64,000 nucleotides of DNA from Gemmatimonadaceae bacterium (GTDB taxonomy: Bacteria; Gemmatimonadota; Gemmatimonadetes; Gemmatimonadales; Gemmatimonadaceae). Numbering within the stretch: position 1 is the stretch's first letter; each line of letters begins with the position of its first letter. Positions 1-64,000 of the stretch are shown piece by piece. Made by a program: the position numbers and the translations under genes. The notes below the pieces were generated by a model. The model saw only the letters and a list, made by a program, of their open reading frames with translations, searched no databases and was not told the origin of the DNA. The stretch is from positions 1-64,000 of the forward strand of contig JAUQWM010000015.1 in the NCBI GenBank assembly GCA_030835125.1, in the 5' to 3' direction.

Positions 1-55
1 CTCCACCGAGCCCCGCGATGCTTTCCTGTATTCACGCACTCGGATCGCCGCATAA
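1..55 (+). CDS. 3' end of a cassette gene (partial)
   Basis: Frame 2 is open from the window edge and ends in a TAA at 53-55 inside the R'' box of the first attC. Several cassettes downstream end the same way, so this is probably the tail of an upstream cassette gene. Only about 17 codons are visible, with no recognisable family. Confidence 0.3.
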   Translation, partial: STEPRDAFLYSRTRIAA

Positions 56-144
56 CAGCGTTTGCTGCTGACAGCCGGGGTTAGTCTGCTCGCTGTCGCT
101 CGCTCTTTGTTGAACCGGCTGCAGCAGAAACTTGTCCGTTAGGC
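50..144 (+). other. attC site 1
   Basis: R'' GCATAAC at 50-56 and R' GTTAGGC at 138-144 flank L-type boxes GTTTGCTGC and GCAGCAGAAAC. 95 bp, well preserved. Confidence 0.88.
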
Positions 145-174
145 TGCTTCACTGGCACTCGGCGTGAACGCACC

Positions 175-612
175 ATGAGCCTTGCCAAGCCAGTCTCCGT
201 GTTCAACGGCGGAAACCACTCTGGAAGGCCGCGGTGCATCGCTGTGTTCAGCCTCGTTGGACTGTTGAGCGCGTGCGGCGAGCTCATGTCACCTCCGTCG
301 GAACTGGTCGCGACCTTCTCGCAGCTCGACGTTGTTGCCATGACGATCGCAGGGGAGCCGGTAGCGCACGCTACGGTCGACTTGGTTGTCCGGGCTCGGG
401 CTGTTCACTGGGCGGTTATCGACTCGGTCCGGGGCGTGACCGATAGCTCCGGACTGTGCCGATACGACAGGGCATCGCAAGTGACGGGGTGGCATCCACT
501 TGCGATCAGGATTCATCCCCGTGATGGCGTTCCGCGCGTAGTTGCCGACTCAGTGTTGTTCGAGCGAGCGCCCAAGCGACGAACGATCGTCGTCGACTTG
601 TCACTACCGTGA
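175..612 (+). CDS. Putative lipoprotein, cassette-encoded
   Basis: A 145-residue protein with a late hydrophobic signal segment ending in a lipobox-like LLSAC around residue 34, so it is probably a lipoprotein. The mature part (residues 50-145) has alternating short hydrophobic strands and an 'AHATVDLVVRA ... GVTDSSGLCRYD' pattern like carboxypeptidase-regulatory or Ig-like folds. No confident family. It lies alone between attC 1 and attC 2, which makes it a one-gene cassette. An internal start could shorten the long N-terminus before the signal. Confidence 0.65.
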   Translation: MSLAKPVSVFNGGNHSGRPRCIAVFSLVGLLSACGELMSPPSELVATFSQLDVVAMTIAGEPVAHATVDLVVRARAVHWAVIDSVRGVTDSSGLCRYDRASQVTGWHPLAIRIHPRDGVPRVVADSVLFERAPKRRTIVVDLSLP

Positions 613-628
613 CACCCGAGCGGACGCA

Positions 629-761
629 GCCTAACAGGCGTTGCTGCGGACAGGCGAAGGTGTGGATTGCCGCTGCGGCCGGCGGTCGTATCTTGTGTCA
701 GGGTGCCGCCGGCCGCAGCGGCTCTATGTGATCGCCTGCAGCAGAACGCTGTCCGTTAGGC
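629..761 (+). other. attC site 2
   Basis: R'' GCCTAAC at 629-635 and R' GTTAGGC at 755-761, 133 bp. It belongs to the long 'type A' family, whose hairpin carries CCGCGGCCGGCGG-like arms and whose L' is GCAGCAGAACG. Confidence 0.93.
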
Positions 762-866
762 AGCAATTCAGGCTTGGGCGAGCGTGGCTTCGGTCGCAAG
801 CCTCGACTGCTGCGCCCGTCTACGAGGCTGGCCGAAGGCGACCCGACCCCGTACGTTGTTGCCATC

Positions 867-1068
867 ATGAAGGTTAGGGATATACTCCGCCTGTTGCGAG
901 ATGACGGCTGGTACCTTGCCCGAACGAAGGGCAGTCATCAACAGTTCAAGCATCCCTCGAAGCCCCGGGCGAGTCACCCTCGCCGGCGCTCCGAATGACG
1001 ATATCGCGCCTGGCACTCTGAATAGCATTCTTAAGCAAGCTGGTTTGAAGCCGCCTTCCGGGGAGTAG
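867..1068 (+). pseudogene. hicA: HicA toxin (mRNA interferase), frameshifted
   Basis: From ATG 867 the protein begins as a typical HicA: a helix with RDILRLLRDDGWYLARTKGSH containing the conserved G-S-H that carries the catalytic His, then QQFKHPSKP. The frame then slips at a CCCC run near 962-966 and stops at 996-998. Removing one C restores the expected C-terminus (GRVTLAGAPNDD, then NSILKQAGLKPP) to a TAG at 1066-1068. HicA cleaves mRNA and is neutralised by HicB, encoded 4 bp downstream. The shift could be a real inactivation or a sequencing error in the homopolymer. Confidence 0.85.
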
Positions 1069-1072
1069 ACGC

Positions 1073-1288
1073 ATGCAGCGCTATCTGATTGTTCTCGAGC
1101 CCACAGCAACCGGATTCTCGGCGTACTCGCCGGACCTGACTGGCTGTGCGGCGACGGGTGCGACGCGTCCCGAAGTCGAGGAGAACATGCGGCAGGCCAT
1201 TGAACTGCATCTGGAGGGCTTGCGTGAAGATGGTGAGCCCGTGCCGTCGGGCCAGACGATCGCAACCTACGTCGAAGTTGCTGCCTAA
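1073..1288 (+). CDS. hicB: HicB antitoxin
   Basis: This 71-residue protein matches the partial RNase H-like fold of HicB: a first strand YLIVLEPTATGFSAYSPDLTGC, then the GATRPEVEENMRQAIELHLEGL helix. HicB binds and inhibits HicA and may repress its own operon, although no C-terminal HTH/RHH domain is visible in this short form. It starts 4 bp after the ancestral hicA stop, so the two form one cassette operon. Its TAA (1286-1288) lies inside the R'' box of attC 3. With hicA frameshifted, it may now be an orphan antitoxin. Confidence 0.92.
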   Translation: MQRYLIVLEPTATGFSAYSPDLTGCAATGATRPEVEENMRQAIELHLEGLREDGEPVPSGQTIATYVEVAA

Positions 1289-1398
1289 CAGGGTTTGCAG
1301 CTGACAACGGAGCTGCGGTACGCGCGGAGGCACTCGCTTCGCTCGTGTCCACCGCGCGATCTATTTGATCCGTTGCAGCTGAAACCTATCCGTTAGCC
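1283..1398 (+). other. attC site 3
   Basis: R'' GCCTAAC at 1283-1289 and R' GTTAGCC at 1392-1398, 116 bp. It is the clearest example of the 'type B' family: L'' GGTTTGCAGCTG, a loop with CGCGCGGAGGCACTCGCTTC, L' CAGCTGAAACC. Confidence 0.93.
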
Positions 1399-1430
1399 GG
1401 ACTTCACTGGCTCCCGACCCGAACAACAAG

Positions 1431-1874
1431 ATGCGTCAGGACGATTCCTCCGAACCCGCGCGTCGACGAGCCCACCTCGAGGCACAAGTGCGTGCGCTCG
1501 AAGTGAAACGCGATCAGCTTCAGGAGCAAATCGCTGCGCGGCGGTTTGTACCGGTCAACCAGGCCGAAGGCGTAACGCACGCCGTCGCTCAGGCTTCCGT
1601 ACTGGTCACGCTCGAGAAGATCTTGAGCGCGGTTCAGCCGACTCTCACCATGGTTGAAAGCGCGCGAGACGATCTGCTGGCCGACCGGGCAGAAGCAATG
1701 CGCGGCAATGATGCCGCCGGTGCTAGCGAGGCGACAAAAGTCATCGAGCAAGTCGAGGCACTCCGGGTCGAATTCACAGGTACCGTAGCGCAACTGGGTG
1801 CTCTCACCAACACTATGCGAGCATCCCTGCACTCCGACGGTGCCAACGCCGCGCAGGAGCCCGACGCCGGCTAA
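1431..1874 (+). CDS. Coiled-coil hypothetical protein, cassette-encoded
   Basis: The 147-residue protein is charged and mostly helical. Residues 10-45 (EPARRRAHLEAQVRALEVKR onwards) form a strong coiled-coil heptad pattern, and a second helical region covers residues 60-130. There is no signal peptide or membrane span, so it is likely cytoplasmic. Family unknown; size and helical layout resemble the cassette gene at 23173. The TAA stop (1872-1874) falls inside the R'' box of attC 4. Confidence 0.7.
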   Translation: MRQDDSSEPARRRAHLEAQVRALEVKRDQLQEQIAARRFVPVNQAEGVTHAVAQASVLVTLEKILSAVQPTLTMVESARDDLLADRAEAMRGNDAAGASEATKVIEQVEALRVEFTGTVAQLGALTNTMRASLHSDGANAAQEPDAG

Positions 1875-1999
1875 CAGACGTTGATGCTGTCAGTCGAGGT
1901 AGGGATGGCCGCCGCGGCCAGCGGTCGTATCTTGAGGAAGGTGCCGCCGTCCGCGGCGGCTCTATTTGATCGCCTGCAGCAGAACGCTATCCGTTATGC
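1869..1999 (+). other. attC site 4
   Basis: R'' GGCTAAC at 1869-1875 and R' GTTATGC at 1993-1999, 131 bp. Type A hairpin with GTCGTATCTTGAGGAAGG in the middle. Confidence 0.9.
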
Positions 2000-2018
2000 C
2001 GCCAATCCTGGAGCCTGT

Positions 2019-2555
2019 GTGAGGACTCGCACTGTGTGCGTCGCGATAGCGCTCCTGCTGCTTCAAGGCGGTGCATCGGAACGTGCCTTCGCGCAGGCGA
2101 GCGAGGACCCGGAAGGTCGCCTCCGCGCGCTTGGTCTCACCCTCCCCTCATCCAATGTCCCGGCGGGCAACTATGTGAGCGCGGTTCGCACGGGCAACCT
2201 CCTCTACCTGGCAACGCACGGGGAATGCGGAACGCCGTTGCGTGGCAAGGTCGGCGCCGGCGTCAGCGTGGATAGTGCTTACGCATCTGCTCGTCGGGTT
2301 GCGCTCTGTATGCTGGGCACCTTGAAGACCGAGCTTGGGGATCTGCGGCGAGTGGTGCGGATCGTCCGTGTCACGGGCATGGTCAACTCGGCCCCCGACT
2401 TCACCGACCAGCCCAAAGTGATCAATGGCTGCTCCGACCTACTGGTCGCGGTGTTTGGCGACAAAGGTCGCCATGCCCGAGGCGTTCTCGGCGTCGCCTC
2501 GATGGCGGATGGACGCACCGTCGGGATCGAAATGATCGTCGAGGTGCGGGACTAG
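2019..2555 (+). CDS. Secreted RidA/YjgF-family protein
   Basis: Starting at GTG 2019 gives a signal peptide (CVAIALLLLQGGAS, cleavage after AFAQA) followed by a complete RidA-like domain of about 150 residues: AGNYVSAVRTGNLLYLATHG, a GVSVDSAYASARRVALCMLG helix, then VVRIVRVTGMVNSAPDF and GVLGVASMADGRTVGIEMI. It resembles the YjgF/UK114 subfamily with chorismate mutase-like trimer topology. The subfamily's enamine deaminase activity is not assured, and a secreted location is unusual. The longer upstream ORF is rejected because it would translate attC 4. Single-gene cassette. Confidence 0.85.
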   Translation: MRTRTVCVAIALLLLQGGASERAFAQASEDPEGRLRALGLTLPSSNVPAGNYVSAVRTGNLLYLATHGECGTPLRGKVGAGVSVDSAYASARRVALCMLGTLKTELGDLRRVVRIVRVTGMVNSAPDFTDQPKVINGCSDLLVAVFGDKGRHARGVLGVASMADGRTVGIEMIVEVRD

Positions 2556-2573
2556 AGGCGCCGCTTCGTTGCG

Positions 2574-2706
2574 GCATAACAGGCGTTGCTGCCGACAGGC
2601 GAAGGCGTGGATTGCCACCGCGGCCGGCGGTCGTGTCTTGCTTCAGGGTGCCGCCGGCCGCGGTGGCTCTATTTGATCGCCTGCAGCTGAACGCTATCCG
2701 TTAGGT
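2574..2706 (+). other. attC site 5
   Basis: R'' GCATAAC at 2574-2580 and R' GTTAGGT at 2700-2706, 133 bp, type A. The best-formed site of the window: arms CCACCGCGGCCGGCGG and CCGCCGGCCGCGGTGG are nearly perfect complements. Confidence 0.95.
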
Positions 2707-2748
2707 ATCAAACGCGTTACTCGTTGTGACCGAGGCCGGATCATTCAC

Positions 2749-3594
2749 GTGCGAACTTCCTTCCCGACGATCTTTGCGCTTGCGCTCTGGACGGGCATCC
2801 TCGTATGCCTGGCCAGCCGCGCCGCCGGTCAGCTCCCGGAGCCCCAGCCCACTGGCAGCCATTGGCTTGTCGCGCGGCCGGAGGAGGTCGTCGGCTGGTT
2901 CACGTTCGACCCCGCAGCTGTCACCGATCGCCTGCCTGAGTATCTGCGCTTCGTCACGGTCGGCGAGCTTGCTAACTCCGGCATTCGATGGGCCGCGGAC
3001 TACCTGGCCCATCAGGAGTCGCACGCGGGGTGGGGCGTGTCCTTCCTTGAAATCGTCCGTGCTGACACCTTCGCGATCGACGGCCGCGAGCCAAACTGGC
3101 CGGAGCGCGGCGCAGTCGCCGTATGGTTTGCCCGCGTTCTTCCTAAAGCCGGAACTCCGGACCTAGGCCCTGGGCTGCCACTGCTCATGCTTGAGTTCTG
3201 GATGCCGGACAGTGCCTACGTCCCCTTCATGCATCAACGCGGTCATTACTCCACTTACGCCGACGTTCGCCTCGCACGCCGCAGGGACCGGTGGGAAGGC
3301 TCGATCAACACCCCGGATTTAGCAGTCCGAATCGAATGCACACCTGGCACCACAGAGTCTGGCGGTCCCAACGCGAGCGGATCCCAGCTCCTCATCCCGC
3401 CGAGAGGATCCGGCCTGACCACCGTTATCTCGATTACTTTTGCCGGTCATCGCGAGCGGACCTGCACGGAGCCATTCTCGTGGACGATCCAAGGCCGGCA
3501 TCCGTTGAGCGCCGCCGTCGCAATTGAGTCGCCCTCGTTTCAGTATGGCTACCGCCTCAGCGGTGATCCCATTTCTCGCGCTCCCCAACCGTGA
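2749..3594 (+). CDS. Secreted hypothetical protein, cassette-encoded
   Basis: This GTG-start protein of 281 residues has a signal peptide (hydrophobic residues 8-24, cleavage after RAAGQ). The mature part is rich in aromatic residues and beta-prone stretches (WAADYLAHQESHAGWGVSFL, AVAVWFARVLPKAG, LLMLEFWMPDSAYVPFMHQR). Two Cys residues (around 196 and 240) could form a disulfide in the periplasm. No family recognised. It is the only gene between attC 5 and attC 6. Confidence 0.75.
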   Translation: MRTSFPTIFALALWTGILVCLASRAAGQLPEPQPTGSHWLVARPEEVVGWFTFDPAAVTDRLPEYLRFVTVGELANSGIRWAADYLAHQESHAGWGVSFLEIVRADTFAIDGREPNWPERGAVAVWFARVLPKAGTPDLGPGLPLLMLEFWMPDSAYVPFMHQRGHYSTYADVRLARRRDRWEGSINTPDLAVRIECTPGTTESGGPNASGSQLLIPPRGSGLTTVISITFAGHRERTCTEPFSWTIQGRHPLSAAVAIESPSFQYGYRLSGDPISRAPQP

Positions 3595-3595
3595 A

Positions 3596-3733
3596 ACCTA
3601 ACGGGAAATTGAGCCAGACAATCGGCGCCAACATTCGCGGGCTCGCATAGACCGCGGTAAGGCAGACGTCACCACGCCAGTAAAGGGACGCGGCTTGTCG
3701 CGCCGCTTGCAGGCTAATTCATGGGCGTTAGAC
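3596..3733 (+). other. attC site 6 (divergent type)
   Basis: R'' ACCTAAC at 3596-3602, L'' AAATTGAGCC, L' GGCTAATT and R' GTTAGAC at 3727-3733, 138 bp. The L boxes pair with one extrahelical G, but the sequence is unrelated to types A and B, so the cassette probably came from a different integron lineage. Confidence 0.82.
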
Positions 3734-3785
3734 CGCCCTTTCACGATCTCGTTGTGTCAACCGGTCAAAGCCGAAGGGAGGAACT

Positions 3786-4685
3786 ATGAATCGCGCGCGC
3801 CTAACGCTTGTGGTCGCCGTGACCCTTATAGCGCAGGGCTGCACGTCGGATTCCGATGAGCCGCCCCAGATCCCGGCAGATGCAGCTCCGGACGTCGTCT
3901 TGCTCGCCAGCGCGAACGGCGCCTTCGAGGCTCCCGACACAATTGACGCGGGTTGGACAACATTCCGATTCGCCAACAACGGCGACGACATTCACTACGC
4001 GCACTTTGTGCAGCTAGCCTCCGGCAAAACCGCGAACGAGGTCATCGCTGCGTATACCGAGGCCATTCGCACATCCGCACCACGCCCCGAATGGATGACG
4101 CGGTTCGGGGGTCCCGGAGGTGCTGTGCCGGGAGGGTCGTCTGCCGTAACACAGTACATGGGGCCCGGCAATTACGTTTTGCTCTGCCCCGTCGAGGATG
4201 GCACAGGGACTCCGCACTTCGCGAAAGGAGAGTTCAGAACTGTCGTTGTCCGCGCGTCAGCCAGTAACACCTCGACGCGGACAGCTCCGTCCGCAACGGC
4301 GACGATCCGGCTATTGGATTACGGGTTCAGCGTTGATAGTCAAATCACGGCCGGTGCGCATACCATTCGCACCAGCAATGCCGGCGTTGAGGGTCACGAC
4401 CTCGTGATCATGAAGCTCGCTTCGGGCATCACTCTTGACGATGTCAGCAGGACAATGAATCCGGAGGCCGCTCGTCGTACGGGCAACGCCGCGAAACCGC
4501 CAGTGCTGTTCGAGAACCTTGGCACTCTAGTCGGCGGCATCGCCGCGATCCACTCGGGGATGGATGTGTTCTTCACCGTTACACTGACGCCCGGCGACTA
4601 CGCCTTACTCTGCATGGCGACTGCTGGGGATGGGCGCTCGCACATTGAACATGGAATGGTTCATTTAATGACCGTGAAGCAATGA
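3786..4685 (+). CDS. Lipoprotein with tandem cupredoxin-like domains
   Basis: A strong Shine-Dalgarno (GGGAGGAAC) precedes ATG 3786. The 299-residue product has a lipobox LIAQGC with Cys19. Two similar halves follow (about 30-155 and 165-299). Each has 'AGWTTFRFANNGDDIHYAHF' or 'AGAHTIRTSNAGVEGHDLVI' near the start and ends in GNYVLLCPVEDG / GDYALLCMATAGDG followed by H..G.. The Cys and His near the end of each half resemble type-1 copper ligands, but I cannot confirm copper binding. Envelope-anchored; single-gene cassette. Confidence 0.8.
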   Translation: MNRARLTLVVAVTLIAQGCTSDSDEPPQIPADAAPDVVLLASANGAFEAPDTIDAGWTTFRFANNGDDIHYAHFVQLASGKTANEVIAAYTEAIRTSAPRPEWMTRFGGPGGAVPGGSSAVTQYMGPGNYVLLCPVEDGTGTPHFAKGEFRTVVVRASASNTSTRTAPSATATIRLLDYGFSVDSQITAGAHTIRTSNAGVEGHDLVIMKLASGITLDDVSRTMNPEAARRTGNAAKPPVLFENLGTLVGGIAAIHSGMDVFFTVTLTPGDYALLCMATAGDGRSHIEHGMVHLMTVKQ

Positions 4686-4697
4686 GATCTCAAGGCG

Positions 4698-4815
4698 GTC
4701 TCACGTGTGTTGCAGCAGACGGCGGACCATGGAAAGCGCGCAGGCGTTCGCTTGCGCTCGCGTCCAGCGCACAGAATGGTTTGATCCGCCGCAGCCTGAA
4801 CGCTATCCGTTAGGC
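4698..4815 (+). other. attC site 7
   Basis: R' GTTAGGC at 4809-4815 and L' GCCTGAACG are intact. The R'' box is weak (GTCTCAC at 4698-4704). The loop GCAGGCGTTCGCTTGCGCTC is type B-like. Confidence 0.8.
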
Positions 4816-4828
4816 ATTCGCCAAGATC

Positions 4829-5302
4829 ATGCTTGGAGGTCTCCGAGTCGCTCTGTGCGGGTTGGCGTTGGCCGCCGGTGCTGGCGCTGACGCCGCCGGT
4901 TAGGGTTGGCCGGCCGCCGATAGCACCGTGATCGCTGGACTACGGCGGTCGGCGCCGTGTCCCTCGAATCCACCGACAAGCTGGTCGCGCCCCGATTCGT
5001 TGCTGCCAAAGTCGTCCCGGTGCCACCTGGTCGTCGCAGCGCTTGCCGCGATGTCCAGCAGCCCGGATTCGCTGATCCGAAATGGCGCCCGGGACGCGGT
5101 GTGCGTAGGTGTTTACGGATTCGCGTTTCCGACCCTACCAGAGGATGGCACCGGACAGGCATACTGGACGGTAGAGTTTGTGGGATCGGACGGCAGCGCC
5201 GTGGGAGCGTACATTGACCGAGCGACTGGAGCAGCGCGACCGGCCCGATTCCCGAATGAGTTCGGAGTGCCCGTCTCGAAGGTCTGTGGCGGCGATGCCT
5301 AA
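4829..5302 (+). pseudogene. Small secreted protein, probably interrupted
   Basis: ATG 4829 opens a good signal peptide (VALCGLALAAGAGA) that ends at a TAG (4901-4903). The same frame reopens and from about residue 75 gives a plausible mature domain (VCVGVYGFAFP, AYWTVEFVGSDGSAVGAYID, then FGVPVSKVC), resembling a PepSY-like strand-helix unit. In between, a different frame looks better coding (VSLESTDKLVAPRFVAAKVV). This fits a gene with an internal stop and compensating frameshifts. The TAA lies in the R'' of attC 8. An intact short ORF from 4928 is the alternative. Confidence 0.42.
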
Positions 5303-5412
5303 CAGGGTTGCAGCTGCAGCCGGAGTTATGGTACGCGCGGAGGCACTCGCTGCGCTCGTGTCCATCGCGCGAGTGTGTTTGATCCGGCGCAGCTGAAACC
5401 TATCCGTCAGCC
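5297..5412 (+). other. attC site 8
   Basis: R'' GCCTAAC at 5297-5303, type B hairpin and L' CAGCTGAAACC, but R' is GTCAGCC (5406-5412). It is the first site with the T-to-C change at the crossover-proximal position. Confidence 0.88.
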
Positions 5413-5736
5413 AGACGAGGAGCGCCTCATCGCTCAGCGACTGGCCCTTCGAGCGACGATTGCCTTCCTCGCGCTGCCGGGCATCGTCGCTTTCGCGTTG
5501 CCGCTCCTCTGGCTGCGACCGGCAGGCGCTGGGTTCACCCGATGTATGTCGGCGTCCTGCTGGTCACGGCCGGTTGGGCGGTGGGCTTTCGGTCCTGGAC
5601 GCTGGCCGGCTACACGGGCGCGCTGCTGATCGCGTTTCACCTGCGCGTGCTGCTCCACGAGGAGCCGTGGCTCGCACGCACGTTCGGCGCCGAGTGGGCC
5701 ACGTACCGCGCGCGCGTTCCACGTTGGCTGCTGTGA
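5413..5736 (+). pseudogene. Isoprenylcysteine methyltransferase-like membrane protein, internally deleted
   Basis: Two frames carry the two ends of one gene. The first (to about 5525) encodes an N-terminal membrane helix (TIAFLALPGIVAFALPLLWL). The second (5530-5736) encodes the C-terminus HPMYVGVLLVTAGWAVGFRS, then LHEEPWLARTFG and YRARVPRWL, typical of the ICMT/PEMT-like methyltransferase family, where the region before NPMYVG and the EEP..L...FG..Y motif bind SAM. The middle, including the RGPYRYVR segment, is missing and the frame shifts at the join. No good start codon is visible. Inactive remnant. Confidence 0.7.
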
Positions 5737-5752
5737 GTGGGCGCCGTGCGAG

Positions 5753-5893
5753 ACCGCTAGCTATCGATGGTTGGTGCAGAAGGCCGTGCTTCGGGAGCGG
5801 GGGCGCGGCCCCCGCTCCATGCCCGAGGCGGACTCGCGGGGGCCGCGCTCCCGCATTCTATTTGAACGGCCACAGCACAACCTGACGTCAGAT
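5753..5893 (+). other. attC site 9 (degenerate)
   Basis: A large GC-rich hairpin (GGGAGCGGGGGCGCGGCCCC paired with GGGGGCCGCGCTCCC) is flanked by GGTTGGTGCAGAAGGCCG and its complement-like GGCCACAGCACAACC. It ends in a GTCAGAT R'-like box at 5887-5893. The R'' box is unclear. Confidence 0.55.
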
Positions 5894-5921
5894 CGCAATC
5901 GAACTCGCCGCGCACGTCCGA

Positions 5922-7514
5922 ATGCTCACAACTGCCAAGCCCCGGGGACACATGACAACGCCGGACAACGGATTGCTAACACGTCCTGCAACGGCGTTGT
6001 CTCGCCGCCAGGCACTCGGACTTCTGGCCGCCGGAGCACTCACTCCCGTCGGTCGCTGGTCGCTTGTTCGGTCGGACACAAGTAGCGCTGGTGACCCGCT
6101 TCACTATCTGAGTCTCCGTGAAGTCGCACGGCTCATTGCGACACGCGAACTCTCGCCGGTGGAGCTCACTCAACACATGCTCGATCGCATCGCGAAGCAC
6201 GATCCGATCCTCGAGAGCTACGCAACGGTCACGCACGATCAAGCGCTGGCCGATGCACGCGCCGCGGAGCGCGAAATCGCCGCCGGCAGATACCGTGGAC
6301 CGCTCCACGGCGTGCCGCTCGCGCTGAAGGATCTCATCTGTACGAAGGGTGTCCGCACCATGGGTGGATCCTTGGTACACAAAGCCTTCGTGCCGAGCTT
6401 CGATGCGACGGTCGCTTCGAAGCTGCGTTCCGCCGGCGCCGTGATGCTCGGGAAGCTGAATCTGACGGAAGCCGCGTCGGCGGGGTACAGTCCAACCTTC
6501 GGTGTGCCACGCAATCCGTGGAATATCGACTATTGGCCCGGTCTCTCATCGAGCGGGTCGGGCGTCGCGACTGCCGCGGGGCTGTGCTTCGGGTCGCTCG
6601 GCACCGATACGGGTGGATCAATCCGGTTTCCATCCGCGGCAAACGGCGTCGTCGGACTCAAGCCGACGTATGGTCGCGTCAGCCGATACGGCGTGCTGCC
6701 GTTCGCCGAGTCGCTTGATCATGTGGGGCCGATGGCGCGCACGGTCGGTGACGTCGCCATCTTGTGTGACGCGATCGCGGGACGCGATCCCAACGATCCG
6801 ACATCAGTGGACGCGCCGCCGCCGACCGCGTTCAGAGATCTTACACAGGACACGCGCGGCGTCCGGATCGGCATCGATCGGAAGTACGCGCTGGATGGTG
6901 TCGACGCCGGCGACGCGGCAGCGCTCGAGGAAGCGCTCCGCGTACTCGCGTCCCATGGCGCGCAGATCGTCGATGTCCGCATGCCCGACCTGTCGGCGTT
7001 GCTCGATACCTGGCGGACGATTGCGACAGCCGAGATGGCGCAATCACAGGCGGCGACATATCCATCGCATGCGTCCGAGTATGGTCCCTACATGCGCGAC
7101 TTTCTCGCGGATGGAGCGCGCGTGACGCCCGCGCACCTCGCTCAGGCCAGGAAGAAGGGCTCGCAACTCAGCGCGCAGTTCGCCGCGATGCTTGACTCTG
7201 TTGACGCGATGGCATGTCCGGCCGGCGGCGCTCCCGCATGGCGCGTGACGCGAGCGATCCAGACAGGCCCGGCCGCCGAGCTTCACCAAGCCTGGGGCGC
7301 GGCCGCGCCGCGCGCGATGGATTTTGCCGCGCCGATGGACCTGGCGGGGACACCGACGATCTGTCTGCCGTCCGGGTTCTCGCCGGGCGGCCTGCCCTAC
7401 AGCATTCAACTTGCCGGCCGCCAGTTGAGTGAACCAATGCTCTGCCGTATCGCCAACACATACGAGCAGGCGACGAGTTGGCACGGACGACATCCCGACC
7501 TGGACACGCTGTAG
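5922..7514 (+). CDS. Amidase (amidase-signature family), Tat-exported
   Basis: A 530-residue amidase-signature hydrolase, which cleaves amide bonds with a Ser-cisSer-Lys triad. The Lys is in LALKDLI (Lys136), the cis-Ser in the SSSG run at 209-211, and the nucleophile Ser233 in GTDTGGSIRFPSA. The N-terminus has a twin-arginine motif SRRQALGLLAAGAL, so export is likely. ATG 5952 (MTTPDNG) is an alternative start. At 1.6 kb it is one of the largest cassettes here. Substrate unknown; it is not assumed to be GatA because no gatB or gatC is nearby. Confidence 0.92.
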   Translation: MLTTAKPRGHMTTPDNGLLTRPATALSRRQALGLLAAGALTPVGRWSLVRSDTSSAGDPLHYLSLREVARLIATRELSPVELTQHMLDRIAKHDPILESYATVTHDQALADARAAEREIAAGRYRGPLHGVPLALKDLICTKGVRTMGGSLVHKAFVPSFDATVASKLRSAGAVMLGKLNLTEAASAGYSPTFGVPRNPWNIDYWPGLSSSGSGVATAAGLCFGSLGTDTGGSIRFPSAANGVVGLKPTYGRVSRYGVLPFAESLDHVGPMARTVGDVAILCDAIAGRDPNDPTSVDAPPPTAFRDLTQDTRGVRIGIDRKYALDGVDAGDAAALEEALRVLASHGAQIVDVRMPDLSALLDTWRTIATAEMAQSQAATYPSHASEYGPYMRDFLADGARVTPAHLAQARKKGSQLSAQFAAMLDSVDAMACPAGGAPAWRVTRAIQTGPAAELHQAWGAAAPRAMDFAAPMDLAGTPTICLPSGFSPGGLPYSIQLAGRQLSEPMLCRIANTYEQATSWHGRHPDLDTL

Positions 7515-7632
7515 CGTCGCAGTGGCATCACGTCCCAGCTCGGCGGCGAAATCCAAGCCGGACAAAGGGCAGATGGTGTCGCGGGACCCGTCACGTCGAG
7601 GTTCGACTCGCCCGCGATCCGACGTGCGCTGC

Positions 7633-7716
7633 ACCTGACAAGGGAGCTATGGATTGCGCCGGGCTCCGCCCGGCGCTCTCATACGATTCCCTTGCAGATG
7701 AGCTCAGGCGTTAGCC
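7633..7716 (+). other. attC site 10
   Basis: R'' ACCTGAC at 7633-7639, L'' GAGCT and L' AGCTC, a short GCGCCGGGC/GCCCGGCGC hairpin and R' GTTAGCC at 7710-7716. 84 bp, distinct from types A and B. Confidence 0.75.
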
Positions 7717-7730
7717 GGACAGGAGACCTT

Positions 7731-8180
7731 ATGACTCATGCCGATGACTGGGCCGCAGTTCACGCGATCCTTGCGCGCCAAGTGCCGGAGGTCGCCAACG
7801 GTACCGTTGAGCTGCGTCGGATCGCTCGAGAACCCGGTCGGCGCACGAAACTTGCTGTCGCCTCGCTCTCACCCGATTTGGATCCGGTTGTCGCGTGCGT
7901 CGGGCCCAAGGCCACCCGAGTAAATGCCCTTGCTGCGGCGCTAGGCGGAGAGCGTATCGACATCCTGCCCTGGTCCGATGCACCGGAACGCTTTGTGACG
8001 CTCGCACTCGCACCGGCGCGCGTGCGATCGGTGGAGCTCGACCTGCCTCGGCACCGAGCCGTTGCTCGCGTCTCACCCGACCAACTTGACATTGCCCGCG
8101 GTCAGGATGAACTCAACGCTCGGCTTGCGAGTGAACTCACGGGGTGGACGGTGGCCGTCGTCGCGGGTGATGCCGGCTAA
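7731..8180 (+). CDS. Stand-alone NusA KH1-KH2 domain protein
   Basis: After an AGGAGA ribosome site, ATG 7731 starts a 149-residue protein that aligns over its length with the KH1-KH2 region of transcription factor NusA: VPEVANGTVELRRIAREPGR, ALGGERIDILPW, then LNARLASELTGW. The NusA N-terminal RNAP-binding and S1 domains are absent. Both GXXG loops have changed (GPKA and GQDE for GPKG-like and GRNG-like), so RNA binding may be altered. It could compete with or modulate NusA. The TAA at 8178-8180 is inside the R'' box of attC 11. Confidence 0.9.
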   Translation: MTHADDWAAVHAILARQVPEVANGTVELRRIAREPGRRTKLAVASLSPDLDPVVACVGPKATRVNALAAALGGERIDILPWSDAPERFVTLALAPARVRSVELDLPRHRAVARVSPDQLDIARGQDELNARLASELTGWTVAVVAGDAG

Positions 8181-8290
8181 CAGGGTTTGCAGCTGGCGAC
8201 GGAGCTATGGATGCGCGGAGGCACTCGCTTCGCCCGTGTCCATCGCGCAGTCTTATTGAATCCGTCGCAGCTGAAACCTATCCGTTTGGC
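8175..8290 (+). other. attC site 11
   Basis: R'' GGCTAAC at 8175-8181, type B hairpin, L' CAGCTGAAACC and R' GTTTGGC at 8284-8290. 116 bp. Confidence 0.9.
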
Positions 8291-8308
8291 AGCCACAGCA
8301 CTCTACCG

Positions 8309-8947
8309 ATGCCACAAACGCCCATGGCCGAAGCCTCGGTTCCGAATCCCGCCCTTAGCTCGTGGCGCGTCCTGGTTGGCGAATGGGTCACCGTCGGCTC
8401 CCACCCGTACATGCCGGGCATCACCTTGCACGGTCGAACGGTCTTTGAATGGCTTGCGGCCGGCGCCTTTTTTATGATGCGCTCGGACATTGACGAGCCA
8501 GGCATTCCCAGTGGCATCGCCATCATTGGCACTGACGATGCCAAGAGCGAGTGTTCGATGCTCTACTTCGACGAACGCGGTGTCTCGCGAAGGTATGAGG
8601 TATCGCTGCGAGGAAACGTTCTGAGATGGTGGCGCAATGATCCTCACTTCTCTCAACGCTTCACTTGTACGATCAGCGACGGTGGTCGCACTATGGTCGG
8701 TAAGGGAGAACTCTCCAAGGACGGGGCGCCTTGGGAGCCAGATCTTGCACTCACCTATACCAAGACCCAATCACCAAGCGTACTTTGCCGAGGCTGCCGA
8801 ACAAGGTTGGCAGCCGGCAGCGGGTATTGTACGCGCGGAGGCGGTCGCTTCGCTCACGGCCACCGCGCGAAATCATTTCATCCGCTGCAGCTGAACCCAA
8901 CCGTTAGGCGGCGGAAACACTTGTTGCCCAAGCCCTTCGACCTATGA
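8309..8947 (+). CDS. DUF1579-like protein reading through its attC
   Basis: The recognisable domain covers residues 1-155: SSWRVLVGEWVTVGSHPYMP, then GRTVFEWLAAGAFFMMRSD, GIAIIGTDDA, MLYFDERGVSRRYEV, and a lipocalin-like C-terminal strand LALTYTKT. It resembles the DUF1579/FABP-like fold. No stop follows: the frame runs on through attC 12 and ends at 8947 with about 55 residues of attC-encoded sequence, overlapping the next gene's ATG. The natural stop was probably lost by mutation or cassette truncation. ATG 8324 is another possible start. Cytoplasmic. Confidence 0.75.
   Translation: MPQTPMAEASVPNPALSSWRVLVGEWVTVGSHPYMPGITLHGRTVFEWLAAGAFFMMRSDIDEPGIPSGIAIIGTDDAKSECSMLYFDERGVSRRYEVSLRGNVLRWWRNDPHFSQRFTCTISDGGRTMVGKGELSKDGAPWEPDLALTYTKTQSPSVLCRGCRTRLAAGSGYCTRGGGRFAHGHRAKSFHPLQLNPTVRRRKHLLPKPFDL
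8796..8909 (+). other. attC site 12
   Basis: R'' GCCGAAC at 8796-8802, type B loop GCGCGGAGGCGGTCGCTTCG, L' CAGCTGAACCC and R' GTTAGGC at 8903-8909. It lies within the open frame of the preceding gene. Confidence 0.88.
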
Positions 8948-9177
8948 GCTCACGACAACTTGTTCTCGGATTTCTCGGTGGCGCACTCATGGCTTGGGGC
9001 GGCGCGCATATAAGCACGCGTCTGGGGGGGTCGACCCTCACCACCGTCAGCGTCCTCGCGTTCGCGCTCGGCGTGTTCTGCTTCTGCCTCATGTCACTCG
9101 TTGCGCTATCGTCCCGGGTTGCCAAGCTCGAGCGTGCGCTTACCAGCTCTAGCTCTGGCTCGATGCCGTTGCGCTGA
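8944..9177 (+). CDS. Small two-helix membrane protein, cassette-encoded
   Basis: A 77-residue protein with two hydrophobic spans (LVLGFLGGALMAWGGAHI and VSVLAFALGVFCFCLMSLVA) and a short charged tail (SSRVAKLERAL) of coiled-coil character. Its ATG overlaps the stop of the read-through gene before it. No family recognised. Inner membrane, probably both ends on the same side. Confidence 0.65.
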   Translation: MSSRQLVLGFLGGALMAWGGAHISTRLGGSTLTTVSVLAFALGVFCFCLMSLVALSSRVAKLERALTSSSSGSMPLR

Positions 9178-9398
9178 ACTTGAGGGAGCGCTGTGACCGT
9201 AGATTGAAGTCTGACAAACGAGGCTACGGAAGCGGCTTCGCCGCCATGGGTGGTTTTGCCTATTGGGGCCACGATCCGCAACCGACCGAGGATCGTCGCA
9301 CGCGGGTTTTGCGAGCCTCGTGATGCCACTCAGCCTGGGGATCGTCGGGTGCGCCATCATCGCGGTCCGTGCGGGCCTTGCCAGATGACTCAGGCGCT
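9178..9398 (+). other. Non-coding or eroded cassette segment
   Basis: 221 bp without a convincing gene. A hairpin GGAAGCGGCTTCGCC at 9229-9243 may be an eroded attC. A 22-codon hydrophobic ORF (9323-9388, MPLSLGIVGCAIIAV) looks like the last helix of a lost membrane protein. Confidence 0.4.
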
Positions 9399-9475
9399 GG
9401 CTGACAGGCGTTGCCGCTGGCGGTGGCGCGTCGGTGCCGTTGGTGCCCCCGCAGCAGAAACGCTATCCGTTAGCC
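9399..9475 (+). other. attC site 13 (short)
   Basis: R'' GGCTGAC at 9399-9405, L'' GCGTTGCCGC, L' GCAGCAGAAACG and R' GTTAGCC at 9469-9475. 77 bp with a reduced loop. Confidence 0.85.
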
Positions 9476-9542
9476 AGCGCGATTGCTGTCTTGACCGCGA
9501 TGTCGACACTCTAACGTGCCGCGCGCCTTCGATGGAGATTCG

Positions 9543-10025
9543 ATGAAGCGTCTGCTTCTGGTGTTGTCGCTATTGGCGATGACGACACCTCCTGCTCGCG
9601 GGCAGGTCAGCCTCCCGGCCGCTGTACTTGACTCAGCAGCTGCCAGGATCGCAACCCCGATCCTCAATCGACTGGACAGGGCGTGGACCGCAGGCGACGG
9701 CCTTCGGTTTGCTGCTGAATTCACTGAAGAGTCCGACGTCATCAACGTCAGTGGTTCTCACCTTCATGGTCGATCCGCCATCGCGACGCAACTCCAGGGA
9801 ATGTTCAGCTCCGTGTTCAAAGGCAGTATCCATCGAGCACGAACGCTGGAAATGGCGCAATTGCTGAGCGATAGCATTGTCCTGGTCGTGTCCTCAGCCA
9901 TCATCGACGTGCCCGCCGGTCCATTAGCGCCGCTCGCTACAAGTCGGCAAACGTTCATCGTCGTGAACCGAAACCGCGTTTGGCAGATCCAACACTGGCA
10001 CAACACAACAATTCGAACGCGCTAG
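9543..10025 (+). CDS. Secreted NTF2-like (SgcJ/DUF4440-type) protein
   Basis: ATG 9543 starts a signal peptide (RLLLVLSLLAMTTPPARGQ). The mature part is an NTF2-like cone fold of about 130 residues: a long helix LDSAAARIATPILNRLDRAW, then AEFTEESDVINVSGSHLHGR and the terminal strands QTFIVVNRNRVWQIQHWHN. It resembles SgcJ/EcaC or DUF4440 proteins, which have no single defined reaction. The product is 160 residues. No attC is recognisable between it and the next gene, so the two may share a cassette. Confidence 0.82.
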   Translation: MKRLLLVLSLLAMTTPPARGQVSLPAAVLDSAAARIATPILNRLDRAWTAGDGLRFAAEFTEESDVINVSGSHLHGRSAIATQLQGMFSSVFKGSIHRARTLEMAQLLSDSIVLVVSSAIIDVPAGPLAPLATSRQTFIVVNRNRVWQIQHWHNTTIRTR

Positions 10026-10108
10026 GGGAACGTCATGCGGGTCGTTGGCGAATCGCACCACGGCAGTCGCGTCGAGGACTCACTGGTTCCCTCAAGCCTC
10101 TCGGACCA

Positions 10109-10807
10109 ATGACAGAGCGTTCAGGCCAACCTGACGGTTCGACCCTTCTGCCCGAAGAGACCGCCCATCGAGTTCTGGCGCGTGCCGTCGAATTGGATGC
10201 CGCGCAGGCCTCGGACATTCCAGTCGCAAGGCTTCGGGAAATCGCTCGTGAGGCCGGAATCGCGGACCGGGCATTGGAACAGGCCCTTCTCGAGTTGCAG
10301 TCGCCGGTGGCCGTGCCGATTGCCCAACTGCAAAGCAACGAAGGCCCCACCGTTTGGGCGCGCCTTGAGCCGTTCGTCCGGAATGCCGGCGCATTCGCTG
10401 CGGGTATGGCCATCATTGGGACGCTGAGCCGGGCTGCAGTGAGCATTGGATCGGGCTGGCCGCTTGAACAGGGCGCCGCGATTCTCGGGAACATTCTCGG
10501 CGTCGGGTTGGCTCTCCGCCTGCGTGGGCGCGTCACGGCATTCGTGCTGGCGGTTACGGCCATCGCGCAGCTCGCCGAGTACCCGATGCACTTGATGTTC
10601 GGGATCGAGACAGTGCAGGGTGGCCCAACGAAGTGGGCACTTATCTTGGCCGCCGCTTTGGGACTTGGATTCGGGGCCGTTGCGTACAGGCGCAAGCTCA
10701 CGGGTGCCGCTCTGGCGGCCGTTGTCGAAGCCAAGCCCAAAGACCCGACGACCGATCCGCGTACGATTGCGGAGCAATCGCGAGCCTTGGTGCTGCGAGC
10801 CGTTTGA
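10109..10807 (+). CDS. Membrane protein with N-terminal helical domain shared with the gene at 52636
   Basis: The 232-residue protein has an N-terminal helical domain (residues 15-65: LLPEETAHRVLARAVELD, then LREIAREAGIADRALEQALL), two or three membrane helices (95-165) and a final span around 176-192. The N-terminal block matches in layout the chromosomal protein at 52636-53322 (VDAIFARASEAEQ ... LQEIGRDAGLSPDLVVQAA), also followed by two membrane helices. Function unknown. The upstream start at 9980 is rejected because it would overlap the preceding gene by 46 bp. Confidence 0.72.
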   Translation: MTERSGQPDGSTLLPEETAHRVLARAVELDAAQASDIPVARLREIAREAGIADRALEQALLELQSPVAVPIAQLQSNEGPTVWARLEPFVRNAGAFAAGMAIIGTLSRAAVSIGSGWPLEQGAAILGNILGVGLALRLRGRVTAFVLAVTAIAQLAEYPMHLMFGIETVQGGPTKWALILAAALGLGFGAVAYRRKLTGAALAAVVEAKPKDPTTDPRTIAEQSRALVLRAV

Positions 10808-10824
10808 TGAATTGCGGCAGTGCG

Positions 10825-10850
10825 GGCTAACAGGGTTTGCAGCTGGGGAT
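10825..10850 (+). other. attC site 14, left half only
   Basis: R'' GGCTAAC (10825-10831) and type B L'' GGGTTTGCAGCTGG are perfect, but no L'/R' half follows within 200 bp. The right half has been lost or replaced by the segment with the inverted gene. Confidence 0.7.
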
Positions 10851-10990
10851 GGAGTTGACGACACTCAATGGCCTTCGGGCATTCACTGCGCCATCCGCGT
10901 TACCCTTCGACGCGCACTCGAGGTGACGCCGCTCATGCGACCCGCCGCAGAGGGTGCCAAACAATCAGGGACGGGTGTCCCGGTCGCCCT

Positions 10991-12112
10991 CTACTTCGTC
11001 CAGATCAGGACCACTCCGCAGCTGCCGTTCATCGGCTGAAACTCCGGCGGTGCCCCAGTGCCTCGCGGGTAGACCTCCATCGCAGCAACCGAACTGGGCA
11101 CCACCATTTCATTCACAAAGTCGTCGGTGCCGCTCCCGAGACTACTCCCGACCCTTCCCACAATTCTGACGCGGTCCAGATACACCGTCATGACGCACCG
11201 AAACACGCGCGCAGACTCGAGGGGGGAACCGATCCGAACACAGGCCGGATCCGGATCCGTGCGAGGTTTGCACGGTGCACCGACGAGCATCTCCTTCCTG
11301 GGATTACCCGTACCATCCTTCTTCACGACGACTGCGGGGAGACCCTCAACCATCTGCGTTATCTGGTGTGGTTTGCGAAACTCGAAATCCTCCGGCGTCA
11401 TGAAGTAGCCGTGGTTCACGCCGCGTTCGGCATCCCGCATGCGCCGATAGAACCCGTTCAGGTCAAGCGACTGGAAGGCGGCACGGCCGGTGATCCGTTG
11501 CTCCGGCAGCGAGGTGGCAAACACCGTCATGCGCACCCGGATCGCGGTATCCGGAGCCGCTTCGATCTTCAGTTCTTCCGGCGAGAACCCGATGCGCCGG
11601 ACGAGTAACGAGAACCGCCCGGTGGGCGATGGCATCGTGAACCGGCCCGAATCATCCGCGATGAAGCGGCGCCCGCCATTGAGCTGAACGCTGGCGTACG
11701 AAAGCGGCGCGCCCTCGGTGTCGGTGACGCGACCGCGGAGGACCCGATCCGACGGATTGACCTCGGGAGGCGCGCTCGCTTCGCTGACGAGCCTGAACTC
11801 TCGACTGACTCCACCACGGCGCGGCAATGTCACCGCGCCAGAATCCCCTCGGTAGCCCGCCGCGCGCATCGTGAAGACCAGCATCGAGCCCGGCGTTCCC
11901 GAGAGGGCGAACGCACCCGCAGAGTCGGTCCGGACCGAGTAGCCGATTCTGGTGAGGGTGACCGTCACACCGGCGATCCCGTCGCCGCTGTCGTTCACGA
12001 CCTTGCCCCGTAGCACTGTCGCCTGCCCGGAAGCGGCAATCGGTGTGCACAGGACAGCGATGGCGAGAAGGATCCTCAGGCCGGCAGACGCCATCCACAA
12101 CCTCCGAATCAA
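10991..12112 (-). CDS. Secreted protein with carboxypeptidase-regulatory-like and plug-like domains
   Basis: A 373-residue minus-strand gene inside the array. After a signal peptide (LRILLAIAVLCTPIAASGQ), two CarboxypepD_reg-like Ig modules follow (about 32-105, LRGKVVNDSGDGIAGVTVTL; and 121-200, LRGRVTDTEGAPLSYASVQL). A C-terminal region (235-373) resembles a TonB-receptor plug ending in VEVYPRGT-like and GVVLIWTK strands (seen as AAMEVYPRGTGAPPEFQPM and CGVVLIWTK). Such proteins are common outer-membrane or surface components. Opposite orientation implies its own promoter in 12113-12400. Confidence 0.82.
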   Translation of the reverse strand: MIRRLWMASAGLRILLAIAVLCTPIAASGQATVLRGKVVNDSGDGIAGVTVTLTRIGYSVRTDSAGAFALSGTPGSMLVFTMRAAGYRGDSGAVTLPRRGGVSREFRLVSEASAPPEVNPSDRVLRGRVTDTEGAPLSYASVQLNGGRRFIADDSGRFTMPSPTGRFSLLVRRIGFSPEELKIEAAPDTAIRVRMTVFATSLPEQRITGRAAFQSLDLNGFYRRMRDAERGVNHGYFMTPEDFEFRKPHQITQMVEGLPAVVVKKDGTGNPRKEMLVGAPCKPRTDPDPACVRIGSPLESARVFRCVMTVYLDRVRIVGRVGSSLGSGTDDFVNEMVVPSSVAAMEVYPRGTGAPPEFQPMNGSCGVVLIWTK

Positions 12113-12421
12113 GCCCTGGCTCAGGTTCGGGAACCGGCGAGGCTACACCCCTGAAGCAGTCGAGTTCCCCAGCCCGCGACGCCCTCACACCACGGTCGCC
12201 CATTGGCGGTAGTGTCCCAATTTGTGGCCACTTCCCCAAGTTGGCCAGCGCCGTGCCTCTGTGCACACTGGCGCCCCTTGCTCGAAGACTCGTCGAGCTA
12301 TCAGCGCAATGCGTGAAGTTGGCGCTGTTGGCCATGCCACCGCGCGTCCGGGGATTGCTGCCGGACGATGTTCGTGCGGTCTCGCTTCACGCAGGGCCCG
12401 CCGGTGATTCCGGGCCATGCG
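12113..12421. other. Intergenic segment upstream of the inverted gene
   Basis: No supported gene. It should hold the promoter of the minus-strand gene, but I cannot point to clear -35/-10 boxes. Short ORFs on both strands have no recognisable content. Confidence 0.4.
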
Positions 12422-12537
12422 GCCTGACAGGCGTTGCGCAGACGGAGGAGCCGTGGGGGGTGCGCGCTGGCACTCGCTCTGCTCGTGTCCAGCGCGCAGT
12501 CTTATGGAATCCGCAAGCTGAACGCTATCCGTTGGAC
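12422..12537 (+). other. attC site 15
   Basis: R'' GCCTGAC at 12422-12428, L'' GCGTTGCGC, type B loop CTGGCACTCGCTCTGCTCG, L' AAGCTGAACG and R' GTTGGAC at 12531-12537. 116 bp. Confidence 0.85.
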
Positions 12538-12584
12538 GCGCATCCGGCTTCCATCCTTCAGGAGCCTCAAAGCCCGGCTGCGCC

Positions 12585-13865
12585 ATGAGGATTCTCGACT
12601 TCGGAACGCCCTCGAAGTCGGCAGGGATTGCGGGATGTCGCCGCCGGTACACGAGAAAGCATCTTGTTCACTCGGAGCAGATTCTGCGCATCAACCCCGT
12701 CATTGCCTGCACCGCGCTGTTCGCGCTCATCGCGTCCCCGATCCAGGCGCAGCGCACGGTTCACGGCGTTGTCTTCAACGACGCAAACGGCAACGGGGTC
12801 TTCGATCCCAGCGACCGGCCAGTTTCCGGCGTCGTCGTCTCCAATCAGGGGGATGTCGTCATCACTGATGCGACTGGCCGATATCGACTTCCTGCCGACG
12901 AGAAGACCACTGTCTTCGTGTCGGTTCCGACCGACTGGCAGACTGTTGGTGCATGGTGGCACACGGTGGCCAGCAGTGACTCGATCAACTTCGGCCTTCG
13001 GGCTCAACGACAGCCCCGGTCGTTCCGGTTCATTCATGCATCGGACACGCATATCGATACGAACAGCGTCGGCCGGGTTCGGCGGTTCCGGGTCCTCGCC
13101 GATTCGCTCAATCCAGCCTTGACTCTGTTAGCCGGCGATCTCATCAGGGACGCGGCGAGCCAGGAGGAGCCGCGAGCCCGGGGCTACTTCGAGCTGTTCC
13201 TCGCGGAAATGAAGCTGCGCGCTCCACACTGGACGGTGCCTGGCAATCACGATCACTTCGGCATCATTCCAAGCCGGTCGCACGTGCCCGCGACGCATCC
13301 CCTGTACAATCGTGGCATGTACCGCCACTACCTGGGTCCGGATTACTACTCCTTCAACTATGGTGGCGTGCACTTCATCGGGCTCAATACCGTACAGCCG
13401 GACGATTCGGCGTACTACGGCGGTATCGACAGCATGCAACTCGCGTGGCTGAGCCGTGACGTTGCCGCAGTGCCCGCATCGACACCGATCGTGATGTTCT
13501 CCCACATCCCGCTGACGTCGGCCGTCGAGGCGACGACCGGCTACATCGACATGGCCCTCGTCAGCAGCATCGCGCACCTGCGGACCGGACCCACATTTCG
13601 CCACACCGGTGCGAACACGCTTGCGGTACTCGACGCGTTCAGAGCGCGCCCGTGGCCGCTGATCCTGGGCGGACACACGCACGTCGCTGAGAAGGTGGTA
13701 TATCAAACTGACCGAGGGCCGCTCCGGTTCGAGCAAAGCGCGGCAATCATCGGGCCCAATGACTATGGGCCGGTCGTCATGTCGTCCGGCTTCTCCCTCT
13801 ATACCGTCAACAACGGAGTCATCGACGCCGGAACCTTCGTGCCGCTGACGATGCCCAAGCAGTAG
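12585..13865 (+). CDS. Secreted calcineurin-like metallophosphoesterase
   Basis: This 426-residue protein has an internal signal-like segment (residues 37-55), an SdrD-B/prealbumin-like module with GVVFNDANGNGVFDPSDRPV (60-115), then a calcineurin-like phosphoesterase domain. Metal-binding motifs are visible: HASDTH (Asp154, His156), GNHDH (Asn221, His222), FSHIP and GGHTH (His364, His366). It is expected to hydrolyse phosphodiesters or monoesters in the periplasm with two metal ions; the substrate is unknown. A start nearer residue 30 would place the signal peptide at the N-terminus. One-gene cassette between attC 15 and the degenerate attC 16. Confidence 0.88.
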   Translation: MRILDFGTPSKSAGIAGCRRRYTRKHLVHSEQILRINPVIACTALFALIASPIQAQRTVHGVVFNDANGNGVFDPSDRPVSGVVVSNQGDVVITDATGRYRLPADEKTTVFVSVPTDWQTVGAWWHTVASSDSINFGLRAQRQPRSFRFIHASDTHIDTNSVGRVRRFRVLADSLNPALTLLAGDLIRDAASQEEPRARGYFELFLAEMKLRAPHWTVPGNHDHFGIIPSRSHVPATHPLYNRGMYRHYLGPDYYSFNYGGVHFIGLNTVQPDDSAYYGGIDSMQLAWLSRDVAAVPASTPIVMFSHIPLTSAVEATTGYIDMALVSSIAHLRTGPTFRHTGANTLAVLDAFRARPWPLILGGHTHVAEKVVYQTDRGPLRFEQSAAIIGPNDYGPVVMSSGFSLYTVNNGVIDAGTFVPLTMPKQ

Positions 13866-14218
13866 CGGCTCTCAAGACGACGCCCAAGGGCAGCCTTCCA
13901 GCTTCACCCGCGCAGAAGGTTCCTTTGTGCGGCTGGCTGCGAACGCCGCGCCGCTCGTGCGTGCGTCATCGACTGACTTGCGCTGCACAGACGTGATTCT
14001 GGTCCAGGGCGAGGGCGCCTACGGCGCCGCTCCCGTTGGATCCGGCCGCAGCTGAGCTGCTTGACTCTGCCTTTGCGCGAGCATACGACTCGAGTCAATA
14101 TCACCTTCTCTTTCGGTAACGGCCGCATGAATGCCGAACACTGGCTATGCGCGCTCCGTCGTCATCACGGGGGGCATCCGATCGCCGCGCCGGCCCCGCC
14201 TTCAAATGGCTCTCCACC
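13866..14218 (+). other. Non-coding segment containing a degenerate attC
   Basis: 353 bp without a supported gene. Apart from the attC-like element at 13970-14070, I see only shadow ORFs. Confidence 0.4.
13970..14070 (+). other. attC site 16 (degenerate)
   Basis: An R''-like CGACTGAC, L''-like GCGCTGC, a GGGCGAGGGCGCCTACGGCG hairpin and L'-like GCAGCTGAGC are present, but no GTTRRRY box follows. Probably an inactivated site. Confidence 0.42.
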
Positions 14219-14806
14219 ATGACCAACCCCAGACTCTCCGAGCTGCCCGTGCGCCTGTTCCGGGACGCCGAGGCATGGGAAGCGTGGCTCGCCAAGCAGC
14301 ACGCCAAGTCCGCAGGCCTGTGGCTGCGGATCGCCAAGGCAGCGTCCAACGTCAAATCGGTGTCTTACGCCGAGGCGCTCGACGTCGCGCTTTGTTACGG
14401 CTGGATCGACGGGCAGAAGAAGACGTTCGACGACGCGACCTGGCTCCAGAAGTTCACGCCGCGTGGCAAACGGAGCATCTGGTCGAAGATCAACCGCGAG
14501 AAAGTGCAGCATCTCCTCGAGAGCGGCCGCTTGCAGTCAGCCGGCCTCGAGGCTGTGGACCGCGCGAAGGCGACCGGTCAGTGGGACTCCGCGTACGACT
14601 CGCATCGAACCGCTGGCGTGCCGGACGACCTTCAGCGCGCGCTCGACGCGCACCCGAGAGCGAAGGCGTTTTTCGCAACCTTGAACAGCGCGAACCGATA
14701 CGCCATCCTGTTCCGGATCCAGACAGTGAAAAGAGCCGACACACGCGCGAAGAAAATCGAGCAGTTCGTCGGCATGTTGGAGCGGCATGAGGTGATCCAC
14801 TCGTAG
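14219..14806 (+). CDS. YdeI/OmpD-associated family protein
   Basis: From ATG 14219 the 195-residue protein shows the YdeI-family core: EAWLAKQHAKSAGLWLRIAK, then YAEALDVALCYGWIDGQKK, WLQKFTPRGKRSIWSKIN and a helical C-terminus with RAKKIEQFVGMLERHE. The family is annotated as 'bacteriocin-protection, YdeI or OmpD-associated'; its biochemistry is unclear. No signal peptide, so it is cytoplasmic. The longer ORF start (14147) adds an unconserved extension and is not preferred. Cassette between attC 16 and attC 17. Confidence 0.88.
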   Translation: MTNPRLSELPVRLFRDAEAWEAWLAKQHAKSAGLWLRIAKAASNVKSVSYAEALDVALCYGWIDGQKKTFDDATWLQKFTPRGKRSIWSKINREKVQHLLESGRLQSAGLEAVDRAKATGQWDSAYDSHRTAGVPDDLQRALDAHPRAKAFFATLNSANRYAILFRIQTVKRADTRAKKIEQFVGMLERHEVIHS

Positions 14807-14889
14807 CGCGGGCGCGCCTCGCCCTGCGCGGCATCGGCGCCATCGCGTATCCAGACTTGGCGCCGTGCAGGCTTTCCTGACTTCGGACG

Positions 14890-15020
14890 GCCTGACAGAC
14901 GATGCTGCTGGCAGCCGAGCTGGGGATGGACGTCGCGGCCGACGGTCGTACCTTGTGCCATGGTGCCGCCGGCCGCGGCGGCTCCGTTGGATCGCCTGCA
15001 GCAGAACGCGTCCGATACGC
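14890..15020 (+). other. attC site 17
   Basis: R'' GCCTGAC at 14890-14896, type A hairpin and L' GCAGCAGAACG are present. R' has decayed to about GATACGC (15014-15020). Confidence 0.82.
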
Positions 15021-15034
15021 CGAAGAACAAGGCC

Positions 15035-15577
15035 ATGAGCAACTCCATGCGCGTCGCCTGTGTAGCCGTTGCGTTCATCTCAAGTGCGCTCCCTGCCCAG
15101 ACCGATCGCATTGCGCTGGCGACCGATGCTGCGCCGAGCTCGCTTGCCGAGGCCGAGGAAGCTGGGGCTCGATTCCCAGCGATCATTCCGCGCCGAGTGT
15201 TGCCCTCGCCGTTCGCGGATGTCGGGGTTCCCGGCTCAGCGCACCGGCGTTGCGTTCCAGTGCAGGCGAAGTCGACGATGCGGGCCGGCGACTTCCTCGT
15301 TGGGCCGTTTACGGCGCCGGGCAAGTGGTGGGCTGGGGGCCAGAAGCTGTGGTGGGTTCCCGCGTCGGAGGCAGGGGAACTGCGCGTGGTTGCCGTCCAC
15401 CTGGATCGCGCGACGCCCACGCAGATCTTCCACCAACCCGGCGTTGCGCATCCCCCAGGTAGCCCCTCCGATGCGTTCCATCCGACGAGGATCTGGTTGC
15501 CCGCGGCTGGTCGATGGATGCTGGTGGCGACGTCCGGCACAAGCTGGGGCTGCATCGTCGTCGACGTACCGAACTAG
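15035..15577 (+). CDS. Secreted hypothetical protein, cassette-encoded
   Basis: ATG 15035 begins a signal peptide (RVACVAVAFISSALPAQ). The 180-residue product has two Cys (about 73 and 174), Trp-rich segments (GKWWAGGQKLWWVP), and ends with a strand pattern GRWMLVATSGTSWGCIVVD, suggesting a small beta-sandwich. Periplasmic or outer-membrane-associated. No family recognised. The longer ORF from 14960 would translate attC 17 and is rejected. Confidence 0.7.
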   Translation: MSNSMRVACVAVAFISSALPAQTDRIALATDAAPSSLAEAEEAGARFPAIIPRRVLPSPFADVGVPGSAHRRCVPVQAKSTMRAGDFLVGPFTAPGKWWAGGQKLWWVPASEAGELRVVAVHLDRATPTQIFHQPGVAHPPGSPSDAFHPTRIWLPAAGRWMLVATSGTSWGCIVVDVPN

Positions 15578-15661
15578 TATCGTCGGTCCGACCACTCGGG
15601 ACGCGGGGCAGGAAGTGGGCCTGCTGGTGAGCCAAAGCTCACTGGCATGTCACCGGCGATC

Positions 15662-15796
15662 GCGCATGACGGGCAGTGCTACTGACGGGCGAGGTGGGGT
15701 AGCCCCCGCGGCCGGCGAACGTATCTTGAGGAAGGTACCACCGTCCCGGGCGGCGATGGTTGCTGTTCGCGCGCCGCAGAATGCTATCCGTCAGGC
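15662..15796 (+). other. attC site 18
   Basis: R''-like GCATGAC at 15662-15668, type A centre (CGTATCTTGAGGAAGGTACC), L' CGCAGAATGC and R' GTCAGGC at 15790-15796. 135 bp. Confidence 0.78.
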
Positions 15797-15827
15797 GGCC
15801 TGACCGAATGACCGGAGACAGCCAGTC

Positions 15828-16286
15828 ATGTGGGAGCAAGTACGGACCCTCTGGTGGCAGGGCGGCGCAGCGCTGATTGGTGTGGCGCTTCCGCTCGCCG
15901 TCGTCATGGTCGCGGTTGATCACCGTCGCCATCGCCACTGGCCGAGCACCGCCCTCGCCGCAGTCTGGTGCGCCCTTGCGGCCGGGGTGATCGGAGTGCA
16001 TCAAGGCAACCTGTCGCCACCGCTATTCGGTATTCCCCTGGTTCTTCTCTATGCCTTTGCCTGGGCGCATAACAGGGTGCTGGTAGTCGCCGGAGTGACC
16101 GCTTCCTACGCAAGCGCGCTGGTTGTCATCGTCGCAGCCGCCCTCGGAGGCAGTGAGATTCACTGGTTGTTTGGCATTGCCTGGGCGTTGTCACTCGGGG
16201 CACTGGTGTTGTGGCGCGCAAGGCGACCATCGGGCGCAGCGCCGTCAGGCGAAGAGTACTTGCAGGCCTATCGAAAGACGCCGTGA
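15828..16286 (+). CDS. Four-helix membrane protein, cassette-encoded
   Basis: A 152-residue hydrophobic protein with four probable membrane spans (about 13-32, 41-60, 66-80 and 84-128 as two helices) and a short cytoplasmic tail RARRPSGAAPSGEEYLQAYR. The residue order W-rich, then H-R-R-H around 32-37, suggests a positively charged first loop. No family recognised. Inner membrane. Confidence 0.72.
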   Translation: MWEQVRTLWWQGGAALIGVALPLAVVMVAVDHRRHRHWPSTALAAVWCALAAGVIGVHQGNLSPPLFGIPLVLLYAFAWAHNRVLVVAGVTASYASALVVIVAAALGGSEIHWLFGIAWALSLGALVLWRARRPSGAAPSGEEYLQAYRKTP

Positions 16287-16289
16287 GGC

Positions 16290-16422
16290 GACCAACAGGC
16301 GTTGCTGCCGACAGGGCGAAGGTGAGGATTGCCGCCGCGGCCGGCGGTCGTATCTTGAGGAGGGTGCCGCCCTCCGCGGCGGCTTCATAAAAGCGCCTGC
16401 AGCAGAACGCTATCCGTCATGG
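16290..16422 (+). other. attC site 19
   Basis: R'' GACCAAC at 16290-16296, L'' GCGTTGCTGC, type A hairpin, L' GCAGCAGAACG and R' GTCATGG at 16416-16422. 133 bp. Confidence 0.87.
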
Positions 16423-16525
16423 CGACCTGCATCACTTGCGGTCCGGTTTCTGTGCAAGCTGGTAGCGCTGCGTCAGCACTCGGCGCAACCGGAGCCTTTG
16501 TACCCGGTGCTCGCGACGACCACCT

Positions 16526-17677
16526 ATGAAACCTTCTGTCAATCAGATTGCCTGGGCGGCGGTGCTCGTCGTTGCCGTTGGAAACGTGAGTGCGGCACAA
16601 GCTACGGCACCGAATACACAGCGGATGGACGAACTCGTCCAGTTCTACGCCGACGACCCGCAGGAAGCCTTCATGGGTGTAGTGCTCGTGGCCAGGGGCT
16701 CGGAGGTGCTATTCGCCAAAGGATACGGCATGGCGAACCTGGAATGGGGCATCCCGAATACGCGTGCCACCAGGTTCAGTATTGGCTCGAACAGCAAGCA
16801 ATTCACCGCGGCCGCCATCCTGCTGCTCGAAGAGCGCGGAAAATTGCGGGTGACTGACTCGATCAAGTCGTATTGGCCGGAGGCCCCAGCGGCGTGGATC
16901 GGCATCACGTTCCACCACCTGCTTTCACATACGTCGGGCCTGACAGGAACCGCTCCGCTCGAGCGGGGAATGGGGGCCTTGCCAGCGCGCCCGCAAGCGA
17001 CGGTGGACCGATTTCGGAACGCGCCGCTCCTGTTTGCACCGGGAACCAGGTTCACCTACAGCAATGCCGGCTATCAGCTCCTGGCGTTCCTGATCGAGCG
17101 AATTTCCGGGCAACGTTACGAGGACTTCTTGCAGGAAAACATCTTTACGCCGCTCGGCATGAAGGACTCCGGGTCGGACACGTACGCCTCGATCATCCCA
17201 TCACGGGCGTCGGGCTATGTGCGAGCCGGCGGAGCGGGCCGCGCCTCCACAAGCTCGACCGGGCGGCCTGCGCTCGCGAACGCCCCGTTCCTGGACAAAT
17301 CGAATGGAATGGGCGCGGGCAGTCTCTACTCGACGGTCGGAGATCTGCATCGCTGGACGCTTGCTCTCTTCGGTGGAAAGGTCCTCAACGCCAGTTCGCT
17401 GACCAGACTGACGACGCCCACGCCATTCGACACTTCGTATGCGTACGGCATCGGCGTTGGCAGCCATGACGGGCGCCGCCGGTTTTCACACGGAGGATCC
17501 GTTCCCGGTTTCGCGTCGATTCTCAACTATTATCCGGGGTCGCAGGTGACAGTCGCCGTGTTGCGCAACAGCACGACGCCTCCCACGCCCGGGGAACGGC
17601 GAGTGACTACAGTGATCGCAGACGGGCTCGGCACGCTCGCACACGGCGGCGCTGTCCCCGTACCGACGAAGCGATAG
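16526..17677 (+). CDS. Secreted serine hydrolase, beta-lactamase class C / esterase fold
   Basis: This 383-residue protein has a signal peptide (AWAAVLVVAVGNVSAAQA) and the penicillin-binding-protein-like serine hydrolase motifs: S-x-x-K in SIGSNSKQF (Ser88, Lys91), Y-x-N in FTYSNAGYQ, and HGG in FSHGGSVPG. The family includes class C beta-lactamases, DD-peptidases and esterases; the specific substrate cannot be read from the sequence. Periplasmic. Single-gene cassette. A second member is encoded outside the array at 49258. Confidence 0.92.
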   Translation: MKPSVNQIAWAAVLVVAVGNVSAAQATAPNTQRMDELVQFYADDPQEAFMGVVLVARGSEVLFAKGYGMANLEWGIPNTRATRFSIGSNSKQFTAAAILLLEERGKLRVTDSIKSYWPEAPAAWIGITFHHLLSHTSGLTGTAPLERGMGALPARPQATVDRFRNAPLLFAPGTRFTYSNAGYQLLAFLIERISGQRYEDFLQENIFTPLGMKDSGSDTYASIIPSRASGYVRAGGAGRASTSSTGRPALANAPFLDKSNGMGAGSLYSTVGDLHRWTLALFGGKVLNASSLTRLTTPTPFDTSYAYGIGVGSHDGRRRFSHGGSVPGFASILNYYPGSQVTVAVLRNSTTPPTPGERRVTTVIADGLGTLAHGGAVPVPTKR

Positions 17678-17826
17678 TGCCCGTGCGCCCGGGCGAGACC
17701 CGCCGGCGCCTTGTCCTGGATGTGTATTTCGAGAACGGTACCGGGGAGGCTGGCGGCGCGCGTCAACGCTGACACCGTTGTGTCGGTGCAGTTCAGGGTG
17801 GACTAGGCCACTTCTGGCAACTGGCT

Positions 17827-17954
17827 GGCTGACAGGCGACGCTGCTGGCGGGCGAATTGGGGATTGCCGCCGGGGTCGGCGGTCCCATCTTGAGGGAGGT
17901 GCCGCCGTCCGGGGCGGCGATGTTTGATGCTCGCCAGAATGCTATCCGTCAGAC
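17827..17954 (+). other. attC site 20
   Basis: R'' GGCTGAC at 17827-17833, type A hairpin (CCATCTTGAGGGAGG centre), L' CGCCAGAATGC and R' GTCAGAC at 17948-17954. Confidence 0.83.
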
Positions 17955-17966
17955 AGCGGAGTCCCT

Positions 17967-18245
17967 TTGCCTGCAGCGGAGCTGTTCCTGCGCGTTGCGT
18001 TGGTGCTCGCGGTCTCTGGATTTGCCGCTGGCGTGGCGGTTCGCGTTCGCGCGTTGCCATCGGATACGGTGAACCGCGCAGCTGGGACGGCAGTGATGGG
18101 TGCCAGTCTGGGCGGCGTCTTCCTGATCGTGCCAATGCTCCTCGGCGTGCGTCGCCTCGACATTGTCGTGATCACGACCGTCGCAAGCATTGTTCTCAGC
18201 TGCGGTTCGTTCTTCCTGTTCAGCCGTGCTCTGAAGGGCAAGTAG
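17967..18245 (+). CDS. Three-helix membrane protein, cassette-encoded
   Basis: A TTG start just after attC 20 gives 92 residues with three hydrophobic spans (6-26, 38-58, 65-86) and a basic C-terminus (SRALKGK). No ribosome site stands out and no family is recognised. Inner membrane. Confidence 0.6.
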   Translation: MPAAELFLRVALVLAVSGFAAGVAVRVRALPSDTVNRAAGTAVMGASLGGVFLIVPMLLGVRRLDIVVITTVASIVLSCGSFFLFSRALKGK

Positions 18246-18274
18246 ACGTGGTTCCGGGCGCCGCTCCCCAGACT

Positions 18275-18389
18275 GCGGTCAGCCAGCGCCTCGTGTCGCC
18301 CAGGACCTGGTACGCGCGGAGGTACTCGCTGCGCTCGTGGCCACCACGCGGTGCCACTGTGCACTGCAGCTGAAACCCATCCGTCAGGC
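18275..18389 (+). other. attC site 21
   Basis: Right half is type B: GCGCGGAGGTACTCGCTGCG loop, L' CAGCTGAAACC and R' GTCAGGC at 18383-18389. The R''/L'' half is eroded, so the left edge is estimated from type B length. Confidence 0.68.
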
Positions 18390-18398
18390 CGCCATCCC

Positions 18399-18698
18399 AT
18401 GACTCACTCGCGCCCATTGGTTTCTGAAGCCCGCAGACCGTTACTTGGTGAACTGGAGCCGTCGGCAATAGGCCTTGCCGCAATGGCGATGGTCCTCCTG
18501 GCGGCCAAGGGCTTCGGCCTGCCCGGCACCTTCGGAACCGCGACCATCGCCGGCGTCGGTTTTGGCGTCTTTGCGGGCGTGGCGGAGATCGTCAGGGTGC
18601 GCCCCGCCGTGAATGGTGGTCTCGTGCGGCCAATATTCGCGAGCGTGGCCAAGGGCGTGGCCGGCGGCATGTTGTTCGCATGGCTCGTGTCGCTATGA
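18399..18698 (+). CDS. Small membrane protein, cassette-encoded
   Basis: A 99-residue protein with a hydrophilic N-terminus (1-20) and two or three hydrophobic, glycine-rich spans (22-45, 47-62 and 79-98). ATG 18399 lies 9 bp after the R' box of attC 21, the usual cassette arrangement. Family unknown. Confidence 0.62.
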   Translation: MTHSRPLVSEARRPLLGELEPSAIGLAAMAMVLLAAKGFGLPGTFGTATIAGVGFGVFAGVAEIVRVRPAVNGGLVRPIFASVAKGVAGGMLFAWLVSL

Positions 18699-18719
18699 GC
18701 CGGCCGAAGTCTTCATGCG

Positions 18720-18813
18720 CTCGAACGTGGTTTGCAGCTGACCAGCGAGGTTGCGGGAGCGGCCTCACCGCTTGCGCCATACTTCGCTTGCAGCTGACAC
18801 CGATCCGTCAGGC
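18720..18813 (+). other. attC site 22
   Basis: R'' CTCGAAC at 18720-18726, L'' GGTTTGCAGCTG, L' GCAGCTGACACC and R' GTCAGGC at 18807-18813. 94 bp, with a loop unlike types A and B. Confidence 0.75.
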
Positions 18814-18822
18814 GGGTATCTC

Positions 18823-19155
18823 ATGCCACGAGTGATCATCACAGTCCTTCGTACCGTACTGTCGCCGCTTCGACGCGTGGTGTGGGGACCTGTCGAGGAG
18901 TGGCCCATAACCGCGGCCCGTGGAAAGCTCCGCTTCGTCCGACGTGGGGCAATCGGGTTCGGAATCACGATGGCGATAGTGTTCGCCGCGACGCGATTCC
19001 TATCTACCCGGAACTGGCCGTGGTCCAACAGGAGTCATGGTGACGCGCTTGTCCAGATTGGGCTATTGTTCGGCCTGTGGCTCGTCGGCGGCGTGATCAC
19101 TGCGTGGCTCACGTGGAACCATCAGCAGCGGCGCCATGGCGTCCCTGGTTCATAG
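18823..19155 (+). CDS. Two-helix membrane protein, cassette-encoded
   Basis: The 110-residue product has a basic N-terminal part (LSPLRRVVWGPVEEWPI, RGKLRFVRRGAIG) followed by two spans (about 43-58 and 76-96) and a His/Arg tail. ATG 18823 follows attC 22 by 9 bp. Its last codons overlap the start of the next attC. Unknown family. Confidence 0.62.
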   Translation: MPRVIITVLRTVLSPLRRVVWGPVEEWPITAARGKLRFVRRGAIGFGITMAIVFAATRFLSTRNWPWSNRSHGDALVQIGLLFGLWLVGGVITAWLTWNHQQRRHGVPGS

Positions 19156-19214
19156 AAAGCGGCTTCCCCGCCTTGGGTCATGGTGCGCTGGAAGCTGAAG
19201 CCTATGCGTTAGGC
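19113..19214 (+). other. attC site 23 (left half weak)
   Basis: R' GTTAGGC at 19208-19214 with L' GAAGCTGAAGCC is good. The left half is uncertain (GTGGAAC at 19113-19119 is the best R''). A hairpin AAGCGGCTTCCCCGCC lies in the loop. Confidence 0.55.
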
Positions 19215-19328
19215 GGAACGCATGACCTCTGGCGGGAATGGCACACTGTGGGGCGGTAGAGTGCGAAGGATGGCTTGCGTCTTGTGGCCGTTACCGCCAG
19301 TGTTCAGGAGTCCCACTGGAGCCGCAAC

Positions 19329-19700
19329 ATGGCAGATGAATGGCCCCCGAAGCCGGATCCCTTCGGCGCTCTTGAGCCGCCCCGAGGCAATCCGCCCACC
19401 GCGATCGGCCTTGCGACGCCGCCTCCGCCCTCCGGGCAGCCGCGATACCATGATCGCCGGGTGTCCCGCCGTCGCCGGCTGGCCTCCGCTTTCGCCGGCA
19501 CCGTCCTGGCGGCATCGGCAACCACCGTTGCGACGCTCGGGAGCGTGTGGTGGGCTCTCCTGGGCACCGGATTGGGTGCGCTTGGCGGGGCGTTGCTGTA
19601 TCGTGCCGTCCAGCCAGTGCGACGCGTGCGCCTTGAGCACGTGTCCAGGTTGACGCGGCTCCGTCACCGATTCGGCCGCAAACAGCGGCATGCGGCGTAA
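19329..19700 (+). CDS. Small membrane protein with proline-rich N-terminus
   Basis: ATG 19329 gives a 123-residue protein: a disordered Pro-rich segment (1-45, PKPDPFGALEPPRGNPPTA), an Arg patch (RRVSRRRR), two membrane spans (about 52-68 and 73-92) and a basic C-terminal tail ending in RFGRKQRHAA. Family unknown. The upstream ATG 19275 is possible but adds no recognisable sequence. Confidence 0.58.
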   Translation: MADEWPPKPDPFGALEPPRGNPPTAIGLATPPPPSGQPRYHDRRVSRRRRLASAFAGTVLAASATTVATLGSVWWALLGTGLGALGGALLYRAVQPVRRVRLEHVSRLTRLRHRFGRKQRHAA

Positions 19701-19731
19701 GTAGGGGCGTGCGCCTAACGCTGATGATACG

Positions 19732-19983
19732 ATGTCGCGGTCGCCGCGACCTGCCGCCTGGAAGGCGTTGCCGGAGCATTCCGTGATCAACGCGACGTGG
19801 CACAGGAAGCATCGCATGCGGCCACGTCCGACGGCTACGCAACGTCTGCGGTGGCATTTGGCACACGCCAAGGCTTGTGACTGTCGCGAACTCACACCGT
19901 CGATGTTGGAGAAGCTTCGTGCTGCTGCCCGTGCGGAGCGGGCCACTCGAGTGCGACGATCGCGATCGACAGGCCGCGAGTAA
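19732..19983 (+). CDS. Small His/Cys-containing conserved hypothetical protein
   Basis: An 83-residue protein with a compact pattern of short conserved-looking motifs: LPEHSVINATWHRKHRM, then PTATQRLRWHLAHAKACDC and RELTPSMLEKLRAAAR. The W-H..A-H-A..C-x-C arrangement could bind a metal. It reminds me of a family of small bacterial proteins of unknown function with the same order of motifs, though I cannot name it. Cytoplasmic. An incomplete R''-like GCCTAAC precedes it at 19713. Confidence 0.55.
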   Translation: MSRSPRPAAWKALPEHSVINATWHRKHRMRPRPTATQRLRWHLAHAKACDCRELTPSMLEKLRAAARAERATRVRRSRSTGRE

Positions 19984-19993
19984 GGGAGTCGCA

Positions 19994-20500
19994 ATGCAGG
20001 CACCGCCGCAGCCAAGCTTGTCCGTACGGTGGCGTCAACGACTTCCCGCGCGCACTCAGTGGCGTCTTCGAGCGGCCCAGCTGATCCTCGTGCTGGTCCT
20101 CGCACTGGGCGGGGTCGCCTGCGGGACAGCCGGTCGTCGTTCTGGCGACGAGTGGACAGCCGCGCAACGCCTTCTTGCCTCCAGTCGCGGTGCGGACTCT
20201 GCATGCTCGGCGTGGCCGAAGGCGGCCTCGCAGTCGAGGGATGCGCTTGGCGTGATCCGTCAGGATCCGTCGACGGGAACCACATGCTTTCAGGGTCCGC
20301 GGGATGTTCCTGTGCGGCTGGATGATCACTGGCTTTGTCCAGGCGCCGCCGACTACACGCTCTTCCAGAAACTCGACGCCGAACGCGTCGCCCGTCTGGA
20401 GGTTAGCCGCGACCGGGCGGAAGTCGGCCGTGCGAACTGCCCGGGATGGCACGACGGTGTGATTCTTGTTCGCCTGAAACCGGGCCGTGACGCCACCTGA
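19994..20500 (+). CDS. Putative lipoprotein, cassette-encoded
   Basis: From ATG 19994 the 168-residue protein has an Arg-rich N-terminus, a hydrophobic segment and lipobox (LVLALGGVAC, Cys about 43). The mature part has several Cys (about 70, 97, 113 and 149), which suggests disulfides. No family recognised. The TGA stop (20498-20500) lies in the degenerate R'' box of attC 24. Confidence 0.6.
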   Translation: MQAPPQPSLSVRWRQRLPARTQWRLRAAQLILVLVLALGGVACGTAGRRSGDEWTAAQRLLASSRGADSACSAWPKAASQSRDALGVIRQDPSTGTTCFQGPRDVPVRLDDHWLCPGAADYTLFQKLDAERVARLEVSRDRAEVGRANCPGWHDGVILVRLKPGRDAT

Positions 20501-20567
20501 CCGGGCATTGCTGCTGTCGGGCGATCGGCTCGGCTTGATCGCCTGCCGCAGAACGGTGACCGGCGTG
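20495..20567 (+). other. attC site 24 (short, degenerate)
   Basis: R''-like ACCTGAC at 20495-20501, L''-like GCATTGCTGC and L'-like CCGCAGAACGG; the R' box is not recognisable. It sits directly before attC 25. Confidence 0.6.
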
Positions 20568-20577
20568 CGGCGCCGCC

Positions 20578-20706
20578 GTCTTACAGGCGTTGCAGCAGAA
20601 GGGCGAAGGTGTGGATTGCCGCCGCGGACGGCGGTCGTATGTTGAGGGCGGTGCCGGCCACGGCGACGCCATGTGAACGCCTGCAGCAGAACGCTATCCG
20701 CTAGGC
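20578..20706 (+). other. attC site 25
   Basis: R''-like GTCTTAC at 20578-20584, L'' GCGTTGCAGC, type A hairpin, L' GCAGCAGAACG and R' GCTAGGC at 20700-20706. It forms a tandem pair with attC 24, with no gene between. Confidence 0.85.
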
Positions 20707-20710
20707 AGCT

Positions 20711-21112
20711 ATGTCAGACCTCAACCGTTGGCGACGGCGTTGGCAGGGTACGGCGATTGCCATCATCACTGCGACGACCGCCATCCCCTTCAGCCCACCC
20801 CTGGAGGCTCAGGCCCCGTGGCGTTACGAGGGCGTGCTGCAAAGGCCGGCGGCCGCCGCAGACACGGCTCGTCGTCGGCCATCGATGACGCCCGATTCAG
20901 CGGCGTTCGTGACCGGAGTACCCCGACCGCAGGACCACAACGAGCCGGGCGCAGGACTCCAGGTTGGGTGGACTATTGCAGGCGCCGTCGCAGGATACCT
21001 CTGGTGGCAATCGCACCGCACGGAAGGGAACATGATGGAGCCGGTGGAAGTGGTGTTGCTGGTGGGTCTCGGGGCGCTTCTTGGCTCTATCGTTGGGTGG
21101 ATCATCGAATGA
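20711..21112 (+). CDS. Membrane protein, cassette-encoded
   Basis: A 133-residue protein with an N-terminal signal or anchor (IAIITATTAIPFSP), a polar middle rich in Pro/Ala/Arg, and two C-terminal spans (about 85-100, VGWTIAGAVAGYLWW, and 111-131, VEVVLLVGLGALLGSIVGW). ATG 20711 lies 4 bp after the attC 25 R' box. Family unknown. Confidence 0.62.
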   Translation: MSDLNRWRRRWQGTAIAIITATTAIPFSPPLEAQAPWRYEGVLQRPAAAADTARRRPSMTPDSAAFVTGVPRPQDHNEPGAGLQVGWTIAGAVAGYLWWQSHRTEGNMMEPVEVVLLVGLGALLGSIVGWIIE

Positions 21113-21128
21113 GGGGGCGTATTCAGCT

Positions 21129-21227
21129 ACCTGACAGGCGCTGCTACTATCGGCGGGCCATGGGTGCGCTCGTGTCCACCGCGCGATATTGCTGGATCCG
21201 CCGCAGCTGACCTGCGATCCGTTCGGG
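21129..21227 (+). other. attC site 26
   Basis: R'' ACCTGAC at 21129-21135, L'' GCGCTGC, type B-like loop (GCTCGTGTCCACCGCGCG), L' CAGCTGACC and R' GTTCGGG at 21221-21227. 99 bp. Confidence 0.75.
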
Positions 21228-21286
21228 CGACCGGGGTGACCAGCGCGGGCCTCGTCGTTTGCGTCGTTCCCGGAGATCCCTTCCTG

Positions 21287-22423
21287 ATGCACGCATCGCG
21301 TCGACGCGCTTCAGTCCGCGCTTCGCTTGTCACGCTCCTTTGCGCTGCCAGCCTGGGTGCGTGCACCGGAGCACCTGGGAAAGCGTCGGAGCTCGCGGTC
21401 CGGCGAGTCTGGGACGAGTACCTCGCCTCCAGGAACGGTCAGTTCGCGGCGAATGCGGGAACGCCGTCGCCGCTCTGGAGTGCTTCGGAGCAGGCACGGT
21501 GGCCGATGTATGACCTCGCCGGCTTCTACCTTCCTGACCAAGCCGTCCCGGAAGTGCTGAGCGTCACGCCAGTGGACGCGGCGGTCGACAGTGCCTACCA
21601 GATCGTGACACGGTTCTGGCCCGCGAGCCCAAGGCCGCGTGACTCATCGACGAAGCCAGCGCTCACGATGACTGTGTACGCGCGTCGGGAGGGTACACGC
21701 TGGGTGCTCGCCAATGCATTGCCGTTCCGGACAAACACGTGGGTTCGCGAGACCCGCGGCCGCGTCACCTACCACGTTGCTCCGGCGTTGCGCTTCGACG
21801 CGTCCAGGGCGGCGCGGGCCGCGGCGTTCGTGGATTCCCTCTCAGGGGCATTCGGGATTCCAGCACCTGAGCGGCTCGACTACTACGTCACGGAGAGTGT
21901 CGATCAGGCGCTCGAGATCCTCGGCGTGGTCGTCCCGGAGCGCTTCGGAGCCGCCGGTGGCTTCGCGAAACCGGTCAACCTTCAGGTCTTCTCCGGCATT
22001 CCGGCGCTCGGCGAGGACTATCGGCACGAGCTCGCGCACGTCGTACTCCTTCCCATCCTTCGCGAGGCGAGCACGTCGCTCCTGGCCTCGGAGGGTGTAC
22101 CGACCTGGCTTGGCGGGACGGCTGGCCGGGACTTTCGAGGCTCGGTGCGGCATCTCGCCTCACTCCTGGGGACTGAGCCGCGCCTCAACCTCGATGTGAT
22201 CGTCGACAGCACGGGTATCTCCTCCGACATCCGCAATGCCGGGGGCGCGGTGCTTGCGCAGATGCTGGACGAGAAAGGCAGTGCCGGCGCCGTGCGCGAG
22301 TTCCTGCGGACGCCTGGCTCTCCTCGCGCGATGCGGGAGGCACTTGAGCGCTTGCTCCAGCGCCCATGGCCCGCCATTGTCAGGGAGTGGCGGCGCCGCG
22401 TAGACCGGATCGCGACTACGTAG
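21287..22423 (+). CDS. Lipoprotein with HExxH metallopeptidase motif
   Basis: ATG 21287 gives 378 residues with lipobox LGAC (Cys26). The N-terminal half (40-190) is NTF2- or strand-rich; the C-terminal half has the zinc motif HELAH (His247-Glu248-His251) and, 18 residues on, Glu269 in SEGVPTWLGG, the spacing of gluzincin peptidases. A helical tail with PWPAIVREWRRRVD follows, as in peptidase MA-like families. Likely an envelope-anchored zinc peptidase; the substrate is unknown. The longer ORF start lies in attC 26 and is rejected. Confidence 0.8.
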   Translation: MHASRRRASVRASLVTLLCAASLGACTGAPGKASELAVRRVWDEYLASRNGQFAANAGTPSPLWSASEQARWPMYDLAGFYLPDQAVPEVLSVTPVDAAVDSAYQIVTRFWPASPRPRDSSTKPALTMTVYARREGTRWVLANALPFRTNTWVRETRGRVTYHVAPALRFDASRAARAAAFVDSLSGAFGIPAPERLDYYVTESVDQALEILGVVVPERFGAAGGFAKPVNLQVFSGIPALGEDYRHELAHVVLLPILREASTSLLASEGVPTWLGGTAGRDFRGSVRHLASLLGTEPRLNLDVIVDSTGISSDIRNAGGAVLAQMLDEKGSAGAVREFLRTPGSPRAMREALERLLQRPWPAIVREWRRRVDRIATT

Positions 22424-22523
22424 CGATGCTGCCGCCGACGAGCGCCGTCTCGAATCAGGGACGGTCTGCGGCGACCCACAATCGCATCATGCGGGGGCGT
22501 GCGAGCAGAGGCTCACGTTAGGC
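22412..22523 (+). other. attC site 27 (degenerate left half)
   Basis: R' GTTAGGC at 22517-22523 preceded by AGAGGCTCAC. The left half GACTACGTAGCGATGCTGCC is only a rough complement. The stop of the preceding gene lies within it. Confidence 0.5.
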
Positions 22524-22538
22524 AGGAAGGACGTCACG

Positions 22539-23078
22539 ATGCAGCTCTGGTGCGTTGGCAGTGTTGTCCTGATGGTTGCCGCACCTCTGGTGCAGGCATC
22601 GGCCCAAGCCCACAGCGGCCCGACCTTGGCGGCCGGCCTGGCGCGGGGCCGTCAGTCCGATCGGACCTACAGCACCACATCCTGGAGCGGATTCCACGTT
22701 GCGCTCACGCTGCCGGTGTATCGGACGCGGCGTGGTGCCGCGGTCGTGGACGTCACGAGGGATGTCTTCTGGAACGGTAACGGGGACGATTGCGTGCTCC
22801 GGCCTCCAACCCCCACATGTGTGCCCGATCCTCCCTCTGTTACGGGGATGACCATCGGGTGGTTGCACGTTCCTGGCCCGTCACACTCATTGTACCTGGG
22901 AGTTGGCCGGCTGGCTGGACGAGGACACGCCAAGGGTGGGGGCATGGCGCGTCTCCAGTTCGACGCCGGTGGCAGCCACCTGGGAATACAGGCGTTCGGG
23001 CAGTATACGCTCGTACCGTCCTTTCATCGCGTTACGTACCAGACAGTCCTTGCGGGGCTCAATGTCTATCTTCGTTAG
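22539..23078 (+). CDS. Putative outer-membrane beta-barrel-like secreted protein
   Basis: A 179-residue protein with a signal peptide (VVLMVAAPLVQASAQA). The mature part alternates short hydrophobic strands with Gly/Ser/Thr turns (GFHVALTLPVYRTRRGAAVV, SLYLGVGRLAGRG, HLGIQAFGQYTLVPS) and ends in a terminal strand AGLNVYLR, as in small outer-membrane barrels. Two Cys (around 85 and 94) may form a loop disulfide. Family not identified. A GGAAGG ribosome site precedes the ATG. Confidence 0.68.
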   Translation: MQLWCVGSVVLMVAAPLVQASAQAHSGPTLAAGLARGRQSDRTYSTTSWSGFHVALTLPVYRTRRGAAVVDVTRDVFWNGNGDDCVLRPPTPTCVPDPPSVTGMTIGWLHVPGPSHSLYLGVGRLAGRGHAKGGGMARLQFDAGGSHLGIQAFGQYTLVPSFHRVTYQTVLAGLNVYLR

Positions 23079-23091
23079 CCGTGTCGGTGCT

Positions 23092-23142
23092 GTCTGAGAG
23101 GGTTTGTTCGAGTCCGCCGCGGATGAGACGTATCCGTCAGCC
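23092..23142 (+). other. attC site 28 (minimal)
   Basis: R''-like GTCTGAG, L''-like GGGTTTGTTCG, L'-like GATGAGACG and R' GTCAGCC (23136-23142) are packed into 51 bp, as if a type B site had lost its loop. Confidence 0.55.
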
Positions 23143-23172
23143 GGCCGTTTCGCGTCTCGTGGAGGAGCGACC

Positions 23173-23568
23173 ATGGTCCCGGCTGAAGGCGATATCGGCA
23201 CGCATGCTTCCACCTCGCCCGACGCTCTGCTGCGGGCGCTCGACGCGCAAATTGCGAGCGTGGCCCTGGCGAGGATGCCAACGCCTGGCGGACCGGCCGG
23301 CGACCCAGGCCCGGCCATGGAGACGTTGAGCGTCCAGGTTGAACAGCTCTGCACCCAACGGGCAGTGAACACCCGCGAGCTGCAAGCATGGATGCTCGAG
23401 GCAGAAGCCGCGATCCGTGCGAATGATGACGAGCGCGCGAGGGAGGCTCTGGTGCGTTACGCTGAGCACCTCCGATTGGCGCAGGAAGCGGATGCGCTGC
23501 TCGCTGAGTTCCGATCGCTGATCACCGAGGCGCGGCACGCGCTGTCTCAGCCGAGTGGTGAGCCCTGA
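23173..23568 (+). CDS. Helical hypothetical protein, cassette-encoded
   Basis: The 131-residue protein is acidic and almost fully helical after residue 15: ALLRALDAQIASVALARM, then METLSVQVEQLCTQRAVNTR and AREALVRYAEHLRLAQEADA, consistent with an antiparallel helical bundle. No signal or membrane span. It resembles the cassette gene at 1431 in size and layout, but I cannot show homology. The start at 23173 has a GGAGCGA ribosome site; the longer ORF would begin in attC 28. Confidence 0.65.
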   Translation: MVPAEGDIGTHASTSPDALLRALDAQIASVALARMPTPGGPAGDPGPAMETLSVQVEQLCTQRAVNTRELQAWMLEAEAAIRANDDERAREALVRYAEHLRLAQEADALLAEFRSLITEARHALSQPSGEP

Positions 23569-23664
23569 ACCGCGCAGGGTAGCCGTGGCGTCGGGCGTTC
23601 GCATGTTGAGGAAGGTCCCGCCGTCATTCGTGCGCGCTCCGACACGATACGGACGCTCGATGCC
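23564..23664 (+). other. attC site 29 (type A remnant)
   Basis: R''-like CCTGAAC and the type A core GCATGTTGAGGAAGGTCCCG are recognisable, but the L'/R' half has decayed beyond recognition. Confidence 0.45.
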
Positions 23665-23780
23665 GAGCGCGAATGAGCCTCGTCGATGCGGCCGCCCGAT
23701 CGGCGTGCAAGGGGACGGCCTGCTCACCAAGCCAGCCTCCCACGTTGGGTCGACGCACAACCATGGTCCGGGGGACCACC

Positions 23781-24284
23781 ATGCCCGCTCGCAAGACTGA
23801 CAGGACGGCCAAGCCCGCAAGCCGGAAACCGGCGCGCCGCACGGCCCCGGGTAGCAAAGCTGCCGCGGCGCTACCGGACGCCATGACCGGCAGGGCAAGC
23901 CCCGCGAAGGCTGCGGTCGGCGACAAGCCGGTCTTCGCCTACATCGCCAGCCTGCCGCAGCCGCAGCGCGGCATCGCGGAACGTGTCGATGCGCTGGCGG
24001 CCAGGACGCTTCCCGGCCTGCAGCGCTCCGTGAAATGGGGCATGTCTTACTATGGCGTCGGTGACGGCTGGTGCTTCTGTTGCGGCGGATTCGCCGGCCA
24101 TGTCAAGCTCATGTTCGTGAACGGCGCGGCGCTCAAGCCGGTACCGCCGGTGATGCCGATCGGGATGGGCAAGGCTACGCGCGGTGTGGAGCTCAGATCC
24201 GTGGATGACTTCGACGAAGGCCAGATCGCGGCGTGGATGAGGCAGGTCGCAGCAGTGCCCGGTGCCGGGGGGAAGAAGCGGTAG
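23781..24284 (+). CDS. DUF1801 (YdhG-like) protein with basic N-terminal tail
   Basis: ATG 23781 (after GGGGGACC) starts a 167-residue protein: a Lys/Arg/Ala/Pro-rich tail (1-35, ARKTDRTAKPASRKPARR) followed by a DUF1801 domain with RGIAERVDALAARTLPGLQR, then VKWGMSYYGVGDGWCFCCGG and GHVKLMFVNGAAL. DUF1801 resembles a frataxin-like fold of unknown role. The tail resembles the basic extensions on proteins at 55708 and 62676. ATG 23763 is an alternative start. A second DUF1801 cassette lies at 30209. Confidence 0.85.
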   Translation: MPARKTDRTAKPASRKPARRTAPGSKAAAALPDAMTGRASPAKAAVGDKPVFAYIASLPQPQRGIAERVDALAARTLPGLQRSVKWGMSYYGVGDGWCFCCGGFAGHVKLMFVNGAALKPVPPVMPIGMGKATRGVELRSVDDFDEGQIAAWMRQVAAVPGAGGKKR

Positions 24285-24478
24285 GCCTGAAGTCGGTCGC
24301 GAGGCGAAGGTCGCGTCAGGGCGCGCGTCCTACTCTGCCTCGAACCCACGGCGGACACGTGCTTTCGAGGACGACGGCCAATCGCTACGTTTTGCGCGCC
24401 CCCCGCGTTCTTCCCTGGTGGCGTCCTTCCTCAGGTTGCGCACACTCCCATGACACCGGTGACGATCAGCGCGTCGTG
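24285..24478 (+). other. Intergenic segment before the kinase gene
   Basis: 194 bp with no gene and no recognisable attC between the DUF1801 gene and the kinase gene. Confidence 0.4.
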
Positions 24479-27079
24479 ATGCCCGAAGCACCTCCGCGAC
24501 TCACCGCTGCCCTCGCCGACCGGTACCGCATCGAGCGTGCTCTTGGCGCGGGCGGGATGGCCACGGTCTACCTCGCGGCCGACCTCAGGCACGACCGCAA
24601 GGTCGCGATCAAGGTCCTGAAGCCCGAACTCGCGGCGGTGCTGGGCGCCGACCGGTTCGTGGTCGAGATCAAGACCACGGCGGCGATGAGCCATCCGCAC
24701 ATCCTGCCGCTGTTCGACTCGGGTGAGGCGGACGGGTTCCTGTTCTATGTCATGCCCTACGTCGAGGGCGAGACGATCCGCGAGAAGCTGAACCGCGAGA
24801 CCCAGTGTGGCGTGGACGAGGCGGTGCGGATCGCGCGGGAAGTGGCCGACGCGCTGGACTACGCCCATCGGCACGGCGTGATCCACCGGGACATCAAACC
24901 CGAGAACATCCTGCTCCACGACGGGCGCGCGATGGTGATGGACTTCGGCATCGCCCTCGCTGTCTCGGCCGCGGCCGGCGGCCGCATGACCGAGACCGGA
25001 CTGTCGCTAGGTACCCCGCACTACATGTCGCCGGAGCAGGCGACCGCCGACAAGGCCATCACCGGGCGCTCCGACATCTACAGCCTGGCGAGCGTGCTCT
25101 ACGAGATGCTCACCGGTGAGCCCCCGCACATGGGCACGTCGGCGCAGCAGATCATCATGAAGATCATCGCCGAGCCGGTGCGGCCGGCGTCCGAGTTGCG
25201 CCGAGCGATCCCACCTAACGTGGCGGCCGCGCTGGCGAAGGCGCTCGAGAAACTGCCGGCCGACCGCTTCGAAAGCGCGAGGGCGTTCGGGGAAGCGCTG
25301 GCGAGTCCGGCCTTCGCCACCTCAACTGGCTGGGTATCCAGCAACGTGATCGGAACCCGGGGATGGTTCGCCGGGTGGCGCGTCACGGCGGCGCTCCTGG
25401 CCACGGGAGCATTGCTCGGATGGCTCGCCAGGCCGTCGCCGCCAGACCCGGTCGGACAGGTCGCGCGGGTGACCGTTCCGCTGTCCGAAGGCTACGTGAT
25501 GGGCGACGGGATCGATCCCGCCCTGGCGATGTCCCGCGACGGAAGCACCCTCGCGTACATCGCGAACGACGCGCTGTACAAGCGCTCCCTCGATCGCGAC
25601 GTCACCGAGCGGCTGGGTGACACTCCGCCGCGTGCCTGCTGCCCCATCTTCTCCAGCGACGGGCGCTGGATCCTCTTCTCCATCGGGAGCGACAGCCTGA
25701 CCGCTGCGATGCCGGTTGACGGCGGTGCGGTGGTCGACGCCAGGCGGGTCGTGAACGAGGACCTTGTCTTTGGCACGTACCGTCAGGCGATCTCGCGCCG
25801 ACCGGCTGGGGACAGTACGTGGCACACGATCATCAGCAGCGACAGTAGCGGACAGGAAGGTGGAATCGGCTGGCCGCAGCTGCTTCCCGACGGGCGGACC
25901 GTGCTCTTCACCCGGTTCGGGCCCGACATGATGGTGAACGGCGCCTCGGTCGTCGCCCTGGACCTGAAGACAGGAATGCGCACCACCGTCGCAGAGCGGG
26001 CCACCTACGGCCGGTACAGCAACACGGGGCACGTCGTGTATGCGACCGCCGATGGCGCCCTGGAAGCGGTGGCGTTCGACCTGAAGCGGCGCCAGGTCTC
26101 CGGCAGCCCCGTGGTCGTAGCTGAGGGAGTGCGTGTGGCCTACTGGGGCGGCGCTGCTGATTACGCGATCTCCGAGAGCGGGACGCTCGCGTACGTGCGA
26201 GGATCGACCTGGGCGCTCCACCAAATGGTAGGGCTGGATCGCGCCGGACGCGTCGTGCAGCGCATCGGGAAGCCCGGTACGTTCGAGGACCTGTCCTTGT
26301 CGCCCGATGGGCGCGAGGTCGTGGCGTACGTCGCCTCGAACACCGCCGACATCTCGCGGATGAACCTGATCACGGGAGAGCTCCGGAGGCTGACGTTCGA
26401 GCCGACGACCGAGGACAACCCGGTATACTCGCCCGACGGGCGGCGCATTGCCTACCGCAAGGCGGTGGCGGCGCGGGATCAACGGATCTATTCCCAGGCG
26501 GTCGACGGGAGCGGCGAACCGACGCTGCTTCACCGTGAGGAAGAGCAGTTCGTCGTGCCACGGGCCTGGGCACCGGATGGCAAGACGCTGGCGCTGTGGG
26601 CGTCGCCCTCACGCCTGATGCTCGTCGACACCGAGCGCAAGCGCATCGATACCGTCAGCATGCGAGCCTCGCGCGAGGGGGGCAAATTTTCTCCGGACGG
26701 TCGCTGGCTCGTCTGGGTGTCGGAGGAGACCGGCGAGAGCGAGATCTACGTCGCGTCGTTCCCGGGATTGCGAGGCCGGCAACAGGTGTCAATTCACGGG
26801 GGACGGTTCCCCCAATGGTCAGCGCGGAGCGGAGAGCTCTTCTTCCTGGCGGGTGACACGCTGATGGTGGCGCGCGTGACCACCGGTGCATCGTTCGCGC
26901 ATACCCCGCCGCAACCGTTGTTCGTGACGCCCCCGGGCACCATGAGCTTGAACGGCTTCGTCGTCAGCGCCGATGGCCAGCGCATCTACTATGCCGCCCC
27001 CAGCCCGGACGCGGTAGCCCATGAAATCCGCATTGTGTTCAACCTGGCTGGGGTACTGAAGGCGAAGCCACCGCGCTGA
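24479..27079 (+). CDS. Serine/threonine protein kinase with PD40 beta-propeller
   Basis: This 866-residue protein has a complete Hanks-type kinase at 16-280: glycine loop GAGGMATVYLA (23-33), ATP Lys45, catalytic HRDIKPEN (Asp138), DFGIA (Asp155) and GTPHYMSPEQ. One membrane helix (about 307-325, VTAALLATGALLGWLA) follows, then a TolB/PD40-type propeller (340-860) with recurring SPDGR-like turns (SRDGSTLAY, SSDGRWILF, SPDGREVVAY, SPDGRRIAY). The membrane kinase probably signals according to the periplasmic propeller. Start chosen at ATG 24479 because it sits just before the kinase domain. Common in Gemmatimonadota; unusual between attC sites. Confidence 0.94.
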   Translation: MPEAPPRLTAALADRYRIERALGAGGMATVYLAADLRHDRKVAIKVLKPELAAVLGADRFVVEIKTTAAMSHPHILPLFDSGEADGFLFYVMPYVEGETIREKLNRETQCGVDEAVRIAREVADALDYAHRHGVIHRDIKPENILLHDGRAMVMDFGIALAVSAAAGGRMTETGLSLGTPHYMSPEQATADKAITGRSDIYSLASVLYEMLTGEPPHMGTSAQQIIMKIIAEPVRPASELRRAIPPNVAAALAKALEKLPADRFESARAFGEALASPAFATSTGWVSSNVIGTRGWFAGWRVTAALLATGALLGWLARPSPPDPVGQVARVTVPLSEGYVMGDGIDPALAMSRDGSTLAYIANDALYKRSLDRDVTERLGDTPPRACCPIFSSDGRWILFSIGSDSLTAAMPVDGGAVVDARRVVNEDLVFGTYRQAISRRPAGDSTWHTIISSDSSGQEGGIGWPQLLPDGRTVLFTRFGPDMMVNGASVVALDLKTGMRTTVAERATYGRYSNTGHVVYATADGALEAVAFDLKRRQVSGSPVVVAEGVRVAYWGGAADYAISESGTLAYVRGSTWALHQMVGLDRAGRVVQRIGKPGTFEDLSLSPDGREVVAYVASNTADISRMNLITGELRRLTFEPTTEDNPVYSPDGRRIAYRKAVAARDQRIYSQAVDGSGEPTLLHREEEQFVVPRAWAPDGKTLALWASPSRLMLVDTERKRIDTVSMRASREGGKFSPDGRWLVWVSEETGESEIYVASFPGLRGRQQVSIHGGRFPQWSARSGELFFLAGDTLMVARVTTGASFAHTPPQPLFVTPPGTMSLNGFVVSADGQRIYYAAPSPDAVAHEIRIVFNLAGVLKAKPPR

Positions 27080-27203
27080 GCGTAGCGGCCGTACGGCGCT
27101 CCAAGGCCCGCGCCAAGGCGCTCGAGAAGCGCCGCATGCCATCGGATAACTCAAAGAGGACCCTTTCCGTTATGCCGACCGGATCGCCACTGAGGGTGAC
27201 GCC

Positions 27204-27716
27204 ATGCTGAAGACCAGGGTGTCGCACGTTGTCCACGCGGTGGCCACCACCCTCGTGTTTTGTTCCGGGTGCACTCGCACGTCGAGCACGGGGTCGTCCG
27301 ATGCACGTGTTGTCCAGGCACAGCTTGACAGTATGTGGTCTGGCCTGGCCGGGGCGCTGATGGCTGGCGACACGGCGAAACTCGGCGAGTTCTACTCGGA
27401 CACTGCGCTCTTTGCGGAAACGGGATCGCCGACCGTGCGGGGGTTGGCAAACCTCCGCGCCGCGTCTGCAGCGGTGTTTGCGTGTTGCAGATACCTGGAA
27501 TCGAACGTGCAGCCAGAGGTGACCGACGTTACTGGCAGCCGCGCGTTCCAATTCGGCACGTACCGGGACGTCCTTCAACCTGCGGGGCAGTCCCCGATTG
27601 CGTTCTACGGTCGGTTCTCCGCCGTCGTCGACCGCGATGGTGCGAACTCGTGGCGCGTGACCCGCATGGTTGTGATCCGGGACTCCTCGGTTCCTTCGTC
27701 AGGGCGCTCTCGTTGA
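27204..27716 (+). CDS. Lipoprotein with NTF2-like (DUF4440) domain
   Basis: A 170-residue protein with lipobox VFCSGC (Cys23) and an NTF2-like domain from about 38: QAQLDSMWSGLAGALMAGDT, AKLGEFYSDTALFAETGSPT, then VVDRDGANSWRVTRMVVIRD. Probably an envelope-anchored cone-fold protein; no catalytic residues can be assigned. Third NTF2-like protein of the array together with 9543 and 28719. Confidence 0.82.
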   Translation: MLKTRVSHVVHAVATTLVFCSGCTRTSSTGSSDARVVQAQLDSMWSGLAGALMAGDTAKLGEFYSDTALFAETGSPTVRGLANLRAASAAVFACCRYLESNVQPEVTDVTGSRAFQFGTYRDVLQPAGQSPIAFYGRFSAVVDRDGANSWRVTRMVVIRDSSVPSSGRSR

Positions 27717-27802
27717 TGCCTCTGTGCTGCGTTCCTGCCTGCGCGGCCCAGCACCCAGGGTCGCCCGGGCCGTTTCGCACACCCATGTGTGGCCCTCGGT
27801 CA

Positions 27803-27933
27803 GCCTGACCGTCATGGCTTGTTGTCGGGCGAGGTGAGTGGCCGTCGCGGCTGGCGGACGTATCTTGAGGAAGGGACCGCCGTCCGCGGCGGCGATTGTC
27901 GATGTCCACCCGCGACAGGGTTCTCCGTACCGC
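27803..27933 (+). other. attC site 30 (type A, R' decayed)
   Basis: R'' GCCTGAC at 27803-27809 and the type A core CGTATCTTGAGGAAGGGACC are clear. The R' position reads GTACCGC (27927-27933). Confidence 0.75.
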
Positions 27934-27961
27934 GGAGTGCAGCCAGGGAGTGGCCCTCATT

Positions 27962-28462
27962 GTGACTCATCTGCTGCTCGTCGCTAGCATGCTGGTCGTT
28001 CCCGTTCTTGCGAGCAGTGCCCAGGCGTGGCCAGTTGACAGCGGCTGCAACTACGTCCGTTGCGCCGTCTGGCTTGATCACGGCAGGCTCCAGCGCGGGG
28101 CGGGCGGACCAGTGGTTGTTCGTGACCGCTTCCTTCGGCCCATGCGCCTCGCCGCGTTCGTCGGTGGCTCCGATTCCGCCACGGTCTGGGCGCAGCGGTT
28201 CGACACCCGTGTCCAGACCGGCAGCAGGATATCAACCCTTGGTCTGGTAAGCGTCGCCCTTGGTGTGGGCCTGCAGTACTTCCGCGTCCGCAACCGCACC
28301 CCGGGAACACGGGACGACGCCAATGGGCTCGAAGCGACCCTGGGCTTCGCCGGTGCGGCCGCGTTCGTTGGCGGGCAGCTTGTGAGGACGTCCGCGGAGT
28401 CCTTCCGAGGGCGGGCAATCTGGTGGTATAATCGACGCTTCGTGTCGAAGCAGGAGCGATGA
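27962..28462 (+). CDS. Secreted hypothetical protein, cassette-encoded
   Basis: GTG 27962, about 10 bp after a CAGGGAG ribosome site, starts a signal peptide (LLLVASMLVVPVLASSAQAW). The 166-residue product has a C-N-Y-V-R-C motif shortly after cleavage, then two hydrophobic segments (about 88-105 and 123-140), so it is membrane-associated or a small barrel. Family unknown. A longer ORF opening at ATG 27896 would translate the end of attC 30. Confidence 0.6.
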   Translation: MTHLLLVASMLVVPVLASSAQAWPVDSGCNYVRCAVWLDHGRLQRGAGGPVVVRDRFLRPMRLAAFVGGSDSATVWAQRFDTRVQTGSRISTLGLVSVALGVGLQYFRVRNRTPGTRDDANGLEATLGFAGAAAFVGGQLVRTSAESFRGRAIWWYNRRFVSKQER

Positions 28463-28469
28463 CACGCCT

Positions 28470-28545
28470 GCCTGACGGGCGTTGCCGTCAACCAGCGCGT
28501 CAGGGCGCGTTATTGGGAGCTGCGGCAGAACGTTCTCCGACAGGC
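28470..28545 (+). other. attC site 31 (short)
   Basis: R'' GCCTGAC at 28470-28476, L'' GCGTTGCCG, a GCGCGTCAGGGCGCG loop, L' CGGCAGAACG and R'-like GACAGGC at 28539-28545. 76 bp. Confidence 0.72.
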
Positions 28546-28566
28546 GGCGACGGAGACGGAGGACTC

Positions 28567-28695
28567 ATGCGGAGCACGCGCCGGGGAGTGCAGTGCCTGC
28601 GGTGGGCAACGGCGCCAACGGCCTTCGGTCTGCTCCTTGCTCTCGCATGCTCCGGTGACGGGCCGCGAGGCCTCTCCCTGCATGAACGCAGATAG
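28567..28695 (+). CDS. Short lipoprotein leader ORF
   Basis: A 42-codon ORF encoding a basic N-terminus, a hydrophobic segment and a lipobox (FGLLLALACSG), then stopping within 15 residues. It may be a small lipoprotein or the detached leader of the NTF2-like gene 24 bp downstream, which is in another frame and lacks a signal. Confidence 0.38.
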   Translation: MRSTRRGVQCLRWATAPTAFGLLLALACSGDGPRGLSLHERR

Positions 28696-28718
28696 CCATC
28701 GTCTCACCGAGGTGCGAT

Positions 28719-29144
28719 GTGATGCCAGGCCGACAGGAGACGCTTCACGAGTTCTTCCGTCGGTACGCGGGCTTGTCGCTTGGCGGGGACCCCGCGAAGC
28801 TCGCCGGGTTCTACGACGCGAGCTTCCTCGCAGCAGGGCCCAGGGGTGGAGCGGCCTTCAAGAACGACGAGGCCTTTGTCGCCTGGCTGCGAGAACTGCA
28901 CGCGTTCAATAGCCGGACCGGGATGACGTCCATGATCATCGATGACATCCGCGAGATTCCGGTTGGTGCTGGCTATTCGCTCGCCACGGTGACCTGGGCC
29001 GCCACGTTTCATCGGACCGGCGACACTCCGATCCGATTCACGATCTCGTACCTGCTTCGCGAGGCCGAGCCACATCGGAAGGTGGCCGCGTACATCTCGC
29101 ACGAGGATCAGGAGGAGGCGATGCGTGCCCAGGGACTGTTATGA
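28719..29144 (+). CDS. NTF2-like (SnoaL-type) protein
   Basis: The 141-residue protein is a complete NTF2-like domain: ETLHEFFRRYAGLSLGGDPA, AKLAGFYDASFLAAGPRGG, then GAGYSLATVTWAATFHRTGD and FTISYLLREAE. GTG 28719 is followed immediately by ATG 28722, either of which could be the start. No signal peptide, unless the leader at 28567 originally belonged to it. The stop overlaps the ATG of the next gene (ATGA), so the two are translationally coupled in one two-gene cassette. Confidence 0.78.
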   Translation: MMPGRQETLHEFFRRYAGLSLGGDPAKLAGFYDASFLAAGPRGGAAFKNDEAFVAWLRELHAFNSRTGMTSMIIDDIREIPVGAGYSLATVTWAATFHRTGDTPIRFTISYLLREAEPHRKVAAYISHEDQEEAMRAQGLL

Positions 29145-30082
29145 GCGGTCGCAACGTGACGAGTATCATCCTCGTCCTCACGGTTCTTGTTCCCGCTGTT
29201 GTGGCGGGGCAGGACATCAAGCTTACCCTCCTGGGCACCGGGGCTCCGCCGCCCGTCATGAATCGATTCGGGCCGAGCATCCTCGTTGAAGTCGGGGGCC
29301 GGAAATTCCTGTTCGATGCGGGCCGAGGTGCCCTGCAACGCCTCGGCCAACTCGGAGTCCGCTGGCAGGACGTGGACGGCGTCTTCTTCACGCACCTTCA
29401 CTCGGATCACGTGGTCGGGTTTCCCGATCTCTGGTTGACGGGCTGGCTCGTGAGTCCGGGACGCGACCGTCCGCTCTCTGTTCGGGGTCCGACGGGAACC
29501 AGGAACATGATCTCTCATCTGGAGAGGGCCTATGAGTTCGACATCCGGTTCCGGGTGCAGGATGACCGTGCGGCACCAGACGGTGTCGTCGTCCTGGCCG
29601 AGGACCTCCGTGAGGGGGTCGTGCTCGAGGAAGGGGGGCTGAAGATCACGGCGTTCGAGGTGGATCACGAGCCGGTGGAACCGGCGTTCGGCTACCGCAT
29701 TGACTATGGCGGCCGCTCGGTTGTGCTCTCGGGGGACACCCGCGCCTCGCCGAACCTGATTCGGCACGCTCAGGGCGTCGATCTCCTCGTCCATGAGGTA
29801 GCGTCACCCGAGACATTCCAGCGAGCCGGAGTGGGGCCGGAGCGCGCCAGGACGGTGATTGAGCATCACGTTACTCCGGAACAGGCCGGAGCAGTGTTCG
29901 CCAAAACGAACCCCAGGCTTGCCGTGTATTCGCACATTGTCCTGCCCATTGCGACGGAGGACGATCTGATCCCACCGACGCGCAAGACGTACCAGGGGCG
30001 GGTCGAGATCGGCGAGGATCTGATGGTGATCGAGGTGGGAACGAAGATTGAGGTTCGCCGACCCGGTCGCCCGTCCCCCTGA
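29141..30082 (+). CDS. Secreted MBL-fold metallohydrolase (RNase Z/arylsulfatase-like)
   Basis: A 313-residue metallo-beta-lactamase-fold protein with a signal peptide (IILVLTVLVPAVVAG). Metal motifs: LLGTGAPPP strand, THLHSDH (His85, His87, Asp89, His90), a later Asp in LSGDTRASP and His in AVYSHIVLP. The order and GTGxP N-terminus match the RNase Z/AtsA-type subgroup of secreted hydrolases; two zinc ions are expected. Substrate unknown; the export signal makes tRNA processing unlikely. ATG overlaps the preceding stop. Confidence 0.9.
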   Translation: MSGRNVTSIILVLTVLVPAVVAGQDIKLTLLGTGAPPPVMNRFGPSILVEVGGRKFLFDAGRGALQRLGQLGVRWQDVDGVFFTHLHSDHVVGFPDLWLTGWLVSPGRDRPLSVRGPTGTRNMISHLERAYEFDIRFRVQDDRAAPDGVVVLAEDLREGVVLEEGGLKITAFEVDHEPVEPAFGYRIDYGGRSVVLSGDTRASPNLIRHAQGVDLLVHEVASPETFQRAGVGPERARTVIEHHVTPEQAGAVFAKTNPRLAVYSHIVLPIATEDDLIPPTRKTYQGRVEIGEDLMVIEVGTKIEVRRPGRPSP

Positions 30083-30178
30083 CTCCGGCGGCAGGGTTAG
30101 TTTCTGGTCCGAGGGCCGGACGGACCAGGGGCGACTCCCTTGACGCAGAGTCGTGACGCTGAACGTTATCCTCGCATA
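30077..30178 (+). other. attC site 32 (degenerate, last recognised)
   Basis: R''-like CCCTGAC at 30077-30083, a GGTCCGAGGGCCGGACGGACC-type loop, L'-like ACGCTGAACG with TTATCC spacer, and no GTTRRRY box. I take it as the distal limit of the array. Confidence 0.48.
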
Positions 30179-30208
30179 CTCACGCACTCGCCACTGCAGG
30201 AGTGCTGC

Positions 30209-30676
30209 ATGCCTCAAACGCCCGAGCAGCAACTCAGGGATTTCATCGCCAAGTTCGAGCCGCGCGAGCAGAGGCTGATTCGCGCTTGCCGAACGGCGCT
30301 GCGGAAGCGCCTGCCGGGCGCCTATGAGCTTGCGTATGACAACTACAACTTCCTGGTCATCGGCTATGGCCCGACCGAGCGACCGTCAGACGCTGTCCTG
30401 TCACTCGCGGCGCGAGCGGGTGGCCTGGGATTGTGTTTCATCCACGGGGTCCGGCTGCCCGATCCCGCCGGTCTGCTGCAGGGCTCCGGCAGGCAAACCC
30501 GCTTTCTTCGGCTCGAGGCAGCCGCAGAGTTGCAGCGGCCCGCGGTTGAGGCGTTGATCAAGGCCGCTTTGGCTCGCGCAAAGCCGCTGTCTCAGGGTCG
30601 CACACGCCTGATCATCCGTTCGGTATCCGCCAAACAGCGTCCGCGTCGCAAGCCGGTCAGGGGGAGTGCCGTCTGA
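30209..30676 (+). CDS. DUF1801-like protein
   Basis: From ATG 30209 (after GCAGGAG) the 155-residue protein contains LRDFIAKFEPREQRLIRACR, then RLPGAYELAYDNYNFLVIGY and GLGLCFIHGVRLPDPAGL, a DUF1801/frataxin-like layout. A basic tail ends the protein (RPRRKPVRGSAV). Cytoplasmic, role unknown. It follows the last recognised attC, so it is either the last cassette gene or the first chromosomal gene. Confidence 0.8.
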   Translation: MPQTPEQQLRDFIAKFEPREQRLIRACRTALRKRLPGAYELAYDNYNFLVIGYGPTERPSDAVLSLAARAGGLGLCFIHGVRLPDPAGLLQGSGRQTRFLRLEAAAELQRPAVEALIKAALARAKPLSQGRTRLIIRSVSAKQRPRRKPVRGSAV

Positions 30677-30770
30677 CGTGTACACGCGGTCGCCCTTCGC
30701 GACGCGTTCCTCATCTGGTCGTCCTGTGGAGAAACGCCGACCCGGCGGTCGGCCTGTCCGTGGAGAAGCC

Positions 30771-31832
30771 ATGAGAGCCTGGTTGTTCTTTCCATGCTTG
30801 CTCGGTGTCGCCACTTGTACCGTTGGAGCACAGGTCCCTGGGAATGCTGCCCCCGGCTGCGAAGTGGCCATCTCCCCATCCGACACCGAATTCGGGCGGA
30901 TTGTGGCTGTTGCCCCGGGTCCGGACGGCCGCCTGGCGTGGACCGACGGACGCTCTGCTCAGTTTGCCATCCGGGATGCGCGCGGACGAACGCGCACCAT
31001 TGGTCGGCCCGGGTCAGGTCCAGGTGAGTTCCAGTACGTCGGTGCCATGGATTGGACTGGCGATTCAATCTGGGTCGGAGACGGCCGCCTACCCCGTGTG
31101 CAGACATTCTCGGACACCGGGCGTCTCCTGCGCGTGACCACGGCACTCACGCCCGCTGGATGGGGGGCTGTTGGCCGCGACTCCCTGGTGGGACTCGGCA
31201 GTGTGCCACTGGGCCGTGATGTCCCCCTTACTGTGCTGTCATACGTCCAGGGAGCCACGCGAGTCGACACCGTGGCGACATTCGACCTGGTGCCGGCGGA
31301 GCGATTCCCGTTGCCGCCGGCGATGGCACCGAACAAGCAACCTTTGATGCCGGAAACGGTCGTTGGCTCCAGTCCGAGTCATCAACGATTCTGCGCCGCC
31401 AAGCCGGCGGAGGAGGATGCGGTAGAACTGCGGTGCGTCGACCGTCGCGGCCGAGTCGTGCTCGAACGAAGGATCCGGCTCGAGCCTCGCCCGTTGAGTG
31501 ATGCGGTCTACGACGCAACGATCAAGCGGTTCGTGCGCAGTCCCGTGCGCACCGAAGCCGTCGTGCGCGATCTCGTGCGGCGACCGAGAAACCTCCCGCT
31601 GGTCATGGCGCTGATGGTGACCAACGACGGCGGTGTGTGGTTGCGCCGCACTCACGACACCGAATCGCGTGACGTGTGGTCACGTCTCGGCCCCGACGGG
31701 ACGCCCCGGGATGTGGTCACGCCGCCCATCGGCCTCCGGGTCCTGCGCGCCGATTCAGGCGCATACTGGGCGACGTCCAGCGACTCGGATGGGTTGCAGA
31801 CCGTGCACCGATGCCCGATCCGATCGGGTTGA
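30771..31832 (+). CDS. Secreted beta-propeller (NHL/6-bladed) protein
   Basis: ATG 30771 gives 353 residues with a signal peptide (FFPCLLGVATCTVGAQ) and a propeller-like mature part: IVAVAPGPDGRLAWTDGRSA, then RTIGRPGSGPGEFQYVGAMD, DSIWVGDGRLPRVQTFSDTG. The GRPGSGPGEF turn followed by a W-V-x-D strand is typical of 6-bladed NHL-like secreted proteins abundant in Gemmatimonadota. Enzymatic role unknown. The long upstream ORF extension lacks coding character. Confidence 0.78.
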   Translation: MRAWLFFPCLLGVATCTVGAQVPGNAAPGCEVAISPSDTEFGRIVAVAPGPDGRLAWTDGRSAQFAIRDARGRTRTIGRPGSGPGEFQYVGAMDWTGDSIWVGDGRLPRVQTFSDTGRLLRVTTALTPAGWGAVGRDSLVGLGSVPLGRDVPLTVLSYVQGATRVDTVATFDLVPAERFPLPPAMAPNKQPLMPETVVGSSPSHQRFCAAKPAEEDAVELRCVDRRGRVVLERRIRLEPRPLSDAVYDATIKRFVRSPVRTEAVVRDLVRRPRNLPLVMALMVTNDGGVWLRRTHDTESRDVWSRLGPDGTPRDVVTPPIGLRVLRADSGAYWATSSDSDGLQTVHRCPIRSG

Positions 31833-32044
31833 AGTTGAGTTCGGCGGCGGGATTCGGGATGACGGATCGTACCTTGCATGGAAGGTGTCCTCAGCCAGAT
31901 GTCCATCGACGCCGCAACGTCCCACGACTAGACTTGGTTTCGTGAATCCCAGCGGCGGCGCGCTTGCCGGCGTTTCGCCCCGCTGCCTCATCGGCACCTG
32001 CCTGATCGCTGTCGGGCGGCGGTATCCAGACGTGGAGGCGCCCG

Positions 32045-33312
32045 GTGTTCGGTAGGCCAGACCCAACGGTGATCCTGTGGGTCTTTGCCCTGACGTTCAC
32101 GTCCGACTTTCTCCGTGCGCTGTTCGAGATCGCCGTCAATCTTCGGACGCGTCGCCAGGAGAAACCGACCATTCCGCTCGGGCCGGAAGCGGTCGCGGTG
32201 GTGATTCCGTGCCACAACAGCGCCGCCTCGATCGAGCGCACGATCGAATCGCTTCCGCCGGGATACCGCGTCTACTGCGTGGCCAACAACTGCCGCGACG
32301 CCACGGTGAGCATCATACGGGAAGTGGCAGCGCGCCGGCCGGAAACGTGGCTGATCGACGTGGACTTCGACGAGGGAAGCAAGTCGAAGGCGGTCGTGCT
32401 GGGTGTCGCCCAGGCAAAGCGCGATGGCTTTTCGCATGTGCTGGTCACGGACGACGACATCCGGTGGCCGGAGGGGCGGCCCATCGAGGTGCTCGACAAG
32501 GCCGCGCCCGTCACCGCGATCCCCGTCTTCCCCGATCAACCGCACAGCCTCGTCCAGAACTTCCAGGTCTTCGAGTACATCGGCAGCAACCTGAACAAGC
32601 GTGTCCAGTTGCACTTCGGCAGGAACGTCACGTGGGCGGCAGGTGCCGCGGCGGTCTTTCGAACGGACATCCTCCTCGAGGTCATGCGCGAACATGACGG
32701 GGAGTTCGCCGGCGAGGATGTCCAGTGTTCGTACCTCCATCATGCGTTCGGTCACCGCATCGAGTTCGTTGCCGGCACCATGGTCCACACCGCGGTGCCG
32801 GGTACGCCTCGCGAGTGGTGGCGCCAGCGGGCGCATTGCTGGGACGTGTCCTTCATGTTCCTCCACCTCCCGCTGCTGCTGCGGGTGCTCTTCAGCGCGC
32901 CTGGGCGAGGACCCGGTTGGTGGATCCGGTTCATGACGTTCTACCGCATCTGGACGCCCTGCTGGTCCTCGTGAAACTGGCGCTGCCGTTCGGGATCCTG
33001 GCCTCTCCGGTCGTGGCGGCGGTGTTCGCAGGCAGCTCGTACCTGATCCTCGGGATGCAATACGTCTGCTATCCGCTGTTCTTCCCCCCGATCCGGCACC
33101 CCGCCGACAGCGGGAACCGGTCCCGGAATGCACTCGCCTTCCTCCTCTACCCGCTCTACACGTTCGTGATCTGGGTGAGCCGGCTTTCGGCGGTGCCCCG
33201 AGTGATACGGGCGTTCCTCAATCCCAGGCCGAAGCTCGGCGGGTTCATCGACGCTGGCTACGCCTGTTGCACGCGCGTGGCAGTATTGCCCTCCATCCCC
33301 GCCAGGACCTGA
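32045..33312 (+). pseudogene. Family-2 glycosyltransferase (membrane), frameshifted
   Basis: GTG 32045 starts a GT2 enzyme: an N-terminal membrane helix (TVILWVFALTFTSDFLRALF), the nucleotide-sugar site VAVVIPCHNSA with later VTDDDIRW (metal-binding DDD), AAGAAAVFRTDIL and GEDVQCSYLHH. The first frame stops at 32972 within FYRIWTPCW. The expected C-terminus (DALLVLVKLALPFGILASPV and further helices to 33312) continues in another frame; one G missing at about 32953 explains it. Otherwise complete for a processive-type membrane glycosyltransferase. Real mutation or assembly error; undecided. Confidence 0.82.
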
Positions 33313-33392
33313 TCACGATCGTGCCGACCCGACCCTCCTGGGGGCCGTCAACCAGCGGGGCGACCGTCGCCACTCCAGTGTGGAGAACACCC

Positions 33393-33734
33393 ATGACTGC
33401 CCTCGCTCTCGTGCTCCTGGCGACACCATTTGCGTTCGGGCTCCTCCGGCTGGTCACGACGGGAAGCGATTGGCGCTACCTGCTGGTGGCGATGGCGTCG
33501 ACGCTCGGCGCGGGAGCCGTCACGCTGCGACGCCGGCCCGCCCTGTGGGGAACCGGCGCGCGGCTCCTGGTTGGTGTGGGCAGCGCGGGGCTCCTGGCCA
33601 GCCTGGGCGCCGTGGCGGTCGGGGCAAGATCCGTGACGGCGATCATCATGGTAGCCCTGGGCTTCGCGCTGTGCAGTGGCGGCGGCGCTGCGCTCATCAT
33701 GCGCCCACCGCGTGGACTGCCTGACGTCGACTGA
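33393..33734 (+). CDS. Small four-helix membrane protein
   Basis: A 113-residue hydrophobic protein with four probable spans (3-18, 28-45, 54-75, 82-101) joined by short Arg-containing loops (RRRPALWGTGAR). Ends in a charged tail PPRGLPDVD. Family unknown. ATG 33393 chosen because the upstream frame encodes no recognisable sequence. Confidence 0.65.
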   Translation: MTALALVLLATPFAFGLLRLVTTGSDWRYLLVAMASTLGAGAVTLRRRPALWGTGARLLVGVGSAGLLASLGAVAVGARSVTAIIMVALGFALCSGGGAALIMRPPRGLPDVD

Positions 33735-33762
33735 CGGCCCCAGCCGGTGACGATACAGCAGG

Positions 33763-34206
33763 CTACTGCGTGACGGTCAGGGTGAAGATCGCGTTGGTGA
33801 TCTGTGGAGGGAGGGATCCCGTATTGCCGCTGACTGACGGCGAGAAGCGGACGTTATGCGCACCGATCGGAACCGTGTTGTCAGCACCGATGGTGAAGAC
33901 CCTGGTAATGGTGGTGCCGACGGTCTGGCTGCTGGCCTGCGTGACGGAGATGCCGGAATACTGTCGTGTGATATTGATCTGGCTGACGGTGAGGCCTCCG
34001 GTCGTTGAGAAGACGACCGTGACCGTCGTGGTCCCGCCGCGCGCGATCGTCGCACTGGACGGGGAGGGGACTGCCAACGCCGTCTGGGTGCCCTCTTCTT
34101 CTTCAAGACCTGCAGGGCCCCCGTCAGAGGATCCGCCGCAGGCCGTGCCGGCCGCGAGGAGGAGGGCGGGGAACAGCGAGGCGAGTCGTGCGCGACGTCC
34201 GGGCAT
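33763..34206 (-). CDS. Lipoprotein with Ig-like domain
   Basis: The minus-strand gene from ATG 34206 encodes 147 residues: lipobox LLAAGTAC (Cys about 19), a Ser/Gly/Glu linker (GGSSDGG, LEEEEGT), then an Ig-like beta domain with FSTTGGLTVSQINITRQYSG and a terminal strand AIFTLTVTQ. Likely a surface or periplasmic lipoprotein. It diverges from the lipoprotein gene at 34400. Confidence 0.72.
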   Translation of the reverse strand: MPGRRARLASLFPALLLAAGTACGGSSDGGPAGLEEEEGTQTALAVPSPSSATIARGGTTTVTVVFSTTGGLTVSQINITRQYSGISVTQASSQTVGTTITRVFTIGADNTVPIGAHNVRFSPSVSGNTGSLPPQITNAIFTLTVTQ

Positions 34207-34399
34207 CTGCTTTCCTGGGAAGACGGGAACGAGCGAGGGTCTACCTTCCCGATAACGCGCCAGAACCGCGCGCAGGGGCTCATTCTGCTGGAATGACCCT
34301 GCGGGCCTGAGCCGAACCGTGTGTTGTGGATCGAGCCTGGATGCGCCACTATGGGAGGAGCGCCCCTCCGCTCGCTGCGACCATCGTGAGCCGCGTTCC

Positions 34400-35332
34400 A
34401 TGCCGAGAGCCTTCTGGTCCGTCCTGTTCCTTGCCGTCGCCTCCTGTGTCGACGCGCGCCCCGTTCGTCTCGTGGCCGGGCGCTCGGATACGGTGGTGGT
34501 GAACAGCCTGGAGGCGGTACCGATCGCGGTCCGGCTGGTTGACGCAAACGGTGTCGAACGCCGGGCCAGGCGTGTGCGCTATCGCCTCATCAAGGGTCCC
34601 GCGGTCGCACTCTCCGGGGACGGTCGCGTGCGGTGCGATGGTCCGGGTGATGCCGAGGTCTCGGCAACTTCCGGCGCGCTCATGGCGCGGGTGACCGTCC
34701 TGTGTCGACCGATCGAGCGCTTCCGCCTGCCGCGGGTCCTTCGCCTGACGATTGGCGCTCCGCCGGCGCCGCTCGAGGTCGGGGCGATGGGGGTGGACGG
34801 CAAGCCCGTCGACCTGGTGGCGGGGACCGCATCCGTCCGGGACAGCCAGGTCGCGACGCTTGTCGATGGCTACGTGCATGGCCGGGCTCCCGGCCTGACG
34901 ATGGTGGACGTGGAGGCGGGTGACTGTACGGTGTCGATCCCGGTCGAGGTCATCGAGGAAAGCCGCACGACGGCCCTGCTGCTTCCGCATGGGCAATACG
35001 CCGAGTCCCTCAGCATGGCGGCCGGCGAGTTGCGCAGCTGGCGCGTGCCGCCAGGCCGGTACGAGGTCACCCTCTTCGGCGACGGCGTCCCGGCGCACCT
35101 CCGACTCGCCTCGCACGAGATGAACTGCGGCGCGTTTCCAGGCACGGAGCAGAAGTACCTCTGCATCGCGAAGGACCGGGCCTCGGTCATCGTGCACCAC
35201 GTCGAACCAGCGGGACGAGGACGGCAGGCGACGGGATCCCTGCTGGTGCACCGCCTTGGCGACTTCGGGAGTGAGTCGGGCTCGTGGCGTCCTCGGCGGA
35301 CCCTCGATCGCTGCATCGGGTTCATCGGATGA
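34400..35332 (+). CDS. Lipoprotein with Big2/Ig-like repeats
   Basis: ATG 34400 gives 310 residues with lipobox LAVASC (Cys about 17). Two Ig-like or Big2-type modules follow: VPIAVRLVDANGVERRARRV with GDAEVSATSGALMARVTVLC (30-110), and LEVGAMGVDGKPVDLVAGTA with APGLTMVDVEAGDCTVSIPV (130-190). The C-terminal third (200-310) is strand-rich with two Cys. Envelope protein of unknown role, divergent from the lipoprotein at 33763-34206. Confidence 0.7.
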   Translation: MPRAFWSVLFLAVASCVDARPVRLVAGRSDTVVVNSLEAVPIAVRLVDANGVERRARRVRYRLIKGPAVALSGDGRVRCDGPGDAEVSATSGALMARVTVLCRPIERFRLPRVLRLTIGAPPAPLEVGAMGVDGKPVDLVAGTASVRDSQVATLVDGYVHGRAPGLTMVDVEAGDCTVSIPVEVIEESRTTALLLPHGQYAESLSMAAGELRSWRVPPGRYEVTLFGDGVPAHLRLASHEMNCGAFPGTEQKYLCIAKDRASVIVHHVEPAGRGRQATGSLLVHRLGDFGSESGSWRPRRTLDRCIGFIG

Positions 35333-35539
35333 GCGGCCCTGGAGTCACGGTTGTTCACGCAGGCCCGGATGGAGAACGCCTTCGCGGCCGCGGGGATGGG
35401 GGTTGAGCGCATCCCGGAAGTGCTGCGGACGCGGGGGCTCTACCTGGCCCGGTTCCCCGGTAGCGGGGAATCGGGTGGCGCGACGATCCGCCGCGGCGTA
35501 GCGTTCCCTGCAAGCGTCCCACCTCCCCAACTGCCCGGA

Positions 35540-36142
35540 ATGCGGTCTCGACGATTCGCCCTGCTGGCGTCATTCGGTGTCAGCGCCTCACTGCTCGTTC
35601 TTCCTGCGGCGTCCGAGGCGCAGCACGCCGGTCATGGCACCCCGATCACCGTTCCCGCGGGGGCGCCGTATACGGTCGCCGACGTGGAGTTCATGCAGGG
35701 CATGATCGCGCATCACGCGCAGGCGATCCACATGTCCCGGATGGCTGAGAAGCGCGGCGCCAACCCGCGGGTCCTCAGGCTCGCCCAGAAGATCGACCAG
35801 TCGCAGGTGGCCGAGATCCGGTTGATGCAGGAGTGGCTCGTACACTACGGACAGGTTGCGCCGGATACCTCGTCGTGGCGCACAATGACGATGGCGGGCA
35901 TGCTCACCGAGGCGCAGCTCAGGGAACTCGACGCCGCCACGGGCGTGGCGTTCGATCGCGCGTTCCTCACGCTGATGATCCAGCACCACGAAGGCGCCCT
36001 CCAGATGGTGGAGGACCTTTTCGCGGCGCCGCGTGCCGGGCAGGAAGTGGATGTCAACGTCTTCGCGAACGACGTGGTCACGGTCCAGACGGCGGAAATC
36101 GGCGTCATGCGGCAGCTCCTGTCCCAGCTGCCATCCGGTTAG
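35540..36142 (+). CDS. Secreted DUF305 protein
   Basis: A 200-residue protein with a signal peptide ending near SEAQ (residue 28) and a DUF305 four-helix, ferritin-like domain: VEFMQGMIAHHAQAIHMSRM (His58, His59), QSQVAEIRLMQEWL, then FLTLMIQHHEGALQMVEDLF. The paired HH motifs are typical of the family, which may bind metal (copper-linked members are known). The gene lies 65 bp before the LVIVD-repeat gene, so the two may share a transcript. Confidence 0.9.
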   Translation: MRSRRFALLASFGVSASLLVLPAASEAQHAGHGTPITVPAGAPYTVADVEFMQGMIAHHAQAIHMSRMAEKRGANPRVLRLAQKIDQSQVAEIRLMQEWLVHYGQVAPDTSSWRTMTMAGMLTEAQLRELDAATGVAFDRAFLTLMIQHHEGALQMVEDLFAAPRAGQEVDVNVFANDVVTVQTAEIGVMRQLLSQLPSG

Positions 36143-36207
36143 CCATGCGCGGATCGCCCCTGACCGCCACGCCCACCTCATCCTCGCGTCCTCTCTCCCG
36201 GCCTCCC

Positions 36208-38028
36208 ATGTCTCTCGTTCGAACCGCCTTCGCCGTCGCCGCGATCTCCCTGGCCCCGGTGGTACTCGCCGCCCAGACGTACCCGAACAAGGAAGACCCG
36301 CGCAGCAAGCTGCGGCCGGGAAAGCTGGACGCCGAGGTCGCACAGAAGGGGATGCGGCTGGTGTCCAACACGCCCAAGGCGGAGCCGTTCGACTCGACGC
36401 GCGGCCTGACCTTCGCGAATTCGGACCTCGCGTTCCGCGACCGGTACGTCTACCAGGGCAACTTCGCGGGTTTCTCGATCTGGGACGTGGGCGATCCGGC
36501 GAAGCCGAAGCTGGTGTCCACGGTGCAGTGCATCACATCGCAAGGCGATCCCACCATCGTCGGCAACCTCCTGTTCATATCGGTCGAAGGAGGCGGGAAT
36601 CGCAACGACTGCGCCAAGGGAGGCGTGCAGGACCCGAAGGAGCACATGGCGGGCGTGCGCATCTTCGATGTGTCCAACCCGGCGCAACCGCGCCTCGTCA
36701 AGAACGTGCAGACGTGCAAGGGCTCCCATACGCACACGGCGCTCCCGCACCCGAAAGACAAGAACATCCTCTACATCTACGTCTCCGGCAGCCAGGGCGC
36801 GCGGCCGGCGACCGAGGTGCCGGGGTGCAAGGAGGGAACGGACCCGGCCGATGATACGAACGCGCTCTTCCGGCTCGACGTCATCAAGGTCGACCTCCGG
36901 CAGCCCGAGAAGGCGGAAGTGGTGACCGGCGCGCGCATCTTCACCGGGCTGGATCCGGCGCCGCGCGCGGCGAGCCGTCCGGCGCGTGGTGGGGGCCGGG
37001 GCCGCGCGGGTGGGGACACGTCGGCGGTGCCGCGTCCGACGGGGCCGCGGAACTGTCACGACGTGACCGCCTATCCGGCGGCGAAGCTCCTCGCCGGCGC
37101 CTGCGGGAGCTACGGGCTCCTTGTCGACGTCTCCAATCCCGAGAAGCCGGTGCGACTCGATGCCAGGGCCGACACGAATTTCTCGTTGTGGCACACGGCG
37201 GTGTTCTCCAACGACGGGAAGAAGGTGGTGTTCACCGATGAATGGGGCGGCGGCACCTCGCCGATGTGCCAGGCCAACTCGATGATGGAGATGGGCGGCA
37301 ACACGATCCTGACCATCGATCCGAAGAAGAAGTACACCCAGCACGCGTACTTCAAGATTCCGTCGGTGCAGACGGCGGAGGAGAACTGCGTGTCGCATAA
37401 CGGCGGGCTCATCCCCGTGCCCGGACGCGACGTGATGGTGCAGGGGTGGTACCAGGGGGGCGTGAGCGTCATGGACTTCACGGATCCCGGCAACCCGACC
37501 GAGCTTGCCTATTTCGATCGCGGCGCGATCGACCCGTCGGCGCAGGTCGACGTCCCGCGGGCGGCGCAGCCACCGGCCGGCGGTCGCGCGCGGAGCACGA
37601 TCGGTGGTTCGTGGGGCGCGTACTACTGGAACGGCTACATCTACTCGTCGGAGATCGATCGCGGCTTCGACATCCTGGAGCTGGAGCCGAGCGAGCACCT
37701 CTCGAAGAACGAGATCGAGGCGGCGAAGCTCGTGCGGTTCACGGAGTACAACCCGCAGAGCCAGCCGAAGATCGAGTGGCCGGCGGCGTTTCCCGTGGTG
37801 CGGTCGTACCTCGACCAGCTGGTGAGGGGGAAGGGCCTGGCGTCCGAACGGACGACGGCGATCGGGAGCGCCCTGGACGCGGCGGAGCAGCAGTCGGGCA
37901 AGGCGCGGCGTGATGCGCTCAATGCCCTGGCCAGGCTGGTGGATCGGGACGTCGCGGGCGCGAAGGACGCGGCACGGGTGCGGATGATGTCGGACGCGAT
38001 CAAGTCCCTGGCCAAGGCGACGAACTAG
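36208..38028 (+). CDS. Secreted LVIVD-repeat protein
   Basis: From ATG 36208 the 606-residue protein has a signal peptide (LVRTAFAVAAISLAPVVLAA) and LVIVD-type propeller repeats: GFSIWDVGDPAKPKLV, GVRIFDVSNPAQPRLV, GLLVDVSNPEKPVRLD and GVSVMDFTDPGNPTELAYF. A Gly/Arg-rich linker (RPARGGGRGRAGGD) interrupts the middle, and a helical tail follows residue 540. A low-identity relative of choice-of-anchor or selenium-binding-type propellers; role unknown. ATG 36145 would add 21 residues. Often found near DUF305 genes, as here. Confidence 0.85.
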   Translation: MSLVRTAFAVAAISLAPVVLAAQTYPNKEDPRSKLRPGKLDAEVAQKGMRLVSNTPKAEPFDSTRGLTFANSDLAFRDRYVYQGNFAGFSIWDVGDPAKPKLVSTVQCITSQGDPTIVGNLLFISVEGGGNRNDCAKGGVQDPKEHMAGVRIFDVSNPAQPRLVKNVQTCKGSHTHTALPHPKDKNILYIYVSGSQGARPATEVPGCKEGTDPADDTNALFRLDVIKVDLRQPEKAEVVTGARIFTGLDPAPRAASRPARGGGRGRAGGDTSAVPRPTGPRNCHDVTAYPAAKLLAGACGSYGLLVDVSNPEKPVRLDARADTNFSLWHTAVFSNDGKKVVFTDEWGGGTSPMCQANSMMEMGGNTILTIDPKKKYTQHAYFKIPSVQTAEENCVSHNGGLIPVPGRDVMVQGWYQGGVSVMDFTDPGNPTELAYFDRGAIDPSAQVDVPRAAQPPAGGRARSTIGGSWGAYYWNGYIYSSEIDRGFDILELEPSEHLSKNEIEAAKLVRFTEYNPQSQPKIEWPAAFPVVRSYLDQLVRGKGLASERTTAIGSALDAAEQQSGKARRDALNALARLVDRDVAGAKDAARVRMMSDAIKSLAKATN

Positions 38029-38101
38029 CGGGCGGCATGCGCGCGCGGCCGCGGTTCGAGCCGCGCGCAGAGAGGCCACGTTCCCCCTAACGCTCCTCCA
38101 A

Positions 38102-38617
38102 GTGCGACGCTCCGACATCGCGAAATTCTCTTCCTTCATTTCACTGCTCGCCCTCCTCGCGGTCCTGTCCGCCTGTCAGGATCGCGAGTCGCCGGCCCGA
38201 TCCCCCGATTCGGCGGGCGCCACGGACGCGGATCCGGTGGCAGCGGTGCGCGCGGCCGCCGACTCGATCGTCGCCGCGTTTGGTCGCCAGGACTCATCCG
38301 CCTACTTCTCGCGATTCGACCCGGAAGCATCGTTCGTCTTCCACACGACACCCCGGCGGCTCAACAGCCGGGCCGAGTATGAGGCGGAGTGGCAGTCCTG
38401 GAAGACGATCGGCTTCAGCGTGCGGTCCTGCAGTTCGAGCGACCAGCGCGTGCAACTGGTTGGCGACGTGGCGATCTTCACGCACGCCGTGCGGACGGAG
38501 GTCACGACGCGCGAGGGCAACAGCACGCTGCTCGAGCGCGAGACGATTGTCTTCCAGCGACAGGATGGCCGATGGATAGCCGTTCACGAGCACCTCTCAC
38601 CTCAGCCACGGTCGTAA
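38102..38617 (+). CDS. Lipoprotein with NTF2-like (SnoaL/DUF4440) domain
   Basis: GTG 38102 starts a 171-residue lipoprotein (LLALLAVLSAC, Cys25). An NTF2-like domain follows at about 45-170: VRAAADSIVAAFGRQDSSAY, FSRFDPEASFVFHTTPRRL, AIFTHAVRTEVTTREGN and QDGRWIAVHEHLS. It ends 5 bp before the M19 dipeptidase gene, so cotranscription is likely. Confidence 0.82.
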   Translation: MRRSDIAKFSSFISLLALLAVLSACQDRESPARSPDSAGATDADPVAAVRAAADSIVAAFGRQDSSAYFSRFDPEASFVFHTTPRRLNSRAEYEAEWQSWKTIGFSVRSCSSSDQRVQLVGDVAIFTHAVRTEVTTREGNSTLLERETIVFQRQDGRWIAVHEHLSPQPRS

Positions 38618-38622
38618 GGGAC

Positions 38623-39771
38623 ATGGCCGCACCAGATCCGCTTTCCCGCCGCGAGTTCTCGAGGATGGCCGCCGGCCTGGCCATGGCGCCGGCCCTCGCG
38701 CCTCGATTGTTCGGTACGCTCGCCGGGAGCGAGCGGCCGCAGGACGGCTGGTCCCGGTACACCCAGGCGACCGTGGTGGACTTCCTGGCCAGTCCCGGAC
38801 CGTTCAACACCCCGGTCAACGTGGAGGCACTCACGCCGGAGATGCTGCGGAACGCGCAGGCGTCAGGCATCACCGCCGTCAACCTGACCATCGGCGGCGG
38901 CGCGCCCGAAGGCGTCTTTCAGTCGATGGCGCGCTGGGAGCGGGATCTCGGGCGGCACCCTGACGTCCTCATGAAGATCCGCACCCTCGCCGACCTGGGC
39001 ATCGCGAAGCAGCAGAAGAAGCTCGGCCTCATCTACGGGTTCCAGGATGGCGTGGCCATCGGCGATGACCTCTCACGGGTCGGGCTCTACCACGCGTTCG
39101 GGCTCCGGATCGTCCAGCTGACGTACAACGTGCGCAACATGTTCGGCGACGGCTGCCTCCAGCCCGAGAACGGCGGCCTGACGCCGCTGGGCCGTCAGCT
39201 CGTTGAGGCGCTCAACGCCCAGGGGCTCACGGTGGACCTGGCGCACTGCGGGATGCGGACCACCGCCGACGCGATCGAGCACTCCACGAAACCGGTCGCC
39301 ATCAGTCATTCCGGATGCCGCGCCGTTGCGGACCGGCCGCGGAGCAAGCCGGACGACATCCTGAAGCGAATGGCCGAGAAGGGCGGCGTGGTGGGGATCT
39401 ACCTGATGCCGTTCCTCACCATGGCCGGGCAGCCGGATTCCGACGACCTGGTTCGCCACATCGAGCACGCCATCAACGTCTGTGGCGAGGACCACGTCGG
39501 CATCGGCAGCGACCTGTCCATCACGCCGCACGTGGTGGACGACGCGTACATGCGCGTGCATCGCACGTTCGTCGAAGGGCGCATCAAGGCCGGCGTGGCG
39601 GCCCCCGGGGAGGATCCGGCCGTGCCGATGTTCGTCACCGACCTGAACGTCCCGCAGCGGATGGAGCGGATCGCCGCGAAACTCCTCGCTCGCAAGCACC
39701 CGGCGGCGCGCGTCGAGAAGATCATCGGGCAGAACTTCGTCCGGCTGATGCGCGACACGTGGGCGGCCTGA
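38623..39771 (+). CDS. Membrane dipeptidase, peptidase family M19
   Basis: ATG 38623 gives 382 residues. A Tat-type signal (LSRREFSRMAAGLAMAPALA) precedes a renal-dipeptidase-like amidohydrolase TIM barrel: GLIYGFQDGVAIGDDL, LRIVQLTYNVRNMFGDGC, then LTVDLAHCGMRTTADAIEH, PVAISHSGCRAV, and HVGIGSDLSI near the end. The family hydrolyses dipeptides with two zinc ions; the usual N-terminal HxD metal site is replaced here by VVDFLASPG, so ligands may differ, as in the bacterial secreted subgroup. Periplasmic. Confidence 0.88.
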   Translation: MAAPDPLSRREFSRMAAGLAMAPALAPRLFGTLAGSERPQDGWSRYTQATVVDFLASPGPFNTPVNVEALTPEMLRNAQASGITAVNLTIGGGAPEGVFQSMARWERDLGRHPDVLMKIRTLADLGIAKQQKKLGLIYGFQDGVAIGDDLSRVGLYHAFGLRIVQLTYNVRNMFGDGCLQPENGGLTPLGRQLVEALNAQGLTVDLAHCGMRTTADAIEHSTKPVAISHSGCRAVADRPRSKPDDILKRMAEKGGVVGIYLMPFLTMAGQPDSDDLVRHIEHAINVCGEDHVGIGSDLSITPHVVDDAYMRVHRTFVEGRIKAGVAAPGEDPAVPMFVTDLNVPQRMERIAAKLLARKHPAARVEKIIGQNFVRLMRDTWAA

Positions 39772-39867
39772 GGACGGCGACGGCGTCGCGGATGCATCCC
39801 GCGCGGCACCTCCGTCCGAGGAACGGCGCACCCGCACACCCGCGCCATGGGCGAGGGCGCGCGGACA

Positions 39868-42288
39868 CTAGTCGCCGCGCAAGGCCTCGATGGGGGCCAC
39901 GCCGCTCGCCCGCCGTGCGGGCACGTAGCTCGCGAGCACGCCCACCCCGACCATCATGATCGACATCGCCGCGAAGACGACGGGGTCGACCGCCTTCACG
40001 TCGTACAGCAGCGCGCCGAGCAGTCGCGTCGCCGCGAACGCCGCGGCAATGCCGACGCCCACGCCGACCAGCACCACCTTCGTCCCCTGCGACACGACCT
40101 GGCGGCGCACCACGCCCGCGGTCGCCCCCAGCGCCATCCGCACGCCGATCTCGCGGGTCCGCTCGGCGACGATATACGAGAGCACGCCGTAGAGCCCGAT
40201 CGCCCCCAGGATGAGCGCGAGGACCGAGACGACGCCTAACGTGAGCATGGTGAACGACAACTGCACCATGGACCGCCGGGCCAGGAAGTCCATGGTGAAC
40301 TCCCGGTAGACGGGCGCCTCGGGCGCCACCTGCCGGACCAGCTCCCGCACTTCCCGGGTCAGGCCGGCGGCCCGTGACGACTTCACCACGTACGCCGGCG
40401 AACCCATGGCCCACGCTTGCGGCTGCGGCCCGGTGAGGGGGAAGTACACGACCGCCTCGCCGGCATCGCGCCAGTCGTTCTGCTTCACGTCGCCCACGAT
40501 GCCGACGACGGTGAACCACTGGTCGGACCGCGGGCGGCGGATCCGCTGGCCGAGCGCGTTGCCGTTGGGCCAGAGGCGCTCGGACGCGGACCGGCTGATG
40601 ATCACGTTGCTGTTCGGGGTCACCGCCTCGTTCCCGGTGAACGTCCGCCCTGTGAGCAGGGCGATGCCCATCGCCGGGAAGTAGTCGCCGCCGGTGAAGT
40701 TCTGGTCGAGCAGCACCCCGCCGCCGTCGTCGGTCATCGCGTCGGTGAGGAACCGTCCGCCACCCGTCCCCTCGTCGAGGGGCAGGTTGTTGACGACGCC
40801 CACCATCGTCACGCCGGGCAGCGCGCGCAGGCGATCCATGAAGTCGCGGTGCAACTGCCCCCACGCGGGACCGTCGACGAGCCGCGGCTGGTCGGGCGCG
40901 AACTGGAACGTGTAGATGCCGTTCGTCTGGTATCCCGGATCCACGTTCCGCAACCGCTGGAAGCTCTGCACGAGGAGGGCCGAGCCGATGAGCAGCACCA
41001 GCGCCAGTGCCGCCTGCCCGGCGACGAGCGCATCGCGTCCCCAGTGCCGGCGCCCGGTGGCCCCGCGCCCGCCTTCGCGGAGCCGGTTGAGGTCGGGTGC
41101 CGAGGCCGAAACGCCGGGGCCGATCCCGCACGCCAGCGCGGCCAGAAGCACGAGCGCGAAGGCCATGCCGAGGGTCCATCCATCGAGCGTGGCCAGCGTG
41201 AGGCGGGGAATGCCCTCCGGGGCTGCGCGGAGGAAGAGTGGCATCGATACGGTCGCGAGCATGACGGCCAGGAGGCCAGCCGGAAGCGCCACCAGCAGCG
41301 CTTCCGCCATCTGGAGACGCAGGAGCTGGGCGCGCGAGGCCCCGAGCGCATGCCGCACCGCGTGGTCGCGACGACGTCCCTCGTGGCGCACCACGAACAG
41401 GTTGGCAACGTTCGCGAGGGCGATCAGCAGCACGACCGAGACGGCGCCGAGCAGCACCCAGAGCGACGTGCGCACGGTGGGACCCACCAGGCGATCGATG
41501 ATGGGGTCGACCACGGCGCGATGACGCTCGATGAGCCGCGCATAGTTCGGCGTCGTGCCAAAGCGGTTCGGCAGGTTCTTCGAGAGCTGGGTCAACTCGC
41601 GCGCGAGTTCCTCACGGGTGACGCCAGGCTTCATCCGCGCGATGATCGGCAGGCCGAGGTTGCCCGGCTGCACCTGCTCGAGTCGCGCTTCGCCGGCGAC
41701 CCAGAGCAGCGTTTCATCGGTCGGGAACCGGAACTCGGGCGGCATGATGCCGATGACCTGCCGCATCTCGCCCGAGATGAAGTAGGAGCGGTTGAGCACG
41801 GCGCTGTCGCGGCCGAACCACTGGTCCCAGAGGCGGTCGCTGATGGTGACGACCCGGTCGCCATCCTCGGGGACGGGAAGGCGGCCGAGCATCGGTCGTA
41901 CGCCGAACGTGGCGTACATGTCATTGGTGGGGAACGCCATGGGAATGCGCTCGACGCGCGTGTCGGTGCGCAGCGTGGACGTGCCGCCACCAAAGGCGAA
42001 CAGGCCGTCGAGGAGCTTCGAGCGTTCCTTGTACTCGAAGTAGAAGTCGAAGCCGAGGCCGAAGCGCTCGGGGAGGTCCGAGCCGGGAGCGGTGCCGGAG
42101 AGGACGACCAGGCGGTCCGCGTCCCTGAACGGCAGCGGTTCCAGCAGGACCGTGTTGACGACGCTGAACATCCCGGCCACGGGTCCGATGGCCAATGCCA
42201 GCGTGCCGACCGTGGTGATGAGGAAGCCGGGCGTGCGGAGCAGCCCGCGCCACGCATGACGGAGATCCGTCACCCACTGAGTGATCAC
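39868..42288 (-). CDS. ABC transporter permease, ADOP/MacB-type (FtsX)
   Basis: An 806-residue minus-strand permease of the 'acidobacterial duplicated orphan permease' kind: an N-terminal helix (FLITTVGTLALAIGPVAGMF), a MacB-type periplasmic domain (50-270), FtsX helices (about 275-380), a second periplasmic domain (420-640) and a final FtsX block with VLALILGAIGLYGVLSYIVA, then ERTREIGVRMALGATAGVV. No ATPase gene is nearby, as usual for these orphans. It lies 73 bp downstream of a TetR gene on the same strand and is probably in its regulon. Exports an unknown substrate or lipid. Confidence 0.92.
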   Translation of the reverse strand: MITQWVTDLRHAWRGLLRTPGFLITTVGTLALAIGPVAGMFSVVNTVLLEPLPFRDADRLVVLSGTAPGSDLPERFGLGFDFYFEYKERSKLLDGLFAFGGGTSTLRTDTRVERIPMAFPTNDMYATFGVRPMLGRLPVPEDGDRVVTISDRLWDQWFGRDSAVLNRSYFISGEMRQVIGIMPPEFRFPTDETLLWVAGEARLEQVQPGNLGLPIIARMKPGVTREELARELTQLSKNLPNRFGTTPNYARLIERHRAVVDPIIDRLVGPTVRTSLWVLLGAVSVVLLIALANVANLFVVRHEGRRRDHAVRHALGASRAQLLRLQMAEALLVALPAGLLAVMLATVSMPLFLRAAPEGIPRLTLATLDGWTLGMAFALVLLAALACGIGPGVSASAPDLNRLREGGRGATGRRHWGRDALVAGQAALALVLLIGSALLVQSFQRLRNVDPGYQTNGIYTFQFAPDQPRLVDGPAWGQLHRDFMDRLRALPGVTMVGVVNNLPLDEGTGGGRFLTDAMTDDGGGVLLDQNFTGGDYFPAMGIALLTGRTFTGNEAVTPNSNVIISRSASERLWPNGNALGQRIRRPRSDQWFTVVGIVGDVKQNDWRDAGEAVVYFPLTGPQPQAWAMGSPAYVVKSSRAAGLTREVRELVRQVAPEAPVYREFTMDFLARRSMVQLSFTMLTLGVVSVLALILGAIGLYGVLSYIVAERTREIGVRMALGATAGVVRRQVVSQGTKVVLVGVGVGIAAAFAATRLLGALLYDVKAVDPVVFAAMSIMMVGVGVLASYVPARRASGVAPIEALRGD

Positions 42289-42361
42289 GATCGAGTCCCC
42301 GGGGAAGAGGTGCAGGACTTGGACACAGGCCAGCGTGATGCGGTTGGCCCATTACGATCAC

Positions 42362-43240
42362 TCAGCGGATTGGTTTCGCGGGGCTTGTGGTCGCCGACCG
42401 GATGTACAGCTCGATCCCATCCAGCACACGCTGCAGCCCGAACTCGAACGACTCATCCATCGTACGTGGCGCTCCGTCGGACGGCGTGGTGAGCAGGGCG
42501 GCGAATGCCGGGAATCGCGGATCGCCGATCGCGCGTCCCAGGTCCGCTCCCACCGCGGCCGCCCACTCCTCGACCGAGATTCCACGCGCGCGAGCCCGCG
42601 CGAGCGAAATGGCCGTGTCCGACGCGCCTCGCGTGAACCCGTCGATCACGCTGAGCAGTTCGCCCAGGTCGGCGGACCGGAGGCCGGTGCGGGAAAGCGG
42701 TTCGAGGACCGCCTCCAGCCAACTGAGCCAGTTGGGGCCGTGCGGGGCCGCGACGAACGGCAACTCGGCGAGCCAGGGGCGCGCCACCAGCATCGCCCGT
42801 TTCGCGCGCGCCCATCGCGCTACCTCGTCGCGCCAATCCCCTCGTGGATGCCGCGGTGGCGGAGGACTCCCCATGCCGGCATCGACGACGGCGTCGAGCA
42901 GCGCCTCCTTGTTCGGGAAGTACCGATAAAGCGCCATCGTGGTGAAGCCGAGCCGTGCCGCCACCGCGTGCATCGTCACGGCCGCGAGGTCTTCCTCATC
43001 GGCGACCTGGATGGCCGCCTGGACGACATCATCGGGAGTCAGTCCCGGCTTGGGGCCGCGCGTCGGCCGCAAGCGATCCTCCCACAACAGCTCGCTGCGC
43101 CGTCGAAGCTCCGGGTCGACCCGTACCGAGGCCTCCATGATGTCGTCGTGGGTCAGTTGCCGCGTCGCGCCCTGGCCAGGCCGCGGCCCCTTTCCCGTGA
43201 GATTCCGCCGGGAAGCTGCGGACTTCTTCTTTCGCGCCAT
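42362..43240 (-). CDS. TetR-family transcriptional regulator
   Basis: From ATG 43240 (minus strand) the 292-residue protein has a basic extension (1-65) and a TetR HTH at 67-112: LTPDDVVQAAIQVADEEDL, TMHAVAARLGFTTMALYRYF. A long ligand-binding domain follows (TetR_C-like). It precedes the ADOP permease gene on the same strand. A 17-bp palindrome lies 54 bp upstream of the start, suggesting autoregulation. The longer ORF (to 43309) would overlap that operator and is not preferred. Confidence 0.9.
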   Translation of the reverse strand: MARKKKSAASRRNLTGKGPRPGQGATRQLTHDDIMEASVRVDPELRRRSELLWEDRLRPTRGPKPGLTPDDVVQAAIQVADEEDLAAVTMHAVAARLGFTTMALYRYFPNKEALLDAVVDAGMGSPPPPRHPRGDWRDEVARWARAKRAMLVARPWLAELPFVAAPHGPNWLSWLEAVLEPLSRTGLRSADLGELLSVIDGFTRGASDTAISLARARARGISVEEWAAAVGADLGRAIGDPRFPAFAALLTTPSDGAPRTMDESFEFGLQRVLDGIELYIRSATTSPAKPIR

Positions 43241-43293
43241 GACGGGTCCGGTGAACGAGGTCGTTGTCGTGAGATTCTTCCTGGTACTTGTAC

Positions 43294-43310
43294 AGTGTAC
43301 GTGGTACACT
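43294..43310. promoter_or_regulatory. Palindromic operator, probable TetR site
   Basis: AGTGTAC-GTG-GTACACT is a perfect 7-bp inverted repeat with a 3-bp spacer, 54 bp upstream of the TetR start codon and 116 bp from the divergent gene at 43426. A further half-site-like TTGTAC lies just upstream. Size and placement suit TetR autorepression; both flanking genes could be controlled. Confidence 0.65.
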
Positions 43311-43425
43311 AATCAATGGACATCCCGCGCGATAGGGTGCGGAGGGTAAGGCCACTGGCAGTACTATTGTCGGGCGGGCACTCGATCCGGATCGCCTGGC
43401 ACTGAACACTCTCGCAGGAGGCCCT

Positions 43426-43800
43426 GTGGCCGAGCAGGACACCATCGACGTGTTGAGAGGATTCCTGGACGCGTTCAATCGCCACGACCTGGATGCCATC
43501 ATGGAGTACTTCGCCGACGACTGCGTCTTCTACATGCCGCGAGGGACCGGCCCACGTGGCACCGAATACCGCGGCAAGCCAGCGGTACGGACCGGCCTTG
43601 CCAGTCGATTCTCGGGATTGCCGGACGTGCACTACGGCGAGGACCGGCACTGGGCGTGCGGCGACTTCGCGGTCTCGGAATGGACCCTCACCGGCACTTC
43701 GGTGACCGGAATCCGCGTCGAGGTGAGAGGCTGCGACCTCCTCGAGTTTGCCCATGGCAAGATCATCCGGAAGGATTCGTTCTGGAAGATCGTCGAGTGA
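43426..43800 (+). CDS. SnoaL/NTF2-like protein
   Basis: GTG 43426 (after CAGGAGG) starts a 124-residue ketosteroid-isomerase-like domain: VLRGFLDAFNRHDLDAIMEY, FADDCVFYMPRGTGPRG, EYRGKPAVRTGLASRF, then CDLLEFAHGKIIRKDSFWK. The DLDAIMEYFADDCVF motif is typical of SnoaL-like families. Cytoplasmic; substrate unknown. The stop overlaps the GTG of the next gene (GTGA), and the gene diverges from tetR across the palindromic operator. Confidence 0.88.
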   Translation: MAEQDTIDVLRGFLDAFNRHDLDAIMEYFADDCVFYMPRGTGPRGTEYRGKPAVRTGLASRFSGLPDVHYGEDRHWACGDFAVSEWTLTGTSVTGIRVEVRGCDLLEFAHGKIIRKDSFWKIVE

Positions 43801-44273
43801 CAGACGTGCCTTACGCGAGCCTGGGACTCGTGGCCCTTGCCCTCGTCCTCATCGCCTACCTCGGCTACCGGCTCATCGAGATGCGCGCGAACCTCAAGTT
43901 CGAGCGCTGGAAGGCTGATCACTCGAAGGCCATCAGTCGTGAGGCAATCCGGGGCAGCCAGGCCGCCGTCGCGGGCCGCGTCTTCGAGCGTGTCGCGCCC
44001 TACCTGCCCGATTTCGGCTTCAACCCGCGCGACGTCCGCTTCATTGGTGACCCGGTGGATTTCGTGATCTTCGACGGGCTGAACGACGGAGCGGTGCGCC
44101 GCGTGGTCTTCGTGGAAGTGAAGACCGGCAACGGGGCGCTGAACGGGAGCGAGCGACGGGTGAAGGCGGCGATCACCGCCCGCCGAGTGGAGTGGTCGCT
44201 GTACCGCATCCCGGATGGCCAGCCCGGCACCGACGATGGCCCCGCGGGGATCGCGGCGAGCAGGCGCCGTTAG
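43797..44273 (+). CDS. Membrane-anchored Holliday-junction-resolvase-related endonuclease domain
   Basis: GTG 43797 overlaps the previous stop. The 158-residue protein has an N-terminal membrane helix (LGLVALALVLIAYLGYRLI), a charged linker, and the restriction-endonuclease-like core VDFVIFDGLNDG followed by VVFVEVKTGNG, i.e. the D...E-x-K motif of the 'endonuclease related to archaeal Holliday junction resolvase' family. Nuclease activity is expected from the motif but not demonstrated; membrane anchoring is usual in this family. Confidence 0.85.
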   Translation: MTDVPYASLGLVALALVLIAYLGYRLIEMRANLKFERWKADHSKAISREAIRGSQAAVAGRVFERVAPYLPDFGFNPRDVRFIGDPVDFVIFDGLNDGAVRRVVFVEVKTGNGALNGSERRVKAAITARRVEWSLYRIPDGQPGTDDGPAGIAASRRR

Positions 44274-44282
44274 GCATCGAGT

Positions 44283-44308
44283 CGCGCGAGGCTACCGCGC
44301 CTCGCGCG
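44283..44308. terminator. Hairpin between convergent genes
   Basis: CGCGCGAGGC (44283-44292) pairs perfectly with GCCTCGCGCG (44299-44308) across a 6-base loop. It lies between the + gene ending at 44273 and the - gene ending at 44292, so it can serve as a bidirectional terminator. No T-run follows. Confidence 0.6.
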
Positions 44309-45776
44309 CGAGCGACACCAGCACCCAATACGGTGGGCGGTAGCTCTTGTCCGTTGCCCACTGCGTGACGGCGCCGCGGAGCGCCGCCTTCCGCTCGGCG
44401 TGTCGCGTGTTGTACGACCGGTTCCTGAGCGCCGCGGCGGGCGACATCCCTTCGGGAATCGGTCCGATCCCCCCGAACTGTTCGCGAGCCCAGCTGTAAC
44501 CCTTGAGCAGCCGCGCGATCGGCAACGCGTACCAGTCGAACTCCAGCGCGTCGCCCCGTTCGGCGCCCTCGAGCATCGCGTCGGTCACGGCGTTGTCCAG
44601 GTGGTCGTCGAACAGGGACGACGGGTCGCGCCACTCAGCCACCACCGCAAGGTGCGGGTCGTACTCCAGGTCGGAGGGCTCCTGTGTCTGGAACTGCCTG
44701 ACGCCAAATGAGGCGAGCCAGCGTCGAAGCCCGGGTGCCGTGATCGTCGAAATGCCCGTCCACAAGGTGATGCCGTGCTCGCGGTATGCCGCCGACGCCA
44801 CTTCGGAGCAGAACAGCCGACCCGGATCGGCGTAGTCCATCGTGAAGTCGTACGGGATGTGCTCGGTCCGGGCGCGTTCCAGCATGGTCGTGGCTGCGCG
44901 ATGGGGAAGCATCGGATCGCGCTGGATTCCGGGCACGTCCGATCGGGGCCGGAGGAGCATCACGCGGCGCTTCTTGTCGGCGAGGTACTGATCCGCGGTG
45001 GCAATCGCAACGCCGCGTTCGATGTGCGCCTCGATCACGGAGATCTCGCGCGTGGCGGAATCGACGTGCACGAGCGCGATGTGCGAGAAGTTGCCCGGAT
45101 AGTCGTTGCCGCGGGCAATCAGCGCCGACGTTGGATAGCCGCCGCGGGACACGAGGATGTCCCCGGAGTGCAGCACGACGCCGTTGGACGCGGCCGAGGG
45201 CGTGGCCGACGGCACGGGGGCGCCGAGCGTGAGCGTGCTGGCACTGTCGGGCTGCTGGAGCATCACTTCCTCGACCGCGGCGCGACTTCCGTAGAGCAAC
45301 CGGTAGAGGGTCTCGCGCACCGGGCGAGCGGAAAGGTCCCAGGTGATGGACTGCCACTTGATCGCCTCACGCAACCGGCCCTGCAGGGCGATGTAGGCGT
45401 TCGCGACCGCACCGCACGACGCGGCCTGCGGAGCGAGCCTGAGGAAGGCGTCCTCGAGGGAAGCGATGGACGGTGTGCCCGACGCGGTGCGCTCCGCGAG
45501 AAGGGCGGCCAGCAGGGCGTCCACCGAATCAACCGCTGCCCGGATCGATGACTCCCGGGCACAGCCTGAAGTCCGGATCGTGTCGAAGCCATGCTCGAGC
45601 GCACTCCAGAGCGAATCGCGTCCCCAGACGAATCGCTGTCCACCCGGTGGCGGGTCCGCCACGCGGGGCGGCGGTGCGGGCCACGCCAGTGCCGCGACCA
45701 TTGCCAGCAGTGCGCCGGGGAGGATCAGCCTTTGTGGGCCGTTTGCCTTGGACATGATGCGGCTCAAGAAAGCCAC
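44292..45776 (-). CDS. YiiX/YebB-like NlpC/P60-type cysteine hydrolase
   Basis: A 494-residue minus-strand protein with an N-terminal signal or anchor (LILPGALLAMVAALAW), a helical region (60-190) and a permuted papain-like domain (200-400): LHSGDILVSRGGYPTSALIA, NFSHIALVHVDSATREISVI (His), then GRLFCSEVASAAYREHGI (Cys). In YiiX-type enzymes the Cys and His form the catalytic pair, cleaving amide or lipid esters. ATG 45755 (MSKANG) is an alternative start. Divergent from 45863. Confidence 0.85.
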   Translation of the reverse strand: MAFLSRIMSKANGPQRLILPGALLAMVAALAWPAPPPRVADPPPGGQRFVWGRDSLWSALEHGFDTIRTSGCARESSIRAAVDSVDALLAALLAERTASGTPSIASLEDAFLRLAPQAASCGAVANAYIALQGRLREAIKWQSITWDLSARPVRETLYRLLYGSRAAVEEVMLQQPDSASTLTLGAPVPSATPSAASNGVVLHSGDILVSRGGYPTSALIARGNDYPGNFSHIALVHVDSATREISVIEAHIERGVAIATADQYLADKKRRVMLLRPRSDVPGIQRDPMLPHRAATTMLERARTEHIPYDFTMDYADPGRLFCSEVASAAYREHGITLWTGISTITAPGLRRWLASFGVRQFQTQEPSDLEYDPHLAVVAEWRDPSSLFDDHLDNAVTDAMLEGAERGDALEFDWYALPIARLLKGYSWAREQFGGIGPIPEGMSPAAALRNRSYNTRHAERKAALRGAVTQWATDKSYRPPYWVLVSLAREAR

Positions 45777-45862
45777 CGGAGGTCATCCAATGCAATCCGT
45801 GGCAGGTCGTGGTGGATGGCGAGGGGAGGCCACGACCCACGGAGGGCGGTACATTGTACGCG

Positions 45863-46954
45863 ATGAGACTCTTCGTGAGTTCGGTGCTGCTGATGTCGGC
45901 TGTGACGGCGACGGGTCGGGCACAGCAACCGGCGAGGCTCGACGCTGCCGCGGCAGGTCGCTTCGCGGCGCTGGCACTGGCGTGCGTCCAGAAGGAGTAC
46001 CCGAACAAGCTCACGCACATCCTGAACTCGCCCGCCGACGTCAAGGCGCCGCAGGAACTGACGCCGGCGTTCTACGGGTGCTACGACTGGCACTCGTCGG
46101 TGCATGGTCACTGGCTGCTGGCGCGACTGGCGCGGACCTTTCCCGCGGCGTCCTTCGCGCCGGATGCGGTCGCGGCACTCAAGGCCAACCTCACCGAGGC
46201 GCGCATCGCCGGGGAAGTGGCCTACCTGAACGCTCCCGGGCGGGAGACGTTCGAACGCCCATATGGATTGGCGTGGCTGTTGCAGCTCGCCGCCGAACTC
46301 CGTGAATCCCCGATGCCCGACGCCCCGGCGCTGTCCGCGGCGCTGCGTCCCCTCGAGGCGGCCGTGGTCGCGCGACTGATGGCGTGGCTGCCGAAGCTCG
46401 CCTACCCCATTCGGGAAGGGGAACATCCGCAGACGGCGTTCGCCTTCGGGCTCATCCTCGACTATGCGCGTGACGCCAACCCGGCGCTTGCGGCGATGGT
46501 GGTCGGCAAGGTCCGCGAGTTCCACCTCGGCGATCGCGACTGTCCCATCGGGTATGAGCCGTCGGGCCAGGACTTCCTCTCGCCCTGCATCGCCGAGGCG
46601 GACGTGATGCGCCGCGTCCTGCCGCCTGACGAGTTCGCGGCGTGGTTGACGGCATTCCTGCCGCGCATCCCCACCAGTGACTCCGCCGGCTGGTTGCCGA
46701 TCGGCGTGGTGACCGACAAGACCGACGGCAAACTGGCCCACCTGGATGGCCTCAACCTCAGCCGGGCGTGGATGCTGGAGGGGATGGCATCCGGATTGCC
46801 CCCCGACGACCGGCGGCGGCGAGCCCTGATGGCGGCCGCCGCCGCGCACGCCGCCTCCGGACTCGCGGCCGTAACCGGCGAGCGATACGAAGGCGGCCAT
46901 TGGCTCGGCAGCTTCGCGACCTACCTCACCACGCGTCGGGGGATCAGCCGATGA
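45863..46954 (+). CDS. Secreted DUF2891 protein
   Basis: ATG 45863 gives 363 residues with a short signal peptide (LFVSSVLLMSAVTATGRAQ) and a DUF2891 alpha-helical toroid-like domain: KEYPNKLTHILNS, FYGCYDWHSSVHGHWLLARL, ERPYGLAWLLQLAAELRES and DFLSPCIAEADVMRRVLP. The Y-D-W-H-S-S-V-H-G-H motif is the family signature; its function is not known. The stop overlaps the ATG of the M14 peptidase gene (ATGA), so they form an operon. Confidence 0.88.
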   Translation: MRLFVSSVLLMSAVTATGRAQQPARLDAAAAGRFAALALACVQKEYPNKLTHILNSPADVKAPQELTPAFYGCYDWHSSVHGHWLLARLARTFPAASFAPDAVAALKANLTEARIAGEVAYLNAPGRETFERPYGLAWLLQLAAELRESPMPDAPALSAALRPLEAAVVARLMAWLPKLAYPIREGEHPQTAFAFGLILDYARDANPALAAMVVGKVREFHLGDRDCPIGYEPSGQDFLSPCIAEADVMRRVLPPDEFAAWLTAFLPRIPTSDSAGWLPIGVVTDKTDGKLAHLDGLNLSRAWMLEGMASGLPPDDRRRRALMAAAAAHAASGLAAVTGERYEGGHWLGSFATYLTTRRGISR

Positions 46955-48318
46955 CGCGCCAACGACGCCCGATGAATCATCTCAACTCCCACCCATCCTT
47001 CCGCGCGGCTGGTTGTTCGCTGATCCTGGCAGTCCTGGTGGCGTCGTGCGCCTCAGGCACGCCGGGTCGGGTTCCCGCTGGGGCGCCCGCCGCGGTCGCG
47101 CCCCCCTGCTGCACCGCCGACGTGCTCGCCGCGGGCCTGGGGATCGCGGAGCGGTATCGCGTGGCCGCGATCACGACCCGGCGATTCTCGCACGCGGATT
47201 TCTGGCGGGCGGTGGAGCCGTCGGTGACTTCGGCGTCGTTTCGCCTGGCGCCGGTCGGTGCGTCGTTGCTGGGCCGGCCGATCCGCTCGGTCACGTTCGG
47301 ACAGGGCGCGACCACGGTGTTGCTCTGGTCACAGATGCACGGGGACGAATCCACGGCGACGATGGCGCTCGCCGACATCTTCCGGTTCCTGTCCGAGGCG
47401 ACCGCCGATCCGCTGCGGGAGCGCCTTCGCCGCCAGTTGACGATCACCTTCATCCCGATGCTCAACCCCGATGGCGCCGAGGTCTTCCAGCGGGAGAACG
47501 CGGTCGGGATCGACGTCAATCGGGATGCGCGCCGCCTCGCGACGCCCGAGGCGCGGACCCTGAAGCAGGTGCAGGAGGATCTCCGTCCGCAGTTCGGCTT
47601 CAACCTGCACGACCAGAATGCGCGCACCCGGGTCGGCGGTCGCGGAGTCCAGTCGGCGATCGCGCTGCTGGCGCCGGCGTACGATCGTGCGCTCAGCTAC
47701 AACGACGTCCGGTCACGGGCGCGACTCGTGGCGTCGGTGCTCGCGACGACGTTCGCGCACGAGATCCCCGGTCGGGTGGCCAAGTACGACGACACGTTCA
47801 ACCCGCGCGCCTTCGGCGACCTGATGCAGCAGTGGGGGACCAGCACCGTGCTGATCGAGAGCGGCGCGCTGCCTGACGATCCGCAGAAGCAGCGGCTCCG
47901 TGCGCTGAATGTCGCCGGGATCCTCGCCGCGCTCGATGCCATCGCGACCGGGTCCTATGCGGCGGCCGCGCCGTCGGGATATGACTCGCTGCCGTTCAAC
48001 CAGGGCGGCGCGTTCGACGTGCTCGTCGCCGGCGGACAACTCGTCCTGCCGGGGAAGCCGCCGATGCCCGTGGACATCGCCATCAACTACGACGATGCGG
48101 TGGCCCGCACACGTGGGCGGGTTCGGGACGCCGGCGACCTGGCCGGTGTCGTGGCGATCGACACGGTCGACGCGTCCGGCCTTTTCCTGCACCCGGACCC
48201 ATCGGCGTTGACCACCACACCGGCCGGCCCGATGCTGCGACTGGGCGCCGTGGCGGAGTTCTTCCTGCGGCGTGGTAGCAGCGCGACCAGCGAGCTGGTC
48301 CGCCGGATCGGCGGATGA
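46951..48318 (+). CDS. Secreted M14-family zinc carboxypeptidase
   Basis: Starting at ATG 46951, 455 residues with a lipobox-type leader (LAVLVASCAS). Zinc ligands are visible: H-x-x-E in SQMHGDESTAT (His130, Glu133) and His220 in GFNLHDQN. Substrate motif GIDVNRDARRL follows the family's N..NR order. A C-terminal domain (360-455) with GVVAIDTVDASGLFLHPD is strand-rich. Peptidases of this group trim peptides or murein peptides in the periplasm. ATG 46972 is an alternative start. Coupled to the DUF2891 gene. Confidence 0.9.
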   Translation: MTRQRRPMNHLNSHPSFRAAGCSLILAVLVASCASGTPGRVPAGAPAAVAPPCCTADVLAAGLGIAERYRVAAITTRRFSHADFWRAVEPSVTSASFRLAPVGASLLGRPIRSVTFGQGATTVLLWSQMHGDESTATMALADIFRFLSEATADPLRERLRRQLTITFIPMLNPDGAEVFQRENAVGIDVNRDARRLATPEARTLKQVQEDLRPQFGFNLHDQNARTRVGGRGVQSAIALLAPAYDRALSYNDVRSRARLVASVLATTFAHEIPGRVAKYDDTFNPRAFGDLMQQWGTSTVLIESGALPDDPQKQRLRALNVAGILAALDAIATGSYAAAAPSGYDSLPFNQGGAFDVLVAGGQLVLPGKPPMPVDIAINYDDAVARTRGRVRDAGDLAGVVAIDTVDASGLFLHPDPSALTTTPAGPMLRLGAVAEFFLRRGSSATSELVRRIGG

Positions 48319-48519
48319 AAGCGCGGCCGCGGCACCGCAGCCGGCGTATCCCTGCATGTCGACGATGCGGACCGGTACTACGAAGAGTGGCGGAGCCGCA
48401 CGCGCATCGCGCGTGCGCCCCGGAACGAGGAGTGGGGAGCGCGGACGTTTGGCCTCACCGACCCGTTCGGCAACACGATCTTCGTGATCGGGCTCATCGC
48501 CGGGGACGTATCGCCCTAG
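48319..48519 (+). pseudogene. C-terminal remnant of a VOC/glyoxalase-like gene
   Basis: The frame from 48319 has no start codon but encodes a convincing VOC C-terminal half: GVSLHVDDADRYYEEWRSRT, then WGARTFGLTDPFGNTIFVIG. The N-terminal half is missing upstream, where the M14 peptidase gene ends at 48318. Probably a deletion scar. Its end overlaps the minus-strand DinB gene by 4 bp. Confidence 0.65.
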
Positions 48520-49097
48520 CCGCCGGACCCGCCCCGTCCCGGGCGCGGCAGCGCCGTCGGCGGCAGGATGTTGTTCAGGCGCATGTAGTTCGCCAGCTGG
48601 CTGTAGTGGTCCGCCACGTCGAGCGCGTGACCGAGTACCATGGCGGCGCGCGTGGTCTGGCGCGTGTTGCCATTGAAGGTGAGCGCGACCTGTTCGGCCA
48701 GCTTCGCATCGTCGAGCTGCGCCATGGCTTCCTGGCAGAACGCGAACGACGTCTTGAGCTTGGTGAGCAGCTTCTCCCGCGGCCACTTTGCCTTGACCGA
48801 GTCGGCAGTGGTGGTGTCTTCGGCCGCGAGCGGGGCCTTCATGGCGCCGAAGGTGTTGCAGAAGAGATAGTTGTCGCTCGCCAGGTGCTGGGCGATGTAC
48901 CCGATGGTGAGCTGTGCGGGGGTGGGCTTGTACCCGAACAGGCGCTCCGGGATGGAATCGAAGGCCTGGGCCAGGTTGCGCTCCAGCGTCGTGATGCGAC
49001 CCCGGAATGCGGTGGTAACGGGGTTGGCGGATGGCTGCTGGGCGGCGACCGTCATCGGCAACGCAAGCGACAGCAGCACGGCACGTTGGATCTTCAT
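48516..49097 (-). CDS. Secreted DinB-family protein
   Basis: This minus-strand gene encodes 193 residues with a signal peptide (VLLSLALPMTVAAQQ) and a DinB four-helix bundle: TTLERNLAQAFDSIPERLFG, then YIAQHLASDNYLFCNTFGAM (His), and MVLGHALDVADHYSQLANYM (His pair). The three His positions match metal-binding DinB-like proteins. A Pro/Gly-rich tail (PRPGRGGSGG) ends it. Periplasmic; role unknown. A second DinB protein is encoded at 53629. Confidence 0.88.
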   Translation of the reverse strand: MKIQRAVLLSLALPMTVAAQQPSANPVTTAFRGRITTLERNLAQAFDSIPERLFGYKPTPAQLTIGYIAQHLASDNYLFCNTFGAMKAPLAAEDTTTADSVKAKWPREKLLTKLKTSFAFCQEAMAQLDDAKLAEQVALTFNGNTRQTTRAAMVLGHALDVADHYSQLANYMRLNNILPPTALPRPGRGGSGG

Positions 49098-49257
49098 CGG
49101 TTCTCCGGGAGGGTGCGCGAGGGTGTGATACTGGACGCACCTGGCGATTTTCGCAACAGCACGGGGGCAGCCTGTTCAACCCGGCATAACTCACGTGGCG
49201 GAGCGACGTGGTGAGGTTGCTTGACGGCGCCTGCCGCCGCGAGCGAGACTCTCCCAC

Positions 49258-50439
49258 ATGACAACGGCCCGCCACATCCTCCTCGTCGCGCTGACGCTGC
49301 TCACCCCCGCTGTGTCAGGTGCCCAGGCGCCCGAGTCGTGGCCGGCGTTCACGCGGACCTTACAGGCGTACGTCGACAGCGACCGCGTCGTGGGAGCGAG
49401 TGTCGTCGTCCTGAAGCACGGGCGCGTGCTGGGACGCTACGACACCGGATACGCCGCCCAGGCCGCGAACGCGCGGGTGGACTCGCTCACGATCTTTCAC
49501 TGGGGCTCGATCACCAAGTCGCTCACCGCCATCGCGATCATGCAACTCCGCGATCGCGGGAAGCTCTCCCTCGACGACCGGATCGTCCGCTGGGTGCCCG
49601 AGTTGCGGACGATGCACGATCCCTACGGCATGATGGACAGCATCACGATCCGGATGCTGCTGTCGCACACTGCTGGCTTCCAGGCGGGCACCTGGCCATG
49701 GGGCAACAACCGACCCTGGGAGCCCTTCGAGCCGACCACGTGGAACCAGCTGGTGGCCATGATGCCGTACCAGCAACTGTTGTTCCGGCCCGGTTCCCGG
49801 TACAGCTACTCGAACCCCGCCTTCATCTACCTGGCGCGCGTGGTGGAACTGGTCACGGGTGACCCGTGGGATGCATACGTGCAGAAGAACATCTTCGCGC
49901 CGCTCGAGCTCACGCGCAGTTACTTCCGCGCCACGCCGTACTACCTGGCGGCGCACCGGTCGCACAACTACCTCGTGCACCGGGACTCCGGCGGGCGAAC
50001 GGTGCTGCAGGACAACGGCGCCGACTTCGACCCGGGCATCACGTCGCCCAACAGCGCGTGGAACGCGCCACTGTCCGACCTGGTGAAGTACACCGCCTTC
50101 CTGACCAACGCCGTCCTGCCGGGGATGTCGCGCGCGCGGTACGACGTCGTGCTGGCGCGCGCGAGCCTCGAGGAGATGTGGCGGCCCGGGATGCCGATGT
50201 CACAGGGGTACGAGTCCAGCCCATCCTCCTGGATGGGACTCTCGTTCTTCGTCCGCGACCGCAACGGGCAGCGAATCCTGGGTCACACGGGGAGTCAGGC
50301 CGGATTCCGTGCGTTCTTCTACTTCGACCCGGTCAATGGCATGGCGATCATCGCCGCGTTCAACACGACCAATACCGCGGCCCCGGCGACCGCGGCACAG
50401 CGGCGCATGCAGGAAGCGGCGTTCGACCTCCTGCGTTGA
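49258..50439 (+). CDS. Secreted serine hydrolase, beta-lactamase/esterase fold
   Basis: A 393-residue protein with a signal peptide (LLVALTLLTPAVSGAQ) and PBP-like motifs: S-x-x-K in WGSITKSLT (Ser84, Lys87), Y-S-N in RYSYSNPAF and HTGS in LGHTGSQAGF. Same family as the cassette gene at 16526 but with a different third motif (HTG rather than HGG). Substrate unknown; periplasmic esterase, peptidase or beta-lactamase-like. Confidence 0.92.
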   Translation: MTTARHILLVALTLLTPAVSGAQAPESWPAFTRTLQAYVDSDRVVGASVVVLKHGRVLGRYDTGYAAQAANARVDSLTIFHWGSITKSLTAIAIMQLRDRGKLSLDDRIVRWVPELRTMHDPYGMMDSITIRMLLSHTAGFQAGTWPWGNNRPWEPFEPTTWNQLVAMMPYQQLLFRPGSRYSYSNPAFIYLARVVELVTGDPWDAYVQKNIFAPLELTRSYFRATPYYLAAHRSHNYLVHRDSGGRTVLQDNGADFDPGITSPNSAWNAPLSDLVKYTAFLTNAVLPGMSRARYDVVLARASLEEMWRPGMPMSQGYESSPSSWMGLSFFVRDRNGQRILGHTGSQAGFRAFFYFDPVNGMAIIAAFNTTNTAAPATAAQRRMQEAAFDLLR

Positions 50440-50466
50440 GCCGATGAACCACACCACGGGGGCGGG

Positions 50467-51159
50467 ATGACAACAGGCGATGCGCGCAGTACACGGCGGG
50501 AGTTCATGGGTGATGTTGGCCGGCTGGCGTCGGTCGCGGTGCTGCCCGCGGGCATCACGGTGGCGAGCGAGGCAGCGGGCCATCCGGGAGGCATCGCCGC
50601 CCCCTGGGATCTGTCGTGGCTGCAGTTGCTGGCGGGCGTGACCGATCGCGCGGTGTTCGACTGGCCAGCGATGGGTGACCCGGCGGACCCGCTCATCTTC
50701 CAGTTCGCCGCGCGCTACCTCGACAACTGCGAAGCGGTCTATGGCACGGGGGCGTACCAGGCGCGCGTGGTCCTGAATATCCGCACCCAGGCAGTGCCGG
50801 TCGCCCTGAACGATGCCCTGTGGGAGAAGTACTCGCTGGGCACCGAGTACAACGCGAAGGATCCACACACGCAGCAGGCGGCGAAACGCAATCCGTTCTG
50901 GCACCGGGCGCCGAGCACCGTTCCCGGCTATGTCGTGCCGAACCTCGAGGACTTCCTCAACCGCGGCGCCTTCATCCTTGTGTGTGATTTCGCGCTTGGC
51001 CACCTCGCGCGGAGGCTCGCGGACAAGTCGGGGACTCGCACCGACGATGTCCACCAGGAACTCCTGGCAGGGTTCGTCCCGAAGGCATACGCGGTGCCCT
51101 CAGGGATCTTCGGCCTCGCCCGGGCGCAGAATGCGGGTTGCGCCTACCTGCGGTTCTGA
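50467..51159 (+). CDS. Tat-exported hypothetical protein
   Basis: The 230-residue protein begins with a Tat-like leader (STRREFMGDVGRLASVAVLP). The mature part contains LIFQFAARYLDNCEAVYGTG, then ARVVLNIRTQAVPVALNDAL, WEKYSLGTEYNAKDPHTQQA and LVCDFALGHLARRLADKSG, reminiscent of the alternating beta-alpha core of DsrE/intracellular-sulfur-oxidation-like proteins with a Cys at LVCDF. I cannot assign a family with confidence. Starts 27 bp after the serine hydrolase, possibly same transcript. Confidence 0.75.
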   Translation: MTTGDARSTRREFMGDVGRLASVAVLPAGITVASEAAGHPGGIAAPWDLSWLQLLAGVTDRAVFDWPAMGDPADPLIFQFAARYLDNCEAVYGTGAYQARVVLNIRTQAVPVALNDALWEKYSLGTEYNAKDPHTQQAAKRNPFWHRAPSTVPGYVVPNLEDFLNRGAFILVCDFALGHLARRLADKSGTRTDDVHQELLAGFVPKAYAVPSGIFGLARAQNAGCAYLRF

Positions 51160-51354
51160 GCGCCTGTCGAGGCGAATCGACGCGGCAGCGGTGCTTGTCC
51201 TGGGGAGGCTTGTGATCGAGCCCCCGTAAAGCATGGCGGGGACGGGAGATGCCCGGCTACCCCGTCCAGCGGCTGGGAAATGGGAGCCGGCACGAATGGC
51301 GTCCTGCGTCGGCACGTTGCGAAGGGCGTGGACGACGGTGAGTTTGCCTGTGAT

Positions 51355-51840
51355 ATGAGAGACCCATCGAAACCGTCTGTACCCTGGAGTGCCTCGCCCA
51401 CCGCCAAGGCGAAGACGGCGGTCCAGCGCTCCGTGACCGCATTGCTGGACGAACTGGCACCCGAACGCGTGCTGAAGCGTGTGGACCAGCTTCCCGGTCC
51501 CGTCGAGCAGCATCGCTCACCGACCGGGTGCGTCCTGCAGGCGGCCAATCATGCCCTGAGCGTGTCGTGGTTCACCGATGCCGGTCACGAGGCGGCGGCC
51601 GCGCTCGGCGAGCTGCACATCATCCTGTGGCGGGGCACAGTGGCACGCCGTGGATCGACGAGGAACCGGAAGGGCGCCACCATCGTCACCGAATTCGTGG
51701 TGCGCCCGATCGAGCCACCGGCGGATGAGTGTGTGTGGAGTGCGGCCGACGGCACGCGGTACGACACCGCCTCCTTGGCGGCGAAGTGCCTGTCCCTGCT
51801 GGAGGGCGAGTTCGGGTCCGAGGCTTCGTCGACGGACTGA
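51355..51840 (+). CDS. Hypothetical protein
   Basis: ATG 51355 gives 161 residues with no signal or membrane span: KTAVQRSVTALLDELAPERV, then CVLQAANHALSVSWFTDAGH, LGELHIILWRGTVARRGS and TIVTEFVVRPIEPPADECVW. The mixed alpha-beta pattern is coding-like, but I recognise no family. The frame remains open upstream to 51280, which would add 25 residues. Confidence 0.65.
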   Translation: MRDPSKPSVPWSASPTAKAKTAVQRSVTALLDELAPERVLKRVDQLPGPVEQHRSPTGCVLQAANHALSVSWFTDAGHEAAAALGELHIILWRGTVARRGSTRNRKGATIVTEFVVRPIEPPADECVWSAADGTRYDTASLAAKCLSLLEGEFGSEASSTD

Positions 51841-51930
51841 GGGGTCCCCCGGGGTCCAATTGCGGGCTCGAGGGTTCGTCCGTAGCTTCGGTCGCCTGCC
51901 GTCGGCCCCCAACAACCCCTGGAGATCTCC

Positions 51931-52365
51931 ATGCGTCCTGCTGCCGCGTTACTTGCGCTCGTCCTGTTCGCCGCCTGCGCCCCGAAGGAAGAGGAGGCGC
52001 CGCCGACGCCGCCGGCCGGACCGACCCTGGCGGACTTCGCTGGCACCTGGCAGAACAAGGTCGTGCTCGAGGGCACGCCGGACACGATTCCCTCAACGAC
52101 GACCGGCACCGCCGACCCGGCATCGTGGACGATGTCCCTGGAGGGTCGCCCGAACGTCCCCACGACGGTGTCGGTGGTGGGAGACAGCCTGATCAGCCAG
52201 ACCGCCGAGTATGAGAGCATCCTGCGCGCCGGCGTGATGGTGACGGTCCGCACGGCGAGCGTCATGAGCGGGGGGATGCTGGCCGGGAACGTCACGGCCA
52301 CGTACCGGACGCCGACCGGCGAGCAGGTGGTGCGGGGCACGCTCACGGCCACGCGCACGCCGTAA
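51931..52365 (+). CDS. Small lipoprotein
   Basis: A 144-residue lipoprotein (ALLALVLFAAC, Cys16) with a Glu/Pro linker (APKEEEAPPTPPAG) and a strand-rich lipocalin-like mature domain: FAGTWQNKVVLEGTPDTIP, WTMSLEGRPNVPTTVSVVGD, LAGNVTATYRTPTGEQVV. The GTW motif and repeated hairpins suggest a small barrel. The GGAGATCTCC ribosome region precedes the ATG. Function unknown. Confidence 0.78.
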   Translation: MRPAAALLALVLFAACAPKEEEAPPTPPAGPTLADFAGTWQNKVVLEGTPDTIPSTTTGTADPASWTMSLEGRPNVPTTVSVVGDSLISQTAEYESILRAGVMVTVRTASVMSGGMLAGNVTATYRTPTGEQVVRGTLTATRTP

Positions 52366-52382
52366 GACGGCGGCCGCCGCCC

Positions 52383-52406
52383 GACCCGCGCCCTCCGGCG
52401 CGGGTC
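52383..52406 (+). terminator. Hairpin after the lipoprotein gene
   Basis: GACCCGCGCC (52383-52392) and GGCGCGGGTC (52397-52406) pair perfectly across a CTCC loop, 18 bp after the stop. No T-run, so rho-independent activity is uncertain. Confidence 0.55.
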
Positions 52407-52635
52407 CGGGACCGGCGTTAGGCGCGTTCCGGGAACTTCACCGTTCCCGCCCCTTCGTTGTCAGGGACCCCGGATGGTCACCCGGGGACGGGCGGAGAGC
52501 ACCCGTCAGGGACAGGCCGGTAGGGGTGTGGAGGTGACGTGCACGACGCCCGTCACCCCTCACCAGCGCGTAGCGGTCCAGACCGCGCCACGGGCCGAAT
52601 TGCCCCCCGCGGGGCTTCCTGCGAACTTTCAGGGC

Positions 52636-53322
52636 ATGCCGGAGCTCCTGTACAGCGAAGATGAGGTCGACGCGATCTTTGCCCGCGCAAGCGAGGCCGA
52701 ACAGGCCGCGCCACTCCGGCTGCCGTCCCGCGAGGGACTGACGCTCAAGGACCTCCAGGAGATCGGGCGGGACGCGGGACTGTCGCCGGACCTCGTGGTG
52801 CAGGCTGCCCGTTCGCTGGACCAGCCGCGGCAGCCCGTGGCGCCGCGGTTCCTGGGCTTGCCGCTGGGCGCGGCGCGAACGGTGAGGCTCGAACGCCGGT
52901 TGACCGACGCGGAATGGGAGCAACTGGTCGTCGCCGTGCGCGAAACCTTCGATGCGCGCGGGGTCGTTCGCCACGAGGGGTCGCTCCGCTCATGGGCCAA
53001 CGGCAACCTGCAGGTGCTGGTCGAACCGGACGGCGAGGGGCAGCGGATCAGGTTCCGCACGGTCCACGGCAGCGCGCGGGCCATGCTGGTGGCCGGACTC
53101 GGCGCGATGGGGGTCGCCGTGGCGGTCACCCTCGCCACGACGCTCACCGGGGCCATGGATCTCGCCGGGGCCTTCGCGACGGTCGGCACCCTGGGGATCG
53201 TCGGGGCCGGGATGTTCGGGTTCAACGCGCTGCGGCTTCCCGGGTGGGCGCGGTTGCGCCGACGGCAGATGGACCAGCTGGCGGAGCGCGTCACCCAGCC
53301 GGGCTCCTTCGAGGAGCGTTAG
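52636..53322 (+). CDS. Membrane protein with N-terminal helical domain
   Basis: ATG 52636 gives 228 residues. The N-terminal part (5-62: LYSEDEVDAIFARASEAEQ, then LKDLQEIGRDAGLSPDLVVQ) is a helical, DNA-binding-like or oligomerisation module that reappears in the cassette gene at 10109. A strand-rich middle (75-145) precedes two membrane helices (about 152-172 and 178-194) and a basic tail. Role unknown. It is 12 bp upstream of the DUF3565 gene. Confidence 0.75.
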   Translation: MPELLYSEDEVDAIFARASEAEQAAPLRLPSREGLTLKDLQEIGRDAGLSPDLVVQAARSLDQPRQPVAPRFLGLPLGAARTVRLERRLTDAEWEQLVVAVRETFDARGVVRHEGSLRSWANGNLQVLVEPDGEGQRIRFRTVHGSARAMLVAGLGAMGVAVAVTLATTLTGAMDLAGAFATVGTLGIVGAGMFGFNALRLPGWARLRRRQMDQLAERVTQPGSFEER

Positions 53323-53334
53323 GCAGGGGGAGCG

Positions 53335-53604
53335 ATGCAGCGTCGGATCGTCGGTTTTCACCAGGATGCGGACCGGCACTGGGTCGCGGACCTCGAGTGC
53401 GGCCATGCGCAGCACGTCCGGCACGAGCCGCCGCTGCAGACACGTCCCTGGGTGCTGGCGGAGGAAACCCGCAGCGCGCACCTCGGGACCACGCTCGCGT
53501 GCGCGTCCTGCGAGGCGGCCGATGCGGCGTACCAGGACGCGCGCCTGCAGGGGTTGTGCGCCGACGGAGCATCCGAAGTCGCGCGTCGCCGCGGCGAGCC
53601 CTGA
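53335..53604 (+). CDS. DUF3565 protein
   Basis: An 89-residue protein with the full DUF3565 pattern: RIVGFHQDADRHWVADLECG, H-A-Q-H-V-R-H-E-P-P, then RPWVLAEETRSAHLG and LACASCEA. The Cys and His residues (C22, H24, H27, H30, C56, C59 approximately) probably bind zinc. Function unknown. Short intergenic gaps on both sides suggest an operon from 52636 to 54090. Confidence 0.85.
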   Translation: MQRRIVGFHQDADRHWVADLECGHAQHVRHEPPLQTRPWVLAEETRSAHLGTTLACASCEAADAAYQDARLQGLCADGASEVARRRGEP

Positions 53605-53628
53605 CCCACCCCGTTGCCCGGAGGCGGC

Positions 53629-54090
53629 ATGGACGAGAAGGCGCTGTTCACGAAGTTCTGGGCGCACGAAACGAAGACCACGAGCACGGTGCTGTCGCGG
53701 ATCCCTGAAGGGTCCGACTACCGGCCCGACCCGAAGTCGCGTACCGCCCAGGAAATCGCCTGGCAGATCGTGTGCGAGGAGCAGATGATCATCGACGCGC
53801 TCGAGTCCGGGAAGGCCGCGTGGACCCCTCCACCGATGCCGGCCTCGATGACGGATGTCCTTGCCGCCTACGACCGGCAGGCGGCAGAGCTGCCACGGCG
53901 ACTGGAACGCCTGCCCGCCGAACGCTGGAACGGGACGCTGGAGTTCTTCGGTCGCGAGCGCCCCGCGTCACCGATGGCGTGGAGTTTCCTGTTCGACCTC
54001 GTGCATCACCGCGGGCAGATCACGACCTACCTTCGCCCCATGGGGTCCACGGTGCCGCAGGTGTACGGGCCCAGCGGGGACGAACCCTAG
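53629..54090 (+). CDS. DinB-family protein
   Basis: ATG 53629 (after GGAGGC) starts a 153-residue DinB-like protein: KFWAHETKTTSTVLSRIPEG, AQEIAWQIVCEEQMIIDALE, YDRQAAELPRRLERLPAERW, then WSFLFDLVHHRGQITTYLRP. The third helix's H-H-R-G-Q-I matches the DinB metal site; the second-helix His is replaced (AWQIVCEE instead of a usual ..H..), so metal binding may be altered. Cytoplasmic. Confidence 0.88.
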   Translation: MDEKALFTKFWAHETKTTSTVLSRIPEGSDYRPDPKSRTAQEIAWQIVCEEQMIIDALESGKAAWTPPPMPASMTDVLAAYDRQAAELPRRLERLPAERWNGTLEFFGRERPASPMAWSFLFDLVHHRGQITTYLRPMGSTVPQVYGPSGDEP

Positions 54091-54091
54091 C

Positions 54092-54799
54092 TCAACGCGG
54101 GCCGGGACCCTGTGGCAGTGCGTCGCTCGCGTCCTCGGGTCGTGTCCGGCGCGCGACGAGCGTCATGCCGATCAGGCGCGAGACGACGAGCGCCATGTAC
54201 ATCACCCCGGCGAACGACTCCAGCGCGACCAGGGCGCGCGCCATTGGCGTCAGGGGCACGATGTCGCTCAGCCCGACGCTCGACAGCACCGCGATGCTGA
54301 GGTAGAGCAGTTCCATCCAGGTGCGGACTCCCTGGGGATCTCCGGCGACCCCGAAGCTCCCCGGGAGTGCCGCCTGGCACACCACGAACACGTAGCCAAA
54401 CGCCCACGCCAGCAGCGTGAAGGTCGCTCCGGCGGCAAACAGTTCGTCGCGAGTTGCCTCATGGTCCTGGAGCATGTACGCGATCAGGCTTCCGGTCGCG
54501 TAGAAGTAGAACACCGCTTCCAGCGCCGCGGTGACCACAGACAATCCGGGTCGGGGATTTACGGCCGAAACGACGGAAAGAATGACCACCGGAACGGCGA
54601 AGAGGATGCCAAGCCAGGTCAGCCAGGGGCTTCGGCGCACTACCCAGAGTGCCGCGCCGAGGACCAGCAGGCCGAACGCCCCGAAGAGCGACCGGCCAGC
54701 CGGTGAAGAATCCATCAGGGGATAGAGCACCAGCCCGAGGAGCTGCACGAGCAGCAGTCCCGCCGACGGATTTCGGCGCACCAACGCCATGGACAGCAT
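54092..54799 (-). CDS. Ion-channel-like membrane protein (two-helix pore)
   Basis: From ATG 54799 on the minus strand, 235 residues with six hydrophobic segments: five N-terminal helices (12-30, 37-52, 56-72, 84-103, 117-136), then a pore-like segment [20 protein letters not shown] and a last helix (185-208). The pore loop resembles Ion_trans_2 channels, but the K+ filter TVGYGD is replaced by SSVGLSD, so selectivity is doubtful. Convergent with and 2 bp from the DinB gene. Confidence 0.8.
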
Positions 54800-54963
54800 G
54801 CTCAGCTCCTGTGGGGTGCTCGGCGGCGTACCCGATGCGACAGCAGCCGAATGGTGCAGGAGGTGCACGTTTCGCGTCCAGTGTCGTCGGCGTTGTACGC
54901 ACTGGATGCGGGGACGAGATTCCGTCCTTCCGCAGCAGGCCAGGACCTCCTCCGACCCGACCC

Positions 54964-55593
54964 ATGACCACGAGCAAGACGAAGGGTGCGCCACCGAGTC
55001 GCTTCCGCCCGCATCCGTGGCATGGGCTCGAGATCGGCCCTGAGCCGCCGGGCCTCCTCAACGCCTACATCGAGATCACGCCGTTCGACCTGGTCAAGTA
55101 CGAGGTCGACAAGCACTCCGGTTACCTCAGGGTCGACCGGCCGCAACGCGGCTCCTCGCAACCGCCCGCGCTCTATGGCTTCATTCCGCGCACGTACTGT
55201 GCCGGGGAAGTGCAGCGGCTGTCGCCGACGTCCGCCCGGGGGGATGGAGATCCGCTCGATATCTGCGTGCTCAGCGAGCGACCCATCGCCAGGAACGAGA
55301 TCATCGTCCGGGCGCGCGTCATTGGCGGGCTGCAGATGGTCGACAACGGTGATGCCGACGACAAGATCATTGCCGTCCTGGACAACGATTACGTCTATGG
55401 GACGGCGCGGGACATCAAGGACGTGCCTCCGGTGCTGGTCGAGCGGCTCCAGCACTACTTCGCGACCTACAAGCTGGTCCCTGAACGGGCCAATGCGGTG
55501 AAGATCGAGCGGGTCTATGGCCGCCAGCGCGCGCTGAAGGTGGTGCAGGCTGCCATCCGTGACTACGAGCACGAGTTTGGCGGGGCCCGCTGA
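54964..55593 (+). CDS. ppa: Inorganic pyrophosphatase (family I)
   Basis: ATG 54964 begins a 209-residue soluble pyrophosphatase: [45 protein letters not shown], then [12 protein letters not shown] (Asp94, Asp96, Asp99, the metal-binding DxDPxD) and [11 protein letters not shown]. Hydrolyses PPi to 2 Pi with Mg2+, driving biosynthetic reactions in the cytoplasm. Length and motif order fit family I; the 30-residue N-terminal extension is slightly long. Divergent from the channel-like gene. Confidence 0.95.
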
Positions 55594-55707
55594 CGTCGAC
55601 CGCGGCGGGGGATCTCGAACGGGGACGAACGGAACTGGACGCGCCCCTTCTCGTGCAGTCACTTTAGAAGTCGCTGTTTTCACCGCCTCCCGAACTCCAG
55701 GTTCCCG

Positions 55708-56889
55708 ATGCACGGACAATTCGTCTGGTACGAGCTCCACACGACCGATGTGGATGGCGCGCGGAAGTTCTATCCCCGCTTTACCGGCTGGGGCACGCAG
55801 AAGTTCGATGACGACTACATGATGTGGACCACCGGGGGCGTGCCGTTCGCCGGCCTGTACCGGCTCGCGCGCGAGCAGGGGATCCCGCCGAACTGGCTGC
55901 CCTACGTCGAGAGCAACGACGTCGACGCGACGGCTCGTCAGGCAACGGCGCTCGGTGGCCGGGTGTTGCTCGGTCCCGCCGACGTGCCCGGCGCGGGCCG
56001 GTTCGCGGTGCTCCAGGATCCGCAGGGTGCGGCGATCGGGATCTACAAGTCAGCCGGGGCGCCGACGAACGCGTTTGATGGGCTGCCGGTACCCGGCCGG
56101 TTTTCGTGGCATGAACTGATGACGACGGACGCGGCGAAGGCCGCCGAGTTCTATCGCGCGCTCTTCGACTGGGACAAGAACGCCGAGATGGACATGGGCG
56201 ACGGCGCCATGTATCACATGTTCGGCAAGGGCCAGCGCATGTACAGCGGCGTGTACGACCGCCCCGCCGACATGGCCGGCATCCCCCCGTTCTGGCTCTG
56301 CTACATCAACGTGAAGGACGTGGCGGCCGCGGTCGCCACGGCCACGAAGGCGGGCGGCACCCTGCACCGCGCGCCGATGGAGATCCCGGGCGGGATGATC
56401 GCCATCCTCGGCGACCCGTCCGGCGCCGCGTTCGCGTTCCACCAGGTGGGCGTGGCGGTCCCGGAGGCGGGGCCGGCCGACAAGGCGAAGGCCGCCATCG
56501 GCAACGCGGCATCGAAGGTCGCCACGACGATGAACAAGACGGTGGCCGCGGTCAGGAAAGCCGCGAAGAAGCAGGCGAAGAAGACGGCGAAGCTGATGCC
56601 GCGCCTCAAGGCGAAGCGCACGGCGGTCGTGCGCAAGGTGAAGGCGAAGATGAAGGCGGCCAGGGTCAAGGTGAAGGCGAAGGTCGCCTCACGCGCGAAG
56701 GCCAAGGTCGCCTCACGCGCAAAGGCCAAGGCTCAGCCGAGGGCGAAGGCGAAGGTGATGGCCAGGGTGACGTCGAAGGCCAGGGCGACCATGAAGACCG
56801 TGACCCGGAAAGCGCGACCGAAGCGGAAGTCCGCGACCGCGCGGAAGCCGGCTTCTCGGGCGAGGAAGGCCAGGCGCGCGCGGCGTTAG
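55708..56889 (+). CDS. Two-domain VOC (glyoxalase-like) protein with histone-H1-like tail
   Basis: Residues 1-115 and 125-250 are two VOC domains (FVWYELHTTDVDGARKFY ... FAVLQDPQGAAIGIYK; FSWHELMTTDAAKAAEFYRA ... MIAILGDPSGAAFAFHQ), the arrangement of CFP32-like proteins that bind small ligands. From about 255 to 393 the protein becomes a Lys/Ala/Arg-rich tail (VRKAAKKQAKKTAKLMPRLK, TRKARPKRKSATARKPAS) like bacterial H1-type histones, with an AKVASRAK unit repeated in tandem. Such a tail should bind DNA or RNA. The domain combination looks unusual. Confidence 0.9.
   Translation: MHGQFVWYELHTTDVDGARKFYPRFTGWGTQKFDDDYMMWTTGGVPFAGLYRLAREQGIPPNWLPYVESNDVDATARQATALGGRVLLGPADVPGAGRFAVLQDPQGAAIGIYKSAGAPTNAFDGLPVPGRFSWHELMTTDAAKAAEFYRALFDWDKNAEMDMGDGAMYHMFGKGQRMYSGVYDRPADMAGIPPFWLCYINVKDVAAAVATATKAGGTLHRAPMEIPGGMIAILGDPSGAAFAFHQVGVAVPEAGPADKAKAAIGNAASKVATTMNKTVAAVRKAAKKQAKKTAKLMPRLKAKRTAVVRKVKAKMKAARVKVKAKVASRAKAKVASRAKAKAQPRAKAKVMARVTSKARATMKTVTRKARPKRKSATARKPASRARKARRARR
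56677..56724 (+). repeat. 24-bp tandem duplication in the basic tail
   Basis: Two consecutive 24-bp copies containing AAGGTCGCCTCACGCGC encode AKVASRAK twice. Recent duplication is indicated by near identity at silent positions. Confidence 0.8.
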
Positions 56890-56922
56890 GCCTGGTCGGT
56901 CCACCACGGTGATTCCGGATCC

Positions 56923-57441
56923 ATGACCGGCGTTCCGCGGCCACTGGAGGGCATCGACGCGCGGGCGACGCACTGGATGGCGCGCCACGGCGTGCCGCTG
57001 CTGCGCGTGAGTCTCGGCGTCATCTTCCTGTGGTTCGGCGCCCTCAAGTTCTTCCCGGGATTGAGCCCGGCCCACGACCTCGCAGCGCGCACCATCGAGA
57101 CGCTGTCCGGCGGGATCGTGGGTCCCGGGGTTTCCGTTCCGGTGCTCGCGGCCTGGGAAAGCCTCATCGGAGTCGGCCTCATCCTTGGCGTCTTCCTGCG
57201 GGCCGTGTTGCTGTTGCTGGCGGTGCAGATGCTGGGCACGCTGACTCCACTGGTCCTGTTCCCGGCCGAGATTTTCACGCGGATCCCCTATGCGCCGACG
57301 CTGGAAGGGCAGTACATAATCAAGAACGCAGTACTGATCAGCGCCGCGATCGTGATTGGCGCCACGGTTCGGGGCGGGGGACTCGTCTCCGAGCCCGAGG
57401 CGCTGGAGATCGCGGAGCGGGTGTCACCACCGCCGGACTGA
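56923..57441 (+). CDS. DoxX/DUF417-like membrane protein
   Basis: A 172-residue protein with four predicted spans (about 24-45, 76-92, 94-118, 130-148): LLRVSLGVIFLWFGALKFFP, AAWESLIGVGLILGVFLRAV, LLLLAVQMLGTLTPLVLFP and KNAVLISAAIVIGATVRG. The WFG.LKF and the E in the second helix recall DoxX/YkgB (DUF417) families. Substrate unknown. Inner membrane. Confidence 0.82.
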   Translation: MTGVPRPLEGIDARATHWMARHGVPLLRVSLGVIFLWFGALKFFPGLSPAHDLAARTIETLSGGIVGPGVSVPVLAAWESLIGVGLILGVFLRAVLLLLAVQMLGTLTPLVLFPAEIFTRIPYAPTLEGQYIIKNAVLISAAIVIGATVRGGGLVSEPEALEIAERVSPPPD

Positions 57442-57468
57442 CTTTCACATTCGACCGACGAGGGACGC

Positions 57469-57672
57469 ATGGCCACCAAACTCGACAAGTCACTGAAGCG
57501 CGAGCTCGACATCAATGGCGAAGCCTGGATGCTCACGATCGCGCCTGAAGGCCTGAAGCTGGTGCCGAAGGGAAAGCGCAATGGGCATGAGCTGGCCTGG
57601 AAGGACATCATCAGCGGCGGCGCCGCGCTCACGGGCGCCCTCGGTGCGTCGCTCGACAAAGGAGAGGACTGA
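57469..57672 (+). CDS. Small conserved hypothetical protein
   Basis: A 67-residue cytoplasmic protein: KSLKRELDINGEAWMLTIAP, then GLKLVPKGKRNGHELAWKDI and ISGGAALTGALGASL. The strand-strand-helix pattern and preceding ribosome site (GAGGGACGC) support coding. I have seen similar short proteins only as hypotheticals. Confidence 0.72.
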   Translation: MATKLDKSLKRELDINGEAWMLTIAPEGLKLVPKGKRNGHELAWKDIISGGAALTGALGASLDKGED

Positions 57673-58301
57673 GCGGAATGCCATGGTGTGGGACAGGGGC
57701 AGACGCGCTCCTGTCCGCGTAAACCGTCGCACGCCGTCCGCCATGACCGGCCAGCCGCCTGAGCGTGGCGTCCAGCTCGAGGTCACGCCTCGCCCAGGTT
57801 GCTGGTGCTCGTGTTGCGCGCGGTCGTTGCGACTGACGCTCGCTTTCGACGTCGGCGCGGTGCTGTTCGGCCCATGGGCGAGTCACTGCTGTTCCGGGGT
57901 CACGCGTTCCAGCCAGTGACGAGGATGGCCGGCTGCGAGCGAGCGATCAGGCCGGCTCGCGCAGATGCAGGCGGTGAGGCTCCGCGCGACCGACCTCCTT
58001 CCTGCGTTCCGTTCCCTGCTGCCGTGCTGGCCGGCGCCCTCCTGATCCACGCGACTCCGCAAGCCTCGGGGGTGCACTGACACCATGGCGGTCGCGCCGT
58101 CGCGCGCCGCCATCGCCCCGTCGCGCGCGCGCCGAACTCGAGGTCGCCTGGAGGTATGTGCTCGCGTGGAGCCATCCGGGGTATTGCTTCTGGTCCCACG
58201 GAACAACTGGCCGAGCTTGCCTCGATGGTCTTCCTGACGAGAAGCTTGCTTGCATGCGCCCGTCGCGTCCGACGGTTCGCTCCCGCTCCATTCACCGAAC
58301 C
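57673..58301. other. Long non-coding segment
   Basis: 629 bp without a supported gene; overlapping short ORFs lack recognisable content and show no consistent codon pattern. It contains the hairpin at 57691-57716 and several GC-rich palindromes (CGCGCGC near 58120). It probably holds the promoter of the KaiC-like operon. Confidence 0.45.
57691..57716 (+). terminator. Hairpin after the small gene at 57469
   Basis: GGACAGG (57691-57697) pairs with CCTGTCC (57710-57716), 18 bp after the stop. No T-run, so this is only a possible terminator. Confidence 0.4.
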
Positions 58302-59765
58302 ATGACCGCACCGATCACGCATGCTTCCACGGGAATCCCCGGCCTCGACGACGTTCTCGAGGGTGGGCTCCATCCCAACCGACTTTACCTCGTCGAGGGA
58401 ACGCCGGGCTCCGGAAAGACGACGCTCGCCTTCCAGTTCCTGCTCGAGGGAGCGCGGCGGGGCGAACGAACGCTCTATGTCAGCCTGTCCGAGACGGCGG
58501 AGGAATGTCACGCCGTCGCTGCATCCCACGGCTGGAACATCGATGGCATCACGATCCGCGAGGTGATGCCTTCGCCGACGTCGCTCGCACCAGCCGAGCA
58601 GTACACGGTGTTCCACCCCTCGGAGGTGGAGCTCTCCGACACGACGCGGCGCATTCTCGATGACGTGGAAGAGGTGCAGCCCTCACGGCTGGTGCTCGAT
58701 TCGCTGTCGGAGTTCAAGTTGCTGGCCGGGAGTCCGCTCCGGTTCCGGCGCCAGATCCTGGCGCTGAAGCAGTACTTCGCCGGGCGACAGTGCACTGTGG
58801 TGCTCCTCGACGACCTGACCGCCGTGGACCAGGACCTCCAGGTGCAGAGCATCGCCCACGGCGCAATTCTCCTCGAACAGACCATCCCGACGTTCGGGAG
58901 TGCGAGGCGCCGCCTCAGCGTGACCAAATACCGTGGCAGCGCGTACCGCGGCGGGTTTCACGACTACGAGATCCGCCGGGGTGGCCTGGAGGTCTATCCG
59001 CGGCTGGTGGCCGCGGAGCACCGTGGGCCGTCCAGCCGGGACCGGATGCCCAGCGGCCTGTCGGGTCTCGACAGCCTGGTGGGCGGCGGTCTCGAGCGTG
59101 GCACAAGCACCCTGATGGCGGGGGCAGCGGGAACCGGCAAGTCCACCCTCGCGGCGCTGTTCTGTGCGCGCGCGGCCGAAGCCGGCATTCCCTCGGCGCT
59201 GTTCATCTTCGACGAGAGCATCAACACGCTGTTGAGCCGCCTTTCCGGGCTCGGCGTTGACCTCGCGCCGCACGTCGAGGCTGGGCGCATCCTGGTGCGC
59301 CCCATCGACCCGGCGGAACTCTCGCCCGGCGAATTCGTGCACGCCATCCGCCAGGCGGTCGAGGAGCGACAGGCGGCGATTGTCGTGATCGACAGCCTGA
59401 ACGGGTACCTCAACTCGATGCCTGACGAGAAGTTCCTGGTCGTGCAGCTGCACGAGCTCCTGTCCTTCCTCGGGCAGCGTGGCGTCGCCACGATCCTCGT
59501 CGCCGCGCACCACGGCCTGATCAGCAGCAACATGACCTCACCCGTGGATGCCAGCTACCTGGCGGATGCGGTGGTGCTGCTGCGGTACTTCGAGGCCGAA
59601 GGCGAGGTCCGGCAGGCGATCTCGGTGGTGAAGATGCGTGGTGGCGCCCACGAGCGAAGCATTCGCGAGTTCCGGATGGCCAACGGGCGACTGTCGATCG
59701 GCGAGCCCCTGCGGGACTATCGAGGGGTCCTGACGGGCGTCCCGGAGAAGAAGATCCGCTCGTGA
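58302..59765 (+). CDS. KaiC-like RecA-superfamily ATPase with two KaiC domains
   Basis: ATG 58302 gives 487 residues with two KaiC repeats. Domain 1 has Walker A GTPGSGKTT (33-41), the acidic SETAEE catalytic region and LVLDSLSEF. Domain 2 has Walker A GAAGTGKST (274-282), FDESINTLLSR and IVVIDSLNGYL. KaiC-type proteins hydrolyse ATP and can autophosphorylate; without kaiA or kaiB nearby this is better seen as a signalling KaiC relative, as often encoded next to histidine kinases. The stop overlaps the kinase start (GTGA), so the two are translationally coupled. Confidence 0.92.
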   Translation: MTAPITHASTGIPGLDDVLEGGLHPNRLYLVEGTPGSGKTTLAFQFLLEGARRGERTLYVSLSETAEECHAVAASHGWNIDGITIREVMPSPTSLAPAEQYTVFHPSEVELSDTTRRILDDVEEVQPSRLVLDSLSEFKLLAGSPLRFRRQILALKQYFAGRQCTVVLLDDLTAVDQDLQVQSIAHGAILLEQTIPTFGSARRRLSVTKYRGSAYRGGFHDYEIRRGGLEVYPRLVAAEHRGPSSRDRMPSGLSGLDSLVGGGLERGTSTLMAGAAGTGKSTLAALFCARAAEAGIPSALFIFDESINTLLSRLSGLGVDLAPHVEAGRILVRPIDPAELSPGEFVHAIRQAVEERQAAIVVIDSLNGYLNSMPDEKFLVVQLHELLSFLGQRGVATILVAAHHGLISSNMTSPVDASYLADAVVLLRYFEAEGEVRQAISVVKMRGGAHERSIREFRMANGRLSIGEPLRDYRGVLTGVPEKKIRS

Positions 59766-61300
59766 CGGTCGCGTCCGAGAACCTCGAGCGGAGGCTCCTG
59801 ATTCTTGCCCCCGTCGGCCGGGATGCCTCCCTGATGGGCCGGATGCTGCGCCACGACGCGATCGTGTCGGTGGCGTGCACCGACCTGGAGGCGGCCATCG
59901 AGGAACTCGAGCGGGGGGCGGCGGCGATCCTGCTGGCGGAGGAAGCACTCGCGGACAACGACGGCCTGCTCGAGGCGTACATCGCGAAGCAGCCGCCATG
60001 GTCCGACCTTCCGGTGCTGCTGTTGACCCGACCCGGGGCCGACTCGGGCTTCGTGGAGCGGGCCATCGACACGTTCGGCAACGTCACGGTGCTGGAGCGT
60101 CCCGTGCGCATGGTCGCGTTCCTGAGCGCCGTGCGTAGCGCGATGCGGGCCCGGGCGCGCCAGTACCAGACCCGGGCGTACATGGCGGAGCGCGAACTGG
60201 CGGATCGCCGCAAGGACGAGTTCCTGGCGACGCTGGCGCACGAGCTGCGCAACCCGCTCGCGCCGATCCGGAACTGGGTGAGCGTACTGCGACTCTCCGC
60301 CACGGGACAGTCGGCCAGCCACGTCTGGGACATGATGGACCGGCAGGTGAACCACATGGTGCGGCTGGTGGATGACCTGATGGAGCTGTCGCGCATAACG
60401 AGGGGGACGATCGAGCTTCGCCGGGAGCCGGTTGCGCTGGCCGACGTCATCTCGGCGGCGGTCGAGACGATTCGTCCGCTCGCCGACGCCGCGCAGCACG
60501 AGCTGCTCGTGCAGGTCCCCGGGGACCGGGTGGTGGTCGACGGGGACCCGGTGCGCCTGGCGCAGGTGTTCAGCAACCTGCTCAACAACGCCGTCAAGTA
60601 CACGGACGCCGGCGGGCGGATCGGCCTGGTGGCGCGGCGCGAGTTCGGGCGCGCCATCGTGTCGGTCACGGACTCCGGGATCGGGATCGAGCCGGCGGCG
60701 CTGCCCCGGGTCTTCGACATGTTCGTCCAGGCCGATGTCACGCATCGACAGGCGCAGACGGGACTCGGGATCGGGCTGACCCTCGTGCGGTCCATCGTCG
60801 AGATGCACGGCGGGCGCGTGACGGCGCGCAGCGCCGGAGTGGGCCAGGGGAGCGAGTTCGTGGTGGAACTGCCGGTCATGCGCTCGGTGGCTGCACCGGC
60901 GACGCCGGCGCCCGGTCCCGGACGGCGAGCCGTCGGCCTGCCGCGCGTGCTGGTGGTCGATGACAACGAGGATGCCGCCGACAGCCTCGGGGCTCTGCTG
61001 CGCATGCTCGGCGCGGAGGTGCGAGTCGCGCACGACGGTAGGACGGCGCTGGAACTGTACGGCGCCTTTCACCCGGCGGCGGTGTTCCTCGACCTGGGGA
61101 TGCCGGGGATGGACGGCTTCGAGATCGCGCGCCGGATTCGATCGCGTCCTGAATCGAGGGACGCGATGCTGGTCGCCTTGACGGGATGGGGACAGGAGAA
61201 GGACCGACGCCGGACCGCGGCGGCCGGGTTCAACCGGCACCTGGCGAAGCCCGCGGACGTTGAAACGCTGCGGTCCGTGCTGGCGTCGGTCTCGTGGTGA
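59762..61300 (+). CDS. Hybrid sensor histidine kinase with C-terminal receiver
   Basis: GTG 59762 starts a 512-residue cytoplasmic kinase: an N-terminal receiver-like domain lacking a clear phospho-Asp (10-125), HisKA with FLATLAHELRNPLAPIRNW (His160), HATPase (about 265-375: NLLNNAVKYTDAGGR, VTDSGIGIEPAAL, TGLGIGLTLVRSIVEMHGG) and a C-terminal receiver (397-510) with VVDDNEDAADS and phospho-acceptor Asp444 in FLDLGMPGMDG. No membrane segments. Coupled to the KaiC-like gene, its probable partner. The stop lies in a 9-copy heptamer repeat. Confidence 0.95.
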   Translation: MTVASENLERRLLILAPVGRDASLMGRMLRHDAIVSVACTDLEAAIEELERGAAAILLAEEALADNDGLLEAYIAKQPPWSDLPVLLLTRPGADSGFVERAIDTFGNVTVLERPVRMVAFLSAVRSAMRARARQYQTRAYMAERELADRRKDEFLATLAHELRNPLAPIRNWVSVLRLSATGQSASHVWDMMDRQVNHMVRLVDDLMELSRITRGTIELRREPVALADVISAAVETIRPLADAAQHELLVQVPGDRVVVDGDPVRLAQVFSNLLNNAVKYTDAGGRIGLVARREFGRAIVSVTDSGIGIEPAALPRVFDMFVQADVTHRQAQTGLGIGLTLVRSIVEMHGGRVTARSAGVGQGSEFVVELPVMRSVAAPATPAPGPGRRAVGLPRVLVVDDNEDAADSLGALLRMLGAEVRVAHDGRTALELYGAFHPAAVFLDLGMPGMDGFEIARRIRSRPESRDAMLVALTGWGQEKDRRRTAAAGFNRHLAKPADVETLRSVLASVSW

Positions 61301-61359
61301 CTCGTGACTCGTGACTCGTGACTCGTGACTCGTGACTCGTGACTCGTGACTCGTGACTC
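61297..61359 (+). repeat. Heptanucleotide tandem repeat, 9 copies
   Basis: GTGACTC is repeated nine times without interruption. The first copy contains the TGA stop (61298-61300) of the histidine kinase. It lies between convergent genes. Confidence 0.97.
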
Positions 61360-61377
61360 GGCCGGGCGGGGGAAGCT

Positions 61378-61890
61378 TCAGTCTGCGCGTCGTGACGCGC
61401 GGTCGGTCACCAGGTGCTCACCATGCGGTGCGCCGGGCTCGAACTTCGTGGTCGGGGCAGGGCTTTCGATGGCCTGCTTGAAGCGTCGGAGGTCGTCGGC
61501 GATCTGCTGGCCGGGTTCCTCGCCGAAGAGCCGCGCGATGGCGGCGCCGAAGCGGCCCCCGGGAGGGTCATAACTCAGGTCGACGTGCACCTCGGTTCCG
61601 CGTCCGCCCTCGACGGGGAGGAATGCGACGCGGCCTTCATGCGTGATGTCGTCGTCGGCGCCGACGGTCCGCCACGAGATCACCGCGTCGGGAATGTCCT
61701 CCACGATCTCGGCATCCCATTCGACCCGGCGTCCCGCGGGCGCCTTGGCGACCCAGTGGGACCGTCCGTCGCCCGTGGACTCGACGCCCTCGAGATGGTA
61801 CATGAAGCGCGGCAGGTTCTCGAACTCACGCCAGAAGGCATAGACTTCGCCGGGCGGCCGCCCCACCGTGATGCCCTTGCTCACAAGCAT
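61378..61890 (-). CDS. SRPBCC-family (cyclase/dehydrase-like) protein
   Basis: Minus-strand ATG 61890 gives 170 residues: VSKGITVGRPPGEVYAFWRE, FENLPRFMYHLEGVESTGDG, HWVAKAPAGRRVEWDAEIVE, ISWRTVGADDDITHEGRVAF, then EVHVDLSYDPPGGRFGAAIA and EEPGQQIADDLRRFKQAIES. This is the polyketide-cyclase/dehydrase type of START-like fold (COG5637-like), often found near YciE-type stress genes. Ligand unknown. The C-terminal tail carries several Arg residues. Confidence 0.9.
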   Translation of the reverse strand: MLVSKGITVGRPPGEVYAFWREFENLPRFMYHLEGVESTGDGRSHWVAKAPAGRRVEWDAEIVEDIPDAVISWRTVGADDDITHEGRVAFLPVEGGRGTEVHVDLSYDPPGGRFGAAIARLFGEEPGQQIADDLRRFKQAIESPAPTTKFEPGAPHGEHLVTDRASRRAD

Positions 61891-62228
61891 TGCTGGCCTC
61901 TCCGCATCCAGGGACTCTCGCAATACATGCACCTTTCCCGTCGCGCGCAATTGTCCGGCGGCGATCGGTAATGGACGTGTTCGTTCTGTTACGCCGGGTC
62001 ACCAACGACCTCATCCTCACGCCCGCAGATCTCCGCGGGCCCGTGCGTTCATTCGGGACGGGCGACTCCTTGAACGACATCCGGACTTCGCACGGTGCCG
62101 CTCGCGCGCTAACGTTGACGCCGGGATACGCTGCACGCCGAACCTGTATCCCGTCGCATAGGTGTCCCACGGTCGATGCCACGCCAGCCCGCCGCACGCA
62201 TGTCGTTCAACCGCACGTCGCGACGCAC
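61891..62228. other. Divergent intergenic region
   Basis: 338 bp between the minus-strand SRPBCC gene and the + strand DUF5946 gene. It should carry promoters for both. The + frame is open throughout but its content is not protein-like, so I treat it as non-coding. Confidence 0.45.
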
Positions 62229-62660
62229 GTGAGCACCTGCCCGGGCTGCGGCGCGCACTGGCCTGACGAGTCGGACGATTGCGCGGCGCGCTTCAACGCG
62301 TTGCTGGCGCTCGACCACTCCCACGCGGAACCCTGGGGGAGTCGCCATGGGTCGGCGTTCGCGGTGTTTGCGCTGCAGCATCCGGATCGGCACTCGCGGG
62401 AGTCGCTCGAGCGGGCGTGGATCCTGCTCCAGACCACCCGCGTCCTTGGCCTCCCGGAGGCGCACGTGATCCGGCGCCTCAGGCGGAGCGGAAAGGAGCG
62501 GGTCGACTGGGGCCTGCCGTCGCTGCCCGCGGGACGTCCGCGCACGTTCGACATGACGATCGCCGACCTCGGCGATTTCCAGGCAGAAACGTATGCGGCG
62601 CACCTCGAGCAGTGGTGCGCCGCAACGCTTCGCGCCTGGCAGGCGCTCGCGACTGCCTGA
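62229..62660 (+). CDS. DUF5946 protein
   Basis: GTG 62229 gives 143 residues with an N-terminal C-P-x-C motif (STCPGCGAHWPDESDDCAARF), then HAEPWGSRHGSAFAVFALQH, RESLERAWILLQTTRVLGLP and FQAETYAAHLEQWCAATLRA. The Cys pair and the H-x-x-F-A-V-F-x-L-Q-H-P segment are the DUF5946 signature; it may bind zinc. Function unknown. The longer ORF extends only through non-coding sequence. Confidence 0.82.
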   Translation: MSTCPGCGAHWPDESDDCAARFNALLALDHSHAEPWGSRHGSAFAVFALQHPDRHSRESLERAWILLQTTRVLGLPEAHVIRRLRRSGKERVDWGLPSLPAGRPRTFDMTIADLGDFQAETYAAHLEQWCAATLRAWQALATA

Positions 62661-62680
62661 CGAGCCCGACGGGCGTCAGG
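62656..62680. terminator. Hairpin between convergent genes
   Basis: CCTGAC (62656-62661) with GTCAGG (62675-62680) and an inner GCCC/GGGC form a stem that includes the stop codon of the DUF5946 gene and ends next to the stop of the minus-strand YciE gene. Bidirectional terminator candidate. Confidence 0.55.
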
Positions 62681-63317
62681 TCGCCTTCTTCGCGCCGCGG
62701 CGGCCGCCGGACCGGCTGGAACCGTTCTTCAGCCCGCGGTTGCTGCGCCCGTTGCGCCTGGCGGTGCCGTTCCCCTTCGAGGATCGGGACGCCAATCCCC
62801 CGTTGGTGATGTCGATGTCTGCCGACGCCACGGCGAGGGCGTTGATTCCCCGCTCGGCGATCTGGCTCAGGAGCTTGTCGGCGTTCTTCTCCTCCTCCAG
62901 CGTCGCCTCGAGCAGGCGAACGGCGTCCCGGTGTCCCTGCGCCTGGGCATGGGCGATCGCCGTGCCGTAGGCCGCGATCTCGTAGTGCTCCACGCGCTGG
63001 GCGGCACCGATCATGGCGGCGTCGAGCGCAGGCTCCTCGCCGTCCATGTCGAGCACTTCCTTGCCTTCCTCGATCAGACCTTCCATGCCCTTGCACTTCA
63101 CGCCACCCGTCCGTTCGCCCAGTCCTTCGAGGATCTCCTCGATCCTCGTCACCTGGACTTCGGTTTCACGGAGGTGCGATTCGAGTGCCTCCGCCAACTC
63201 GGGGCTGCCGGCGTTCTTCGCCATCTTCGGCAGGGCCTTCACCAGCTGGCGTTCGGCGCTGTAGAGGTCCCGCAGTTCGTGCACGAAGACGTCATGGAGC
63301 GATTGCATCGATGGCAT
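62676..63317 (-). CDS. YciE-type (DUF892) ferritin-like protein with basic tail
   Basis: A 213-residue minus-strand protein: MQSLHDVFVHELRDLYSAER, LVKALPKMAKNAGSPELAEA, then LRETEVQVTRIEEILEG, AAQRVEHYEIAAYGTAIAHA and LLEATLEEEKNADKLLSQIA. The E..H helices form the DUF892 ferritin-like bundle with a di-metal site, linked to osmotic and general stress. Residues 172-213 form a Ser/Arg/Gly/Lys-rich tail (GTARRNGRSNRGLKNGSSRS), an added nucleic-acid-binding-like segment. Confidence 0.92.
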   Translation of the reverse strand: MPSMQSLHDVFVHELRDLYSAERQLVKALPKMAKNAGSPELAEALESHLRETEVQVTRIEEILEGLGERTGGVKCKGMEGLIEEGKEVLDMDGEEPALDAAMIGAAQRVEHYEIAAYGTAIAHAQAQGHRDAVRLLEATLEEEKNADKLLSQIAERGINALAVASADIDITNGGLASRSSKGNGTARRNGRSNRGLKNGSSRSGGRRGAKKAT

Positions 63318-63470
63318 GTGATCCTCCCGGACCGATTCCGTTTACATCGTGACGCCATGCCATGGCGCGCACGGTGAGTTGCGAGACCCAACCTTAGTGG
63401 CGGCATCGCGCGGCGAACATTCCGCCTGGGTGGCATCTCCTGTCGTCCCGTTGGAGATAGGACCTCACGG

Positions 63471-63701
63471 TCATTCCTCCGGTGGAACAGCGCGCGTCTC
63501 TCCGGACCAGTTGCCTCGGGGCAACGCGTCCTTCGTCTCGTCCGGATCGGGCTCGCTGCCTCCGGCGGCGCGCTGGTCGGCGTTCGTATCCGGATCCTCC
63601 TCACCGTACTCGTCCCGGCGCGGGTCGGGCGGCGTGGACTCCGTTTCGTTGTGGTCAGCCCAGGGCACGCCCCTGGTCGTGTTGGGTTCGGGCTTGTTCA
63701 C
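63471..63701 (-). CDS. Small acidic disordered protein
   Basis: GTG 63701, preceded on the minus strand by GGGAGGCC, encodes 76 very hydrophilic residues rich in Asp, Glu, Pro and Asn (NETESTPPDPRRDEYGEEDP, GGSEPDPDETKDALPRGNW). No fold or family is apparent; it is likely disordered. Its position between stress-type genes suggests a stress-related small protein. Coding status rests on the ribosome site and open frame. Confidence 0.55.
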   Translation of the reverse strand: MNKPEPNTTRGVPWADHNETESTPPDPRRDEYGEEDPDTNADQRAAGGSEPDPDETKDALPRGNWSGETRAVPPEE

Positions 63702-63830
63702 GGTGGCCTCCCGGTGATTGGTCCGGCCTGTGACCCGCGTCCGCGCTTCCCGTTCCGTCGCGGGCCCTGCTCTGGCGCGACACGCTTGCGGTGGCTTGAT
63801 TGCGCGGTCACCGCCATCAGCCCAGGCCGC

Positions 63831-64000
63831 ATGATTCCAGCACGCGAAGCGCTCGAACGACTCCGCGAGGGCAACCGCCGCTTCGTGGCGGATGAACGCA
63901 GCCACGCGACCGATGCCAGCCGTTCGCATCGTGGCGACCTCGTGAACGGGCAGGCCCCGTTCGCGATCATCCTGGGATGCTCCGATTCACGCGTGCCGGC
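63831..64000 (+). CDS. Beta-carbonic anhydrase, N-terminal part (cut by window end)
   Basis: ATG 63831 opens a frame reaching the window edge: ALERLREGNRRFVADERSH, then NGQAPFAIILGCSDSRVPA. The CSDSRVP motif holds the first zinc ligand (Cys50) and the Asp52-Arg54 dyad of beta-carbonic anhydrases, which interconvert CO2 and bicarbonate. The remaining His and Cys ligands lie beyond the window. Confidence 0.85.
   Translation, partial: MIPAREALERLREGNRRFVADERSHATDASRSHRGDLVNGQAPFAIILGCSDSRVP

Follow-up and report, generated by a model that had tools for sequence, protein, structure and literature searches.

The integrase gene and its cassette array

The window, that is the whole analysed stretch of 64,000 nucleotides, begins at the edge of a 181-kb contig (C63) of a draft genome of 73 contigs. 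It carries an array of attC sites, about one per gene, all on the plus strand and with R''/R' boxes and paired arms with bulges. The first 141 bases (1-141) are identical to the final 141 bases of a second contig (C46), and the genome contains no other 100% copy of them. The last genes of C46 are an integron integrase gene (intI) and a GNAT acetyltransferase cassette, with a candidate attI in between. The GNAT reading frame starts on C46 and crosses into the window, where its final 55 bases (1..55) end at the first attC. The putative join of the two contigs rests on the 141-base assembly overlap and places intI at window coordinates -1657 to -632, as an open frame transcribed toward the array. 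A preliminary description of this DNA had rightly reported that the window holds no integrase, its absence being due to the contig boundary at position 1. It had also expected one to the left and had suggested an upstream search for an IntI with the extra patch domain; the gene on C46 answers to both.

The predicted IntI scored 388 bits against TIGR02249 (cut-off 265) and 252 bits against the structure of the Vibrio cholerae integrase (2a3v), with an alignment of residues 19-327 that spans the extra patch region. R145, K170, H276, R279, H302 and Y311, which we take to be the catalytic residues, are invariant across 14 IntI sequences. The candidate attI core, CCGTTATGC, lies 128 bp 3' of the intI stop codon and was chosen by eye, without an attI model; similar cores were seen, also by eye, in several of the 26 loci printed. 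A search for sigma-70-type promoters around intI and the first cassette (L012:10900-12500) returned no sites where 0.2 were expected, and the promoters of this phylum may differ.

The features below lie on the plus strand unless stated otherwise, and bit scores are those of the broader covariance model R2. The first five sites, attC 1 (50..145; 70.8 bits), attC 2 (629..762; 97.2), attC 3 (1283..1399; 105.3), attC 4 (1869..2000; 88.9) and attC 5 (2574..2707; 86.4), all have the crossover triplets AAC/GTT. Their cassettes encode proteins of 145 aa (175..612) and 147 aa (1431..1874) without a Pfam match, a HicB-like antitoxin (1073..1288; PF15919) and a protein with a YjgF/RidA-like domain (1881..2555), the start codon of which is uncertain because the listed ORF overlaps attC 4. 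There follow a divergent attC-like element (3596..3734; 27.8 bits; AAC/GTT), attC sites at 4698..4816 (81.5; imperfect R'' box) and 5297..5413 (84.4; AAC/GTC), attC-like elements at 5759..5894 (52.7; altered triplets) and 7617..7717 (47.3; GAC/GTT), and attC sites at 8175..8291 (95.3; AAC/GTT) and 8796..8910 (82.2; AAC/GTT), the latter being the last with both triplets intact. An amidase gene (5922..7514; PF01425) in this part is flanked by attC sites.

The remainder of the array starts with a short attC (9399..9476; 51.6 bits; GAC/GTT) and continues with sites at 12422..12538 (71.2; GAC/GTT), 14890..15017 (71.1; altered triplets), 15664..15797 (70.6; GAC/GTC), 16292..16423 (73.5; R' GTC) and 17827..17955 (41.9; GAC/GTC). 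Then come attC-like elements at 18278..18390 (27.7; R' GTC), 18722..18814 (37.6; R' GTC) and 20495..20569 (26.9), an attC at 20578..20707 (64.8; TAC/GCT) and an attC-like element at 21129..21228 (43.9; GAC/GTT), with which the clear array ends. Beyond it lie two attC remnants, at 27803..27934 (29.7; folding no better than shuffles, z -0.6) and 28470..28546 (24.5; z -1.4). This part also contains a metallophosphoesterase gene (12585..13865; PF00149) and a gene with a Pfam Beta-lactamase domain of the serine hydrolase fold (16526..17677; PF00144). The claim that each site stands 3' of a plus-strand gene is mostly accurate, one exception being an ORF of 373 aa with CarboxypepD_reg domains on the minus strand (10,991-12,112).

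Two covariance models were used to delimit the array. R1, trained on 14 window elements and searched with filters off, recovered 23 plus-strand sites scoring at least 21 bits (E <= 0.008), including the 14 training sites and all within 50-28,546; its top minus-strand match in the window had 15.0 bits. R2, built on 100 sites, recovered 25 plus-strand sites at E <= 0.0013. At E <= 0.1 it gave six minus-strand matches in the window, each the mirror image of a strong plus-strand site, and no match in 28,547-64,000. The earlier estimate of about 32 sites over 30 kb was thus too high, the models giving 23-25 within the first 28.5 kb. With 25 sites (R2) the locus has the many cassettes and related attC of a superintegron, and it exceeds the threshold of 10 attC suggested for sedentary chromosomal integrons in the available part of the IntegronFinder 2.0 paper (PMC9024848). 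The location on a chromosome proposed in the preliminary description is putative, the genome being a draft and the Gemmatirosa integron standing on a second replicon of 1.1 Mb.

The covariation score of the 100 sites was 0.312 versus at most 0.036 in slid controls, the alignment being fitted to the structure, and that of the 14 unfitted sites was 0.147 versus at most 0.049. For these 14 sites two of five covariation measures were not above shuffles; pairs changed on both sides numbered 4 against a shuffle mean of 4.9, and further pair types 10 against 11.1. The bottom strands of six proximal sites fold with z values of -3.4 to -8.9 (the latter in attC 2) and the top strands about equally well (-3.3 to -7.3), so that the choice of the bottom strand is taken from general knowledge of integrons. 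A comparison of the window with Rfam, at gathering thresholds, was without a match, which says little given that no general attC family is known to us in that collection. Searching for the boxes with a simple regular expression recovered too few sites for use.

Layout and nature of the element

The integrase gene points in the same direction as the cassettes, the so-called inverted integrase layout, which is known from Treponema among others. When R1 was applied to 20 other intI loci of the phylum, 78 matches were found at E <= 1, 76 of them located 3' of intI on the same strand as the gene. The matches fall in 12 of the loci, with none in the other eight, and the layout is co-directional in all 12 phylum loci with attC matches adjoining intI. 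Together with the covariance models and the covariation, this transfer bears out the original identification of an attC array.

The IntI tree, from one FastTree run, contains a group of 55 rows (local support 91, not starred) with 43 Gemmatimonadota rows, eight of the nine other co-directional rows and none of the eight divergent ones. The ninth (L082) lies outside, its co-directional call resting on a match with an E value of 0.09. Within the group the Gemmatimonadota rows do not form one clade. The tree leaves out 23 stretches shorter than 250 residues and collapses identical sequences, and among the 80 named loci the weakest may represent tyrosine recombinases of another kind. By this tree, the IntI of the present locus falls with those of other co-directional integrons.

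We are highly confident that the bacterium, a member of the Gemmatirosa family, has at this locus a complete sedentary integron, consisting of intI, a candidate attI, the GNAT cassette and the 25-site array. It could in principle be a CALIN, an attC cluster without an integrase of its own, with the intI of C46 belonging elsewhere. The window itself is without intI, and clusters of attC that lack an IntI above the cut-off also occur in the host genome and in two other genomes (G073 and G129). However, the exact overlap occurs only at the ends of these two contigs, and the GNAT frame of C46 continues to the first attC, which makes a CALIN very improbable. Dispersed palindromic repeats of the REP or MITE type that merely resemble attC come into view because 11 elements of the same family (E <= 0.002) are found on four further contigs (C26, C59, C25 and C29), with a few additional attC-like ones on C59. 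The preliminary description had reasoned that dispersed copies lacking box conservation would speak against attC; copies do occur elsewhere in the genome, but their boxes are largely conserved. Moreover, repeats of this type would hardly show R''/R' boxes, bulged paired arms and a spacing of about one per gene, or lie all on one strand next to an integron integrase, and the linkage of the same elements to the 3' side of intI across genomes contradicts them, so that the chance of this explanation is practically negligible.

An empty-site comparison for single cassettes at attG sites, made with one dispersed locus against 59 genomes of the family, returned mostly matches to a protein kinase gene family. 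In G298, the sole other genome of the host genus in the sample, the left flank of the dispersed locus was matched at 79% over 0.5 kb. One contig of G298 (C524) carries seven attC and has no IntI; in a search repeated with a positive control, none of its DNA matched the window, C46 or C63:64,001-84,000.

The anatomy, the conserved hairpins and the open integrase frame are direct observations. Integron integrases bind attC hairpins formed by the folded bottom strand, excise cassettes as circles and reinsert them at attI. By analogy with this established biology, the integrase would recombine the attC and attI sites of the array, and new cassettes would enter at the left end, since reinsertion takes place at attI. 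The first cassettes may be expressed from the vicinity of attI or by transcription that continues out of intI.

Wear along the array

Of the 12 sites before 9.4 kb, 8 retain both triplets, AAC and GTT, intact; none of the 13 sites after it does, and the far part of the array therefore looks frozen. Past about 9.4 kb, where sites have lost one or both triplets, recombination would be slight or absent and the genes would be fixed.

The frozen appearance of the far half is probably due to neutral ageing, in which mutation without selection erodes the sites of old cassettes distant from attI. The R2 scores drop with distance along the array (rho -0.69, p 0.0001), scores in the last quarter are lower in the arrays of G129, G080 and G073 (not significantly in G158, p 0.18), and the final two sites of the G298 cluster are altered too. 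What fits neutral ageing less well is the pattern of change: nine alignable distal R' boxes show GTT to GTC in five, whereas the preceding ATCC and the G are unchanged in all nine, and four other arrays of 23-81 kb have kept AAC/GTT in 174 of 197 sites. A selection of nine sites is small, however, and shared attC descent could mimic recurrence. The box count omitted 7 of the 25 sites, and the four distal ones among these show more widespread alterations, in line with what neutral decay would predict.

A tentative and rather unlikely alternative is an active front of about 9 kb followed by a frozen rear, in which changed attC triplets lock the cassettes and make captured genes permanent. Some distal sites with GTT to GTC also show the matching TAAC to TGAC, and three sites of the rear have GAC/GTC on both arms; pairing would therefore be kept. 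If such a front and rear existed, the same could operate in other Gemmatimonadota, whose last array sites tend to lower scores. The frozen sites would then correspond, at the level of attC, to the inactivation at the level of the integrase that the accessible text of PMC12444791 reports for Xanthomonas.

Integrons in Gemmatimonadota and related systems

Integrons have been studied mostly in Proteobacteria. An integrase over the TIGR02249 cut-off is present in 102 of 298 sampled Gemmatimonadota genomes (about a third) and in about 60 of the 103 genomes of the host family, and the arrays counted in three genomes of the phylum comprise 39, 53 and 81 attC. The contig-end count comprised 60 minus-strand integrase matches over the cut-off, and dnaA was taken as the origin in the replication-orientation count. 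The array of 53 attC, that of G129, may run against the replication fork. The proposed assignment to Gemmatimonadota is supported, since the host family (f1) includes Gemmatirosa kalamazoonensis (NZ_CP007129.1).

That large integrons are little described in this phylum is a fair statement but not an absolute one, considering the large element of G. kalamazoonensis KBS708 in PMC9024848. In the portions of the open-access literature that our search covered, Gemmatimonadota integrons appeared only in lists of phyla and in this one case, and other reports may exist. The present integron is ordinary in kind and instructive in scale and decay: the inverted integrase layout and a large Gemmatirosa integron are already known, the worn far half with its altered triplets is less familiar. 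With frequent integrases, arrays reaching 81 attC and a single, co-directional layout in the 12 loci with attC adjoining intI, the phylum is therefore well suited to studying the expression of cassettes toward which intI is directed, the distance over which arrays stay mobile, and whether it follows the preference in replication orientation that has been described for large integrons (for orientation work on the V. cholerae superintegron, see the part available of PMC11023631).

Among the closest known systems is that of KBS708, of the same family, with an IntI that is 56% identical, a co-directional intI and attC on the same side and strand. Its 81 attC extend over 46 kb. Unlike the present array, it is located on a second replicon of 1.1 Mb, and both triplets are intact in 77 of its 81 sites, with no frozen half. 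The chromosomal integrons of Treponema, as far as the excerpt of PMC3607928 goes, have an 'atypical' layout, in which transcription of intI proceeds toward attI and thus the same way as the cassettes run. This direction of intI is as found here and one Treponema IntI falls in the same tree group, although the phylum is another and the single Treponema locus (L091) is without an R2 match. The superintegron of V. cholerae resembles the present array in being sedentary and in having many cassettes whose attC are related, but it has the classic layout with a divergent intI and far more cassettes. Its integrase shares the extra region (2a3v), whereas the single Vibrio IntI in the tree (L125) sits in a distant branch.

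The integrase and attC sites of the array

The draft genome of the host amounts to 4.48 Mb in 73 contigs (99% complete). Since the window is the first 64,000 bases of its contig (C63; 181,387 bases) and begins at the contig edge, the sequence left of the array was invisible to the preliminary description, which had proposed an integrase search there. A single protein in the whole genome passes the TIGR02249 profile (388 bits versus a cut-off of 265). It matches at 24082-25011 of another contig (C46; 25,829 bases), 818 bases short of the end, and the final 141 bases of that contig are identical to window positions 1-141. In a genome search this stretch was present at 100% identity only at these two contig ends, and the order therefore is intI, candidate attI, GNAT, attC 1. 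In window coordinates (negative values lie leftward, on C46), intI (341 aa, + strand; by profile and contig overlap) spans -1657 to -632, the candidate attI core CCGTTATGC lies at -504, between intI and the frame of a GNAT acetyltransferase, and this frame ends at 55 and is followed by attC 1. IntI scored 252 bits against 2a3v, the solved integrase of V. cholerae, with an alignment spanning the region that distinguishes IntI from XerC/D. The array has a G+C content of 63.9%, lower than the 68.1% of the sequence on its right side and the 69.6% of C46.

In an alignment of 14 elements 85% of the cells pair in the structure read from those same elements, and the covariation score was 0.147, versus at most 0.049 with partners slid by 1 to 3 columns. 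Of five measures, three were above nearly all shuffles; the two counting pairs changed on both sides and further pair types were not. The covariance model from 14 sites (R1), run with filters off, found 23 window sites of at least 21 bits, all on the + strand and between 50 and 28,546, the best - strand match reaching 15.0 bits. A model from 100 sites (R2), whose alignment was fitted to the structure, has changes on both sides in 17 of 18 pairs and a covariation score of 0.312 (at most 0.036 when slid); it counted 25. Both models recovered attC sites in smaller number than the ~32 proposed. Because 14 of the 23 window sites had trained R1, its test at other integrase loci is the independent one. 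At 20 such loci of the phylum R1 gave 78 matches at E <= 1, spread over 12 loci; 76 matches lie 3' of intI on its strand, and the two exceptions are both weak (L065:14923, E 0.24; L055:612, E 0.64). The remaining 8 loci yielded no R1 match at E <= 1, and several of these contigs stop shortly past intI. Six sites before 9.4 kb from the left of the array (proximal) were folded, with z -3.4 to -8.9 for the bottom strands and about equal values for the top strands (-3.3 to -7.3). Far right of the array, a weak R2 match (L013:17399-17533, at ~81.4 kb of C63; 22.2 bits, E 0.005) is either a remnant or due to chance.

The Pfam scan covered 31 proteins: the GNAT protein plus 30 ORFs chosen by eye in the window as far as 30,082, some perhaps not genes. 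Over the cut-off were GNAT, HicB-like antitoxin, YjgF/RidA, amidase, KH domain, carboxypeptidase-regulatory domains, metallophosphoesterase, OmdA, Beta-lactamase (PF00144), DUF1801 and a metallo-beta-lactamase fold; 17 of those 30 ORFs lacked a match at E <= 0.01. Much of an attC-poor gap is occupied by a protein kinase with PD40 repeats (948 aa; 24,233-27,079).

Changes in the distal array

The farther a site lies from intI, the lower its R2 score tends to be (n = 25, rho -0.69, p 0.0001). Taken at the box positions of R2, the crossover triplets (AAC in R'', GTT in R') are both intact in 8 of the 12 sites before 9.4 kb versus none of the 13 after (Fisher p 0.0005). Two of the latter (16,292 and 18,722) have kept AAC and lost GTT alone; three (9,399, 12,422 and 21,129) have kept GTT, with AAC changed to GAC. 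Nine distal R' boxes align gap-free; GTC has replaced GTT in five of them, and all nine retain the ATCC and G ahead of it (p 0.00004). This concentration is less clear than the p-value suggests because the four omitted distal sites are altered more widely. Four of the 13 distal sites, chosen by hand, folded at z -0.6, -2.6, -0.6 and -1.4. The training of both models was weighted to proximal sites; the folding and triplet evidence is independent of it, but few in number.

Both triplets are kept in 174 of 197 sites across four other arrays of the phylum (G129, G080, G158 and G073), in G129 along most of its 81 kb, and therefore distance alone is not the cause. The correlation of score with distance is smaller in these arrays (rho -0.24, -0.34, -0.19 and -0.27, respectively) and significant in G080 alone. 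We read these sequences as those of an array whose rear would no longer be mobile, whether the cause was neutral or selected. In the one other sampled genome of the host genus, a cluster of 7 attC (G298:C524:9770-20704), without IntI on its contig, has altered cores in its final two sites.

Dispersed attC sites

On the whole host genome R1 gave 38 matches at E <= 10. Outside C46 and C63, 11 matches had E <= 0.002: seven on C26, two on C59 and one each on C25 and C29. Together with a few more on C59, the dispersed sites lie at C26:69403-70046, 142174, 151772-152571, 159972 and 169564, C59:121332-128388, C25:53688 and C29:34807. They are solitary or in small clusters; boxes are recognisable in most and perfect in some, and some have core changes like those of the distal sites. 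A copy of attC 1 (50-145), 87% identical, lies at C26:69954-70042 and hints at exchange between the array and the dispersed locations. For such clusters, off-target insertion has been proposed as one origin (PMC8618304, in the text available), and the dispersed sites are possibly natural off-target cassette insertions; in a comparison of one dispersed locus with 59 genomes of the family no empty site could be demonstrated. Part of the kinase gene (24351-25317) shows 90% DNA identity to a stretch of C26 (~143.9-144.9 kb) lying 1.6 kb past an isolated attC, and has many weaker matches throughout the host family.

Integrons of the phylum and kinship of the integrase

Among 298 genomes of the phylum, evenly drawn from a larger set, 102 have an IntI over the cut-off, as do ~60 of the 103 from the host family (from E-values). 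The top match of the host IntI among plasmid records is Gemmatirosa kalamazoonensis NZ_CP007129.1 (1,106,233 bases, with the integrase at 856,833-857,771), and in G080, which belongs to the same family as the host, the integrase lies at 856,836-857,774; the host family is that of Gemmatirosa. The large Gemmatirosa element was already noted with IntegronFinder 2.0, the replicon being called a probable secondary chromosome (PMC9024848, in the text available), and a 2021 review names Gemmatimonadota in its list (PMC8618304, likewise). By R2, arrays comprise 81 attC over 46 kb (G080), 53 over 81 kb (G129), 39 over 23 kb (G158) and 24 over 27 kb (G073); counted by hand, clusters away from any over-cut-off IntI add 50 sites to the G073 count and 29 to that of G129. 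For 48 ORFs of the G129 array the Pfam matches include ParE (2), CopG antitoxin, PemK, Fic, HNH (2) and two C5 cytosine methylases, hence toxin-antitoxin and possible defence genes.

In the host, intI points along the cassettes. Contig ends across the sampled phylum agree with this layout: the 3' end of minus-strand over-cut-off integrase matches lies no more than 1500 bases from the contig start in 31 of 60 cases, versus 1 of 58 for the 5' end of plus-strand matches, an asymmetry to be predicted were assemblies to break in arrays 3' of intI. R2 matches at E <= 0.1 were obtained for 19 of 80 named loci encoding relatives. Ten of these are co-directional (1 Gemmatimonadetes, 5 Acidobacteriota, 3 Planctomycetota and 1 weak Chloroflexota) and nine divergent, some also weak. 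A FastTree tree built from 99 sequences places 43 Gemmatimonadota inside a group of 55 rows (local support 91, not starred), which also takes all but one of the 9 other co-directional rows, includes one row each of Treponema, Actinomycetota, Vicinamibacteria and Krumholzibacteriota, and holds none of the 8 divergent rows. An 'inverted integrase' group is known (available text of PMC10500605), and Treponema integrons have this layout (PMC3607928, as far as available). Judged by layout and the Treponema row, the 55-row group is this group.

With dnaA as origin (weakly supported by GC skew, sampled in G129 and G073 only), intI, and by layout the array, is co-oriented with the fork in G019, G039, G074 and G198. 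It runs against the fork in G129 (C1:2333039-2414859), G073 (C1:757-784 kb) and G183. In these three the bottom strands of attC would fall on the lagging template, contrary to the preference that PMC11023631 (available text) describes for large integrons.

Follow-up and report, generated by a model that had tools for sequence, protein, structure and literature searches.

The window, the 64,000-nucleotide stretch of DNA analysed here, opens with an array of integron cassettes, one of which encodes a stand-alone protein made of the KH1 and KH2 domains of the elongation factor NusA (Table 1). This open reading frame is a true integron cassette: it has its own ribosome-binding site, its stop codon sits within the R'' core (GGCTAAC) of its own attC site, and attC sites of the same orientation lie on both sides. 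The left edge of the cassette is the R' core GTTAGCC (about 7711-7717) of the preceding site, and the R' core of its own site, GTTTGGC, occupies 8284-8290. Sites of the array that lie outside the training set of the attC model include 5297-5412 (91.8 bits) and 4698-4815 (78.7 bits). An integron integrase gene, intI, is located on another contig of the same genome (C46:24082-25011) and scores 388 bits against a curated cut-off of 265. Because the full overlap between that contig and the window is exact and is present at only two places in the genome, namely the end of the one and the start of the other, the array is most simply read as continuing from intI and the first cassette behind it. On these sequence grounds it is classed as an intI-linked chromosomal integron, and mobility of its cassettes is predicted. 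An earlier sequence-only reading of this DNA had placed the gene in an integron cassette, which the two flanking attC sites and the link to intI bear out.

Table 1. Features of the NusA-KH cassette and its array (positions in the window)
Feature	Position	Strand	Evidence and remarks
Contig overlap	1..141	+	Identical to the last 141 bases of the intI contig (C46); joins the array to intI
Cassette array	50..21227	+	About 22 attC sites, every one on the + strand, by a covariance model built from nine attC-like sites; some of the matches were training sites
attC of the preceding (amidase) cassette	7617..7716	+	attC model R1, 59.3 bits, E 1.6e-12; hairpin as ssDNA, z -4.1
Shine-Dalgarno-like AGGAG	7720..7724	+	Inside the cassette, 6 nt 5' of the ATG; direct sequence reading
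Stand-alone NusA KH1-KH2 protein	7731..8180	+	ATG start, open frame, 149 aa
KH1	7806..8042	+	Residues about 26-104; loop GPKA, residues 58-61; KH_5, secondary structure of the model, alignment
KH2	8043..8165	+	Residues about 105-145; loop GQDE, residues 124-127; NusA chains by sequence and structure
attC of the NusA-KH cassette	8175..8290	+	R1, 124.2 bits, expected to be high because R1 was built partly on this site; hairpin as ssDNA, z -3.3 and -3.9

Counted from intI, the NusA-KH cassette is number 10, at a depth of about 8 kb in the array. Cassettes deep in an array are often poorly expressed. Neither a promoter, in a scan limited to the sigma-70 type, nor a terminator was found inside this one. 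The first cassette after intI carries an N-acetyltransferase-like frame (by reading), and the third a HicA/HicB toxin-antitoxin pair at 774-1288 (Pfam HicA_toxin, 7.6e-11; HicB_lk_antitox, 2.4e-9). Further cassette products are YjgF/RidA-like (1881-2555), OmdA/YdeI-like (14147-14806), and a beta-lactamase-family serine hydrolase (16526-17677). A minus-strand frame of 373 aa (10991-12112), with a signal-peptide-like start and a carboxypeptidase-regulatory-like look by reading, opposes the direction of the array; over 2.9 kb around it no attC site was detected. The integrase gene and the cassettes share a strand, that is, the 'reverse' arrangement, which is the rarer orientation of the integrase among integrons, and the contig break falls at the first attC site. 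Sites of the same type are also scattered over other contigs of the host (C26, C59, C25, and C29), where no integron integrase scored above the cut-off.

The product of the cassette is the KH1-KH2 pair of a bacterial NusA, cut at natural domain boundaries. In a phmmer comparison with the NusA of Thermotoga maritima (1hh2), residues 12-142 of the query aligned with chain residues 206-337 (9.5e-34). The Pfam family KH_5 matched KH1 (6.6e-21, residues 35-102); no Pfam match was obtained for KH2, though its structure is clear, and the presence of both domains is supported by phmmer and structure. The NCBIfam model of NusA, TIGR01953, was matched at 7.4e-43 over positions 200-336 of 340 only, with a score of 146.8 bits that is below the cut-off of 253.4. 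These match ranges define the product as the KH pair and nothing else. It starts at the KH1 boundary, so that the RNA polymerase-binding N-terminal domain is absent by TIGR01953, and the Pfam and NCBIfam profiles found no S1 domain; both absences had been proposed from the letters of the DNA and are upheld here. The NusA motifs REPGRRTK and ERIDI-PWS are retained.

Structure prediction, which the sequence-only reading had suggested as a check, agrees with this identity. An AlphaFold2 model, calculated from 41 aligned sequences of the window and the loci, with a row taken from a phage record left out, has a pLDDT of 94 and a pTM of 0.87. In VIA-align, the predicted fold is closest to the KH pair of Mycobacterium tuberculosis NusA (2atw; Z 24.6, rmsd 1.4 over 144 residues), and the model also matches the archaeal KH-only NusA 2cxc (Z 14.6) and NusA2 (Z 12.1 and 11.4). 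The entries 5lm7 and 7ubn are also among its structural matches, and a structural library of viral proteins gave no significant match.

The nusA gene of the host itself is intact. It is found elsewhere in the genome, encodes 447 aa, and stands beside infB and truB (neighbours named by reading). A recent truncated duplicate of this gene would explain why the top sequence matches of the cassette product are the NusAs of the host's own order, at 50-54% identity. However, identity to the host NusA is 48% over the full alignment and 52% over the matched part. In the tree, the NusAs of the same family group tightly with that of the host, and the cassette falls outside the NusAs of its phylum on a very long end branch (2.72 changes per column; median 0.063). 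That position would suit an origin in another phylum, but approximately unbiased (AU) tests did not reject a grouping with the NusAs of its phylum (p 0.30; 0.50 for a smaller group). The GC content at third codon positions is 0.64 in the cassette versus 0.93 in the same part of the host nusA, and is 0.69-0.77 in three other cassettes. Because of this divergence and composition the cassette is not a recent copy of the host nusA, an explanation with virtually no chance of being correct. It split from a full nusA long ago and has retained the fold.

Searches for a second member of the family gave none. Neither 99 near relatives nor a 395-genome sample of the phylum contained a stand-alone relative among the matches listed; in both sets NusA was found in long open frames, save for weak partial matches. 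For the family (179 genomes), the order (288), and the class (394), no match was closer than the NusA level, and the sole extra, short-frame copy in a KH_5 search of 60 relatives was the cassette itself. In a collection of genome contigs, each of the 43 loci lay in an open frame at least 319 aa long, without a stand-alone copy among them. Viral contigs gave no match to the protein query and two matches to the alignment, both ordinary long NusA frames. In plasmid and phage collections all matches were below 60% identity and the annotated ones were nusA, with the length of one, LR756504.1, checked individually. These collection scans rely on short peptide patterns. A literature search found nothing relevant, by title and abstract, that ties NusA to integron cassettes. 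The earlier reading had named a recent truncated copy of the host's nusA without homologues elsewhere as the finding that would speak against it: the copy is contradicted by the divergence given above, which favours the claim, whereas the lack of homologues, seen in the genome sets and in the collections of genome contigs, viral contigs, plasmids, and phages, counts against it.

Two side observations from the viral material may be recorded. The LR756504.1 entry (302331-308717) belongs to a 636-kb uncultured phage record and encodes a full-length divergent NusA in a 423-aa frame, with 32% identity to the query. The two viral-labelled IMG/VR contigs (L105 and L106), whose long NusA frames are of the ordinary bacterial kind, are possibly host contamination.

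A serious rival to any functional role is that a nusA fragment was captured by the integron long ago and has since been a passenger, drifting without a selected function. The orphan status of the protein in the collections searched, its very long branch, and the lack of a detected sigma-70-type promoter within the cassette are what this explanation would predict. The pattern of substitution speaks on both sides. Twelve of 39 near-invariant NusA residues are altered in the cassette, and the maximum in any of 40 NusAs is 5; the changes include G54V, G61A, E70A, I123R, G127E, and Q128L. On the other hand, identity to the host nusA by codon position is 0.62/0.64/0.39, with the third position most diverged, and 36 of 37 hydrophobic NusA columns are still hydrophobic. 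Random substitution to equal DNA divergence left an amino acid identity of 26% (maximum 33%), compared with the observed 48%, and 95% of the sequences so produced gained stop codons while 5% were stop-free; the frame of the cassette is open. Together with a clean ribosome-binding site, precise domain boundaries, and a fold predicted with high confidence, these features argue against a passenger, which we regard as somewhat less likely than the role proposed below. Part of the constraint on the protein may predate its separation from nusA, since without a second family member the constraint after truncation is inseparable from that acting while the sequence was still part of nusA.

In a KH domain the GXXG loop touches the backbone of the nucleic acid, and in other KH proteins binding is weakened or lost when its glycines are changed (PMC7949032). 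Both loops had been described as altered from the sequence, to GPKA in KH1 and GQDE in KH2, and these are indeed the residues present; yet each loop keeps its first glycine and loses only the second, which a few real NusAs also lack in one loop (1 of 40 in KH1, GPKR; 4 of 40 in KH2, GRKA or GRRA). The acidic DE pair in the KH2 loop has no counterpart among the 40 NusAs, the cassette being alone in that set. With this acidic loop, KH2 is likely to bind RNA weakly or not at all, and has probably lost such binding. In KH1, RNA binding is probably weakened, and some may remain. Fisher tests gave no significant excess of changes around the GXXG loops (p 0.17-0.62), so that a pattern of RNA function lost and protein function kept is suggestive only.

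By analogy with the archaeal KH-only NusA, which binds RNA (PMC8116511) and matches the predicted fold, the cassette product could instead be an RNA-binding regulator of changed specificity, in which KH1 has kept its RNA binding and transcripts are the target of the protein. Its GPKA loop keeps the first glycine and a lysine, its overall charge is similar to that of real NusAs, and changes of the second glycine occur in natural NusAs too. Such a regulator would have to work with two acidic residues in the backbone-contacting loop of KH2, with the adjoining change I123R, and with a valine in place of G54, which is invariant in 40 of 40 NusAs. We consider this explanation unlikely.

We tentatively propose that the cassette product is a diverged partial NusA, weakened in RNA binding, which may compete with or tune the host NusA in trans through the protein faces of its KH domains. 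The competitor and modulator roles suggested in the earlier reading would fit the anatomy of the protein. When NusA is off the polymerase, its acidic repeat AR2 folds onto KH1 (PMC12297416; PMC6614801), an autoinhibitory contact (PMC12297416). IF2 is predicted to contact KH2/AR1 of NusA (PMC12297416), NusA of E. coli links the polymerase to the ribosomal proteins S2 and S5 (PMC7858274), and this polymerase-ribosome coupling runs via a KH domain (PMC8116511). Once expressed, the cassette product would act in trans as a partial NusA. Through the protein surfaces of its two KH domains it could engage the C-terminal acidic-repeat domain of the host NusA; alternatively, the pair could occupy the ribosomal or IF2 contacts of the KH region. 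In either case, a free KH pair would compete with or tune the host NusA, whether in pausing, in termination, or in the coupling of transcription to translation. With more reserve, we suggest a bacterial KH-only NusA, that is, a mobile partial NusA that has lost its grip on RNA, keeps its fold, and may tune host transcription in trans by protein contacts.

NusA is recruited by the lambda proteins N and Q, and integrons often carry accessory functions. Both facts, together with 5lm7 and 7ubn among the structural matches, would suit a phage-defence decoy or antitermination blocker that captures phage antiterminators or Nus factors. However, PADLOC models gave no match at E 0.01 to the cassette product or the products of 7 neighbouring cassettes, and the searches of phages and viral contigs found no stand-alone copy. 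Moreover, lambdoid N contacts the N-terminal domain of NusA in the antitermination complex (PMC4499122), and this domain is lacking here. No evidence points to a role in phage defence, which the earlier reading had also raised, and we consider such a decoy very improbable.

Within the collections searched and the papers cited here, the KH part of NusA on its own is otherwise known solely from archaea. If the proposed role is true, modulators of basic transcription can be spread by integrons, and the cassette would carry one that moves laterally and modulates a core elongation factor. It also provides a natural GXXG-altered KH pair for asking what the KH domains of NusA do beyond holding RNA.

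Three known systems can be compared with the cassette. With the KH1-KH2 part of bacterial NusA (TIGR01953; 2atw, 1hh2, 5lm9) it shares homology over the whole product and the same predicted two-KH fold, whereas it lacks the N-terminal, S1, and acidic-repeat domains, is carried on a predicted mobile cassette, and differs in both GXXG loops and in the near-invariant residues given above. KH-only proteins are the normal form of NusA in archaea (PMC8116511). Archaeal NusA and NusA2 (TIGR01952; 2cxc, 9fjl, 9f9u) are likewise stand-alone KH1-KH2 proteins, of about 140-170 aa, that match the predicted fold of the cassette product; however, identity to them is only 16-18%, and the score of 24.7 bits against a TIGR01952 cut-off of 74.35 rules out an archaeal NusA, the product being clearly bacterial by sequence. 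Cass2-type cassettes, which encode the effector-binding domain of AraC/MerR-type regulators, differ in fold and ligand class and have cassette relatives, whereas none was found for NusA-KH. They nevertheless offer a precedent for a cassette that encodes one domain from a multi-domain regulator (PMC3048380), and the likeness lies in a single transcription-regulator domain presented as an integron cassette.
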